Source of the DNA: Hybos culiciformis
Lineage: Eukaryota > Arthropoda > Insecta > Diptera > Hybotidae
NCBI GenBank assembly: GCA_964007475.1
Contig: OZ023274.1
Span: 53,711,678-53,775,677, forward strand
Direction of reading: 5' to 3'
Length of the DNA: 64,000 nt
Made by a program: the position numbers and the translations under genes. Below, piece after piece: positions 1 through 64,000 of the stretch. The notes under the pieces are model-generated. The model was not told the DNA's origin and searched no databases. It saw only the letters and a list, made by a program, of their open reading frames with translations. Every line of letters starts with the position of its first letter. Position 1 is the first letter of the stretch.

Positions 1-33
1 GCTACCCAAAACAACAACCTTGAATTCACGCAT
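1..33 (-). CDS. Rap2l: Rap2-like small GTPase, first 11 codons (runs off left edge)
   Basis: Read on the minus strand from the ATG at 33, the sequence encodes MREFKVVVLGS and continues past the window edge. This is the characteristic start of the Rap subfamily of Ras GTPases: beta strand 1 followed by the first residues of the P-loop, which in the family continues as G-x4-GKS/T. Rap2 proteins begin MREYKVVVLGS and the fly Rap2l begins MREF, so Rap2l is the best match; Rap1 (MREYKIVVLGS) is the alternative. Rap GTPases are prenylated, membrane-bound switches in adhesion and cytoskeletal signalling. Upstream is a T/A homopolymer-rich 5' region. Only 11 codons are visible, so the call rests on motif identity alone. 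Confidence 0.75.
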   Translation of the reverse strand, partial: MREFKVVVLGS

Positions 34-1624
34 TTTCTGATTTTTTTTTTTATTTTATTTTAACAATAAATATAAAATTTTTTTTTTTTTTTATTATTTT
101 TAATTATTTATTTATTTCAATTTTATTTTATTATTATTAATAAAAAAATATATATTCCTATATATATATATATATTATTTTTTTTATTTTTTAAATCTTT
201 GATTTTCTAAAAAATAATAAAAATTTATTTTTTTATTTTTTAATTAAAACATTTAGATAATTTTTAATTTTATTTCTTTATATAAATTTATTTTCTTAAA
301 AAAAAATGTATTTATTAGGTATTAAATTTAATTAAAAAAAAAAAAAATTCTTGATAATTAAATTTTTTTTTCTTTTTAAAATTTTTAATTTTATTTTATT
401 TTATTTTTTTTCCTCCTTAATAAATTTTTTAATTTAACTATTATTCATTCATTAATTAAAATTTTGTTGTTTACAAAGTTTTTTTTTGTCAGCCTTTCTT
501 TGTTTATTGTTTATTTTGATTGATAATGTCAAATTGATGATAATTTTTTTTCTTTTTTTGTAAACAAACAAAATAAAAAGCTGTCCGACTGAGAAGAAAA
601 ATATGAATAGAGAGGGTTTTTTTTTTATAAATTGAAAAATTAAAAAAATTTTTTTTTTTTTTATTTAATTTTCTTGATTTATTGCACTTTTAGGATTTTT
701 TATTGCGGTGGTGGAGAAATTTTTAAAATTTTTACACTATAGTTTTTTTTTTTGACAGATCTTTTTTTAATTTTTTTTTTTTTTTTATAAAACCAAGTCG
801 GTGTTAATTATTTTTTAACTTTTTTATTTTTAATCCTACATTTCAGACTTTATTTTTTTTTTTTAATTTTTAAATTTATTGCTATTTTAAAAATTTTAAA
901 AATGTTTTTTATTATATATTTTGTTTTTAATGTTTTTAAAATTATTTTTTTATAATTTTCTTTCAAAAAAAATATATATTACCTATATATTTTAATTTTA
1001 ATGAATTTTATGAAGTTTTTTTTTTGTTAAAAAAATGGTGCCGTTTTTAAATTAAGCTAATTTTTTAATAAAAAGAAATAAATTAATAAAATAAAATATT
1101 AATTTTAAATAGTTCTAAACATTGTAGTAAATTTTTTTAATTAAAATTTATGCTTTTCTTTTTATTATCAAATTGTTTAAAAATAAAGAAAATATAAATT
1201 TATTTTTTCTTGATTATTCTTTTGAGAATGATTTTTTTTTTCTTTTTTCTTTAAATAAATTTATATTATCTTTACTCAATGTTGCCAACTTTATAATGAC
1301 TATATATTTCGGAATAAAAGAAAAAAAAATTGTTTTTGTAAATTCTTTTTTGATTGATACACTAATGGTCGTATAATATAATCACTGCCGACGTAATAAA
1401 ATCCCCTACTGATGATATTTCAGTAAAATACAGTGTGTTGTAAATAACTTTTGTAGAAACACACACACACCTCTCAGTAAAAAAAAAAAACTCGTAATAA
1501 ATAAGTACTTGTGTTGTGTATTGTATATTAAACTTGTTTAATGGACATGTGCTCGGTATGTTGTATTTAGTAGTATAGAATTTAGATCGCTAAATGGAAT
1601 ATTATATGCGTCAATACACATGCA
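34..1624. other. A/T homopolymer-rich region upstream of the Rap2-like start
   Basis: Long T and A runs with no convincing reading frame. The stretch nearest the left edge should include the 5' UTR and promoter of the Rap2-like gene, but no TATA, initiator or splice signal can be assigned with confidence. A short CA microsatellite lies near 1460. Confidence 0.5.
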
Positions 1625-1730
1625 ATCATTTAGATGCATCAGCGTGAATAATGAAATCATTTAGATGCATCTGCGTGAATAATGAAATCATTTAGATGCA
1701 TCAGCGTAAATAATGAAATCATTTAGATGT
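1625..1730. repeat. 31-bp tandem repeat, about 3.5 copies
   Basis: Successive copies begin with ATCATTTAGATGCATC and end with AATAATGAA at a 31-bp period. They differ by single substitutions (CAGCG against CTGCG; GTGAA against GTAAA). Non-coding minisatellite with no known role. Confidence 0.85.
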
Positions 1731-1858
1731 TCTCACAATATTTCAATACAGACAAATACCAACAAAAAATGAAAAAAATGTGTATATCAACTTTTGTTTT
1801 TTTTTTCATTGTAAATGTATAGACTGCAACTACCTTACACATGCAGATTAAAACAGTA

Positions 1859-2040
1859 TATTGGATATGTTAACAAAATTTGTTATACAACTCGTTCTGT
1901 ATTTACACAAAAACACATAGAAACTTGTCAATTTATATCACTCTACCTTCGGTCTCGTGATATAAGTATTGACTCGTGTCAATGTGTTTTTGTGCATACA
2001 GAACTCGTAATTAATAACAAATTTAGTTAACATATACAAT
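1859..2040. repeat. Imperfect fold-back (hairpin) element
   Basis: An inverted repeat of about 180 bp. Left-arm words such as GATATGTTAAC, CTGTATTTACACAAAAACAC and TTATATCAC recur as reverse complements in the right arm (GTTAACATATAC, GTGTTTTTGTGCATACAG, GTGATATAA). The two arms meet near 1947-1960 with almost no loop. It looks like a small MITE; the 71-codon frame inside it follows from the repeat and is not called as a gene. Confidence 0.75.
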
Positions 2041-5000
2041 AATCTACTATTAAACGATTAAATAACGCCCTCTATGGTCAAAAAATGTACTGAGAAAGTT
2101 ATGAAAAAAGAAAAATTAGATAAAATTTAATATTAAAAATCGTTATTAATTACACATTTTTCTATTTTCAATTATTTCTAATGATAATATAATGCTGGGA
2201 AATGTTTTTACAAATATAATTTTTACATTTTTGTACTTCGCAGATTTAGGAATTTATTCTACAAACTTTTATTTATCAATTGATTAATATTTTGTAGATA
2301 AAATAAAATTTAAATTTGTAAATTTTCATACAAATTGAATACAAATACCTTCGGTAGTTAACAAATTAATTTCCACGGAAATTTTTTTTTTTTTACTTAA
2401 ACATGGTTCTTCTCTTTATACACAAAGTTAGAAATAGATTAAAAAAGGTAATAGCTTCATTATTGAAAATAAATGTTAATGCTGTTATATTGAAATGCAT
2501 GGAAAATTATGCTGTTTAAAAAAATGACACTTATTAAATGACATATTATACATACATATACATACATATTAAATATTTGCCGGCTTCAGAACTTAACTGC
2601 GCAAATGTAGATCTCAGTAATGGCATTATGCGAATTATAAAAGATATACCTTTTTTTTAGCACTTGGAATATAGAAAAGTATATTTTATTAGTGGTATTC
2701 ACAAATATTTATTTTCTTCGATTTCTTAATTATTTTAAAACGACAAACTCTTTCTTATATTTATCTATTTGTCGAATTTTATAAAAAAAAATATAAATAT
2801 GTTTTTAAAAAACGAAATCGTTGTATGTTGTATTAATACTGATTAAGTAGGTAGTTACCTAAATGTGTATTGTATATTTTATTTTTAATATCATATCGTT
2901 GGTGTATCATAAACTTATAATACTGAATATTACTAACTGAATATTACTGACTGAATATTTCTGACTGAATATTACTGACTGATGAAGTATAATAACTTAA
3001 TGAAGGAAAATATATTTAATTTATCTTTATAAATTTAAATGTAATATATTATTTATGTTATCTTTTTAAGTACGAAGCTATTTCGATTTAAAATATGTAC
3101 TTTCGCATTTTTTTTTTAGAGTCCTAAAATTTACCAATACATTTACATTTTTTATGTTCCTTCAATAGTCAAGGGTAATTATTTTCATCGAAATACATTT
3201 TTTTCAGCTTGAATATAGAACTTTTAATTTACGAAACTTTTTTATGAAAACAATATTACATCTAGAACTTTAAATCGCAAAATTTAACTTTTAGCTTAAC
3301 GTGAAAGTAAGTATATTTTGCCATTCAAGAATACCTACAGCTTATGTGTTTAATAATAGTTAAAAGCGTTTTAGTGAAAGTGGTTTAGTTATTTTTTATA
3401 ATAATTTTTTTTGTCAGCGATACCGTGAATTGTAATTGTTTGGTATTAACATTATTGACGGCAGTAAGCGCATTCAATATAACCTTGATTTGATATGTCG
3501 TTTAATTTAAATAATATATTTTTTTGATTAACCAAATTTATTCTTGAAATTAAAAATAAAATGACAAAAGATTTATTTAAATACTTTCAATACCAATATT
3601 ATTTCAATAATATTATTTATAGTAATGGAAGCAATACTTTTTGAGATTTATAATTTTTGGTCAGAATGAAGAGTTCAAAACGAGTTTTGACTTGCATCGT
3701 CCTCAACTAAATGTTATTAGTTCTTTCCACAAATGTCTAGCATAGTCATCCACAAACACCTCACAACAATATTATATGAGAAAGAGCCGCTATTTTTAAA
3801 CAATATTATTTTACAAACAACTAATTTATCGAAAAATATTTTTTTTCTTAAAGAAATGAATTGGGCAGTTTTTTTTCCACCCTAAAAATAATATCTTAAA
3901 CTTTTTATCTTTTCTTTATTCTAACAAAAACTTCTTTATAACATATTTTATCTCCCAAACGTAATTACAGGTAATCTTGATTGAATGAAATATTGAAACA
4001 TTATTTTTTTAAAGGATCAGAAAATCACAGAATGAATGTAACAACTTATAAGCAGCATAATAAGTTTTACAATGTCGTAATTTTCTTTTTTAAACAACTT
4101 TTAAACATTGTGTTTTTTTAATGTCGTATCATAAAGGTTGTAAAGAGTACAAATTTTTTTTTTTTTAGTTTAATATTGCAACATTTAGTAACCTTGATGC
4201 ACAAAAAAGCTTTAATAATATAAAATTGTTCGTTAAAATAAAAAGTTTTTATTACTTTTACTCTTTTATGAATTTTGTTGTAAAATAAAAGTATGATGAT
4301 GTTACATTGATATTTAAAAATTTACAATTCTTTTTTAATTCGATACTCTTCAGAACATTTTTAAATTCATATACAGATGGCTCAGCTTCCAAACTATTCA
4401 CACTTATCATAATATTAAATTTAACATTGAGAAGAGTTTTTCATCAAATTATTAGAGTTATACTATTAGTCTGATAGTTACAGTGTAACATTGTTACTCA
4501 TGAACAAAGTTCGATTATTGATTTCAGAAAATGCTAAATATATATCTACCTTAGCCTTAAAATTTTTGCAGAGCTTGGCTAAATGAAACAATTTATAAAA
4601 TTATAAAATAAAAAAACTAGGAGCCTAATATTAACAGCATTATAGTCCAACATTGATTAACCCAGTTTTTTTTTCTTATCAATTGAGCAAAAATCTATTT
4701 TGGGTCCCATATTTTTTAAGCTTAAATAGATTTCTAGATCTTTTATTTTCAAACATGTTTCTTAAATTTTCTTGATTTCTTTAGTAAAATATTTTATGTT
4801 ATTGAAGAACTTAATTTTATATTTGAATCTAATTAAAAAAAAAATAATCTTACGACGATATTTACGATATTTCATTTTATTTTTAAATAAATTAAGTTTC
4901 GAAACAAATCCGATTTAATTCAATTTTAAATAGGTAAAAAAAATTTTAAATAAAATAATCTAGTAAAGTTTTAAGTAATTGTTTTCTTGGTACAAGCTCT

Positions 5001-8000
5001 GTTACGATATGAGCTTCTGTTCAACGATGTTAAAAAAAGGTTCATTAAGCCTTAATAATCTATTGTAAATTCAACAAGAACTTTTCCTTAGGTAATTATA
5101 CAAAAACGAAGGTCTTCTCTTTTGAAAATTTGAATGCGGCAACAAAAAAAAAAACAAATTGGATCTTTATTTTCTAAAAATAAAGTTAATGTTCATACTA
5201 AATTATGGTAGGTACAATTCAGGATTCAATAATTTGCTTTATGTATATTTTTAGACACATAATTCATATTATTTTTTCCATATTTTATTTTTTTAAGTTT
5301 TTTTGTTTACAAATTTTCAATAATAAAACAAAATTTAATAATAATAATAATGAAAAAAAAACTCTTTTTAATTTCTTTTCAAAGGGAGTTTTATTTTACT
5401 TCGGGTATAAAAAGTATGAAAATGAATATTATATTAAAAAAAATTCTCATTTTTTTTTTTTTTAATATTAAACAAATTTGATGATGATGTGCTGAAAAAT
5501 TTTTTTTTTATCTACATTGTTGACATACGGCATTTGCTAAAGAGATTTCTTCTAAAAATAATGATATGTCCTCGTACTTAAATCTGCCAATAGCTTAAAG
5601 TGACTGTTGTTTTGTCATGATTTGAAATGCACAAGTAAGGGTTTTTCTTTAATAATGAAATTAGTAAGAAAATATTATTGGGGTTTTTGGAAATATTAAA
5701 ATTATGAATAAAATTTTTTTTAGTTCGATAAAATTAAATTTGTAAAATTTTAATATACCTACTTGGTACAGATTTCGTCGTGCCTGTTTCGAATATCGTT
5801 TAATATTTGTATACTCACCATGTCCTTTAAAGTTTTGTCTTCCCACTATTTTTTTATTCACATTTTTTCTAAGTACTATGAACTCGTTATGGCACTATTT
5901 ATAATAATAAACTTAAAACTCCAATTATATTTGTACCATATTAATAATTTGAAAAATATAAAATAAACTAAAAATAACATGCAAACTATAATTTGTAAAT
6001 AAGACAACAAAAAGCTGAATATAAGATATAGAACTTTGGGTGGAAATCAAATTTACTGACTGCACACATACACATACATGATGTAAAATCTATGTAAAAA
6101 TAATTCGTCGTTGTTTGTAAGGCTGAACAACAAATAATTTTGAAGTTCAATAGAGTAGCAAGTATGTTTAATGTCTGATTCCAACATAGTTTATTAACTA
6201 AGAATCAGGAAGAAAACAAAGTAAATTTGTTAAAAGAGTAATAAAAAAATATATAATTTTTGTAATACGATAGATTCAACTGTAACAAATGTTACGTGGA
6301 AATTGAAAATCATTAGAACAAAATATACATGTTGACCCAAACCAAGGTCAATTTGATTACAAAAAACAAAAAATTTCTTTATATGGTAATAGTGTAACCA
6401 TAACATCTTGATTATAATATTAAAAAATATATATGTTATATATAGGTATAGGTATATATATTTTTTAAATCAATTTTACTTAGAATTTTTGACTTTTTAT
6501 TTTTTTACTTTTCATGATGGTATTTGAAACGAATTTTATCGCTTTCAAATGCCCAAATCTGAAGTTTTATATTAATTTTTTTTCTTCTAAGTTCAGTAGA
6601 TTTTCATCGTTCAGTACAAAATTATTGCTTCCCTTAGAAAATATTGTCATAAAAAAAAACAAAATTTTATTCACCTCTTAGGAGGGTATTTCAAGAAATT
6701 TTTATTTTTTTTATTTTCATAGAATTATTTTTAAGGATTCATCAGAGAAAAATCAATTTTTGGGAATATAAAATAAAAATTTGCTTAAAAAGCAGAAAAA
6801 AAAACTTCAATGATGTAGGTACGTAATCTTATGTTCGAATAATGGATAAGTATTATAATTAATTTTTTTTTGTTTTTGAAACAGTGGGTAATTTTATTTA
6901 TATGAAAAATTTATTTGACACTTTCGCGAGACAATTTACAATTTTACATTAATTAATATCTTTATTTTTTTGTTCATTTGTAACTTAGTATGTTAACCCG
7001 AATATTTATTATTCTCTAATTTATTTAGTTTCTATTTACTATTTGATTCTATTAAAATGGAGAAAAAATGTATGCAAGGGAAAAATTCAAATCACAAAAA
7101 TAGTTTTTTCGTACAAACACAGTTGGGGAAAAACAGAGTTATGAACTCACTTATTAGCAAACACTCGCAGTTGATTTTTACCTTGTATCCGGATCAGAAA
7201 AATTTCTCAATCAAATATAAACTTAAAAATAACAAGTTTGCTAAAACCTCATTTTTTTCCTCTTTCGTCCAATATACAATAAAGAATTTTCTTTTCTTAA
7301 CTGCTAAATATCCGGTTAGAATTGTCAGGGATATTAAAAAGTACTAAATTAACAAACGAATACCGCAATTTTATAAAAAAATTTAATTAAAAAAAATAAA
7401 ATTAATAAAACACTGAATAAATTTCCAAAAAGTGATGATCCTTATCTTATTAATTTATTTCATTTTTTCATTGTAGGAACGATTGGTTTTTACGTGCATT
7501 AAAGTGTTAATTTCCTAGATAACCATCTCTTCGCTCTGCTTCTTTCTGATACAGAAATATTAAATAAATATTTTCTGTAACATTTGTTATTTTAAAACCT
7601 AGAAAACTTTAAATTATTCGAAATTTGTTTTTTCTATATATTTTAAAATTATTTCTATTGCTGTGAAAATAAATTTTTCATTTAGTTAATCAAATATGAA
7701 ACATTTTTTAGGTCACATATTATTGGACTATTTAGATTTAAGGCCATAAAAAATTTTGTTATTTTTATAATATTTATAAGTTTAATATTCTGAATATAAT
7801 ATCTTTAATTCCTAATTTGAATAATTTGACGATTTTGTCCAACCTCTAAAAGATCTGCATTATTTAATATACAATAGTACGAATTCGAAATTAAAAAGAA
7901 TTTTTAACACTTTTTTTTTTGTAAGAATTTTTCAATATTATTTAAAAAATATTGAATTTGTAATCAGTATCTCACATATTTATGACTGATACGAAAATTC

Positions 8001-10930
8001 TTTTTATCCTTTTCTATTCAATATTATAAAGAAACCTTCAAAATGAAAAATGAAGAATTGTTTGAGGTGTATGAAAATGTGGAAAATTAAAGAAAAAGAT
8101 AAAATCTTGATGTGGAGTTTTTTTTCTTTAAAAATACTTACAATTTGTCTTTTTTTAAACATTCCCAAAGAAAATTAGAAAAAAAATAACTTTAGGTTTA
8201 TTAATTTCTAGAGAATTTTCTAAAATTTAATGGCATGTTCATGTTGTCAAATAAGGTTATTTTTGTCCTTCTCGATATAATGAATGGAATTTTCTTAAAA
8301 AAACACTAGTCAATGTTATGTTACAAAAAAAAAAACCAATAATTTTATAAAACTGTGGGTGTCTATTTTGGTTTTTTTTTTTTTGGTTATAGATTAGTTT
8401 TTAGTTTTTTAATATTTCTGAATACATTTTGCTTCCTGTGGAGTTGTTACCTGCAGTACTTGTAAAAGTTTAGAAACATTTTTTTAGGTTAACATTTTGA
8501 AGATTATACTGAGGAAGATTCTGAATGGTTTCAAAATGTATTACATCTATATTTATCAAAAAATATAAGTTTTTTTTTTATTTTTAGAGAACTTTAAAAG
8601 TTTTTTTTTGACGGGAATTAAAAAAATTTAAAGAATTATATATCCAGAAGAAATTTAATTAATTTAAGAAATTATCTAAGTTCTTTAAAATTCTTAAAAT
8701 TTATTTAAAAAAAAAACTAATTAAAATGAAGTTTATGTCGTTTTATTTTTTAGAAATCTTTATTGCCAAATTCGCGTGATTTATTTTTATTTTATTTTAT
8801 TTTGTAATTCTATTCCAGCCAGATATATATACTTTAAAAAGAATCGTACGTTTTAATGATCTGTCTTCTTTTCGTTTTTTTTTTTGTGCTGAAAAAGCTT
8901 ATCTTTTTTTTTCTTTAAGATTTTCAAATATTTTTATTGTTTTAAAAGAAAAATTTATTTGTGTATTTTTTCTAGTTTCTCGAATGTAACTTTTCTTTAA
9001 TTTATTAAGGATAGAAGTGAAGAGTATAATAAGTAAGTTTCGAAATGGATTGCATTAATAAATTCGGAAAAGTGAGAGAGAGTTCGACCAACCTTAATTC
9101 TTGAACTTAATGAAGCGGTTGGAACTCATTGATATGTAATTTAGAAACTAATGACATTTTCTTCTTTCAGATTTCTTTCTTTTTTATCCGAATTAAAAAC
9201 TACTACATTCATACAGCTCAAAATTAAATTGTTGAAAGATTTTATTTTCTTTCAATACATATTTTAATTTTGTTAGGGAAGTTTCGTTTGTTAACAACAC
9301 AGCGGATAAAAAAGGGTGAATTTAACTTCATATTTTTTTTGTTTACATTTAATTTATTTAGATATATAATATTCATATTCTAATGACTTCCAAGAAAAAC
9401 TCTTTTAGGTATTTTTATGCATATGATGATGCAGCGCGCACTCTATTAAAGCACTTTAAAATATACAAGTTTTTTTTCAGTTTTCATTAAAATTCTTATG
9501 CCCAAAATTATCCTGTTTTTTATTGGAATATATTAGGATTTGGTTTATAGTTTCAAGAATTTCAACCACGGTTCTCTTTTACCATAATTTCGAGACTTTT
9601 AATCAAATATGACGATATTGTATTTCAGTTCATTACATTTGGCGATAATCAATACAACATTCTGTCAACAAATATAATCAATTTTGGTTAATACTAATTA
9701 GTTACTTGTAACATCATAATAATAATTTATGACTTTTTACACAGTTTGTTTAATCGAAAGATTTTGTGTCCTTTTTTTTTTTTTTATTAAACTGCATAAA
9801 TTCATATTATGGAAATTTATGATGTGTGGTGTGAAAATATTCATTCTAGTCGTATCATAACATATAATATATTTTCACAATTTTATTTTTTTGTTGACTA
9901 GAAAAAAAGGACGTGATGTTTTGAAATATGTGCAAAAAAAAAAAAATACTAAAAATTTTACATTTTCCATTTGGAAAAATGAATCAAGATTCCACCGAAA
10001 AACATTTTAATGTTCGGTTGTTTTTTTTTTTTTGTTGTATAATTTTATTTGTTCAAATATTTTTAATATTATATTATTTTAATTTTTATTAATATTATTC
10101 TAGTCTAATGTGCAATCAATTGGTTCATGAGAATATTGTGTGAAAAATTCAATATTTTGTACCCAAATTCAATTTATATGAGAACATTATTTAAGTTTTT
10201 TTTGGGGATCATCATAATTTTATCACATATAATTTTATTGTTATGAATTTATGATAATGAGTTTTAAAAATTGACTTCCAGAATATAATGGTTATTGATT
10301 TCTTGGGTTTCTAAAAAATAAAATATATTAGATATTAGATTTGAATTCGGAATTAGGTTTTTAATATTTGAAAATTTTATGATCTCAAACTATTTGCGTT
10401 CAAAATATTATATTTGGAAGTAGTAATCAAAATACTGATGACTTAGTACATCATTCAACCTTATTCTTCAGGGAAAATAAATATTATGTATATCCGAAAT
10501 AACTAAATTTTAAATGTAATAATAAACTAACAAAAATTTTATCTGATTTGATCAAACTTTAAACATGGCATTTTTAATAAACAGAAACTGTTATCACTTT
10601 TGTTTTATATTACAAAAAAAAAAAAAAAAATAATTGTTGCAAATTTGTAAAACATTTTTGCTGCCACATTATTTTTAACAGATTTTATTTAATGTATTTC
10701 GAACAATAAAAAAAAAAAACCAAACAAAAAGCTCCTTTCAAAAAAGTAATAAAGTCTTTTTTAATATATTTGTGTGCATATAGATAGTGATGTATAATTG
10801 TAATATATAATGTACGCAAATATGTAAAAAAATATGTATGTTGAAAAATCTGAAATCAAAATAAATATTTCTCGACTTGCCAAGATTTAGAAAGTAGGTT
10901 TCCCTTTGTTTTGATTTCGAAGAGCATAAC
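2041..10930. other. Long gene-poor A+T-rich stretch
   Basis: No reading frame here resembles a known protein. The longest (7057-7347, 96 codons) is rich in N, K, F and S, the composition expected of random A+T-rich DNA, and has no recognisable domain. Only simple repeats stand out, including the 14-bp tandem repeat at 2922. If the Rap2-like gene has an upstream non-coding exon it would lie here, but it cannot be placed. Confidence 0.45.
2922..2981. repeat. 14-bp tandem repeat, about 4.3 copies
   Basis: Four consecutive units of ACTGAATATTACTG, with variants ending CTA and TTTCTG, followed by a partial unit. Short simple-sequence array with no evident function. Confidence 0.85.
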
Positions 10931-10938
10931 GTCGAGGT

Positions 10939-11175
10939 CAGTGATGGATTTACGGCGGCAAAATTTAATGGGCGGCAAAATTTAATAAACAAATTTTTTC
11001 GGACTTTAAAATAGCATAAAACTTTTTAGAATTGGTTAAGGCTAAGAGCTCAAAATCTCCTCAAACTAATTTTATTGTCATGTTGAAGTTAAATGTATAT
11101 GTATTTTTTTAATGTGTTTTTTTCCGATATTTTTTAATAGTGCCTAAAGGCGGCAAATGCGTAAATCCGCCCCTG
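10939..11175. mobile_element. hAT-type MITE with 8-bp target duplication
   Basis: The element starts CAGTGATGGATTTAC and ends GTAAATCCGCCCCTG, so its terminal inverted repeats approximate CAGGGGCGGATTTAC, a form commonly seen in hAT elements. It is flanked by perfect 8-bp direct repeats GTCGAGGT (10931-10938 and 11176-11183), the hAT target-site length. At 237 bp with no transposase it is non-autonomous. Its middle (about 11010-11070) carries a sequence also found in the fold-back element in the zer-1 intron. Confidence 0.9.
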
Positions 11176-12020
11176 GTCGAGGTATCTCTACATGACAATT
11201 TAATTGAAAAAATTAAAAAAAAAAATATAAAACAGTACTTTATAAGTGAAGTATGGAATTCGTTTAGATTTAAAATACTTTAAGATAAATTTGAAATACT
11301 TTGAAATACTTTAAAATTAATTTTCAGTTAAATTCAATTTCAATCCTCAGTCCGAATCCTTTTAGTCACAATCGGAGGATTAACATTTTTTTTGGAAACA
11401 ATCTGGAATGGTGAATAAATTGTGTTTTCGATGTGAATAGTGTTTTCGGTGGGGATTGTGTTTTTGGTGAATTGACGGTTACATTTTTTTTTTTTAAATA
11501 AAATTTTACTGTTTGGACAGATACAAAAATAAACTGTGGCTAATCCGGTAATTATCATAGAGCAAGAAACAACCGTTCAAAAACACAACTAGGATTATTA
11601 TAGGATTATTTTGTTGTTGTTTTGCAATTTAATTATTTTTTTATATTGCTTTGTTTGTAAAATTTTCTTAATGGAAAATTTAATACAAATATTTTTTATT
11701 AAAAAATTTAAAAAAAATATTACTAATAAATAAATATAATTCCAATAAGTTTTTTTTTGTTTTTTTATTTTGGCTAAATAACGATGCTGGAAAATTATTC
11801 AATAATACGGAATTATTATCCAAGAATAATTATTTATCCGGAAACAATTTTTCTACCTATAGTGTCTGTACAAAATATTTTATTTTATTAATTCCTTTAT
11901 AAAAATCTATTTAATCAATGCTACTCTAACCTAGCATACAAAACTAGTAAGCATGTATACAAATCTAGTAAGGCAAAATAAAACATGCAAAATAATCATT
12001 ATGTAACACTTATTTCGAGT

Positions 12021-12394
12021 AAAGGTCAATTCACACATATCAGTCACGTCAAGTCACCGTCACGTCATTTCAGTCAAAAAAAATATCGTTCCTTGTAATT
12101 TAAATGAACTGTCTGCACCCATCTGGCGACGTCACGTCAACGAACCATCAGTCGCCCTACCGTCAATTAGCCGTCAAAATTAAATTACTTTCCGACAATA
12201 TTTTTTTTTTTGACTGACGGTATTTTTGAAATTGAAAGCAAAACAAACAAAACAAACTTTTTATTTTTTAATTTGTATCTAAAAAACGGTGTCGGAACGG
12301 TGACGTGACTGAAGTGTGTAGACACAGGCCAAGATTTTGACGGATACTTGACGGTGACGGAACTTTGACGTGACTGATATGTGTGAATTAACCT
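12021..12394. mobile_element. MITE, copy 1 (ATTCACACATATCAGTCACG termini)
   Basis: The left end reads AGGTCAATTCACACATATCA and the right end is its near reverse complement (TGATATGTGTGAATTAACCT). Both subterminal regions are full of short direct and inverted copies of the words CCGTCA, GTGACG and ACGTCA. No coding capacity. A second copy lies inverted at 58811-59207. The target duplication is not clear (TA or TAA at most), so the superfamily is unassigned. Confidence 0.85.
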
Positions 12395-13663
12395 GTACAA
12401 TATCTGAAATGAACTTAAAACAAAAATCACAAACATTTAATTTTATTTTCGCCAGATAAATAAAAAATTTATAAGCATCTCATCAACACCCTGTATCAAA
12501 ATTAAATTAAATGTTCCCGTTAAAATCTCTACATTATATTGTTTAAATAAAAACAATGGATAAAATGTTGGCCCTTGTTTTTTTGCATTAATTTCAAAAT
12601 TTGCAAAAATTTAGTTAATTTTTAACTTTCGTGCTGTTAACAATTTCTATTTTATTTTTAATTTAATAAATTTAATTTTATTTTACATTTATACATTTAC
12701 ATATATACCTACCTCTCTATATTATATTCTCTATATATATATATTTTGTTGATTATATTATTTTGTGTGAATAAAAATATATACATATAAAAATTACATT
12801 TGCAAAATAAAAGAAAATTAAAAAAATAATAACGGAAATTTTTTCTTAAAAATAAAGCGGGAAATCCAGAGCGTCTTAAATAATTGTTCCGCTTATTTAG
12901 AAAAAAAAAAAAAAGAAGATTTTAATCAAATTTTATTTTATTTTTTTTTGCTTGAAAAAGTGATGAGTTTATTTTTTTTATTATTTTTGATTCAGGTTTT
13001 CCTACATTTTTCCCGAAAAAAAAACGCAAAAATTCGATAATCTACAATTTTTTGGCGGGAAAAATTAAAAATTCTTAATTTTTGCTGTCGGATAAAATAA
13101 TAATCAAGTCTGTTTAATAAATTCGAAAGATCGCTAATATTCTAAATCGTTATTCGTGTATATACCACAATGTCAAACATCTATGGTGCGGACTGTGTAA
13201 CCCGCCCCCCTTTAAGAAAATTCAAAATGTTTATCGAGTAAAATAAAAAAAATTATAATATAAAAAGGTTCGAACTTCCGTGACTTGTGTTGCCACTGCA
13301 GATTTAATCCGTGTCTCTTGAAAGCAAAGAAAAAGGAAATCTCTGACGGAAACTTAAAAAAAAAATTTTTAGGTTTTAAGTTTATTGCTATTTCGAAACT
13401 TCTTTGTTATCAATGTATTACTTACGCCGAACTATATAATTCCGAGGTTAGGAAATTAAAAATCAAAATTCATAGTTTATATATAATTTTGCCATTTTTT
13501 TTTTTTTAGTTTTGAAATAAAAGAGAAAATTGTTAATATATAATAAATTTAGAATAAAATATAAATATATTGAAATAAAATCAACAAAAAAAAAAAAGAA
13601 AAGAAATAAACCATAATTTATAGTTTAATTTATTCGTGAAATATATAATTTTTTTTTTAAAGA
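12395..13663. other. Upstream region of the 4E-T gene
   Basis: No gene seen. The last 500 bp, just before the 4E-T start codon, should contain its promoter and 5' UTR. A pocket less A+T-rich than its surroundings at about 13160-13340, with GGCGGGAAA-type words at 13053, is the best candidate for the core promoter, but no element can be assigned firmly. Confidence 0.35.
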
Positions 13664-16600
13664 ATGGTTAAATTAAGTTATTTTTTACCACAAGCAAGTG
13701 ATCCAATTGCCATGAAGAAGCAATTGGTCGAATGTGGTGTTCTTGACTTGACGAGTAAGTTAATTCAGCGAGCTTCAAACATTCAACAAATTTATGTTTG
13801 TTTTTTTTTTTTTTTTTGTTCCAACCTTGGGTGATAATCTAAAAATTTGCAAATTTTTTTTTTTAAATAAGTATCCATTTGAATTTTTTTTTTTAATTTT
13901 TAGATGAAATAATCTATAAAATGGCCCCAGAAGCTGTTGATCCAGCAATAGTAAATCGAGGCGCATTATCTTATCGACGTTACACACATTCAGCGTTATA
14001 TTTATTGAGAGATGAAATATTATCCCAAATACGTCCAAATTGCATGGATATTCCGAGACTTAAACGTTTTGATTTTTGGAAAACAACAAATTGTCATTGG
14101 CAAAATCATTATCCTGATCAAAATTATAATAATAATAATACAATTGGTGGTGCAGGACGATCAGATTATTCAACTGATCATCGATTTAACAACAGATATC
14201 AACAACAACAACAACAACAGCAACCATATCCAACAAGAAAAAATAATGATTTTAGAAATTTTTCTTCAACTCATTTGATGCCATCATTTGCTAGACGTAA
14301 TCAAATAGAAAACAATTATCGTTTTTCAGATGAAAAGAAAAATGAGCGGGAATATTTTAATAAAATTACAGAAGAAGAAGAAGAAATTATTGAGAGCAAT
14401 AATTTGGAGGGGGGACTTAAAATAGAGATTATTGTTGAAAATAATAATAATAATAACAATAATGATTCTTCAGAAAAGGATAAATCTGATTTTTCATCAG
14501 CTGGTGAAAGTTGTGAAGGAGTTGAACGTCGACCTTCGAATCAAAATTCTATTGAAAAAATTGATAGTGATGCTGATAAAAATGAGATTGTTCAGTTCGA
14601 AGAAGTTGAAACACGAAAAAAAGTTATCATCATTTCACCCAAGAGTGAAAGGAAAATAAATCAAAATATTGAATTGCATTCTGTTAATTTAAATCGAGAA
14701 GATCGTCGCATTGGTAGTGGTCGTTTACCATTTTCTACAACAACAAGTTGGGATAATTATTCTACTAAAGATACGGAACAACAACATCAGCGTCCAAATG
14801 ACACATATTACAATAATTATCGTAATCAACAGGAACCAAGAAATACCCAAAACAATCGTATTCGACATGATAGCTTTTCATCGCGCAGCAATACTAGCAA
14901 TGACGAACCTGAATGGTTTAGTGCTGGTCCAACTTCACGCTTGGATGTCATTGAATTGCACGGCTTTGATGATGATGTTAGTTCTGAATTAAAAAATTCA
15001 GAATCAAATGAGTCAAAAAATTCTGCTAGGAAAAAAGATGAAGAAATTGCCTCTGTGTGTACATCACAAAACTCGTCCCCGCCAGCACGAAGCACTCCTA
15101 CAAAATATAATAATAGGAATAAATTGAATGAGCTCGAGTTGAAGTCAAAAGAGAATGAAATGACTTTCGATACGTTTTTTAATCCTTTTGTTGATTCGAT
15201 TAACGTAAGTTAAATTTTTTCTGACGAAAAGGAAGATAAACTCAACGTGATTGATGTTCATAAACGCCGCACCGCGAAAGTTAAAATAATTTTAAATATT
15301 TTGGCACTCCAGCATTTTCATGTGCGGTTACGTTGAGGAGATCTTCGTTATATTTGAGTCGTGACTAATTAAAAACTAACTTAAATATACGCATAATCAT
15401 TATACAGAATATTTTATTTAAAATTTTCTATTTTATAGAATAATCCAATCAATAATAAATTGGGATCTCGATTCAGTCCTTTGTTCAATCCAAATGCCAG
15501 TGAACATTATCATTCAAATAAATTTTCTTACAATAAAAAAACATCTTTTTATGATAGTTTTTCTACTTCTAATGGTAAGTTCAGTATTACCTTTTTACTG
15601 AGGCTTGATAATCGTAAGTTCAGTCATAAAGGAAGTATAAATAGAGGAATTAGTCCCATACAAAAAATGCTAATAAAAATAGTGAAACAAAAAATCCATA
15701 TTACAACCCCATGAGCTTTTTTTTTGTATTTTTTAGACTTGCACTCTCACAAAAGCTTTTAAAACTTTAAAACTTGTATAAAACTGTTGTTATTTTTGAA
15801 GTTTTAAGAGCATTTGTGAGAAAATTCTCAAAAAATACAAAAACAAAAGCTCATGGGGTTGTAAAATGGATTTTTTGTTTCACAATTTTTATTAGCATTT
15901 TTTGTATGGGACTAATTCCTCTATTTATATTATACTTCCTTTATGATTCAGTTCATTAAAAGCACATGCAATGCAAGTTAATAATAAATTCAATTTTTGT
16001 AGGATCTTTTCATCACAATAATCACTATCGTCAATATAAATCAGCAAATTCGGCAAATGATCAAACATTTTCAAACCGAGGAGATTACACAAATTATAAA
16101 AATAGTAATTCGATTTTAGTACCAATTTCAATACCAATGGTTGATGATCTAGAACAAAAAATGTTTGGTGGCGCTGGACATTCTCAACAACAACAGCAAC
16201 AGCAACAACAACAACAGCAACAACAACAACAGCAACAACAACAGCAACAACAACAGCAGCAACAAGAACAACACCAAAACCAACAACAACAAAAACAAAT
16301 GAACTTCACAGAGATGTTAAATAATTCTTTATTAAGATCCGGAAATAATTCAGATGATGATGTTTTTAAAAAATTTTTATCACAAATTTCTTCGACACCA
16401 GTTAGCGGTAAACCGTTAAATTGGGAACAACAACAAATGCTATTACGACATCAAGAAATTCTACATATCAGTGAGATTCTTCAAAAATATTTTGCATTTT
16501 CCTTAAATGCTCCATCAATTCAACAATTGAATAAAGCGGAACTTTTAAGGCGACCAGAAGCTCAGGCTTTGTTGAAAGGTAATATATTTATTGAAAGAAG

Positions 16601-18884
16601 TATTCACCGCTCGATCAATGATCTTGATATTTTATTTTTGATAATATTGTAAAACTAGCCAGCTCAGATTTCAATTATTTTCATTATTTTGACAAGAATT
16701 TTATTTTTGCATAATAATAATATTAAAATAATAGTTGAAAAAAAATTCACAGGATTTATCTCTGTATAAGCTGGCGAATTAAAAGCCTAAGAATTTAAAA
16801 GTAAACTAATAAAAAAATATGGCACCTAAAATTAAAAACTACTAGAAGTTTCTCGTCATATAAACACAAAATAATAATTGGTTTTTTTTTATTATTTTAG
16901 CACTAGGCCAGCGAGAAATTACATTGGATTCATTGATACAAATTGTTAATAATAAACAAACTTTGGGAAAAAATCCAATTTTTGAACATAATAATAAAAT
17001 AATTTCTACTGTTTTGGAATTTATTCAAGTTCAAACTGAGCATTATCATCAGACTCGGTTGAATTCCCAATTAAATTTGTTGAATTCATCACCAGGTGTG
17101 TACATATTTAAGTAATAATAATTCTGGTATTTTATCTTATTAGTTATTTTACGAGCCCTGCATCATAAGACCTCGTACGGGTTTTTTTTTTTGAGTTTGT
17201 TCTACTTTTTTCCAGTTTTCTCCAGTTTTGTATTTTTTTCGTTTAAACCAACCTTTTTTAGGAGTTTTTGGTCTTTATAAAAAAAAATTTTTTTTAAGTT
17301 AAATTTTGAGAAAAAAATTATTTTCCAAAAGTCTACTTTTTCAACTTTTTTTATGGGCATCGCAGAAATTTTCGAAAGATGCATTTTGAAGGGCATTTGG
17401 GAGTAGTTAATTTTAGCTTTTTGGGTTTTGGCGATAAAATAAAGGAGAGAGCCAAAAAACGCCTTTGAAATTCGAAAAAACAGGCCAAAATTGCTATTTT
17501 TCGCGTTTTTGACTTGTTTTTTGGATTTTCAAAGGCGTTTTTTGACTCTCGCCTTTATTTTATCGACAAAACCCAAAAAGCTAAAATTAACTACTCCCAA
17601 ATGCCCTTCAAAATGCATCTTTCGAAAAATTCTGCGATGCCCATAAAAAAAGTTGAAAAAGTAGACTTTTGGAAAATAATTTTTTTCTCAAAATTTAACT
17701 TAAAAAAAATTTTTTTTTATAAAGACCAAAAACTCCTAAAAAAGGTTGGTTTAAACGAAAAAAATACAAAACTGGAGAAAACTGGAAAAACGTAGAACAA
17801 ACTCAAAAAAAAAACCCGTACGAGGTCTTATGATGCAGGGCTCGTAACAATAAATATATATATTCTCTTTTATCTGTCTTAATTCTTTATAATATCCATT
17901 GATATAAATTTATGTATTTTTATTAATACATTTTCAGGTTTATCTCAACGAGTTCCATCAAAAATTGAACTACAACATCATACGCAATCAATTTTACAAG
18001 CTGCTTTGTTGCGTAAAAAACTAGAAGAACAAAGAAAACGAATGGATGAACAAAGTAATATATTGAATCAAAACTTCGGTGATTATTTAACAAATGCACT
18101 AAATGCCGCAAATTCAAGAAAAAATAATAATGGTATTGCATCACAAACTACGTTCACACCGACATCTGTATTACGTAAAATGCAGAACGAAAAGGAGAAT
18201 ACGATTTGGGAGAAAATTTCAAATCCACCCGTTAATTTTAAACAATTGGATAAAAATTTAACTTATACTAGTCAAATTGAGAATCGTGATAATTTAGGTG
18301 GAAATGAAAACAAGCCTGAGCAACCAGCTCACAATTTGACGATTTCCCGCAAGCCAGGAGAGCCCCGTATGATATTAGGAGCAAATGGAAATAAACAATA
18401 TTTCGATAATGATTTTAAATCAAAATTTTTGTCATCTCAACAACCACATCAAACACAATCGCAACCGAAGCACATTCAATGGAATAATGAACCAATTTTT
18501 AAACCTATTCAAACCAAATCATCGAGTAAGTTTTTTTTTTTTTATTAAATTGTCTTAAATTAATTTATTTTAATTGTAGATCGTTCGATTTTGAAAAAAT
18601 ATCCGTCACAATTTACTACAAACCAGGAATTCTTTGAAAATACTCATACTCAATTCCAAAAAAACTTAACTTCGTTTGAAATGTTTCCTCAACAATCTTA
18701 CACTTTTAATCAACAACCTTTACAGGATCAATTAAATGGTTTGGATGAAAAAAATCAATTATCAGAATGGTTTACAGCTGAAATAAAAGAAAAAGCATCT
18801 GCTGGAAAATTGCCAATAATAAATTCTAGTAAAATTCTTAGCTTAGAAGAATTTGAGAAAAATATTCAACCTTCTTCTGATTAG
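13664..18884 (+). CDS. 4E-T: eIF4E transporter (4E-T), seven exons, about 1063 residues
   Basis: Exons 13664-13754, 13904-15204, 15439-15574, 16003-16578, 16901-17095, 17938-18525 and 18580-18884 join in frame with GT-AG introns to an ORF of 1064 codons including stop. 4E-T carries eIF4E into the nucleus and, in P-bodies, links the cap complex to decapping and repression factors. Near residue 57 is YTHSALY, fitting the eIF4E-binding pattern Y-x4-L-hydrophobic, in the usual N-terminal position. A central block (LLRRPEAQALLK, then REITL across an intron) and a C-terminal block near residue 770 (RVPSKIELQHHTQSIL followed by KKLEEQ) match conserved 4E-T regions as I know them. The rest is low-complexity N/Q/S-rich sequence with a polyglutamine run. 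Human 4E-T is of similar length (about 985). The fly orthologue is CG32016. Confidence 0.88.
15625..15945. mobile_element. Fold-back MITE in 4E-T intron 3
   Basis: Left-arm words CATAAAGGAAGTATAAATAG, GGAATTAGTCCCATACAAAA and CCCCATGAGC reappear as reverse complements in the right arm (CTATTTATATTATACTTCC, TTTTGTATGGGACTAATTCC, GCTCATGGGG). The arms are roughly 130-150 bp around a short centre near 15780. It lies wholly within the intron between exons 3 and 4, so the message should be unaffected. Confidence 0.8.
16185..16294 (+). repeat. CAA/CAG microsatellite encoding polyglutamine in 4E-T
   Basis: A run of about 27 glutamine codons, mostly CAA with interspersed CAG, followed by a mixed Q/E/H/N/K tail in exon 4 of 4E-T. 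Alternation of two codons usually stabilises such tracts, but length variation between individuals is likely. Confidence 0.9.
17151..17845. mobile_element. Near-perfect 695-bp palindrome (fold-back element) in 4E-T intron 5
   Basis: The element begins ACGAGCCCTGCATCATAAGA and ends with its reverse complement, TCTTATGATGCAGGGCTCGT. The arms are about 340 bp and stay nearly identical to the centre near 17498. As a result the same 64-codon reading frame (starting MPFKMHLSK) appears once per strand, at 17202-17396 minus and within 17514-17795 plus. There is no transposase. The arms are far more alike than those of the other fold-backs here, so it is young or maintained by conversion. It would form a very strong hairpin in the pre-mRNA. 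Confidence 0.9.
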
Positions 18885-21157
18885 CTTAAACGTTTCAATA
18901 TAATTAAATAGTATTTTTTATCAATAACTATTCTCAAAATACATAATTGACCTTCTGTGTCAGATTTTCTTCATGAAGTAATTATCGTAATAAATATAAT
19001 AAAAAATATGAAACCTTTTTAAATCGAATCGTAATATCCGATCATGAATTCAAATAATTTTTTTTTATTTCAATGCTCTAACACTTATTAAAAGAAATTT
19101 GAAATTAAAAAACTTGCTTGAGAGAACTATGTAGAACAGATATTATTAATTTCTCTTTGACGGACATTTTATCTTAAATTTAACATAAAACTTAAATTTA
19201 TGTCTCTTTTTTTAAAATAATAAAAAAAATAATAATTATAATTATAATTATTATTGTTTCGAGTAGAACATTTGAAAGATTTAAATTTTTCTTCACTATG
19301 ATATTTTATTTCTTAATTTGATTAAATTTTAATTTAATTGATTTTAGTTCTAAAATGAAAGTAGAGCTAAAGTCGTAATTCCCTTTAATTAATTCAAAAA
19401 AAATAACAAATCTTTCTATCTGTTGTATCAAACATATTTTGTGCATTTTAATTTTATTTTTTTGTTCTTTTTAAAAATGTTGCACCTAATTTGAAATTAT
19501 ACCATTTCTTTTCTTTTTTCTATAAAAAAAATATTCCAATGAATTTTAACGTCTGAATGAATGAATGCAAAAAATTATTATTATGGACATTTTTTGTTCA
19601 AAATGAAAATAAAAAAAGAAAAGGTTGAAAATTAAATTAATTCTTTTTACTAATTTTTGTTATCTTATATATTATTTTAAAAAAATAGCAATCTGTGGGA
19701 CAGATTTTTTTCATGAAATGAATAAAAACTTAGTATTAATAACAATTTTTTTTCTGGAATAAAAAATATTTTGTGTAGTTATTTAAGTATTAAGATTTGC
19801 AAAAATTTTAATTTTTCAAATTTGAATTTGCTAAATAAAAATAAATTTTTTTTAAATACTATTCTTTTACTTGGGTGCTGTTTCGCCAACCACATGTACA
19901 TACAAAATAATTTTTTTTCAGAAAAATAACCTGAAGGTGAACTCTCTTAAAATTCAATGGTTTCCTAAACTGGTCCAGTTTATCAAAATTCGCGATTATT
20001 TTTTTAAAAATAAGCTTGTAAAAATTTAGGTAGTCAACTTTTTTCATATATTATATTTTTACTATTTTATGTCAACATCATAAATTTATGCAAACTTTAT
20101 TTTTATTTTTCAAAAAAGAAATCTGCATATTCACATACAGGTTGGCTCTAAAAAAAGATTCATTGAATAGTTTTTTTCAACAATGCAAGGAATTTCAGCA
20201 TTTGGAACGTTAGGTTTATTTTTCATAATAAGAAAAACTTCAGTCGAAAAGACAATGATAAAATGCATTTTTTAAATCAGAACTATAATTCAAAATACAC
20301 TCCTACACACTTTTTCTAGTCAGTTTATACTTTATACATTATGCAAGTTTTATTTTTACATATTTACGATCGCCTCAAAATAAGTTTAGTTTTGTAGTAT
20401 TGTTTTAATCGAAAAAAAAATTATAACTTCTGTAACTTTTGAACTAATGAACGAAAAAGGCTCAAAATAGGCTTAAAATGATCATTTTTGAAATTCCATA
20501 GCTGAATTGAAATTGTGGTTTCTTATTATTAAATTATTTACCCTGAAAAAAAAGAAAAATTGTTAAAAAAAAGTAAATTATGTATATTCCAAATTATTCG
20601 TAAATGAATGCCATTTGATGGATAGTTGAGAAATTTTTTATTTCGTATATTTTGAGTATAATTTCAGCTTTTTCCATCGCCTGGTTCAAAAGTTATTTGA
20701 GCCTTCTGAGAAACAAAATAAAAAATAAATAAATTTTTCTATGAGGCGAATTTAATGCAAATGTTCCGGCCTGAAAATATGCAATACTTTAGCTACTAGG
20801 AAAAAATTATTAAATTTTTTTTTTTTTAATTTTTTGTGGTAAAAATTTATAATACCTTTGCCATTAATAATATGGATGTTTAAGGTGCTAAAACAATCGA
20901 TTTAGGCAACTGGTTCCCTTGATTATCAGTTTTTTATAAATTGAATCCATGAAATACATTTATTCAAAATCTGTGTATTTGGTGAACATATTTTTTTTTA
21001 ACTTCACCAAGCTAAAAAGTTTGCTTATAATTTTAAATTTATCTAAACGATCTAAACTACAACTTCTCATACACAAAAAATATTCTTGCACAAAAATCCA
21101 ATTCTTAATTTATTGACATCTTTTAGTTGATATTTAAAAAGAAAGTCGAACAGTACA
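18885..21157. other. Intergenic region after 4E-T
   Basis: Contains the 4E-T 3' UTR, with AATAAA-type words around 18990. The rest is A+T-rich with no gene. A weak, degenerate inverted repeat is suggested between about 20420 and 20700 (AACTTTTGAAC against GTTCAAAAGTT) but is too eroded to call an element. Confidence 0.4.
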
Positions 21158-21387
21158 ATGAACTCGGTGATTCTGTTATCGATTTTATTAACACTATTTT
21201 CCAATTTAATTTCTTCAGATGATCAATTATTTGAGAATGAATCAAATTTAGAAATGTTTATCGGTCCAAAACTTAAATAACAACGCCAATCCTTGCAAAA
21301 ATTTCACATTATATGCTTGCAACAATAATATTATGCCAAAAAGAAAAATAGTTGAAGACATTGGTGACTTATACGCCAGTTCATTGA
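21158..21387 (+). pseudogene. Broken 5' end of a secreted M13 (neprilysin-like) family gene
   Basis: An ATG at 21158 opens a hydrophobic signal-peptide-like start (MNSVILLSILLTLF) and reads to a stop near 21280. In another frame the sequence goes on with NANPCKNFTLYAC, the same N-terminal M13 signature (D/N-P-C-x-x-F-x-x-Y-A-C) found in the intact genes at 45.4 and 55.5 kb, then MPKRKIVEDIGDLY. A frameshift therefore separates the signal peptide from the domain start. At about 21388 the homology ends abruptly in the protease region of a gypsy element. The rest of the gene is absent from this site. Confidence 0.75.
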
Positions 21388-22870
21388 ATGATGGGTAGTT
21401 TTACAACAGCGGTGAAAATAAACAACGAATTATTTGATGTAGAATTTTATGTAATGCCTGCAAATAAATTAGGAATACAATCGATTTTAGGTTTTGATTT
21501 TTTAAAGAACATCGAGATCAGAATAAAACCATCAGGCGTCGAGTTAATTAAATTATATGGTCCAAAAGATTCTGAAAATGTCGATACGGTTTTTCGAGTA
21601 AAATGTGCTACGCAAAATGATGTTGAAGAAATTTGTTCAGAAATACCAATACATACTGAAGAAATAATGCAAGTGTCCAGAATCGAAGAGCCCAGAATCC
21701 AAACGGGGATTGTGCTTTCTGAAGATATTCCAGTGGCAACGAAATCAAGGCGATTCGCACCATTTTAAAATAAAGCAGTGGATAATCAAGTGGACAAGGG
21801 GTTACAAGACGTAATAATTCAACGAGCGTATATGAACGATAATTTAGTTCCATCTAAAAACGTAGAAGAAAACATTGAAAAATTTGATGTCGCAACAAAA
21901 TATGATTTAGAGCTAAATTGTTTAAAATGTAAGTTATTAAAAACAAATGTTGAATATCTTGGTTTCATTTTAGAAAATTCAAGCGTGAGACGAACGTTAA
22001 CCATAATTGATTGCCCCAATCGAATTAAAAGATGGACCATGGATTTGCAAGAATTTACGTACAGAACTGAGCATCGAGCTGGTAATCGGATGAAACATGT
22101 TGATGCACTCAGCAGCCATCCTGTGAATAATGCTGACAATGTTGGTCAAAGAATTCGAGAATAATGCTGACAATGTTGGTCAAAGAATTTGAGAAAATCA
22201 AAATAATGATGAGAAGTTAGGTGCAATGAAACAAATATGGTTAGCAAAAGGAGAATTTGAAGACTACGGTGAAGAAAATATTGTCCTGGTTGAACTAGTG
22301 GATGGGAAAAACGTAATGGTCGTGTCAGCTGGAATGCAGAACCAAATAATTTCAAGAATCCATGATGATGAACATTTTGAGTTGGAAAAAATTACAGAAG
22401 TGATTGAATAAATAACATCAAAGTAATTAAAACACCATTATAGACTTTACTAAACTTTACTGTTTAGTAAAGTCTATAATGGTGTTTTAATTACTTTGAT
22501 GTTATTTATTTAATCAGACTTTACATAGTTCATATAAGACAAAAATATTTCTGAGAAGTGATTGAAAAAGATTTTTTTATGCCCAACTTAGATAAGATGG
22601 TAAAAAACTGCATCAAATGCATTTTAGTAGCAAAAAACGAGGTTTTAATAAAAAACGCAAAAGAGCGAATAAATATAGCGTTGGTGACAAGATAGCAATT
22701 AAGCGGACACAATTTGCGAAGTGCCAAATTGAAGAAAAAATATATATTTCCATATGTGATTACAAAAGTAAATGTTAATGGCAGGTACGAGATAATTCGA
22801 TATGGGTATTAGGATGGTGGCGGTCCTATCAGAATTTCTTCTTCAGCGCATTTAATGAAGCCCTGGGGGG
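21388..22870 (+). mobile_element. Internally deleted Ty3/gypsy retrotransposon remnant
   Basis: In order: a retropepsin-like segment (ILGFDFLKNIEI typical; 21388-21768); the end of reverse transcriptase (KCKLLKTNVEYLGFILE, near 21930); the end of RNase H (LQEFTYRTEHRAGNRMKHVD, near 22045), where intact elements read HR-G-x-x-x-x-x-DALSR; an integrase zinc-finger region (HDDEH then CIKC) split by a palindromic insert; and a C-terminal GDKIAIKRTQF / HLMKPWG block near 22850. Most of RT, RNase H and the integrase core are missing and frames are broken, so it is dead. No LTR pair was resolved. It abuts a broken M13-like gene on its left. Confidence 0.85.
22396..22566. mobile_element. Palindromic insert inside the gypsy integrase, flanked by 13-bp direct repeats
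   Basis: Arms of about 54 bp (22402-22515) are near-perfect reverse complements (AAAACACCATTATAGACTTT against AAAGTCTATAATGGTGTTTT) around a loop of about 6 nt. The piece from 22409 to 22553 splits the integrase zinc-binding region, and AGAAGTGATTGAA occurs on both sides (22396-22408 and 22554-22566). Removing one repeat plus the insert restores a continuous reading frame, so this is an insertion with a 13-bp duplication or a templated-repair event. Confidence 0.75.
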
Positions 22871-22877
22871 TTATTAT

Positions 22878-23353
22878 GTAATGCCTTTGACAAACTGAAC
22901 TCGAAAACATGTTCTTGAGCACAAAAACATGTTATTAAAATCGACCGAACAGATTACCTTTAATGTGTTTCACAAAACAGATAAACATCTGTTTTTTTCT
23001 TCTCAAGTTTAAAAACAAAAGTAAACAATACAATATACCTACAAATTCAATTCAAATTCAAAATAAAAAACAATAACAAGATTTTTTTTCATTTGTTTAC
23101 AAATAAATACGACATAAAATTTACAAAGTCAACGTCAAAAATGACACCCCAGTGAACATTAATGGCTTCTACATATTGCCACACGAAATATTTGTAAAAC
23201 TTACTCAACCCATCCCTTAATAACAACATGTTTTCGCAAGAACATGTTCTTGTTTCTGTTTTTATTACTATGGGAAAACTACTTCAAAAACATAAAATTA
23301 ACATGTTTTTGATCAAGAACATGTTAATCGTATCAGTTTCTCCAAGGCGTAAC
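22878..23353. mobile_element. MITE with ACATGTTCTTGA subterminal repeats
   Basis: Left end GTAATGCCTTTGACAAACTG and right end CAGTTTCTCCAAGGCGTAAC are imperfect inverted repeats. Just inside each are reverse-complementary words (ACATGTTCTTGAGC on the left, GATCAAGAACATGT on the right). About 476 bp, non-coding, placed immediately after the gypsy C-terminus. The target duplication is unclear. Confidence 0.7.
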
Positions 23354-23712
23354 TCCTATTCGAATTCGGATTGATTCGAAAGTTGTTTTCGATTCTATTA
23401 TGAAATGGTATTATGTAAATCTAAAATCAAACAATGATCGAATAAAGGCAGCTTTAAAAGGTTGGCTATAAAGTTTTATTCATATAAAAAAATGTCAAAA
23501 TATGTTTATTGGGTTTGTTGTTTTAAGCGTGATTTACACAATGGCTAAATTTGTAATCTTTTAATTTTTTCTAGTCAAACTAGAACGAGAAAGCGATAAA
23601 TAAACAACAACAACAAACATGTGAAAGAAGTGGACAGAAATTTTATTATTTTTTTCCTTTTATAGTAAAATTGAGCACAAAACATAACAAATTTTATAGC
23701 AAATTTACGTGC

Positions 23713-24733
23713 GGGTTACACTTGCTAAAAAAAAAAAACTTGATTATGATTTTTTTTAATGTAGTGTGAAATTTTTATGAGTCAAAAATCATACTGGCTT
23801 GGACTTCATGTTCCAGAGGCATTCGTGCTCCCTGTATAAATTTATAAATTTTAATATTTCTTCCTTATAAAATATTTTTAAACATGTTTTTTCTATTTTC
23901 TCTCTTTTTACTAAGTTCTTAGTTTTTATAAACTTCACCTTTTTCAATAAAATATCTTGTTTTTTAAAGTAAGTTATTTTATTTATTTAATAAATAATTC
24001 ACATAGATTTTTTTCAATTTCAACATTCAAATTCCAATCCCGTAATAACAAACGGCACCGTGACATTTGTCCGCGGGACATTTGTCCGCGATGAAATTTG
24101 TATGGAAAACTTCGCGGACAAATATCATTTTACAAAATGTCATTTTACAAAATGTCATTTTACAAAATGACATTTGTCCGCGATTGTAAAATGACATTTG
24201 TTCGCCGCGGACAAATGTCTCAAAATGCGCGGAGAAATGACATTTTGCAAAATGACATTTGTCCGCGATTGAATTTTCAAACTTTAGCGGACAAATGTCA
24301 TTTGTCCGCGATTGATTTTTCAGTTTTTTAGCGGACAAATGTCATTTTGCAAAATGTCATTTGTCCGCGATTACTTTTTATCGTGGACAAATGACATTTT
24401 GCAAAATGACATTTGTCCGCGGCGGACAAAAGTCATTTCGAATCGCGGACAAATGTCACTTTGATGTCCGCGATACAAAAACAAATCGCGGACAAATGTC
24501 CCGCGGACAAATGTCCAACCCCCATAACAAACCGCTTTTATTATTGTTGTTTGCGCTTTCAAGAGGTTACTTTTTTCTTTGGCAGCCAAAAATTTTCTTT
24601 TGACAGAAAAAATCAACACTGATTTTTCTTAAACATGATTTTTCATCATGATTATTTCTTGATTTTTTTTCACACAAAATTTCGCACATACATTCAAAAA
24701 AAATCATGATTTTTTTTTCAGCAAGTGTAACCC
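23713..24733. mobile_element. TIR element (GGGTTACACTTGCT ends) hosting another transposon
   Basis: The left end GGGTTACACTTGCTAAAAAA and the right end TTTTTTCAGCAAGTGTAACC(C) are inverted repeats, and TCACAC/GTGTGA and AAAATCATGATT words recur inside both. The roughly 1-kb span includes the independently inserted palindromic element at 24054-24523; without it the host would be about 550 bp. No coding sequence. Confidence 0.7.
24054..24523. mobile_element. Modular palindromic transposon, ACATTTGT subfamily
   Basis: The element starts GGCACCGTG and ends CCAACCCCC, flanked by direct repeats ATAACAAAC (24045-24053, 24524-24532). The interior is a series of small palindromes built from CCGCG, an 8-base word (ACATTTGT or its complement ACAAATGT) and CATTTTGCAAAATG. 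The scaffold is the same as in the elements at 39377 and 60741, where the word is AAATAAGG. No open reading frame encodes a transposase; the short frames here are translations of the repeats. Superfamily unknown; the 8-9 bp duplication would suit hAT-, Merlin- or MULE-like enzymes. Confidence 0.88.
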
Positions 24734-25020
24734 CCAGGTTAGAAATACAATAATAATTTTTCAGAAACTATAAAATTCAAATTATAACTTAAATTTTATT
24801 TACGCGCCTAGAAAAAAAAAGACGTAAACTATAAAAAAAGATGAACTAGTTCATCTTTTTTTTTTTTGCTATAAAAAAAGATTACAAAAAAAGACACCAA
24901 AAAAAAAAAAAGATGACTATTCGTACTGCTCTAACTTATTAGTTTTTGTATCTTCTGTCCTGTTTTGTTTTGGGATCTTTTTTTTTTGCCATTTTTAGCC
25001 ATTGTGTAAATCAAGCTTTA

Positions 25021-25290
25021 TGGTGGCTTTACACGCTCGTTCTTGTGTTCGTTGTTCGTTGTACCTTGTTCGTTGTACGTTGTTATCAACGAACAACGAA
25101 AAAACGTTTACACCATTCCTTCTTTTAAATTTTGTTCGTTGTAACAAGGTACAACGAAATTTCAAAAAGTTTTGAAATTTTCATAAGAATGTACGTTGTT
25201 CAGTTTTGCCGTTTACACCTTCGTTGAACAGTGTACGTTCAACATGGTACAACGTACACTGGGTAAAACAACGAGCGTGTAAAGCCACCA
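25021..25290. mobile_element. MITE with 21-bp terminal inverted repeats
   Basis: The 21-bp ends (left TGGTGGCTTTACACGCTCGT plus T; right the reverse complement, finishing GAGCGTGTAAAGCCACCA) are perfect. The interior has many GTTCGTTGT / ACAACGAAC words arranged as further inverted repeats. About 270 bp, flanked by TTA on both sides (possible 3-bp target duplication). Non-coding. Confidence 0.88.
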
Positions 25291-26009
25291 TTAAATTCGA
25301 GTGAAAACTTAAATCGGAATTATGTAATTCGAATTCGGATTTTTATTTTATTTTTTTTTTTGAAGATTCGAATATTTTATTTAATAAAGTTGGCTATAAA
25401 TATTGACGGCATTATGTAGAGGATATATATACACGGCATTATGCAACTCGAAAAACGAATAAAAATTAAATAAAAATCAAACGGAAAAAAAGATAACCAA
25501 AAAAGAAAATAATTTGTTTTAAATGTAAGTACATTTTTAATAAAATTAAATTAAAAAATATATTTTAAGTGTTTTAAAAATAAAATTTTCAATGTTACTT
25601 TATTTATTATTAAATTAATATTTTATATTAATATTAATTCTCAAATAAATAATAAAAAAGTAAAACAAAAAAAAAATGTCTTCCAAAATATATTTGAAAT
25701 TGAAGTTAAACACTATCCATTAATTAAAAATTTTGGAAATAGGACCCCCAAAGTTTTCATACATTTTTGTATGGAAATTTTTTTGTTGTGTCCGATTTGC
25801 CCTATTTTTGGGTAGGTAATAGAGGCGGTCCCTAAAATGTTAAATCCGAGATTGTTTTTGCGGGAAGGCCCCCATTTCGGAGTTATGGGCCCTTCAAAAT
25901 TTTCATATGTTACTTCATGTGAAATACGTTTTTTAAACTTCGAAAACAGGGCACAAAAATACCAATTAGCTGGATAAACCAAATGAGCTAAAAATTTGGA
26001 AATTCAGGA
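25291..26009. other. Intergenic A+T-rich DNA with a decayed GC-richer repeat
   Basis: No gene seen. Around 25735-25925 the sequence is less A+T-rich (GGACCCCC, GGCGGTCCC, GGGCCC words) and looks like an old mobile element, but no ends or coding motif can be recognised. Confidence 0.35.
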
Positions 26010-26365
26010 TCATTCATCGATTATGGGTAGAATTTGTTCGCCTTTAATATAAAAATATAATGTAAATACGAAATAAAAAATAAAAACGGCTAAAAAATAA
26101 AAAAAACTAATCATTTTTAACATTTTTATAACCAAACTATTATTTTCTTTCGGCAAATCAACATTACGGATAAATTTATATATGTTATCAAATTCATTAA
26201 ATAATTCAATTAATTTTTGTTCTGATATCATTATAAAAATCATTTTAAAAACCATAACCAAAACTGCATATGCCATACCCATTGACTGAAATTCATTCTA
26301 TCATGTGAACTTCTAATTGCTTCAATAATCAACATTACTCCAATTAGACCTGAGGAAATGACCAT
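26010..26365 (-). pseudogene. Possible insect chemoreceptor-like membrane protein fragment, frameshifted
   Basis: On the minus strand a frame after a plausible splice acceptor (TTTAG at 26366-26370) gives a hydrophobic segment (SSGLIGVMLIIEAIRSS). A one-base shift near 26282 leads into a 90-codon frame with a second hydrophobic segment (AYAVLVMVFKMIFIMI), the polar stretch EQKLIELFNEFDNIYKFI and a third hydrophobic segment (ISFFYFLAVFIFYFVFTLYF). This pattern resembles part of an insect odorant or gustatory receptor, but there is no diagnostic motif. A+T-rich DNA readily encodes F/I/L-rich segments, so confidence is low. Confidence 0.3.
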
Positions 26366-27000
26366 CTAAATAAAAATAGATATTATTATATATAAAACTT
26401 AATATATTAACATATTAGTATAATGTAAAATATGCTAATTCTATTAATTTCTCTGAAATTATATATAAAAATAAAATATGTAGGGTCGATGCACCACTTA
26501 TTGTTAGTTTAAGAAATTTTCAGTATTTTAATTTTTTTTTAAATCAAACTGTTAATGTTCTATAAAACGTTATTTGATTTAAATAAATTGTTTTGAGAAA
26601 AGTGATGATTATTGTATGAAACTATGCCTGCCTGCTGGTTAAAATGCTTAACTTTCAAATGCGGTCATTATCGTTTCCTCCATTACTTGAGAGAAAATAT
26701 TTTTAAATTTTAATTATTATAAAAGTAAATTTAAATTAAAAGGATCATAGTTAATTATTAATATTTACTAATGTTGCCGCCTAAATGTCACAGTCATTAT
26801 TTTTATTGAATAAATAATGTACATATAATTTATAAAATATTTCCTCAATTTTCCTTATTGTTTTTTTTTTGAATGGAAATTAAAAATAATTTTTTTTATC
26901 CATTTATTTTTAGATTAAAACTGAATTAATCATCATTTAATAAAGAGAAGACAACTTGAAATATTTATCTGAGATAAAAGAAAAAGACTAAAAAAATAAA

Positions 27001-30000
27001 ATGAGTGGACGAGTTCATTTGAAGGAAAACGGAATTTTGGATGAAGATATACCAACATTACAGGAAATTTGTTACAGATTTTTATCAAAAAATTTATATG
27101 TGCTGTGTTCTCAAAATGAAGACGCACCAGCAGCAAGAAAACTATTAGAAGAAAATATTCTTTTACCATCAGAAATAGCTGAAAAAATTTTACATTATCA
27201 TCAGAAATTTAGTTTTGGCATAGACGATGCTTTTTTAAATATATTTAGTGATGTAACAAGAGCTCCATTAAAATATGTTAATATTAGAAATAGCTTCATA
27301 ACATGTGAAGGTGAGATAAAAATTCTTTCATAATGATGTATAATACTGATATATTTCAAATAATTTAGTCACAGTCATAACGTCCAATTTGATCAAATCA
27401 TATTTTTGGAGGTAACAATGATAATAACTCAAATAAATATAAAAATCTAAATTAAAGAAATTTTGGACTACCCTATTAAATATGTATACAGAAATTATAT
27501 TGTATTATATGATTATAAATATATTATCACATTTATTATAATATTATGTAAATGCAAAGTAAATGGTTCTCAAAAAGTCTGAACCTCAAACATTTGCTCA
27601 GAAATATTAATTTAAATAGTTTGACAGGAGATCAACATTGCTACCAAAATAAGTATTGAAAATTATTCAAACGTATAGAAGTTTTGTAATTGAAGTAAAT
27701 TAGGTCTTATTCTCGCAAAATCACTCATAGATGAAAAAAAGAGTTTTTATCTTTTCAATTAAGAGCTAGTCATGGTTATTTCATGAAATTAGTTTTTTTT
27801 TTATCAAAAAATAATGTTTTAAATTTTTTTTAGGGCTGGAGATATTATTTCGACATAAATTAACTTCATTATCAATGTGGTATTGCAGTAATATAAATAC
27901 TGAAGCAAGACATTTATTAGCAAAATATGGTGAAAGTTTAAAATCATTAGAATTGGGCTTAGATGTATATTTATTAAGATATTCAGACCCAAATGAAAAA
28001 CAAATTGTTGATTTTCAATTAAATTGTCCAAAGTTGAGACGATTGGTGATGCATGGAGTTGCTATGCATTATAGTTTACAATTGAGTCATTTACAAGATT
28101 TATGTTATTTGGATTTAACTGGTTGCATTTTAAATAATTTTAAAGTAGAATCATTGATAAAATTGCCAAATTTAGTTTCACTTATATTGCATAATGTTTG
28201 GCCAATTGCAAATCAATTGCATAAGATATGTCGAATAAAAGGTTTAAGAAATTTAGATTTGAGTATTAGTCAGACAACAGATGGTCAAGGAACTTATGAT
28301 TTACCAGATCAGACACTTGAAATGATAGTAGAAAATTTAGAAAATTTAACACATTTGGATATATCGGGAACAAATTTAGCTGGAACTGGTGACGCAGATA
28401 TACCTGGATTGGAATGTCGAACACATCGTCAACTACAATTTTTAGGTAGGTCTAATTTTTTTTGATTTTTTAATTAAAATTTTTGATTCTGTGAACATAT
28501 AAATTTTTCAATTTTCATTCTATATTAGTTTATTTAGTCGAGTTAAATTTTTAATTATTTTATTTAAAACTTTTTTTTTAGGATTATATGACACAACGCA
28601 TCGGGCATGCAGACGCTATGAAATTCCTGCTATCCAGGTATAATTGAATTGAATTTTTCATTTGTTTTATATTTAAGAATGTAATTTAATTAATTGATTT
28701 TTTTCTAGATCGCGGGCAATGCAAATGAACAGCAAATTTTTACGGCAGCAAAATATTATCTTGATCGTCCGCAAGTTCTTACTGGGGTTAGTAGTATCAT
28801 AATTTTAACTAATAAAAATAAAGTAAAAGCTCATAACTACACGAACCAAAAATAGATACTTCAGAGTACTTTCTCCGTCCCAAACATTTTCGTCCCAAAA
28901 TTTAATTGAAAAGCCGTTTAAGATTATTTTTAAGTTTAGTTAAGGAAAAACAAATTCATTCACAACCTCCAGACTGTTTCATAATTTAAAATGAAAGAAA
29001 GCTTTTTAGAATCGGTTAAGGCTAAGAGCTCAAAATCTCTGCAAAACTATTTTTTTATGTCATAAAATAGTTTTGAAGAAATTTCGTGCACTTAGCCTGA
29101 ACCGATTCTAAAAAGCTTTATATCATTTTAAATTATGAAACAGTCCGGAAGTTTTTAATGAATTTTTTTTTCTAAATCAAAACTTAAAATAATCTAAAAC
29201 GGCTTTTCAAAAAAATTTTGGAACGGAGCAAGTCCTCTTAATATTATATAGTTCATGAACACAATTTTGTTTTTAACTTATGAAAGAATAAAGTATTCAA
29301 AAATTATCCCCAGCAAGTGACTTATTTTGGAATACATTTTTCTTCTATATTTTTAGGTTTTGGATGATCTGTTGGATTTATGTCAATTCGAATCATGCAA
29401 ACAAATCCATACTGCATTGGATGTTGTTTTGACAGCTATGGATAGACATGTAGAATACAAACAGATCCAAATAACCGGAAGGTAACGATAACTTGATAAT
29501 GAATGTATTTTTTTTATTTTTAGTTTCACTTGGATTAGGAATTGCCCATATTGTGAATTTCGAACTAAATTAAAATTTCAATGAATTATTTTAATTTACA
29601 TAGAAATTCAGCTATAAAAGCATTCCAAATTCTCTTATTTATTCACAAAAATATCTATTCCCATATAAGCTAGGACTTCGTTAATAAAAATTTACGATGA
29701 TTTAAGTAAAAGCTTATCTGCTACAATAATTTAAATTTCAAGTTACTTTAACGATTATGTATTCTAGTATTTTGTTAAATTTTTTAATTTTTACTTTTAG
29801 TGCTACATTATTTTATATTTTTAAAAATCAAGATGAAACCAAATTTGGAACCCAACTTAAAAATCATATAATATCAACATTATTAAATGGAATGGAAATG
29901 CATAGGTATGATGATATAATGTTAAATTCTGGTTATTTAGCATTATACCAATTTTCAATGCGTAATGATGTGGTAAATACTTAATTCTAACCACGGCTAA

Positions 30001-31495
30001 AAAATTTGAATAAAAATTTATAATAATGATTTTAATATTTTCAGCTATTCGAATATGAACGTATCATAAAAATACTTTTATATGGAGTTCCTAGAAGAGA
30101 ACAAGATAGAACTCTTATATATTCAATATATTTCTTAAATACTTTAACAAAACAAGTTGATGGAAGGCAGAAATTATTTTTGGGAGATCAAGGTGTTATA
30201 AGTGTGAGTTTAATAAACAAAATATTTATTTCATTTATAATGAAGGGAATAAAATCTTTATTTCATGTATAATGAAGGGTAAATAACACTAACACTGAAT
30301 TATAAAGCATTCTTCTATTAGCGTGGTTTTGTTTTTTTTTCTCAAATATCAAATATCAAATTTTTCAAATAGCAAAATTTCAAACGAACTTTGTAGTTGG
30401 AATGTGATGAATTCACCTAATTTTGAAAAAAAAAAAAAAAAACTACGATATTTAATTACAATATTATTAAACTAATATCATAATCATTTCTATTTACATT
30501 ACTATTTTTTATAGACAATGCTAAATTTAATAAAAGATCATTTGTCCAGATCAGTATTTGACAATGTTATGGCAGATGAAATGTACGATGTTATGGAAGG
30601 TGCCTGGTCAATAATGTTGAATGTTACTGATGAAACTGCAATTAATTGCAGGCGTTTCTTAGATGGGCAAGGAATGGAATATTTTTTAACTTGCTTAAGA
30701 GTAAGTTTTAATTTTTTTCATCACAAAATATTTTATTTTATACACTTACATGCATTATATTTTTTTTGTAGACTTTTCCAGAACGAGATGAGTTATTAAG
30801 TATTATGATGGGATTAATAGGAAATGTGGCCCAAGTTAAATGGCTGAGACCAAGACTTATGAGAACCGAATTTATAATAGTTTTTTCAAATATATTAGAC
30901 TCTCGTGGTGCTAGAATTGAAGTAGGTTAAGGAGTGGTTAAATATTTATTTGCAGCTGGAATCAGTAAATTCATCAATAAATTGTTTTATTTCAGGTCAG
31001 TTACATTGCTGCCGATGTATTAGCACATTTAGCTTCTGATGGTGAAAATTTATGGACTATTGAAACACCAACTCGTTCCGAGGTCTTAGAACGAATGGTG
31101 AATGCTATTGAACAGTGGTATATAAAAAGTGATATTGATTATCGAAGTTTAGAACCAATATGGAGTTTAGTTAGATGTTATGAAACACCAGAATGCCAAC
31201 ATTTCGCCGTTTGGGCATTGGCAAATCTAACGCATGTTAGTGAAATAGAATTTTTTACAAAAACATAACAAATTTTAGTTGGATATTATTGTAAATATTT
31301 TATTAATTTCTTTAGGTTTATCCGACAACGTATTGGCCATTAGTAGGATCAGAAAATGGATTAGAAATTTTAAATGAATTATGTAATCACAACGGACCGT
31401 ATACGCGTATTAAAGAATTAGCACAAATGGTTATTCAACGTTGCGAGAAATTTCGAAGTAAGAGTAATAATTTAAAACATAAAAAACTAACATGA
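27001..31495 (+). CDS. Zer1: zer-1 homologue (ZYG11/ZER1 family E3 substrate receptor), 11 exons, about 755 residues
   Basis: Exons 27001-27310, 27834-28445, 28582-28637, 28709-28786, 29357-29481, 29801-29972, 30045-30203, 30515-30700, 30772-30921, 30996-31235 and 31316-31495 join in frame. ZER1/ZYG11 proteins are CUL2-RING ubiquitin ligase receptors that recognise N-terminal glycine degrons in the cytosol. The N-terminal third contains leucine-rich repeats (LCYLDLTGC, LRNLDLS, LTHLDISGTNLAG); from about residue 340 the protein is helical armadillo-like sequence (HFAVWALANLTHV, LVRCYETPECQ, IQRCEKFR). Human ZER1 is 766 residues. I end the protein at the in-frame TGA after exon 11; a donor-like GTAAGA just before could lead to another exon, so the last 14 codons are tentative. 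Fly equivalent: CG12084. Confidence 0.87.
28865..29239. mobile_element. Fold-back element in zer-1 intron 5
   Basis: The left arm (CTCCGTCCCAAA, TGAAAAGCCGTTTAAGATTA, AGAATCGGTTAAGGCTAAG) is repeated in reverse complement in the right arm (TAATCTAAAACGGCTTTTCA, TTTTGGAACGGAG). About 375 bp with a centre near 29050. Part of the arm is shared with the middle of the hAT MITE at 10939. It lies inside the 28787-29356 intron. Confidence 0.85.
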
Positions 31496-33909
31496 GTGTA
31501 TTTATTTTTGTTTTTTTATTTTCAAAGTTTTTTTTTTTGCATTTTAATTCATTTTCTTAAAAGTTTATGACATTTATACAGTTAATTATAATAATAAAAA
31601 AAAAAGAAACTGAATTTCATTTTAATTTCATGAAAATAAAGTTGATGAAAAAGGTAGGTACTTATTTTTCAAGTCACTTTAAGATAAATCCATCACAAAA
31701 AAAAAAGACTTTATGATGAAAACAACTACCCAATCAATTTTATATCAATTGCATACAAAACATTTTTTGTAACCTCGTTCACTAAGAGAATGAGATTATA
31801 GAATTTAGGATTTGTGAGCTACACCATAGCAAACCAAGCTAAAGTTCTAAATAATTTTTAATTTTTTTTATTTATTTATTTAATTCATTCATTAAAGTAG
31901 CTAACAGTTACAAATTAACTAATTATAAACTACAAAGTAATATTAAGTGTATTGGCCTATTGGGTAAAATAGATGTCGATAGAGGAACTAAAAAAAAGTG
32001 GTTAAACCTCAATTGTTTCCCAGGTCATTTCAATTGGGATCTGGATTTTGATGACATTTTTTTTTATATTTTTATTTAAATATGATATTGAGAAGCATAT
32101 ACTGTAATTTTTATTCTTCAAAGAACATATAAAATATAAAGATACATTAAAAATAAATATTATTATAAATTCAAATTTTGAAAACGAGCACCGTAGTTGT
32201 AATTTAATCTTATAAATTATGGACACAGATGAAATATAATCAAAGCTTTTTTTTTTTTAGCCTATAGAAATTCAGATTATATCAAAAGTCTCAAGAAACC
32301 TGCTTTCAAAACAAACTATTCATCTCAAAGACATTGTGTAATTTTTCCATTTGACAGATACTCTTCTAAGTTCCAAACTAATTTGCCTAGATATTTTATT
32401 AGATACTAACTATAATAGGAGAAATAAAACATATTACTATTTTATTAATTTTATTAAAATATTGAAAAAACGTACATCAATTGAATCGACTACAATAATA
32501 GTATTAAAGTAAGAACTCATGACAATTTAGTAATAGTTTTATTTTATTATTTTTTTTTTTATCGTAATTTGCCTAAATTTCAATGAATCTGGATTTCGGT
32601 TAACTGTTGAAAGTGTACCCATAGTTTTCTTTTTTTGTGCGTTTCGTTTTTGGTTTTTTTTTTTTTATATATATATATACAATGTATATATTTATAATAT
32701 TTATTATGTATAAAAATATATAAATAAAATTAAAACAAAAAAAAAAATTTTAAAGCTCAAAATTTTTTTGTTTTAATTTTTGGCATTCAAATTTTATAAT
32801 TTGCTAAAAAAAAAAACAAAATTTTAATTTTATCCTACTTAAACTTTTTTTTTTTTTTAGAATTTGCAAAAAAAAAAGGAAAAACAACAGACCCCCAAGT
32901 TTCCATAAAAGAAGCTGGAGGCACAATTTTGCCACTTGTATCATTAATTTCTAATACCTACTCAATTCCATTGCAATTAAAAAAATACAAATATTTCGTT
33001 GTTATACTACCTAAGTTATTTTTTTATTGTTAAATTAACTCCCAAGGTGGTAAAAAATTAAATGTTCGATGTATTAGGTACCTAGATAGCCACCTAGATA
33101 GTATTAGGTACCTAGATAGATATAAGATATGTGTTTGTGTATACCTACTTATGATATTCTTAACTTTTGTCTGGGCGTGAGCTCATTTAGATTAATGTTT
33201 GTATAAAGTAGAGTTGTTTCCCAAACCATTCGGTGGCGTACTTAAAAAGTAAATTCGAACTCTGACATCAGTAATTTTAATAATTTTAATTTATTACAAA
33301 AAAATAATCTTTATAAAAATTGAATAATGAATACAAATCAAGGAAAAAAAAAAGTTATAAAACTTGCATAATTTATTTTGATTTCTTTTGTTGAACAATT
33401 AAATTTATTTCTAAAAATTATACCGTAGTAATATTTTTTATTTGACAGAATATTTGTAAAAAACAAAAAGAGAAATAGTACGAAAATTAACCATACTTGT
33501 TAAATTGGATAATTGTTTTTGAAGGTCGTTCACGATTCTTTTTAATTCTGACCATTCTGATTTTTTTTATTTTCTAAATTTACGGCAGACGCTAATGAAA
33601 ATAAATTTGTGTTACTGCTACTGGGAGGATGATGAACTACAGAGTGCTGTTGAATTTTTTTTTTCTAATGCTGCAGACTGATTTTTATTATTAAAAAAAA
33701 AATAAAACCAATTTCAATTTGAAAACGAATTAATGATAAATAAATAATAAAACAAAATTTAAATTTACAAAACCAAAAGCAAAAGGTAAAAATTGAAAAA
33801 AAAAAAAAAAGGAATTTGGGTTCGGTTGGTTAGATTTTGACGTTTTTGATCAATTTGAATCTAATGTGAAATTATCCACATCCATCATATAGTTAAATGT
33901 TTTAGTTAC
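31496..33909. other. Intergenic region between zer-1 and the Ctr9 fragment
   Basis: Includes the zer-1 3' UTR. A TTTATTTATTTA stretch near 31868 followed by moderately complex sequence to about 31990 may be the tail of an old non-LTR element. A direct repeat TATTAGGTACCTAGATAG occurs twice near 33076 and 33102. No Ctr9 exon 3 was found, and no other gene. Confidence 0.4.
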
Positions 33910-34312
33910 ATATGCGGCCAGCACATCGTAGCAACGCATCTGATCTTTTTCAAAGTCACGATAATCGATGTTAGCGTCTACCTGAGCTGTTTCCAAAATT
34001 TTCGCAAAATCTTCTGCTTTATTTTGTTTGTAATAAGCCAACTAAAATTTAAATATAAATCTATTTAATCATTGAAATGTAATTTCAAGAATTGATTTAA
34101 AGGTGGACAGAAAACCTACCACCAAGCATTGTAGGTAGCTATCTATTGAAATGAAAAAAAAAAATACTCATAGCAATTGTGACCCATGTGTTTAATTGAG
34201 ATCTTTCTTGACGTAGAATTCCCAAAACTTCTGAACATTCGGGCAATTGTGATGGATCCAATTCTATCACCTCGTCTGCATCCCGCAGTGGGGTTTCTAT
34301 ACAACCACTCAT
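33910..34312 (-). pseudogene. Ctr9: Ctr9 (Paf1 complex) fragment: exons 1 and 2 only, first splice donor damaged
   Basis: Exon 1 (34312-34172) encodes a 47-residue start including ETPLRDADEVIEL and NTWVTIA. Exon 2 (34041-33910) encodes LAYYKQNKAEDF, then VDANIDYRDFEKDQMRC and VLAAY. These match the conserved N-terminus of Ctr9, the TPR scaffold of the Paf1 elongation complex (about 1170 residues in human). After exon 1 the intron begins ATGAGT where GTGAGT would be an excellent donor. The exon 2 acceptor (TTTTAG) and donor (GTAACT) look normal, but no later exon was found. A cryptic in-frame donor GTCACA after NTW could give a shortened join. Read as a partial duplicate; if later exons lie beyond zer-1 it could be a real gene. 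Confidence 0.72.
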
Positions 34313-34411
34313 TGTAATTTATTATTTTTAATCTTTTTGATTATTTCTAACTTATTTCTTATATATATATAATCTATCCGGATATTTTGTTTATTCATTT
34401 TTACTACTTTC

Positions 34412-34786
34412 ATGGATTGGATTAAAACTAGCCAAAGTGAGTTAGTTGATTGTTTTGAAGAGAATGAAAATTTAACAATTCCAATAGCATTAGCTGATTA
34501 TATTGTTAAAAATTTTGCTTCAGTTATGTCAAATTTTAAAAATTATAAATATTATTTGAAAAATTATGATAAAAAGAATGTTAAAATATTACGTGAAATA
34601 TTAATGAAAAACAATTTAAATTTATTAAAAGTCTATTACATTGGATTGAGACAATTTGCTTGTTCGGATTTAAATGGATCATATTTGGATTTCATATTTT
34701 CGAATTTAGAAAAATTTGCAAAAACATTTGATTGTAAAATTGGTGAAACTATGCATCCAGAACATAAATGTTATGTTAAACTTTAG
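34412..34786 (+). pseudogene. M13-like (neprilysin-like) C-terminal fragment
   Basis: The 124-codon frame begins MDWIKTSQSELVDC, aligning with EWITTKSDDFLNC near the end of the intact proteins at 45.4 and 55.5 kb. It ends FAKTFDCKIGETMHPEHKCY, the family C-terminal signature (FxxxFxC-x4-xM-x-P-x-x-x-C). The upstream three quarters, including signal peptide and N-terminal domain, are missing. It starts only 100 bp from the divergent Ctr9 exon 1, so any transcription would come from that promoter region. Being open to its natural stop, it could make a short intracellular peptide, but there is no evidence that it does. Confidence 0.75.
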
Positions 34787-36230
34787 AAATATCATAACAT
34801 TAATTTTATTATTTTTATTAAAAAAAAGAACTTAATAAAATTATTTATTTTTATTCAATACTACTCGATCTCGCCGCAAAAGTTGTTTTTCTCTAGCCTA
34901 GTCTTGAGTTCATATAAAAATCCAAAAGAAAAAGTACTTTCACTTTTTCCGAATTTTCTAATTTTCCGGGCAACATTTCCAATTTTTATTTTCTGAAAAA
35001 CATTATTCGGACTATTGCGAACGTTTAAAATCGGTTCAACCGTTTTCAAGTGATGCGCTTACCAATGAACAGCATTTAATTTTTATTATATATATTTTCA
35101 TTATTTTATTGAAAAGACTTTAAAGTCGTACATTTTCTTTTTTGTAGCTTTTACTTGCTTTAAAGTGAAAAAAATAAAAAAATTAATAAAAATATTTTAA
35201 AAATATATGTAGGTATAAATAAAAAATAATTTTATTACATGGGTTTTTTTTTCAGAATTTTTTTAATGATTCAAGATTTTGTCATTAATTTGTTTGCCCT
35301 TTATTATACTTTAATATCCACACTATTTAAATTTCATTGTTAAAAAATAAACAATTTTTTTTTTTGGATGAATCGCCGATTTTCGCCGATTTGGATGAAT
35401 CGCCGATTTATGCCGATTTTCTGAATTCAGAATTTATAATATTGTCAAGAGAAATTTAAAAGTATTTGTTTAATGAAGTAAGTCATTAAAAAAAGATTCA
35501 AAGCCAATTCAAAATTGTGGAATTTAGTAACTTTTAATTGATAAATTGATTTTTATAATTTACTATAATTGCATAATCAAGGAAAAAGATCTAAAAAAAA
35601 TTGAATATTTTAACTATAATGTCTAAATTAATTAAAATTGAACCCTTGGCTACGCTTTTATACACAAAAATCGCAAAGAAAGCGCTATTCAATTCATCTA
35701 ATATCGTTTATCGCAACTCCAACATGAAAGTTCCTTTAGTGTAATTTTAAATAATATTCTCAACTTAACCTAAGGTAATGTTGAAATCGTGTTCAGTACA
35801 ATTTTACCAAATGTTTTTTTTTTTGTAGAATTTATTCCGTGTTAAGTGTACCTACTTCACTTTATATGTACTGTTAAATTGCATCTATGAAATTGAATAT
35901 AAAAAAAGTGAGATAAAACCCTATGGAATTTTTTTGAGAATAATTATTTCCCGATAAATTCAAAAGAATCGAATACGATGAAATTGTGCTTAGTTCAAAT
36001 GAATCTAGCGAATTGTGCTAATTTAACTAGCACCATATTATATGAATTTCTCTTTTTTTCTGTAAAAGATAAAATTATAATTTTCAGGTCATTTATATAT
36101 ATGTAATATTCAGAAAATAAAAGAATGAATAATTTATTACTAATCCAAATTAGTTTTTAGAATCATTTAAAATATATATTCAAACGGAGGTGTTTTATAT
36201 GTATTTTATAATTAAAAATCTTTAGAACAA
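34787..36230. other. Intergenic region before the first duplicated block
   Basis: No gene seen. Near 35370-35420 a short direct repeat (GGATGAATCGCCGATTT, GCCGATTT) occurs. The rest is A+T-rich. Confidence 0.4.
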
Positions 36231-37990
36231 ATTATATTAAAACTAAAGTTATACTTGTTAATTATCTGGTTATTAATAAAAAATGTAGTTGTGTCGACCA
36301 CAAAGACGGAAGATAAATCAATAGTGAAGACATTATTTATTAAAGATATGGTAAGCCATTTGGATACTAATGCTAATCCATGTGAAAATTTCACTCTTTA
36401 TGCCTGCAGCAATATAAATCAACGAATTATGACAATTCATGATGAAATCAAAGATATTCATAAATTCATTTTAAGTCAAAAATCATGTAATCCGCTCGAA
36501 ATTAAGTTACAAAATTATATTAAAGCATGTGAATTGGAAGATAAAAACTATTTAAAAAAACATTTCACAACTGAAATTTTTAAAAATCTTGATATTTTAG
36601 AAAATTTCCATTATTGGCCATTGAAAAATTCTGTTGATGTTGGAAATTTTTCTAAACTTGTAGGTGACATAACAGTTTTACCTAAAATAAAATATTATTT
36701 TGTTCTTTTACTGCGCAATGGAAAATTAGAAATATCTATCCCAAAATTAGAATCTTTTGATGAATGGGATTTTACAATTGAAAATATTACAATTCTGATG
36801 AAAAAATTTGATGCAAATGAAGCAATTAGCAATGAAGAAATCCTGAATGCCGCAAAAGAAATCAAATATTTTGATAGAAAAATTAGAGAAATTTTATTAG
36901 GAATGCCAGAAAAAATTAATCAAAGTATTGCAGAAATAAAAGGCATCGATTGGTCAGAATTTATGAAAGTCTTACAGAAATATTGGTATTTAAATTCATC
37001 TGTGGAAGCAGTTGTGACTGATAATCGTGTCATTAAAATCATTGAGTTATTGAATGTGACTGATTCAAAAATTATTGTGAACCATTTAATATTTAGATTA
37101 TTAAATTTTATCCATGAAGAATCTATTGAGGATTCTTTATGCAAAGATACTAATTTTTTTAATTTATTCATATTTGATAAATTTTATTCTAGATTTATAT
37201 CAGCTGAAAGTGAAGAAAAATATAAATTTATTTTAAATACATTTGTTAAAAATTTTCAATTGAAAAAAGAAAATGTGAGCTCTGTAGTTAATGTAAATGA
37301 TGATGATCAAGATAAAAGTTCTTTAGAATTTCATTCACTAGTGTACAATATATTCTTCAATAGATCATTCTATTTTGATAATAAATTTCAATTTAATCGA
37401 ATTGAAATTTTTGATAAAATTTTTTTACAAAATTTCATAAATCGGGAAAGAAATTCTATATTATCGCAAGAAATATCTCAGGAAATTGTTTTTAATTTTA
37501 TATATTTGGCATTCAGTTATGAGCATATTATAAAATCAATTATTCATTTACAAAATAAACCATTATTAGAGCATTTTTTTTGTGAGTAACATAAAATTAT
37601 GGGATTTAGTGTTCAAGGAATCAAAATGGATAAAAACTGATCGAAATGGTTTTTATGATTGTTTGCACGAACAACAAAAAAATATTAATTTTTCAAACAA
37701 TACGCTTGATAATATTTTGGCGAAATCAGTTTCAGTTGAAATGAATTTTGAAAGTTACGAGAATTTAATAAAGGATTTTGATGAAAGTAATTTGAAAATT
37801 TTTGAAAATAATTTGTTGCAACATAATCTTGATTTGGCGAAATTTTATTTTATTGGTCTTGAACAAGCCAATTGGTGGGAAGGTGAAAAAAACTATCTTG
37901 ATTTTATTTTTAAAAATTTTAAAAGATTTTCAAAAGTGTTCAATTGTCAATTGTGAAGCTAGTGTGGGATTCTTTAAAATTAACTAATTT
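36231..37990 (+). pseudogene. M13-like gene B, left copy: no start codon, one frameshift, C-terminal deletion
   Basis: A long frame carries a hydrophobic leader (LYLLIIWLLIKNVVV), then NANPCENFTLYAC, and follows the intact A genes over most of their length (for example WYLNSSVEAVVTDNRV). Defects: no ATG between the stop at 36213 and the leader; an extra T in a T run near 37578 shifts HFF-V to HFF-C-E-stop (the right copy has one T fewer); and about 30 bp are deleted near 37950, removing the M-x-x-x-P-x-x-C part of the C-terminal signature. A 3' splice-like TTTAG at 36221 leaves an upstream coding exon possible, and the T-run shift could be a sequencing error, so a functional gene is not excluded. 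Confidence 0.72.
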
Positions 37991-38585
37991 GTAAAATTTT
38001 TGTAAAGTTTAATAAATTTTAATTAATACAAGTTGCTAAATCTTGATGTTTTCAAATTAAAATTTAATCAGACTTTTGAAGGAGACATAATTACTACTTA
38101 TATTAACCCAATTATAAAAATATTGGCGAAGAAAGATATTGGTTATTTTATGAGGATTTCAATAGGAAATAGAGAGCAATCATTTAAACTTGAAAATTTT
38201 GTTAAGATTTCACTCCGTATATTCCGAATATAAGAATAAATTCTTGATCTTAATTTAAACCTTCGTTAAATTGATATTTTCCATTCTTTGGTTTGAGAAT
38301 TGAGCCAAAAGCTTAGCTTTAATCAACCCTAGGCTAAATGTCAGGGTGAGTATATATTTATCCTTGTTTAGATCCGAAACAACTAGTGTTCAAATTATAT
38401 AATTGCAGCTTTAATAAACTATGTATAATTTAAACAAAAACATTATGTATATTATATTATTTAAATTTTACTGCTCGCGCAAATCAGTATTCGAATTATT
38501 CAATAATTGTAATTTGATGAATAGAAATTGGCAAATAAATGGATCAATTTATCAAAACTGAGCCTGGTGAAATTAAATACGATAA

Positions 38586-39034
38586 CACTGGCCTACAAAA
38601 AAAAATTTTTGTATTGGTGCAGCTCTGTTCGCATCTGTAGTCGGTAAAGTAGTTAGTATGAACTACATTGCTGGTACTAGATGTCTCTGGTTTACCTACA
38701 ATTCTTATTTCAAATTTTTTACGGTTTTATTCAAAATCAGTCCATGTTATAACTACTTTTATGACATTAATCGTATAAATTTATGATGGCAAGTAAGTCA
38801 AGAAGTTGCATTAACGATCCTGATATGTTTTGTTACATATGCGGTGAGTATATAATGAAAGATCAACGGAAACCGATTAATGACACGGTAATTCGCTTGT
38901 ATTCTGTATACTTTGGTATTGAAATTGGCAATCAAGATAAAGAGCTGATATGACTAGTTTTCTTGTATCAGCTCACAAAATATACCCAAAATCAGGTCTA
39001 AAATCTTGGGCACCAAAATGAGTGTAGGTCAGTG
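38586..39034 (+). mobile_element. CACTG-ended transposon remnant with a CYICG transposon-protein fragment
   Basis: Ends CACTGGCCTACA and TGTAGGTCAGTG are inverted repeats, flanked by TAA on both sides (38583-38585, 39035-39037). The right copy of the segmental duplication has the uninterrupted site (CGATAATAAATAG near 49390), proving insertion. At 38786-38953 a frame reads MASKSRSCINDPDMFCYICG followed by DQRKPIND and a YFGIEIGNQDK segment. I recognise this as the start of an uncharacterised zinc-cluster protein common in insect and cnidarian transposons. CACTG termini with a 3-bp duplication suggest the CMC (CACTA/Chapaev) group. Internally deleted and inactive. Confidence 0.8.
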
Positions 39035-39376
39035 TAATAAATAGTGAAAATCTTATTAAGATTCAATTCGAAATATTTTCTTAAGAAATCAAATTTTTTT
39101 ACACCTATTCAGAAAAAACATTTATATTCATTTTATGATACCGTATTTATTTTTTAATTTTGAAATCCTATTAGGTAGGTACAGCCGTATAGCGAATTCT
39201 CACTTAAAAAATAATCATCAAAAACTTACTGAAATAAAGGTGATCTTTCTTCATCTACTGCTAAAGGTTTTAGTTAAATCTATGCTATTTAAATGATTTT
39301 TCTTCAAACTGTAAGTTTACTACGATTAAACCGAATCGAAAAAGATTTAAGGTAGAAACAGAATGTGGCATCGTCC

Positions 39377-39775
39377 GGCGCAGTGAAATAAGGCCGCGGG
39401 AAATAAGGCCGCGATAGGTTTTTTGTTGCGGTCTTATTTCATTTTGAAAAATGAAATAAGGCCGCGAAAAAATCCTCGCGGTCTTATTTCATTTTGAAAA
39501 ATGAAATAAGACCGCATAAAATTCCTCGCGGCCGTATTTCGTTTTGAAAAATGAAATAAGACCGCGACAAAAAAAAAAAATTAATCGGAGGGCTAATTTC
39601 ATTTTGAAAAATGAAATAAGGCCGCGAGGATTTTTTCGCGGCCTTATTTCATTTTGAAAAACGAAATAAGGCCGCGAAAAAATCTTCGCGGCCTTATTTC
39701 ATTTTTCAAAATGAAATAAGACCGCAACAAAAAAACGTCGCGGCCTTATTTCCTGCGGCCTTATTTCCATCCCCC
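39377..39775. mobile_element. Modular palindromic transposon, AAATAAGG subfamily, copy 1
   Basis: Starts GGCGCAGTG and ends CCATCCCCC, flanked by CATCGTCC on both sides (39369-39376, 39776-39783). The right copy of the segmental duplication has a single CATCGTCC with no insert (near 49686), giving a clean empty site. The interior repeats CGCGG, CCTTATTT, CATTTTGAAAAATG, AAATAAGG, CCGCG several times, with occasional CCGCG to ACCGC changes. No coding capacity. Confidence 0.92.
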
Positions 39776-40744
39776 CATCGTCCTTCGCCTCATGCTTGGA
39801 CTCTGCGTTAAGAATTAATATTAGCGTTTTGATAACGTTGTTGACGTTTTTTAGAAATAAATAAATTATTAATATTACTTTATATATTACTTTATTAGCC
39901 CTAAACAAATCAATATTGTAAGAGGGATGTGGAAAGATATCTCAGTTTTGTATTTATAGGAATTCCTAATTTCTTTTGGCTACACATATCAGTTAAAAAA
40001 AAATTAAGTTTCTTTTTATTTTCAAAAAACTTCTAAAATCAGTATTCAAAAACTACATACATAACAGCAATCTGGATTCATTCATTAAAATTAAAATTGA
40101 TCTGCAATTTTGAAAATTTTTTTTGAAAATTCTTTAATCATTGCTGCGAAAAGAACTATATCTAATCTTTTTTGAAGAAATTTCGTATTTAAAGAAATTA
40201 AATTTTAATAACTTTTGTTTCCTTGATCTTTGAACTTGTTATTAAGATTTATTTGTTTAATATTTGAAGATATTTTTTATTTTAAAAGTTTTGAACTTTT
40301 ATTTTCTTTAAACTCCAACCTTTTTTAGAGATTAAACAATTAATTTGATAAATTACACTATACAACATTCACAACAAACTCAACTTTAGATTAAATTAAA
40401 TCAAGCAGGTATAAGTTGAATGAAAGTTAAAAGATTTATTTGTTAATATTTGCTCAAAGTTTGAGACTATAAATTGATCATAAGCTGTGTTTTATGCCAC
40501 TTCTTCGAAATGAGTATTCAAAAAATGTTTGAGACCTTTGTAACATCTGATCTAAAACGATTGCGTAGAATGTCCGAACGTATTCGATCCTCTTCACTCA
40601 GATTTAATTGTTGTTCAGTTGCGAACCTAGTATACACAAAGGAAATAAAATAAATTGAATTGAAAATATTCATTAATTAAAGAATTTCGAAAAATCTTCG
40701 CTCGATCTAACCATCTAACAACCATCTCAGCGCGGATTTTTTTT

Positions 40745-41390
40745 GAAGTTTATACTTCTTTAGGCGCGATGTATGATATAAATGAGTAATTCTGTAGGGG
40801 GTAAAAATTTTTTTACTCATTCGAATTTGAGTTAAAAAAAAAAACGACATGCTGTACCGTTTGAATACTCAAAAAAAATGAGTCAACTCAATAATCATTT
40901 GTTATTTATAAAAACAAAATAATTTGGCGCGAAAAATTTAAATTCAAATTATTTTTAAAAATCTTTCGTTTACAAATTTTTTAAAATTTAAATTTTTTTT
41001 CAAATTAGGTAGTTCAATAATCATTTGTCATTTATAAAAACAAAATAATTTGGCGCGGAAAATTTAAATTCAAATTATTTTTTAAAAATCTTTCGTTTAC
41101 AAATTATTTAACAACTAAAATTTATTTTTCAAAATAGGTAGGTCCGGTGAAATAAAGATTACCTGCCGAAAATTTTTTGGGCAGGGACCTACGGTTAGGT
41201 CGTGCCGGCTCAAAATATGTTAAAAAAAAATTTTTCCTCCGGTCAAATAATTAGATTACCTGACCAAAAATTTTGGATACGGAGCTACAGTTAGAGTCTT
41301 CCCGCCTCAAAATATACCAAAATAATTTTTTTTTTCAAAATAGGTAGCTCGGGTGAGAAATAAAGATTACCTGCCCAAAAAAAAGGAAGA
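40745..41390. repeat. Repeat cluster before the left minisatellite (124-bp and about 105-bp units)
   Basis: Two units of 124 bp start at 40889 and 41013; each holds CAATAATCATTTGT, AATTTGGCGCG and AAATCTTTCGTTTACAAATT. From 41133 there are units of about 105 bp containing AGGTAGCTCCGGTGAAATAA, GATTACCTGCC and GGCAGGGAGCTACGGTTAGG. Similar clusters occur at 44095-44830 and 50700-51300. This is the host sequence in which the 12-bp minisatellite expanded. Confidence 0.8.
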
Positions 41391-41392
41391 AA

Positions 41393-43732
41393 GTGAGGGC
41401 TGAAGAGAGGGCGGTAGTAAGGGCTGAAGAGAGGTCGGAAGGGAGGGCGGAAGGGAGGGCGGAAGGGAGGGCGGAAGGGAGGGCGGAAGGGAGGGCGGAA
41501 GGGAGGGCGGAAGGGAGGCGGAAGGGAGGGCGGAAGGGAGGCGGAAGGGAGGGCGGAAGGGAGGCGGAAGGGAGGGCGGAAGGGAGGGCGGAAGGGAGGG
41601 CGGAACGGAGGACAGAAGTTAGGGCGGAAGTTAGGGCCGAAGTGAGGGCGGAAGTTAGGGCGGAAGTGAGGGCGGAAGTGAGGGAGGAAGTGAGGGCGGA
41701 AGTGAGGGCGGAAGTGAGGACGGAAGTGAGGGCGGAAGTGAGGGCGGAAGTGAGGGCGGAAGTGAGGGCGGAAGTGAGGGCGGAAGTGAGGGCGGAAGTG
41801 AGGGCGGAAGTGAGGGCGGAAGTGAGGGCGGAAGTGAGGGCGGAAGTGAGGGCGGAAGTGAGGGCGGAAGTGAGGGCGGAAGTGAGGGCGGAAGTGAGGA
41901 CGGAAGTGAGGGCGGAAGTGAGGGCGGAAGTGAGGGCGGAAGTGAGGGCGGAAGTGAGGACGGAAGTGAGGACGGAAGTGAGGACGGAAGTGAGGTTGGA
42001 AGTGAGGTTGGAAGTGAGGTTGGAAGTGAGGGCGGAAGTGAGGGCGGAAGTGAGGCGGAAATGAGGGCGGAAATGAGGGCGGAAGTGAGGGCGGAAGTGA
42101 GGGCGGAAGTGAGGGCGGAAGTGAGGGCGGAAGTGAGGGCGGAAGTGAGGGCGGAAATGAGGGCGGAAGTGAGGGCGGAAGTGAGGGCGGAAGTGAGGGC
42201 GGAAGTGAGGGCGGAAGTGAGGGCGGAAGTGAGGGCGGAAGTGAGGGCGGAAGTGAGGGCGGAAGTGAGGGCGGAAGTGAGGGCGGAAGTGAGGGCGGAA
42301 GTGAGGACGGAAGTGAGGACGGAAGTGAGGGCGGAAGTGAGGGCGGAAGTGAGGGCGGAAGTGAGGGCGGAAGTGAGGGCGGAAGTGAGGGCGGAAGTGA
42401 GGGCGGAAGTGAGGGCGGAAGTGAGGGCGGAAGTGAGGACGGAAGTGAGGACGGAAGTGAGGACGGAAGTGAGGTTGGAAGTGAGGGCGGAAGTGAGGGC
42501 GGAAGTGAGGGCGGAAGTGAAGGCGGAAGTGAGGACGGAAGTGAGGACGGAAGTGAGGGCGGAAGTGAGGGCGGAAGTGAGTGCGGAAGTGAGGGCGGAA
42601 GTGAGGGCGAAAGTGAGGGCGGATGTGAGGGCGGAAGTGAGGGCGGAAGTGAGGGCGGAAGTGAGGGCGGAAGTGAGGGCGGAAGTGAGGGCGGAAGTGA
42701 GGGCGGAAGTGAGGGCGGAAGTGAGGGCGGAAGTGAGGGCGGAAGTGAGGGCGGAAGTGAGGGCGGAAGTGAGGACGGAAGTGAGGGCGGAAGTGAGGGC
42801 GGAAGTGAGGACGGAAGTGAGGACGGAAGTGAGGGCGGAAGGGAGGGCGGAAGTGAGGTTGGAAGTGAGGTTGGAAGTGAGGTTGGAAGTGAGGGCGGAA
42901 GTGAGGGCGGAAGTGAGGGCGGAAGTGAGGGCGGAAATGAGGGCGGAAGTGAGGGCGGAAGTGAGGGCGGAAGTGAGGGCGGAAGTGAGGGCGGAAGTGA
43001 GGGCGGAAGTGAGGGCGGGAGTGAGGGCGGAAGTGAGAGAGGAAGTGAGGGCGGAAGCGAGGGTGGTAGTGAGGGCGGAAATCAGGGTGGTAGTGAGGGC
43101 GGAAATCAGGGTGGAAATCAGGACGGAAGTGAGGGCGGAAGAGAGGTTGGTAGTTAGGGCAGAAGTGAGGACGGAAGTGAGGGCGGAAGTGAGGGCGGAA
43201 GTGAGGGCGGAAGTGAGGGCGGAAGTGAGGGCGGAAGTGAGGGCGGAAGTGAGAGAGGAAGTGAGGGCGGAAGCGAGGGTGGTAGTGAGGGCGGAAATCA
43301 GGGTGGTAGTGAGGGCGGAAATCAGGGTGGAAATCAGGACGGAAGTGAGGGCGGAAGAGAGGTTGGTAGTTAGGGCAGAAGTGAGGACGGAAGTGAGGGC
43401 GGAAGTGAGGGCGGAAGTGAGGGCTGAAGTGAGGGCGGAAATGAGGGCGGAAGTGAGGGCGGAAGTGAGGGCGGAAGTGAGGGCGGAAGTGAGGGCGGAA
43501 GTGAGGGCGGAAGTGAGGGCGGAAGTGAGGGCGGAAGTGAGGGCGGAAGTGAGGGCGGAAGTGAGGGCGGAAGTGAGGGCGGTAGTGAGGGCGGAAGCGA
43601 GGGTGGTAGTGAGGGCGGAAATCAGGGTGGAAATCAGGACGGAAGTGAGGGCGGAAGAGAGGTTGGTAGTTCGGGCAGAAGTGAGGGCGGAAGTGAGGGC
43701 GGAAGTGAGAGCGGAAGTGAGGGTGGAATTAC
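41393..43732. repeat. 12-bp minisatellite (GAAGTGAGGGCG)n, left array
   Basis: About 2.3 kb of GAAGTGAGGGCG units with variants (GAAGGGAGGGCG at the left end; GACG, GTTG, AAATCAGGGTGG units). A higher-order repeat of 216 bp (18 units) is visible: the variant run with GAGAGAGGAAG recurs at about 43033 and 43249, and part recurs near 43590. Because 12 is divisible by three and the unit has no stop, it gives long spurious frames of repeated RAEV or similar. Very G-rich with few pyrimidines on the plus strand, in sharp contrast to its surroundings. Confidence 0.97.
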
Positions 43733-43860
43733 TTGACCAAAAATTTTGGAGAGGGAGCTATGGTTAGGGTCTTCCCTGCTTAAAATATGCAAAAAAAAAA
43801 GTTTTTAAATAGGTAGCGCCGGTGAAATAAAGAGTCGTCCTGGCTCAAAATATAAAAAAA

Positions 43861-44090
43861 AACACACGAAGCAATCATAGGAACTGCCGAAAGAAGTTTA
43901 TACTTAAAGCTTTAAACTATGAAATAACAGTGGCTATAAATGATGGGCTGCTCAGTACAAAATGTAAATTAAAATAAAAATCAGTCCAGCAGTCCAAAAG
44001 CAGTCCATTATTTGTAGTCATTGTTATTTCATAGTTTAAAGCTTTAAGTATAAACTTCTTTCGGCAGTTCCTATGACTGCTTCGTGTGTT
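43861..44090. mobile_element. 230-bp long-TIR MITE, left copy
   Basis: The ends AACACACGAAGC and GCTTCGTGTGTT begin arms of about 90 bp that contain CATAGGAACTGCCGAAAGAA and AAAGCTTTAAACTATGAAAT on the left and their reverse complements on the right. The centre is about 45 bp of non-palindromic sequence. A near-identical copy sits at the matching place in the right duplicate (54553-54782), so it predates the duplication. Confidence 0.9.
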
Positions 44091-44916
44091 TTTTTTGAAG
44101 TTTATACTTCTTTAGGCGAGTTGTATGATATAATTGAGTAATTCTGTAGGGGGTAAAAATTATTGTACTCATTCGAATTTCGAGTTCGAAAAAAAAGCGA
44201 CATGCTGTACCGTTTGAATACTCAAAAAAATGAGTCCACTCAATAATCATTTGTTATTTATAAAAACAAAATAATTTGGCGCGACAAATTTAAATTCAAA
44301 TTATTTTTTAAAAATCTTTCGTTTACAAATTATTTAAAACTAAATTTTTTTTTTCAAATTAGGTAGTTCAATAATTATTTGTCACTTATAAAAACAAAAT
44401 AATTTGGCGCGAAAAATTTAAATTCAAATTATTTTTTAAAAATCTTTCGTTACAAATTATTTAAAAACTAAAATTTATTTTTCAAAATAGGTAGGTCCGG
44501 TGAAATAAAGATTACCTGCCGCAAAATTTTTGGGCAGGGAGCTACGGTTAGGTCGTGCCGGCTCAAAATATACAAAATAAATTATTTTCAAAATAGGTAG
44601 CTCCGGTGAAATAAAGATTACCTGCCGAAAAATTTTTGAGCAGGGAGCTACGGTTAGGTCGTGCCGGCTCAAAATATGTTAAAAAAAATGTTTTCCAAAA
44701 TAGGTAGCTCCGGTGAAATAATTAGATTACCTGACCAAAAATTTTGGGTACGGAGCTACAGTTAGGGTTTCCCGGCTCAAAATATACCGAAAAAATTTTT
44801 TTGCAAAATAGGTAGCTCGGGCGAAATATCCATTATTTGTAGCCATTGTTATTTCTTAGTTTAAAACTTTAAGTATAAACTTCTTTCGGCAGTTCCTATG
44901 ACTGCTTCGTATGTTT
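44091..44916. repeat. Extra repeat block specific to the left duplicate
   Basis: 44095-44830 repeats the sequence before the minisatellite (40745-41390), including the 124-bp unit and three tandem units of about 105 bp (near 44490, 44595, 44701). 44828-44916 is a third right arm of the 230-bp MITE, ending CTGCTTCGTATG. The right duplicate lacks all of this. It looks like local duplication or conversion bounded by the MITE arm. Confidence 0.8.
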
Positions 44917-45427
44917 TTTTTCTAATTTTATTTGTAGTACAGTAGTGTAACAGTGTTATTCTATTATTCAATAAATTGATATTATAAGTTTGCAAAAAGT
45001 TAATCTTTAAAAAATTGAGATTCAGACATCAGTTTAATAGAGACAAACTGATATTCCGAAATTTTTAAAAGAACCGCCAATTCAATTTATAATAGAATAT
45101 TTTATCGGTATAACTTAATTATACCTGTTTCGAAATAAATAATGTTGATAATAAAGCAAAATCAAATGAAGAATTTTATTATGAAATAACCGGATCGATG
45201 AAAAATGTTTTATATTTTAATTCTTAATACATTTATTATATGCATATGTTCTCAACAACAAAAATTTCTATATTATTTTTTCTCTAATCAGTTTTCGTTC
45301 TACTTTTTTTTTAAATCTTCAAAATGAATTTTACTTTTTAAATAAGACAATATTTATTTTGTAATTCATTTTTAACTCAAGCTTCGTTGAAACCAGAAAT
45401 AAAACTTTTGCATAGTTAACTATAAAA

Positions 45428-47200
45428 ATGTTTAGAATACTTATTTTATTATGTGTTCTATTGTCAATAGTTCATAATATCAGAAGCTCTCTAAATGATA
45501 AAGAATCATTGGTGAAAACTTTTATTAAAAATCTTGCTGATAAGTTAGATACTAATGTCAATCCATGCGACAATTTCACACTTTATGCTTGCGGTGAAGT
45601 CTCGAATGAAAAAGAAGAAAAAATAGAAACACCGGAAACAAATATTACACAAATGATATTAGAGGGCGAACCAAAAAATGAACATGAATTTAAATTGCAA
45701 CAATATTTTAAAGCGTGTACATTGGCTAAAGAAAATGATTGGAAAGAAGATGAAATAATAACAAAATGTTTTGAAAATATTGATATTTTAAAAGATTTCC
45801 GCGAGTGGTCAATAGACAATATTATAAACCAAGTGAAGGTATCTCAATTTCTAGGTGAAATAACATCAATATATAGACTACAAAATTATATAAGTGCATT
45901 ACCACGCAATGGAAAATTGGAAATATCTAGTCCAAAATTAGAATTATATCAAGACGAACCAGAATTAACAACAAGTGATATTATTGTTTTTATTAAAGAA
46001 TTTCATGCAATTTTAGATCCAAAAGCAAAAAGAACTGATGATGAAGTTTTCAATACAGCAAAAAAAATTAAAAATTTTGATAAACAAATTGAAGAAATTT
46101 TAATTGAAGATAATTTGGAGAAAATTAATTTAAGTTCTTCAGAAGTAAAGGGATTCGATTGGACAGAATTTTTTAAAGTTATGCAAAGAAATTGGTATCT
46201 AAATTCAACTGTTGAAATAATTGTGACTGATAATCGTGTAACTAAAATTATTCAGCTATTAAGTGAAACCGATTCAAATCTAATTATTGATCATCTAATA
46301 ATAAAATTAATAAATTTTATTAAAAAAGATATGTCAAAAAATGATATATGCAAAAAAAGTTATTTAATGGCCATGGTTATTGCCGATAAATATTATGGAA
46401 AAATTATATCTGAAGATACTGAAAATCGTAGTAAAATGATGGTTCAATTGTTTAAAGAAAATTATTATACTTTGCAAGCTTTGAAAAAAAATAATAGTTA
46501 TACTGTTGAAGATCCAAGTGAAATAGAAAAATATTTATTAATCTTTGATAGATTCTTAAATAGAACATCATTTCTTGATAATAATTTGCAGTTTAATCGA
46601 ATTAAAATTTCGGAAACAAATTTCTTACAAAATTATTTGAATATGGAGAGGAATTTCTTATGGTCACATGAACCATCTGGTGAAATTGGAAATGATCTAT
46701 TTGTATTACAATGGATGTATTATCCTGCCATTAAATTTCTATTAAAACTACAAAATAAACCATTATTTGCTCACTTTTTTGAAGAAGATTTTAGATTATG
46801 GCATATTATATTCGAAGGACATACTGAATGGATAACAACAAAAAGTGATGATTTTCTTAATTGCATTTATGAACAACAAATAAACTTAAATTACACAACA
46901 AGAAATAAACGGAATTTTTTTATTGATAATGCTTCAGTTATGATGAGCACTAAAAATTATGAACATTTTATTAATCAATTAAATGATAATATTTATAAAA
47001 TTACTTTTGAAACTTTAAAAGAAAATAATCTTGATTTCAAAAAACTTTATTTTATTGGCTTGAAGCAAGCTTTTTGCTGGAATAATGAAGCTGATTATTT
47101 AGATTTAATTTATAAAAATACTGAGAAATTTACAGATGCGTTCAATTGTAAAGCTGGCGATGAGATGTATGTTGAGCCCAGATGTGAAATTGAGATTTAA
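45428..47200 (+). CDS. Secreted, catalytically dead M13 (neprilysin-like) protein A, left copy
   Basis: Intronless, 590 codons. Residues 1-20 (MFRILILLCVLLSIVHNIRS) form a signal peptide, giving a secreted protein without the membrane anchor of neprilysin. Then comes NPCDNFTLYACG, the M13 N-terminal signature. The C-terminus aligns with the neprilysin end: FLNC, LYFIGLKQAFCW (neprilysin LFFLNFAQVWC), and FTDAFNCKAGDEMYVEPRCE (AFxC-x4-xM-x-P-x-x-x-C). The zinc site HExxH and the downstream ExxxD are absent: the expected position reads EIGNDLFVLQWMYYPAIKF. Family members are 670-750 residues, so it is somewhat short. It is therefore very unlikely to be a peptidase; binding or decoy roles are conceivable. 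Strong paralogue at 55548. Confidence 0.85.
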   Translation: MFRILILLCVLLSIVHNIRSSLNDKESLVKTFIKNLADKLDTNVNPCDNFTLYACGEVSNEKEEKIETPETNITQMILEGEPKNEHEFKLQQYFKACTLAKENDWKEDEIITKCFENIDILKDFREWSIDNIINQVKVSQFLGEITSIYRLQNYISALPRNGKLEISSPKLELYQDEPELTTSDIIVFIKEFHAILDPKAKRTDDEVFNTAKKIKNFDKQIEEILIEDNLEKINLSSSEVKGFDWTEFFKVMQRNWYLNSTVEIIVTDNRVTKIIQLLSETDSNLIIDHLIIKLINFIKKDMSKNDICKKSYLMAMVIADKYYGKIISEDTENRSKMMVQLFKENYYTLQALKKNNSYTVEDPSEIEKYLLIFDRFLNRTSFLDNNLQFNRIKISETNFLQNYLNMERNFLWSHEPSGEIGNDLFVLQWMYYPAIKFLLKLQNKPLFAHFFEEDFRLWHIIFEGHTEWITTKSDDFLNCIYEQQINLNYTTRNKRNFFIDNASVMMSTKNYEHFINQLNDNIYKITFETLKENNLDFKKLYFIGLKQAFCWNNEADYLDLIYKNTEKFTDAFNCKAGDEMYVEPRCEIEI

Positions 47201-47474
47201 ATAAATATGTACATACTATATAGAATATAGAATAAGAATATAGAATAAAAAATGTTAAAAAGTTAATAAATTGACTTTAAAATTATTATTATTCTTTTAA
47301 ATTTTCTAAAACCAATATACTAATTGCAATTTAACTCAGAAATTTGAAGTTAAAATTTTCAAAGTATAAAATGGTATTTTTAAAGAGAATTTTTTTTAGA
47401 ATCGTTTTAAATGTTTTTGAGTGGTGATATATAGTGGTAATATATAGAATTTATATAATTCTAATTTTTACATA

Positions 47475-48802
47475 AAATATTATTTTGTTCTTTTATTGCG
47501 CAATGGAAAATTAGAAATATCTATCCCAAAATTAGAATCTATTGGTGAATGGGATTTTACAATTAAAAATATTACAATTCTGATGAAAAAATTTGATGCA
47601 AATGAAGCAAAATTAGCAATGAAGAAATCCTGAATGCCGCAAAAGAAATCAAAAATTTTGATAGAAAATTTAGAGAAATTTTATTAGGAACGCCAGAAAA
47701 AATAAATCAAACTATTGCAGAAGTAAAAGGCATCAATTGGTCAGAATTTATGAAAGTCTTACAGAAATATTGGTATTTAAATTCATCTGTGGAAGCAGTT
47801 GTGACTGATAATCGTGTCATTAAAATCAATCATTGAGTAATTGAATGTGACTGATTCAAAAATTATTGTGAACCATTTAATATTTAGATTATTAAATTTT
47901 ATCCATGAAGAATCTAATGAGGATTCTTTATGCAAAGATAGTAATTTTTTTAATTTACTCATGTTTGATAAATTTTATTCTAGATTTATATCAGCTGAAA
48001 GTGAAGAAAAATATAAATTTATTTTAAATACATTTGTTAAAAATTTTCAATTGAAAAAGAAAATGTGAGCTCTGTAGTTAATGTAAGTGATAATGATCAA
48101 GATAAAAGTTCTTTAGAATTTCATTCACTAGTGTACAATATATTCTTCAATAGATCATTCTATTTTGATAATAAATTTCAATTTAATCGAATTTAAATTT
48201 TTGATAAAAATTTTTTACAAAATTTCATAAATCGGGAAAGAAATTCTATATCATCGCAAGAAATATCTCAGGAAATTGTTTTTAATTTTATATATTTGGC
48301 ATTCAGTTATGAGCATATTATAAAATCAATTATTCATTTACAAAATAAACCATTATTAGAGCATTTTTTTGTGAATAACATAAAATTATGGAATTTAGTG
48401 TTCAAGGAATCAAAATGGATAAAAACTGATGGAAATGGTTTTTATGATTGTTTGCACAAACAACAAAAAAATAGTAATTTTTCAAACAATACACTTGATA
48501 ATATTTTGGCGAAATCAGCTTCAGTTGAAATGAATTTTGCAAGTTATGAGAATTTAATAAAGGACTTTGATGAAAGTAATTTGAAAATTTTTGAAAATAA
48601 TTTGTTGCAACATAATCTTGATTTGGCGAAATTTTTTTTATTGGTCTTAAACAAGCCAATTGCTGAGAAGATGAAAAAAACTATCTTGATTTTATATTTA
48701 ATTCTAAAAGATTTTCAAAAGTTTTTAATTGTCAAGCTGGTGACAAAATGAATGCTGAACCTAAATGTGAAGCTAGTGTGGGATTCTTTAAAATTAACTA
48801 AT
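47475..48802 (+). pseudogene. M13-like gene B, right copy: 5'-truncated with several frameshifts and a stop
   Basis: Begins abruptly in the middle of the gene (RNGKLEIS region), so the first 140-odd codons are missing at the duplication junction. Relative to the left copy: a 2-bp insertion (GCAAAATTAGC, near 47610), a 4-bp duplication (ATCAATCATTGAG, near 47825), a 1-bp loss in an A run (near 48056), a GAA to TAA stop (near 48196), and a further shift near 48640. It retains the C-terminal GDKMNAEPKC that the left copy has lost. Clearly a pseudogene. Confidence 0.9.
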
Positions 48803-51330
48803 TAATAAAAGTTGCTAAATCTTGATGTTTTCAATTTAAAATTTAATCAGACTTTTGAAGGAGACATAATTACTACTTATATTAACCCAATTATAAAAAT
48901 ATTGCCGAAGAAAGATATTGGTTATTTTATGAGGATTTCAATAGGAAATAGAGATAATTTCTGAGCAATCATTTAAACTTGAAAATTTTTATTAAGATTT
49001 CACTCCGTATATTCCGGATATAAGAATAAATTCTTGATCTTAATTTAAACCTTCGTTAAATTGATATTTTTCATTCTTTGGTTTGAGAATTGAGCCAAAA
49101 GCTTAGCTTTTATCAAAATGTCAAGGTGAGTATACTACTTATTTATCCTTGTTTAAATCCAAAACAACTAGTGTTCAAATTATATAATTGCAGCTTTAAT
49201 AAACTATGTATATAATTGAAACAAAAATATAAAAGAATGTATAATATATTATTTAAATTTTACTACTCGCGCAAATCAGTATTCGAATTATTTAATAATT
49301 GTAATTTGATGGATAGAAATGATAGGTAACTTAATTTGACAAATAAATGGATCAATATATCAAAACTGAGCCTGGTGAAATTAAATACGATAATAAATAG
49401 TAAAAAATTTATTAAGATTCAATTCGAAACATTTTCTTAAGAAATATAATTTTTTTTCACCTATTCAGAAAAAACATTTATATACATTTTATGATACCGT
49501 ATTACTTTTTTAATTCTCAATTAACATATAATCCCTAAATAATTACTGAAATAAAGGTTATCTTTTTTCACCTACTGCTAAAGGTTTTAGTTAAATCTAT
49601 ACTATTTAAATGATTTTTGTTCAAAGTGTAAGTTACAACGATTAAACCGAATCGAAAAAGATTAAAGTTAAAAACAGAATGCGGCATCGTCCTTCGCCTC
49701 ATGCTTGGACTCGTCGTTAAGAATTAATATTAGGCTTTTGTTAACGTTGTTGACGTTTTTCAGAAATAAATAAATTATTAATATTACTTTATATATTACT
49801 TTATTAGCCCTAAACAAATCAATATTGTAAGAGGGATGTGGAAAGATATCTCAGTTTTTTATTTAGAGGAATCTCTACTTTCTTTTGGCAACACATATCA
49901 GTTTAAAGAAAATTAAGTTTCTTTTTTTCTTCAAAAAACTTCTAAAATCAGTATTCAAAAACTACATACATAACAGCAATCTGGATTCATCCATTAAAAT
50001 TAAAATTGATCTGCAATTTTGAACAATTTTTTTGGAAATTCTTAAATCATTGCTGCGAAAAGAACTATATCTAATCTTTTTTGAAGAAATTTCGTATTTC
50101 AAGAAATTAAATTTTAATAACTTTTGTTTCCTTGATCTTTCAACTTGTTATTAAGATTTATTTGTTTAATATTTGAAGATATTTTTAATTTTAAAAGTTT
50201 TGAACTTTTATTTTCTTTAAACTCCAACCTTTTTTAGAGATTAAACAATTAATTTGATAAATTACACTATACAACATTCACAACAAACTCAACTTTAGAT
50301 TAAATTAAATCAAGCAGGTATAAGTTGAATGAAAGTTAAAAGATTTATTTGTTAATATTTGCTCAAAGTTTGAGACTATAAATTGATCATAAGCTGTGTT
50401 TTATGCCACTTCTTCGAAATGAGTATTTAAAAAATGTTTGTGACCTTTGAGCATCTGATCTAAAACGATTGCGTAGAATGTCCGAACGTATTCGATCCTC
50501 TTCACTCAGATTTAATTGTTGTTCAGTTGCAAACCTAGTATACACAAAGGATTCGTTTTTCTAAAACCAAACATTTGTTACTGGAAATAAAATAAATTGA
50601 ATTGACAATATTCATTAATTAGAGAATTTCGAAAAATCTTCGCTCGATCTAACCATCTAACAACCATCTCAGCGCGGAATTTTTTGAAGTTTATACTTCT
50701 TTAGGCGCGGGTGTATGATATAAATGAGTAATTCTGTAGGGGGTAAAAATTTTTTTACTCATTCGAATTTGAGTTAAAAAAAAAAACGACATGCTGTACC
50801 GTTTGAATACTCAAAAAAAATGAGTCAACTCAATAATCATTTGTTATTTATAAAAACAAAATAATTTGGCGCGAAAAATTTAAATTCAAATTATTTTTAA
50901 AAATCTTTCGTTTACAAATTTTTTAAAATTTAAATTTTTTTTCAAATTAGGTAGTTCAATAATCATTTGTCATTTATAAAAACAAAATAATTTGGCGTGG
51001 AAAATTTAAATTCAAATTATTTTTTAAAAATCTTTCGTTTACAAATTATTTAACAACTAAAATTTATTTTTCATAATAGGTAGGTCCGGTGAAATAAAGA
51101 TTACCTGCCGAAAATTTTTTGGGCGGTTAGGTCGTGCCGGCTAAAATATGTTAAAAAAAAATGTTTCCTCCGGTGAAATAATTAGATTACCTGACCAAAA
51201 ATTTTGGATACGGAGCTACAGTTAGAGTCTTCCCGCCTCAAAATATACCAAAATAATAAATAAAGATTACCTGCCCAAAAATATACCAAAATAATAAATA
51301 AAGATTACCTGCCCAAAAAAAAGGAAGGAA
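48803..51330. other. Spacer of the right duplicate
   Basis: Matches 37990-41392 of the left copy apart from the two transposons missing here, so it records the empty sites. No gene. From 50700 it contains the same repeat cluster (AATTTGGCGCG units, GGTCCGGTGAAATAA units) that precedes the left minisatellite. Confidence 0.8.
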
Positions 51331-54300
51331 GTGAGGGCGGCAGTAAGGGCTGAAGAGAGGTCGGAAGGGAGGGCGGAAGGGAGGGCGGAAGGGAGGGCGG
51401 AAGGGGGGGCGGAAGCGGGGTCGGAAGGGAGGGCGGAAGGGGGGGCGGAAGGGAGGGCGGAAGGGAAGCCGGAAGAGAGGGCGGAAGGGAGGGCGGAAGG
51501 GAGGGCGGAACGGAGGACAGAAGTTAGGGCGGAAGTTAGGGCGGAAGTTAGGGCGGAAGTTAGGGCGGAAGTTAGGGCGGAAGTGAGGGCGGAAGTTAGG
51601 GCGGAAGTGAGGGCGGAAGTGAGGGCGGAAGTGAGGGCGGAAGTGAGGGCGGAAGTGAGGGCGGAAGTGAGGGCGGAGTGAGGGCGGAAGTGAGGGCGGA
51701 AGTGAGGGCGGAAGCGAGGGCGGAAGTAAGGGCGGAAGTGAGGGCGGAAGTGAGGGCGGAAGTGAGGGCGGAAGTGAGGGCGGAAGTGAGGGCGGAAGTG
51801 AGGGCGGAAGTGAGGGCGGAAGTGAGGGCGGTAGTGAGGGCGGAAGTGAGGGCGGAAGTGAGGGCGGAAGTGAGGGCGGAAGTGAGGGCGGAAGTGAGGG
51901 CGGAAGTGAGGGCGGAAGTGAGGGCGGAAGTTAGGGCGGAAGTGAGGGCGGAAGTGAGGGCAGAAGTGAGGGCGGAAGTGAGAGCGGAAGTAAGGGCGGA
52001 AGTAAGGGCGGAAGTGAGGGCGGAAGTGAGGGCGGAAGTGAGGGCGGAAGTGAGGGCGGAAGTGAGGGCGGAAGTGAGGGCAGAGTGAGGGCGGAAGTGA
52101 GGGCGGAAGTGAGGGCGGAAGTGAGGGCGGAAGCGAGGGCGGAAGTGAGGGCGGAAGTGAGGGCGGAAGTGAGGGCGGAAGTGAGGGCGGAAGTGAGGGC
52201 GGAAGTGAGGGCGGAAGTGAGGGCGGAAGTGAGGGCGGAAGTGAGGGCGGAAGTGAGGGCGGAAGTGAGGGCGGAAGTGAGGGCGGAAGTGAGGGCGGAA
52301 GTGAGGGCGGAAGTGAGGGCGGAAGTGAGGGCGGAAGTGAGGGCGGAAGTGAGGGCGGAAGTGAGGGCGGAAGTGAGGGCGGAAGTGAGGGCGGAAGTGA
52401 GGGCGGAAGTGAGGGCGGAAGTGAGGGCGGAAGTGAGGGCGGAAGTGAGGGCGGAAGTGAGGGCGGAAGTGAGGGCGGAAGTGAGGGCGGAAGTGAGGGC
52501 GGAAGTGAGGGCGGAAGTGAGGGCGGAAGTGAGGGCGGAAGTGAGGGCGGAAGTGAGGGCGGAAGTGAGGGCGGAAGTGAGGGCGGAAGTGAGGGTGGAA
52601 GTGAGGGCGGAAGTGAGGGCGGAAGTGAGGGCGGAAGTGAGGGCGGAAGTGAGGGCGGAAGTGAGGGCGGAAGTGAGGGCGGAAGTGAGGGCGGAATTGA
52701 GGGCGGAAGTGAGGGCGGAAGTGAGGGCGGAAGTGAGGGCGGAAGTGAGGGCGGAAGTGAGGGCGGAAGTGAGGGCGGAAGTGAGGGCGGAAGTGAGGGT
52801 GGAAGTGAGGGTGGAAGTGAGGGCGGAAGTGAGGGCAGAAGTGAGGGCGGAAGTGAGGGCGGAAGTGAGGGCGGAAGTGAGGGCGGAAGTGAGGGTGGAA
52901 GTGAGGGCGGAAGTGAGGGCGGAAGTGAGGGCAGAAGTGAGGGCGGAGGTGAGGGCGGAAGTGAGGGTGGAAGTGAGGGCGGAAGTGAGGGCGGAAGTGA
53001 GGGTGGAAGTGAGGGCGGAAGTGAGGGCGGAAGTGAGGGCGGAAGTGAGGGCGGAAGTGAGGGCGGAAGTGAGGGCGGAAGTGAGGGCGGTAGTGAGGGC
53101 GGTAGTGAGGGCGGAAGTGAGGGCGGAAGTGAGGGCGGAAGTGAGGGCGGAAGTGAGGGCGGAAGTGAGGGCGGAAGTGAGGGCGGAAGTGAGGGCGGTA
53201 GTGAGGGCGGAAGTGAGGGCGGAAGTGAGGGCGGAAGTGAGGGCGGAAGTGAGGGCGGAAGTGAGGGCGGAAGTGAGTGCGGAAGTGAGTGCGGAAGTGA
53301 GGGCGGAAGTGAGGGCGGAAGTGAGGGTGGAAGTGAAGGTGGAAGTGAGGGTGGAAGTGAGGGCGGAAGTGAGGGCAGAAGTGAGGGCAGAAGTGAGGGC
53401 GGAAGTGAGGGCGGAAGTGAGGGTGGAAGTGGGGGTGGAAGTGAGGGCGGAAGTGAGGGCAGAAGTGAGGGCAGAAGTGAGGGCGGAAGTGAGGGCGGAA
53501 GTGAGGGTGGAAGTGGGGGCGGAAGTGAGGGCGGAAGTGAAGGCGGAAGTGAGAGCGGAAGTGATGGCGGAAGTGAGGGCGGAAGTGAGGGCGGAAGTGA
53601 GGGCGGTAGTGAGGGCGGAAGTGAGGGCGGAAGTGAGGGCGGAAGTGAGGGCGGAAGTGAGGGTGGAAGTGAGGGCGGAAGTGAGGGCGGAAGTGAGGGC
53701 AGAAGTGAGGGCGGAGGTGAGGGCGGAAGTGAGGGTGGAAGTGAGGGCGGAAGTGAGGGCGGAAGTGAGGGTGGAAGTGAGGGCGGAAGTGAGGGCGGAA
53801 GTGAGGGCGGAAGTGAGGGCGGAAGTGAGGGCGGAAGTGAGGGCGGAAGTGAGGGCGGTAGTGAGGGCGGAAGTGAGGGCGGAAGTGAGGGCGGAAGTGA
53901 GGGCGGAAGTGAGGGCGGAAGTGAGGGCGGAAGTGAGGGCGGAAGTGAGGGCGGAAGTGAGGGCGGAAGTGAGGGCGGTAGTGAGGGCGGAAGTGAGGGC
54001 GGAAGTGAGGGCGGAAGTGAGGGCGGAAGTGAGGGCGGAAGTGAGGGCGGAAGTGAGGGCGGAAGTGAGTGCGGAAGTGAGTGCGGAAGTGAGGGCGGAA
54101 GTGAGGGCGGAAGTGAGGGTGGAAGTGAGGGTGGAAGTGAGGGTGGAAGTGAGGGCGGAAGTGAGGGCAGAAGTGAGGGCAGAAGTGAGGGCGGAAGTGA
54201 GGGCGGAAGTGAGGGTGGAAGTGGGGGTGGAAGTGAGGGCGGAAGTGAGGGCAGAAGTGAGGGCAGAAGTGAGGGCGGAAGTGAGGGCGGAAGTGAGGGT

Positions 54301-54482
54301 GGAAGTGGGGGCGGAAGTGAGGGCGGAAGTGAAGGCGGAAGTGAGAGCGGAAGTGATGGCGGAAGTGAGGGCGGAAGTGAGGGCGGAAGTGAGGGCGGTA
54401 GTGAGGGCGGAAGTGAGGGCGGAAGTGAGAGCGGAAGTGAGGGCGGAAGTGAGGGCGGAAGTGAGGGCGGAAGTGAGGGTGG
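51331..54482. repeat. 12-bp minisatellite (GAAGTGAGGGCG)n, right array, with 792-bp higher-order repeat
   Basis: About 3.15 kb of the same unit as the left array. A higher-order duplication is visible: the variant pairs GTGAGTGCGG (near 53275 and 54067) and GTGATGGCGG (53561 and 54353) recur exactly 792 bp (66 units) apart with matching neighbours. Frames of more than 1000 codons (LPPS repeated, minus strand) and 812 codons (RAEV repeated, plus strand) result from the unit length and are not genes. Confidence 0.97.
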
Positions 54483-54552
54483 AATTACCTGACCAAAAAT
54501 TTTGGAGAGGGAGCTATGGTTAGGGTCTTCCCTGCTTAAAATATGCAAAAAA

Positions 54553-54782
54553 AACACACGAAGCAGTCATAGGAACTGCCGAAAGAAGTTTATACTTAAA
54601 GCTTTAAACTATGAAATAACAGCGGCTATAAATGATGGGCTGCTCAGTACAAAATGTAAATTAAAATAAAAATCAGTCCAGCAGTCCAAAAGCAGTCCAT
54701 TATTTGTAGTCATTGTTATTTCATAGTTTAAAGCTTTAAGTATAAACTTCTTTCGGCAGTTCCTATGACTGCTTCGTGTGTT
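54553..54782. mobile_element. 230-bp long-TIR MITE, right copy
   Basis: Same element as 43861-44090, bounded by AACACACGAAGC and GCTTCGTGTGTT, and nearly identical to it. It lies between the minisatellite and the A gene in both duplicates. Confidence 0.9.
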
Positions 54783-55112
54783 TTTTTCTAATTTAAATTG
54801 TAGTACAGTGTTATTCTATAAATTGATATCATAAGTTTGCAAAAAGTTAATCTTTAAAAAATTGAAATTCAGGCATCAGTTTAAAAGAGAGACAGACTGA
54901 TATTACGAGATCTTTAAAAGAACCGCCAATTCAGTTTATAATAGAATATTTTATCGGTATATATAACTTAATTATACCTGTTTCGAAATAAATAATGTTG
55001 ATATAATGAAACAAAATCAAATGAAGAATTTAATTATGTGATAACTGAATCGATGAAAAATGTTTTATATTTTAATTCTTAATACATTTATTGTATGCAT
55101 ATGTCCCCAACA

Positions 55113-55366
55113 GTTGTGCGGGTTTCGTGGAAAGAATTCTTCGGCAGAAGAAAGCTGAAGAAGTCCGAAACCCCCAATAGAGAGAATACGCAATAGAGCG
55201 TAAATAAGGCCCATCTTGAAGTAATGCGAATAGCGGTTCCAAGGTGGATGTTGCCTGGCAGCGGAGGGTGGTTTTTAGTGGGAGAGAGTCCCACACACCG
55301 GGGAAAGATTATTATCTTTCCCTGATGGTGCATTATACATTTCCCCCCTCATTAAAAAAAAAAAAT
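55113..55366 (+). mobile_element. Retroposed insert (SINE or LINE 3' end) with poly(A) and target duplication
   Basis: About 254 bp of GC-richer sequence ends in a run of 12 A. It is flanked by near-identical direct repeats ATGTCCCCAACA (55101-55112) and ATGTCCCCACAACA (from 55367). The left duplicate has the empty site at 45243 (ATGTTCTCAACAAC). The words GGTGGTTTTTAGTGGG and GAGTCCCACA resemble the 3' region of R1/I-group non-LTR elements, so a 5'-truncated LINE or a SINE using that tail is likely. It lies about 180 bp upstream of the A' start and may affect its promoter. Confidence 0.82.
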
Positions 55367-55547
55367 ATGTCCCCACAACACAGTTTTCTATATTCTTTTT
55401 TCTATAATCAGTTTTCGCTCTACTTTTTTTTTAAATCTTCAAATAGAATTTTACTTTTTAAATAAGACAATATTTATTTTGTAATTCATTTTTAACTTAA
55501 GCTTCGTTGAAACCAGAAATAAAAATTTTGCATAGTTAACTATAAAA

Positions 55548-57320
55548 ATGTTTAGAATACTTATTTTATTATGTGTTCTATTGTCAGTAGTTCATAATAT
55601 CAGAAGCTCTCTAAATGATAAAGAATCATTGGTGAAAACTTTTATTAAAAATCTTGCTGATAACTTAGATACTAATGTCAATCCATGCGACAATTTCACA
55701 CTTTATGCTTGCGGTGAAGTCTCGAATGAAAAAGAAATAAAAATAGAAACACCGGAAACAAATATTACACAAATGATATTAGAGGACGAACCAAAAAATG
55801 AACATGAATTTAAATTGCAACAATATTTTAAAGCGTGTAAATTGGCTAAAGAATATGATTGGAAAGAAGATGAATTAATAACAATTTTTTTTGAAAATAT
55901 TGATATTTTAAAAGATTTCCGCGAGTGGTCAATAGACAATATTATAAACCAAGTGAAGGTATCTCAATTTCTAGGTGAAATAACATCAATATTTAGACTA
56001 CAAAATTATATAAGTGCATTACCACGCAATGGAAAATTGGAATTATCTAGTCCGAAATTAGAATTATACCAAGACGAACCAGAATTTACAACAAGTGAAA
56101 TTATTTTTTTTATTAAAGAATTTCATGCAATTTTGGATCCAAAAGCAAAAAGAACTGATGATGAATTTTTGAATATAGCAAAAAAAATTAAAACTTTTGA
56201 TAAAAAAATTGAAGAAATTTTAATTGAAGATAATTTGGAGAAAATTAATTTAAGTTCTTCAGAAGTAAAGGGATTCGATTGGACAGAATTTTTTAAAGTT
56301 ATGCAAAGAAATTGGTATCTAAATTCAACTGTTGAAATAATTGTGACTGATAATCGTGTAACTAAAATTATTCAGCTATTAAGTGAAACCGATTCAAATA
56401 TCATTATTGATCATCTAATAATAAAATTAATGTATTTTATTCATAATGATATGTCAAAAAAAGATTTATGCACAAAAAGTGATTTAATGGCCATGGTTAT
56501 TGTTGATAAATATTATAGAAAAATCATATCTGAAGATACTGAAAATCGTAGTAAAATGATGGTTAAATTGTTTAAAGAAAATTATTACACTTTGCAAGCT
56601 TTGAAAAAAAATAATAGTTATACTGTTGAAGATCCAAGTGAAATAGAAAAATATTTATTAATCTTTGATAGATTCTTAAATAGAACATCATTTCTTGATA
56701 ATAATTTGCAGTTTAATCGAATTAAAATTTCGGAAACAAATTTCTTACAAAATTATGTCAATATGGAGAGGAATTTCTTATGGTCACATCAACCATCTGG
56801 TGAAATTGGAAATGATATATTTGTAATACAATGGCTGTATGAACCTGCCATTAAATTTCTATTAAAACTACAAAATAAACCATTATTTGCTCACTTTTTT
56901 GAAGAAGATTTTAGATTATGGCATATCATATTCGAAGGACATACTGAATGGATAACAACAAAAAGTGATGATTTTCTTAATTGCATTTATGAACAACAAA
57001 TAAACTTAAATGACACAACAAGAAATAAACAGAAATTTTTTATTGATAATGCTTCAGTTATGATGAGCACTAAAAATTATGAACATTTTATTAATCAATT
57101 AAATGATAATATTTATAAAATTACTTTTGAAACTTTAAAAGAAAATAATCTTGATTTAAAAAAACTTTATTTTATTGGCTTGAAGCAAGCTTTTTGCTGG
57201 AACAATGAAGGTAATTATTTAGATTTAATTTATAAAAATACTGAGAAATTTACAGATGCGTTCAATTGTAAAGCTGGCGATGAGATGTATGTTGAGCCCA
57301 GATGTGAAATTGAGATTTAA
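55548..57320 (+). CDS. Secreted, catalytically dead M13 (neprilysin-like) protein A', right copy
   Basis: Intronless, 590 codons, colinear with 45428-47200 and without indels. It has the same signal peptide (one I to V change), NPCDNFTLYACG, WYLNSTVEIIVTDNRV and the C-terminal signature FTDAFNCKAGDEMYVEPRCE. HExxH is absent here too. By eye it differs from the left copy at about 42 residues but only about 7 silent codons, clustered from residue 60 onwards (for example KEN/KEY, TKC/TIF, KK/HN). The left copy's C at the TKC site is F here, so that cysteine is not essential. Both frames are fully open while the neighbouring B copies decay, so selection keeps A and A' intact. An AATAAA overlaps the end of the frame. 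Confidence 0.86.
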   Translation: MFRILILLCVLLSVVHNIRSSLNDKESLVKTFIKNLADNLDTNVNPCDNFTLYACGEVSNEKEIKIETPETNITQMILEDEPKNEHEFKLQQYFKACKLAKEYDWKEDELITIFFENIDILKDFREWSIDNIINQVKVSQFLGEITSIFRLQNYISALPRNGKLELSSPKLELYQDEPEFTTSEIIFFIKEFHAILDPKAKRTDDEFLNIAKKIKTFDKKIEEILIEDNLEKINLSSSEVKGFDWTEFFKVMQRNWYLNSTVEIIVTDNRVTKIIQLLSETDSNIIIDHLIIKLMYFIHNDMSKKDLCTKSDLMAMVIVDKYYRKIISEDTENRSKMMVKLFKENYYTLQALKKNNSYTVEDPSEIEKYLLIFDRFLNRTSFLDNNLQFNRIKISETNFLQNYVNMERNFLWSHQPSGEIGNDIFVIQWLYEPAIKFLLKLQNKPLFAHFFEEDFRLWHIIFEGHTEWITTKSDDFLNCIYEQQINLNDTTRNKQKFFIDNASVMMSTKNYEHFINQLNDNIYKITFETLKENNLDLKKLYFIGLKQAFCWNNEGNYLDLIYKNTEKFTDAFNCKAGDEMYVEPRCEIEI

Positions 57321-57512
57321 ATAAATATGTACATATAGTATATCTAAGAATAAAAAATGTTAAAAAGTTAATAAATTGACTTTAAAATTATTATTATGCT
57401 TTTAAATTTTCTAAAACCAATATACTAATTGCAAGCCAATCAATATACTAATACAAAGCCAACGGCTAATTCTAATAATATCTATATACAGTAATATGTG
57501 AAGAAATTTTTT
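57321..57512. other. 3' flank of gene A'
   Basis: Contains AATAAA-type signals and the right end of the segmental duplication near 57435. Nothing else recognised. Confidence 0.5.
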
Positions 57513-58620
57513 TTTTTTTTTTATTTACTTATTTACTTTATTTAGTATAATTAACTATTATAATATTTCTTTTAAAAACTTAATTAATTGAAATTTATTT
57601 TAATAAATTGAACAATTCCTTTTTTAAATATATTGATGTTATTTTCTTTTTTCAAATCATCTGTTAGTTCATTGAAGATTTTTAAACCATTATACATCAG
57701 CATATTTTTTGTTTTTTCATTTCTAAATAAATTTAATCTAAACGAGAAAATGTTCCTCAACGTATATCCGTGCACATCACTAGCAAACACTAATCTCTCA
57801 CATAGGTATTTAGGGTACAAGTTGTTCTTCATCTTGAAAACTACAATCAACACATTCATAATAATCCTTTGTTTAATTGTCATCCATTTTAATGCTTCCA
57901 ACATAAAATCAATAGGAGTATATTTACTAACTTTCAGGATAGTCCTCATTGCTCGATTCTGTAGCTTCTGTAGCCTTAAAAATACCTCCTCATTTGCCAT
58001 GAATGTTATGCTCGAACAATATTCAAAATGAGGCTTCACAATTGTGTTGTAAATGTTGATTGCCCATTTCATCGATAATTTTTTTCTGATTTGTGAAAAG
58101 AAATATATTTTTTTTGCTATCTTTTTACAAATATTATTGAATTGTGTTTTGAATTTTAATTCTTTATCAATAATTATTCCTAAATATTTAATTTCATCAA
58201 CAATTTCAATATTTTGATCATCTATTTCAATGTCAATTTCCTTCGTGCCATTAATTACCATACATTTAGTCTTTTCTGTGTTCAGCTTTAACTTATTCAT
58301 CCGAAACCAGAAACTTAGTTTTTCTAGTTCCGAATTCATAATCCGCACACATTCATCTATATCATCTCCCATATAATATAACAATGAGTCATCCGCAAAC
58401 AAAATTAGTTTTGCAAAAGTCAATGCTAGATTCATGTCATTGACATATAAAACAAATAATAGAACACCAAGCACAGACCCCTGAGGAACACCCATCAATA
58501 CTTCCATTCCATCTGAAACCAATCCATTAACCTTAGTTTTTTGTCTTCTATTAATTAAATAACTATGAAACCATTTAAGTTCCCTGTCACAAACACCATA
58601 CATTTGCAATTTTCATATAT
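57513..58620 (-). mobile_element. 5'-truncated non-LTR retrotransposon, reverse transcriptase C-terminal half
   Basis: On the minus strand a frame of about 340 codons ends at 57584. It carries GVPQGSVLGVLLFVLYVNDM (RT motif 4), FADDSLLY (the catalytic FADD box), LKLNTEKTKCMVI and YLGIIID, then the usual thumb and C-terminal region (LQKLQNRAMRTI, VHGYTLRN). This is a jockey/CR1-group RT. The 5' half, including endonuclease and early RT motifs, is missing, with a stop just upstream at 58613. The 3' end is an A run preceded by AAATAAGTAAATA, seen as T-rich sequence at 57509-57540. In GVPQGSVLG-V-LLF the usual P after G is V. Not autonomous. Confidence 0.92.
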
Positions 58621-58810
58621 TTCTTTAGGAACCGATACGACTTTGATTCCGAACCAAATTGGATATATTTTTTTTATTAAAAGGTTACCATTAGTAGAAG
58701 TGTTATCAAATAAAAAATCAGTGCATCCTTTTTACATTTTCTAAAAATGCAATTTTTTTTTTTTTTATATTATTTTTTTAATTAGAACCAGAAAACTAAT
58801 TTAGAGGACT

Positions 58811-59207
58811 AAAGGTTGATTCACACATATCAGTCACGTCAAAGTTCCGTCACCGTTCCGTCACCGTCATGTATCCGTCAATATCTTGACCTGTGTCTAC
58901 ACACTTCAGTAACGTCACCGTTCCGTCCCGTTTTTTTAGGTACAAAATAAAAAATAAAAACTTTGTTTTGTTTGTTTTGCTTTCAATTTCAAAAATGCCG
59001 TGAGTCAAAAAAAAAAATATCGTCGGAAAGTAATTTAATTTTGACGGCTCGTTGACGGTGGGACGACTGATGGTTCGGTGACGTGACGGCGCCGGATGAG
59101 TGAAGACAATTCATTTAAATTACAAGGAACGATATTTTTTTTGATTGAAATTACGTGCCGGTGACGTGACGGTGACTTGACGTGGTTGATATGTGTGAAT
59201 TGACTTT
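58811..59207. mobile_element. MITE, copy 2 (inverted relative to copy 1)
   Basis: The ends AAAGGTTGATTCACACATAT and ATATGTGTGAATTGACTTT are inverted repeats. The interior has the same landmarks as 12021-12394 in reverse order: the ACAAGGAACGATATTTTTT landmark lies near the right end here and near the left end there. About 397 bp, non-coding. Confidence 0.87.
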
Positions 59208-59628
59208 AAATCTTATTTATAAATAGTTGTTTGAAATAGATATTCTTATTTAGCTCTGTGTTATGCATTCAAATTACAATAAAAATATATATTAAAAAAT
59301 TATTAAATTATAATTATTTTTTAATGATAATACTATTTTTTTTATTATGTGAATCGATAAAATCTTAAAATTTAAAAACATTGATGAACAGCAGCATAAA
59401 TTTAATAGTTTTATCTTTTATATTGATGAAACATAATAATAATAATTTTCCTCCTTTATTTTGTTTGCAAAATCATTTTGCATTCTTTAAAAAGAAGTAA
59501 TTTTTTTACACACAAGTTAAATCTAATGCATTTAAAAGCTTTTGTAATATATGCAAAAAAGAGTTATGGCTTGATCACATCTAATCTACCTATCTGAATA
59601 AAAGCATTGATTAAGGATACTAAAAAGA

Positions 59629-60133
59629 TTATTTATTTATTTATTTATTTCAAAAAAACAATCAAAAGGCTAAAAGCCCATATACAAATGCTAAGTACTT
59701 AAAAAAAAAAAAAAAAGAGTAGACTTAATAACTATTTACTTAAACTATATACATTTTTATAATTTGGATAAAAATCACAAAATTTACAAAAATACATCAA
59801 CCTTCATTTGTATGTAGATTTAACATAAAAAAATTGAAATAAATTAGAAATCAACAAAATTTCATTATAAAAATTTGATCACCAGGGCATCCAAGCAAAT
59901 GACAAAAATGATATAAAATTAATTAAATTGATAAGATTCAAACTAATTGTATTATATCATCAAGCTAGATTAATTCAATTGAGCTAGATGCATCCTGAGG
60001 TACTTAAACAGTCAGAACTTTTGATTGGGTCTGGCAAAAGATTATACAAACGTGCAGCTCTTACAAAAAAAGATTGCTTCATATGTCTGGATCTATGAAA
60101 AGGAACTAATAGCATTTGACGACGTATTGTTTG
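59629..60133 (-). mobile_element. Non-LTR retrotransposon 3' end (second family)
   Basis: On the minus strand, 60133-59984 reads RRQMLLVPFHRSRHMKQSFF and then VRAARLYNLLPDPIKSS before a stop. This is the arginine-rich segment plus R-x-x-R-L-(Y/W)-N-x-L-P that ends many non-LTR ORF2 proteins. About 330 bp of 3' UTR follows, finishing in an AAAT repeat (TTTA on the plus strand, 59629-59648). Only the last 50 codons are preserved. Confidence 0.75.
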
Positions 60134-60740
60134 TATCCTTAATTACAGCTAATTAACCTATTTGATACAGTAAAAACGATTTCCTATGTTATTATTCCAT
60201 TTATTGAAATGAAATTGGGAGAAATGCAAGATATTAATTTTTATTTATTTTTCGTAAAACGATTTTAAAAAAAATATGTTAAAATAATTAAGAAAATTGA
60301 GTTTCTTTCATTTCTATCTGATTTTTTTTGATTCAGGTAACTTCTATTTCACAATTTGCTAATAATCAGAAAGTATAGTTTTTAGGCATATAATTTTAAA
60401 ATGATTATGAAAATGTGAAATTATTTATTTATCCAATGGTGTTGCAATTTCAGTTTTATATTTTTTTTCAGTTAATTTTTTGGATTCAGGTAAAATTAAT
60501 AGGTTTCGGAATATTCCTCCAAAAACTATTTTACGGTGGTAGCTGTGATCAAGCCATTAAAAAGAGCCTTCCTTTTTTTCGCTTTTCCTTCATTTTTTCA
60601 TCAAAACTTTTTTTAAAGCGTTTTCTATTACAGGTGTATTTGAAAATCTTGTTCATTTCACATTAAAATATTTTTTTTAATCTGAATAATTTTTTTGTGA
60701 CTAGGTATAAAAGATTGATTTCTATTTTATCCTTTTTCAT
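60134..60740. other. A+T-rich intergenic sequence
   Basis: No gene or repeat recognised. The 83-codon frame at 60415 is F/L/I-rich with no motif and is probably chance. Confidence 0.4.
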
Positions 60741-61395
60741 GGCGCAGTGAAATATGGCCGCGGGAAATAAGGCCGCGATAGGTTTTTTTGTTGCGGTCTT
60801 ATTTCATTTTGAAAAACGAAATAAGACCGCGTAATCTTGTGAGGTGAGCACACAGGGCAGGGGGTAGAAATAAGACCGCATAAAATTCCTCGCGGCCTTA
60901 TTTCGTTTTGAAAAATGAAATAAGACCGCGACAAAAAAAAAAATTAATCGGAGGGCTAATTTCATTTTGAAAAATGAAATAAGGCCGCGAGGATTTTTTC
61001 GCGGCCTTATTTCATTTTGAAAAACGAAATAAGACCGCGTAATCTTGTGAGGTGAGCACACAGGGCAGGGGGTAGCAGGGCGGCGGGCGGGCGGTTGGTC
61101 AGTGGGATTTATTAGCCCTCCGAAAAATTGTTTTTTTTGTCGCGGCCTTATTTCATTTTTCAAAACGAAATAAGGCCGCGAGGAATTTTTTGCGGTCTTA
61201 TTTCATTTTTCAAAATGAAATAAGACCGCGAGGATTTTTTCGCGGCCTTATTTCATTTTGAAAAACGAAATAAGGCCGCGAAAAAATCTTCGCGGCCTTA
61301 TTTCATTTTTCAAAATGAAATAAGACCGCAACAAAAAAACGTCGCGGCCTTATTTCCTGCGGCCTTATTTCCTGCGGCCTTATTTCCATCCCCCC
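60741..61395. mobile_element. Modular palindromic transposon, AAATAAGG subfamily, copy 2 (long form)
   Basis: Starts GGCGCAGTG and ends CCATCCCCCC, flanked by TTTTTCAT on both sides (60733-60740, 61396-61403; 9 bp if a shared C is counted). It has the same palindromic modules as 39377-39775 but is longer. Two copies of an extra segment containing AATCTTGTGAGGTGAGCACA and CAGGGCAGGGGGTAG (near 60833 and 61039) lie within module arms, the second followed by a G-rich run. Adjacent to the right end, the word CCTTATTTCCTGCGG is repeated once more than in copy 1. No transposase. Confidence 0.92.
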
Positions 61396-61403
61396 TTTTT
61401 CAT

Positions 61404-64000
61404 GAACAGAATTATATTTTGAATTATATTTTTTTGATATTAAAAATTCTCGATAGGATGACGGGAAGTGGGTCAATTTTCACTTCTCAAATTTGGGGAC
61501 AATTAAACAATTATCGCTACCAAGTTAAAACAAACTGTAGGAAATTCATAAAGCCACAGACAAAATTTTAAAATAGGCAGGATTTTGTAAAAATCCCCAG
61601 TTCTCTTCTTAAAAAAAATCCATTACTAAAACCCTCGTTTTTTCTACATTAAAAAAATGTATTACGATATTTTTACAAAATACAATAGTGTAATATGATA
61701 ATAACAAAGAAAAACTGAAAACAGAAATTAGTCAAGAAAGAAGAAAAATTAAGAAAAAAAGAAAATGTATTTATGTTAATTTTGCATAATGAGTGTGATT
61801 AAAGTTTAAAAGTTTTTCTCTGATGTTTCTGATGTTTTAATTATAATGTATTATACAACATAAGAATTTGATTCTTATGTGGAAATAAAAGTTTGAATAA
61901 AATAAAAATAATTTTATAACTGTACTGTATTATTACATTATTATTACAAATTATGTAAATACACAATCACTATATGTAAATTAATGATAATATGTTTTAC
62001 ATTTATTCAACATAAAAATGAATAAATTATAATATAACATTTAATATGTATGGATAAATTTAATAATTTTTTTTCTGTGTCCTTAAATGTTATGCTGTTA
62101 AATTTCATAATTTGTTTTTATTTTAGTTTTAGTAACCAAATGTTATTAAAAATATTTATTAATTATATAATATTCTTCATTATAATAATAATAGCTGAAA
62201 GGACCTATATCTTTTAGCATATCAATTAAATAAGAATGTGATTTATTTAAATTTTCTACAAAACAAAATAATAATGCATGATGATTAATTTTAACATGAA
62301 AACTCTCCTCTGTAATATTCTGTAGGAAAGCAAATTCGCGAAAGCAAATTTTTGGGCATTTTTAAGAACCCAATAATTGTTAATATTCTTCACCATATCT
62401 TAGCTTTTAACTTCTTAAATTCTAAAATAATCTACCCTTAATTCAATTTTTATAAAAAGTTAATAATAAAAAAAAAACGAAAAAAACCTTAAAAAAAAAT
62501 CCTTTAAAGAACTTAGATTTGTTATTCCTTTCTATCCACATCCACTTAACAAATGTGCCTCAGGTAGGTGGTAAAGTATTTTTTTTTTCCTAAAATCCAA
62601 ATACCAATATCGTTATTTTTCCCATCATCCTCTTCTTCTAAATATTCCCGTAAAAATCTATCATGAGCATGTTATTGATTTATGAATATTTTCAATTTAG
62701 CCTGAAGGACCTTTATGGAATTTTGTTACTTTTTTTTTCCATATAAAATTAATTCAAAAAGATATACATCATTTTTTATTCTGTTTTTTTTTTTTTTTTT
62801 ATCTAAAAATAGTTTTTGTTATGGAAAATTTAGATGTCAAAAATGTATAACATATAAGTGAAAAATGTTAACTGAAAATTTATCTATGTAAAAATATGTA
62901 GGTACGAAATAAAAAACTTTTTGCTAAATTTCCCTGTTGATTAATAATAATAATTTTTTTCTTGTTTTTCTTTTTTGTTATTTCATTCATCAAATTTCAA
63001 ATCTCTCTCGGAATAAATTAACCATGAATGCGTTTTTAATATAATTTAAAAAATATAAATTTTTTGGAATTATTTTATATAAATTAAAGGTCAGTATTAT
63101 TTTGTGACGATTTTGTTTGTGGAAAAGAACATAGCTCCATTATTATGCTTTCTTTCAATGAATACCCTATACTAGACAAATGCAATTACTAAGTTTTTTT
63201 AAGTACAAAAAAAAAAAAGATCTAATGTAGACTTAGTAATTTTTCACCAAAATTTTTATATTTAATTTTTACTTAAATTTATAGACTCAGATTAAAATAT
63301 TTATCCATAAAGTGGGCATTTAAAAATTCAATACAGAATGAAACTACATTTAAATAAATATATTTTTATTAAATAAGTAGGTGGGTATCTATATAAAATC
63401 CCAAAATTTATTTATATAACTAGATTACAAATAAAAGCTCGTGTTCGACTAGACATTTTGACATAGTTAAGTATATTATATTTTGAATGTTTTTTTTTTT
63501 TTTTTGAATTGAATTTCTCAAAATTTCTATAATCTTTTTTTTTACATGAAGAAATATTTTATATTATGTAAAACTTCAATTTTCATACAAAATACAATAA
63601 AATTTGCAAACTAATACCAACCGTCTTTTTTAAGCTGCGAATAAACTTTTATGTGTTTAAGTTTTCTTTTCATTCAATTTTAATAAATTTGAGGATGAAT
63701 TTTATTTTGTACAAAATATTTCATGAAGCGAAACTTTGACCGCCTGTAATACAAAGTTTGTGCATTATATACGTTCAAAATTTACACAATTATATATATA
63801 TAATTAAATTTTCCGCTTAATCACAGCAAAAAATCTAATAGAAAATTAATCTATGTCAAATAAAGTAATTACTTTAAAGTAATCTTAATATTATCTAAGG
63901 AGAAATAATACATTTTTTTGACAGAAATTGCAACTCATTGTTAATAGCAAAATATGTAGTAAATTGTGAGCAAGAATAATTAACATAAAAAAAAAAATTT
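61404..64000. other. A+T-rich intergenic region to the right edge
   Basis: No reading frame, RNA gene or mobile element could be supported. Only homopolymer and short AT repeats are visible. Confidence 0.45.

What the first reader, a model, noticed from the sequence alone, without database searches (positions are those of the whole stretch)
24054..61395. Palindromic transposons in which one 8-base word has been swapped throughout a constant scaffold
Three elements (24054-24523, 39377-39775, 60741-61395) share the module CGCGG + W' + CATTTTG(M)AAAATG + W + CCGCG, where W is an 8-base word and W' its reverse complement. They also share ends: GTG + W + CCGCGGG + W + CCGCGAT at the left, and CGCGG + W' + CC(T)GCGG + W' + CC(A/T)xCCCCC at the right. 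In two elements W is AAATAAGG; in the third it is ACATTTGT. The word is replaced consistently at almost every position, on both strands, including the terminal repeats, while the flanking constant bases hold. Ordinary mutation cannot do this one copy at a time. It implies homogenisation inside an element, by templated copying, conversion between hairpins, or rebuilding of the element from a single module. I know of no described family with this property. That W equals the target-duplication length (8-9 bp) is intriguing; one speculation is that a captured target duplication became the word.
Basis: partly seen in the sequence, partly recalled or inferred. Interest (0 to 1): 0.93.

Follow-up and report, generated by a model that had tools for sequence, protein, structure and literature searches.

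The report
Jumping-gene families with swappable DNA address words
These are short non-coding jumping genes packed with copies of one family-specific DNA word that is probably the landing site of the enzyme that moves them; the families use different words on similar frames, a pattern already known in outline from mosquito, nematode and plant elements.

Summary
The three elements carry one word each at nearly every site, and 8-9 bp target duplications; empty sites show two of the insertions. In the 342-Mb genome the CCGCG frame carries at least four discrete words: A AAATAAGG (5,490 exact 14-mers), B ACATTTGT (not counted), C AATTTTGA (1,167), D TGTTATAA (3,428). Words are nearly pure within an element; the A/B chimeric words searched for number 67. 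None of 11 target duplications equals a word.

The copies tested are not homogenising themselves: each site resembles the same site in other copies more than its neighbours, so each family was copied from an already uniform master.

Best explanation: non-autonomous "foldback" Mutator-like (MULE, Phantom/Muta/Tm1-type) elements, the word being the iterated binding site of each family's own protein, most likely the transposase. Ten of 22 sampled MULE loci of this genome have 15-16 bp-period arrays, each of another word; three full transposase frames are 51-55% identical yet have unrelated words. Precedents: Muta1, Tm1, VANDAL/VANC. No transposase carrying words A-D was found.

The parts
24045..24053 (.). 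left target-site duplication ATAACAAAC of element 1
   Evidence: exact 9-bp repeat; single copy in the empty paralogous site L056
24054..24523 (+). element 1, word family B (ACATTTGT / TCATTTGT); caps GGCACCGTG and, from the right, GGGGGTTGG
   Evidence: 16 of 16 assigned sites are word B; caps
24524..24532 (.). right target-site duplication ATAACAAAC of element 1
39369..39376 (.). left target-site duplication CATCGTCC of element 2
   Evidence: single copy in the empty site at 49544-49842
39377..39775 (+). element 2, word family A (AAATAAGG / AAATAAGA); caps GGCGCAGTG and, from the right, GGGGGATGG; two terminal units at each end
   Evidence: 15 of 15 assigned sites are word A
39776..39783 (.). 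right target-site duplication CATCGTCC of element 2
49544..49842 (+). paralogous empty site of element 2
   Evidence: 282 of 300 identical across the junction
60732..60740 (.). left target-site duplication CTTTTTCAT of element 3
   Evidence: edge ambiguous by one base
60741..61394 (+). element 3, word family A; three terminal 15-bp units at the right end
   Evidence: 21 of 21 assigned sites are word A
61037..61110 (+). GC-rich internal stretch of element 3; related pieces occur in A, B and C elements and in an abundant separate palindromic repeat
61395..61403 (.). right target-site duplication CTTTTTCAT of element 3
   Evidence: edge ambiguous by one base

Best explanation
The elements are non-autonomous foldback transposons of the Mutator-like (MULE) kind of Phantom/Muta/Tm1. 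The unit G-W8-CCGCG, repeated at a 15-bp register at the ends and as palindromic pairs inside, is the iterated binding site of the family's own transposase. SHOWN: insertion (8-9 bp duplications, two empty sites); near-pure, discrete words; unit number varying 1-3 at the ends of sister copies; the 15-bp-period array design, with other words, next to MULE transposase genes of this genome. INFERRED: that the word is what the transposase reads (its N-terminal FLYWCH-type finger in the three full genes sampled). Also inferred: a changed unit takes over when an array shrinks to one or few units and re-expands by slippage or gap repair; the new uniform master then spreads only with a transposase that reads it, so word and protein change together while the CG-rich anchor stays. 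The copies tested inherit the array and do not homogenise it further.
For: 8-9 bp duplications in 11 of 22 clusters, in families A, B and C. Clean empty sites for two of ten elements tested, both in the window. Purity: A clusters 99 of 100 assigned sites, B clusters 198 of 199 (my sums, leaving out the one cluster that merges a B and a D element). Terminal pairs GN8CCGCGGGN8CCGCG: 1,601 against 0 control; of the 100 listed I count 32 A-A, 68 B-B, 0 mixed. Chimeras 10 and 57. Position-specific variants shared between copies. Terminal unit number 1, 2 and 3 in A right ends of L032, element 2 and element 3. At least 145 MULE-domain matches in the genome. The three full frames sampled carry FLYWCH + MULE domains, are 51-55% identical and have unrelated words. 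Ten of 22 sampled MULE loci show arrays of period 15 (nine) or 16 (one) (TRF run on 12 of the 22, the rest judged by eye); GGGTT-type caps are visible in five (L051, L052, L053, L055, L065). L052 and L053 have inverted arrays on both sides of the frame and, by eye, 8-bp duplications AAAAAAAT and TTTTAAAT (the first is low-complexity). Literature: Muta1 end = terminal motif + nine 12-bp repeats with 3-4 bp spacers, 8-9 bp TSD (PMC5225508, passages); the Phantom group that includes Muta has 'None or FLYWCH or SWIM' fingers (PMC6446971, passages); Tm1 = asymmetric 7-bp end motifs, GGA, ~14-bp CGATTCAGTATCCGC units, 9-bp TSD (PMC3169594, passages).
Against: No transposase was found inside an element with words A-D: a search of L031-L050 with the three MULE proteins gave only a weak remnant outside the C element of L041. 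The MULE arrays sampled lack the CCGCG anchor. Family D's outer ends and duplication were not resolved; of two D ends seen, only one shows the 15-bp terminal period. Twelve of 22 sampled MULE loci showed no full array in the short stretch fetched. C clusters are less pure (36 of 42 assigned sites). Binding was not tested. The A-D internal modules are palindromic pairs spread through the element, whereas the MULE arrays are head-to-tail, so the match is in caps, register and duplication, not in every feature.
Confidence: 0.7

Rival explanations
1. Ordinary diverged subfamilies: A, B, C and D are simply old separate transposon families that happen to share CG-rich sequence, with no special word replacement.
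For: The spacers of A and B look unrelated by eye. A and B words share 4 of 8 letters. Copies within a family are plain descendants of a master. The GC-rich inner piece they share is also part of a separate abundant repeat, so it is no proof of common descent.
Against: A, B and C share AAAATG-W-CCGCG, G-rich caps and the 15-bp terminal period, and in each family the word differs in step at nearly all sites; only two words with graded intermediates was not what the searches showed.
Confidence: 0.35
2. The word is read not by the transposase but by a helper, such as an element-encoded anti-silencing protein as in VANDAL/VANC, or by a host factor.
For: VANC proteins act on 8-9 bp motifs in tandem repeats of MULE non-coding regions, with different motifs in related families (PMC5735166, PMC10398659, passages).
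Against: Here the units begin right next to the outermost cap, where a transposase must act; Muta1 transposed in yeast, a foreign host (PMC5225508, passages); no second frame of 150 aa or more was seen in L051-L053.
Confidence: 0.2
3. Active homogenisation inside each element by hairpin-templated conversion.
For: Uniform words; palindromic modules that could fold; unit number changes at the ends.
Against: Different sites of one element are about as unlike as sites of different elements, while homologous sites are more alike. Conversion acting on present copies would reverse this.
Confidence: 0.08
4. The word is a captured target-site duplication.
For: Word length (8) equals the duplication length (8-9).
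Against: None of 11 duplications equals the word, and they differ from each other.
Confidence: 0.01

Closest known systems
Muta1 and the other Muta families of Aedes aegypti (Phantom-group MULEs; PMC5225508, passages read)
   Same: 8-9 bp target duplications; short terminal motif followed by nine 12-bp (Muta1) or 15-bp (Muta5) subterminal units, i.e. roughly 15-bp spacing; 14 families in one genome; many small non-autonomous derivatives with variable unit number
   Different: In A-D the units are also spread through the element as palindromic pairs and carry a common CCGCG anchor; no transposase was found for them
Tm1 of root-knot nematodes (Mutator/Foldback; PMC3169594, passages read)
   Same: asymmetric 7-bp end motifs, GGA, then ~14-bp units CGATTCAGTATCCGC in variable number, 9-bp duplications, Phantom-like transposase; the unit can be read as GGA-word-CCGC like ours (my reading)
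   Different: one unit type; 39 and 22 copies in two species, against thousands of word copies per family here
VANDAL MULEs with VANC proteins in Arabidopsis (PMC5735166 abstract and passages, PMC10398659 passages read)
   Same: family-specific 8-9 bp motifs that accumulated by tandem repetition and changed together, coevolving with an element-encoded DNA-binding protein
   Different: the binding protein is an anti-silencing factor; plant elements; other motifs, without CCGCG
Galileo of Drosophila (P superfamily, foldback-like; PMC3688188, abstract and sections 2.5-2.6 read)
   Same: several transposase-binding sites within long internally repetitive ends; weak or no binding across subfamilies in most tests
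   Different: P-type transposase with THAP domain; not searched for here
Rehavkus (PMC6446971, passages) and FB-NOF (recalled)
   Same: 9-bp duplications, ends up to 400 bp, minisatellite
   Different: PHD finger in the transposase; not compared by sequence here

Membership tests
Mutator-like (MULE), Phantom/Muta type | 8-10 bp target-site duplication | tested here: met
   8-9 bp in 11 of 22 clusters; empty sites for elements 1 and 2
Mutator-like (MULE), Phantom/Muta type | composite ends: short cap plus short repeated units | tested here: met
   caps and 1-3 terminal 15-bp units in the A, B, C ends shown; 10 of 22 MULE loci of the same genome have 15-16 bp arrays, five with visible caps
Mutator-like (MULE), Phantom/Muta type | MULE DDE transposase within an element of the same family | tested here: inconclusive
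Mutator-like (MULE), Phantom/Muta type | FLYWCH-type finger in the transposase (present in some members only) | tested here: inconclusive
   met in L051-L053, which bear other words; no A-D transposase to test
Foldback elements (type 2) | long, internally repetitive inverted ends of variable length | tested here: met
VANDAL/VANC | element-encoded motif-binding anti-silencing protein | not tested
   no A-D element with coding capacity in hand
Galileo / P superfamily | P-type transposase with THAP domain | not tested
   genome not searched for it
Rehavkus | PHD finger in the transposase, minisatellite next to one end | not tested
   only RING-like tails seen by eye in L068 and L069

The most novel reading that the evidence does not exclude
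One transposon superfamily runs on a fixed 15-bp register and cap with an exchangeable address word. In this genome at least fourteen words (A-D plus ten in MULE arrays) are in use side by side, new families are born when an array collapses to a mutant unit and regrows, and the word can be decoded from the transposase's N-terminal finger. If so, the genome holds a natural recognition code for FLYWCH-MULE transposases.
Probability: 0.3. Interest if true: 0.72.

Novelty: new member of a known kind. Interest (0 to 1): 0.5.

Why it matters
Family-specific iterated sites would explain how related transposases in one genome avoid moving each other's elements. With transposases 51-55% identical, a constant 15-bp spacing and many different words in a single genome, the pairing of DNA-binding finger and word becomes directly testable by sequence comparison and binding assays. 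The copy-versus-site test here also shows that an apparent 'word swap' needs no ongoing homogenisation, only a uniform founder.

Tried and rejected
Captured target duplication as the word: rejected (11 duplications). Ongoing within-element conversion: rejected for the copies tested. Gradual intermediates: rare among those searched. More CCGCG words with A or G at position 2 of W': 100 matches against 237 for the reversed control, so none abundant in that class; other classes were not searched. I first took the shared GC-rich inner stretch, and its place upstream of a MULE frame in L054, as a sign of common descent and of the autonomous partner. One search showed it to be an arm of a very abundant separate palindromic repeat (1,800 first-look candidates, 40 scored), so I do not claim it. 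Empty sites: ten elements were tested against the sequence held; two gave clean ones; flanks of L033 matched L049 (83%) and window 1553-1777 (78%) with indels, and those of L042 matched a neighbouring stretch of L042 itself, neither claimed; the rest gave none. Bacterial/archaeal and viral collections: no match to the full module. The protein search with an M13-like gene found nothing. The count of the B 14-mer was asked ten times and never answered. PMC2927773 (Phantom) is not held.
Full report
OBSERVATION. AAAATG-N8-CCGCG occurs 19 times in the window, all within the elements, against 0.03 expected from shuffles. With each N8-CCGC site assigned to the nearest of four words at up to 2 mismatches (others dropped), element 1 has 16 of 16 sites of word B, element 2 has 15 of 15 and element 3 has 21 of 21 of word A. 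The duplications are ATAACAAAC, CATCGTCC and CTTTTTCAT (the last ambiguous by one base). Two of the three insertions are shown by empty paralogous sites: element 1's flanks align at 292 of 302 bases to L056 (C1:68204410-68205110), which has one ATAACAAAC, and element 2's flanks align at 282 of 300 to window 49544-49842, in a nearby duplicate, with one CATCGTCC. No empty site for element 3 was found in the sequence held.

GENOME-WIDE WORDS. The window lies in a 342-Mb genome of 509 contigs, from an animal by its genes (4E-T and Zer-1-like LRR domains); I read it as an insect but did not identify it. AAAATGN8CCGCG: 12,593 matches against 43 for the reversed control. Exact A 14-mer GAAATAAGGCCGCG: 5,490 against 0. 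C 14-mer GAATTTTGACCGCG: 1,167 against 0. D 16-mer TGTTATAACCGCGAAA: 3,428 against 0. The B 14-mer count did not complete, but B makes up 68 of the 100 listed terminal pairs. The pair pattern GN8CCGCGGGN8CCGCG has 1,601 matches against 0; of the 100 listed (first 26.7 Mb of C1) I count 32 A-A, 68 B-B and none mixed. Words chimeric between A and B at positions 2 and 8 number 10 (control 0) and 57 (control 1); the five whose letters were printed, all, are each one change from A or B. Chimeras at positions 5 and 6 alone were not searched. In the listings I saw no place where two words interleave (by eye, first 7.3 Mb of C1). Per cluster: A 99 of 100, B 198 of 199, C 36 of 42 (L039 22/24, L041 5/5 and 9/13), D 12 of 12 in one cluster; the cluster L035:3788-5541 holds a B and a D element 0.6 kb apart and is left out.

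NOT HOMOGENISING NOW. Five A and eight B copies were aligned, some trimmed or partial. Mismatches of 19 (sites within 5 of consensus): A homologous site in different copies 0.905 (169 pairs), different sites of one copy 3.176 (1,003), different sites of different copies 3.154 (3,979); B 1.266 (357), 2.745 (1,504), 2.845 (9,314). A stricter 13-base version: A 0.397, 1.316, 1.307; B 0.521, 0.788, 0.818; for B the within-copy figure is slightly lower than the between-copy figure in both versions, so a small local effect in B is not excluded. Variants mostly belong to positions and are inherited. The uniform array is a property of each family's founder. Turnover seen between copies is at the ends: the A right end has 1, 2 or 3 units in L032, element 2 and element 3, and B ends have 1 or 2.

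WHAT THEY ARE. Caps and first units: A GGCGCAGTG+AAATAAGGCCGCGGG and GGGGGATGG+...; B GGCGCCGTG+ACATTTGTCCGCGGG and GGGGGTTGG+...; C GGGGCACTG+AATTATGACCGCATG. Where two units are present in A, B and C the terminal period is 15. Of two D ends seen, one reads GGTGAACTGACATAACCGCGAATGTCATAACCGCG, again period 15; the other does not. The genome has at least 145 MULE-domain matches. I took stretches at 22 of them, mostly high-scoring or open frames. Ten show tandem arrays of period 15 (nine) or 16 (one), all with different units, 8.7-13.5 copies (TRF on 12 of the 22, the others by eye): L051 TTTCACTGTATTTCA, L052 AAAATCCCAAAAATT, L053 AATTCTGTATTACAA, L055 GAGCGAAAGCAAAAA, L059 AGCAATTCATCGTAA, L062 TCTTGTTTTTTAAAA, L064 (A)nCCTCGAA, L065 GCCAAAATCCAGTAA, L066 CATTTGTTCGTAAAA, L071 GCCAAGTGGAATTGT. 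Twelve did not show a full array in the short stretch. L052 and L053 have the array inverted on the other side of the frame, GGGTTGGG-type caps and, by eye, 8-bp duplications AAAAAAAT (low-complexity) and TTTTAAAT; for L051 only one side lies in the stretch. The frames of L051, L052 and L053 (471, 464 and 498 aa) carry FLYWCH and MULE domains and are 51-55% identical over full length. So within one genome, related transposases go with arrays of unrelated words at one fixed spacing. Words A-D fit that series, with a common CCGCG anchor and dispersed palindromic modules as their own traits. L066's unit shares ACATTTGT with word B; that is a lead only.

LITERATURE. Muta1 of Aedes: 8-9 bp TSD, TIR of a 10-bp motif and nine 12-bp units with 3-4 bp spacers, called a type-2 Foldback; 10 of 12 long-TIR families have 9-15 bp subterminal units (PMC5225508, passages). 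Tm1: asymmetric end motifs, GGA, 13-15 bp units CGATTCAGTATCCGC, 9-bp TSD, Phantom-like transposase (PMC3169594, passages). MULE survey with Phantom and Rehavkus rows (PMC6446971, passages). Galileo: multiple THAP sites and weak or absent cross-binding between most subfamilies, with significant binding to the D. ananassae end (PMC3688188, abstract and two sections). VANDAL/VANC: motifs in tandem repeats that evolve together with the binding protein (PMC5735166 abstract and passages; PMC10398659 passages). None of the titles listed by my six full-text searches describes this CCGCG family; no search used the motif itself as a term, and only open-licence papers are held.

MECHANISM. Most likely the 15-bp unit is the transposase's binding site, repeated to give specificity, as argued for Galileo. 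A family changes its word when an array collapses and regrows from a variant unit and the protein follows. This last step is inference; it matches what was proposed for VANDAL.

Noticed in passing
L054:262-701; e.g. G000:C1:105324592-105325064: A very abundant separate palindromic repeat with ~235-bp arms head to head (1,800 first-look candidates, 40 scored, 80 matches); pieces of its GC-rich arm lie inside A, B and C elements.
   Followed up: partly
window, roughly 36.7-47.2 kb and 47.5-57.3 kb: A segmental duplication offset by about 10 kb (about 92% identical where compared) with similar 594-aa frames (45416-47200, 55536-57320; the second has a sub-cutoff M13-peptidase match); element 2 is in one copy only, so it inserted after the duplication or was lost from the other.
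   Followed up: partly
window 41291-43767 and 51238-54566: Two long blocks of GC-rich short tandem repeats open in many frames, within the duplicated segments.
   Followed up: no
window 57587-58612: Reverse-transcriptase fragment on the minus strand (RVT_1).
   Followed up: no
L056:315-616: The sequence into which element 1 inserted has at least one other copy, which lies about 1.2 kb upstream of a MULE-domain match.
   Followed up: partly
L068, L069: A second MULE group whose frames seem to run into a RING-like cysteine-rich tail (by eye).
   Followed up: no
G000:C1:872753-875222 and similar C loci: Some C elements have about 2 kb between the word clusters; the one read (L041) gave no match to three MULE proteins inside it, and a weak MULE remnant lies about 1 kb outside it.
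   Followed up: partly
L066: A MULE array unit CATTTGTTCGTAAAA contains word B's ACATTTGT followed by TCGT instead of CCGC.
   Followed up: no
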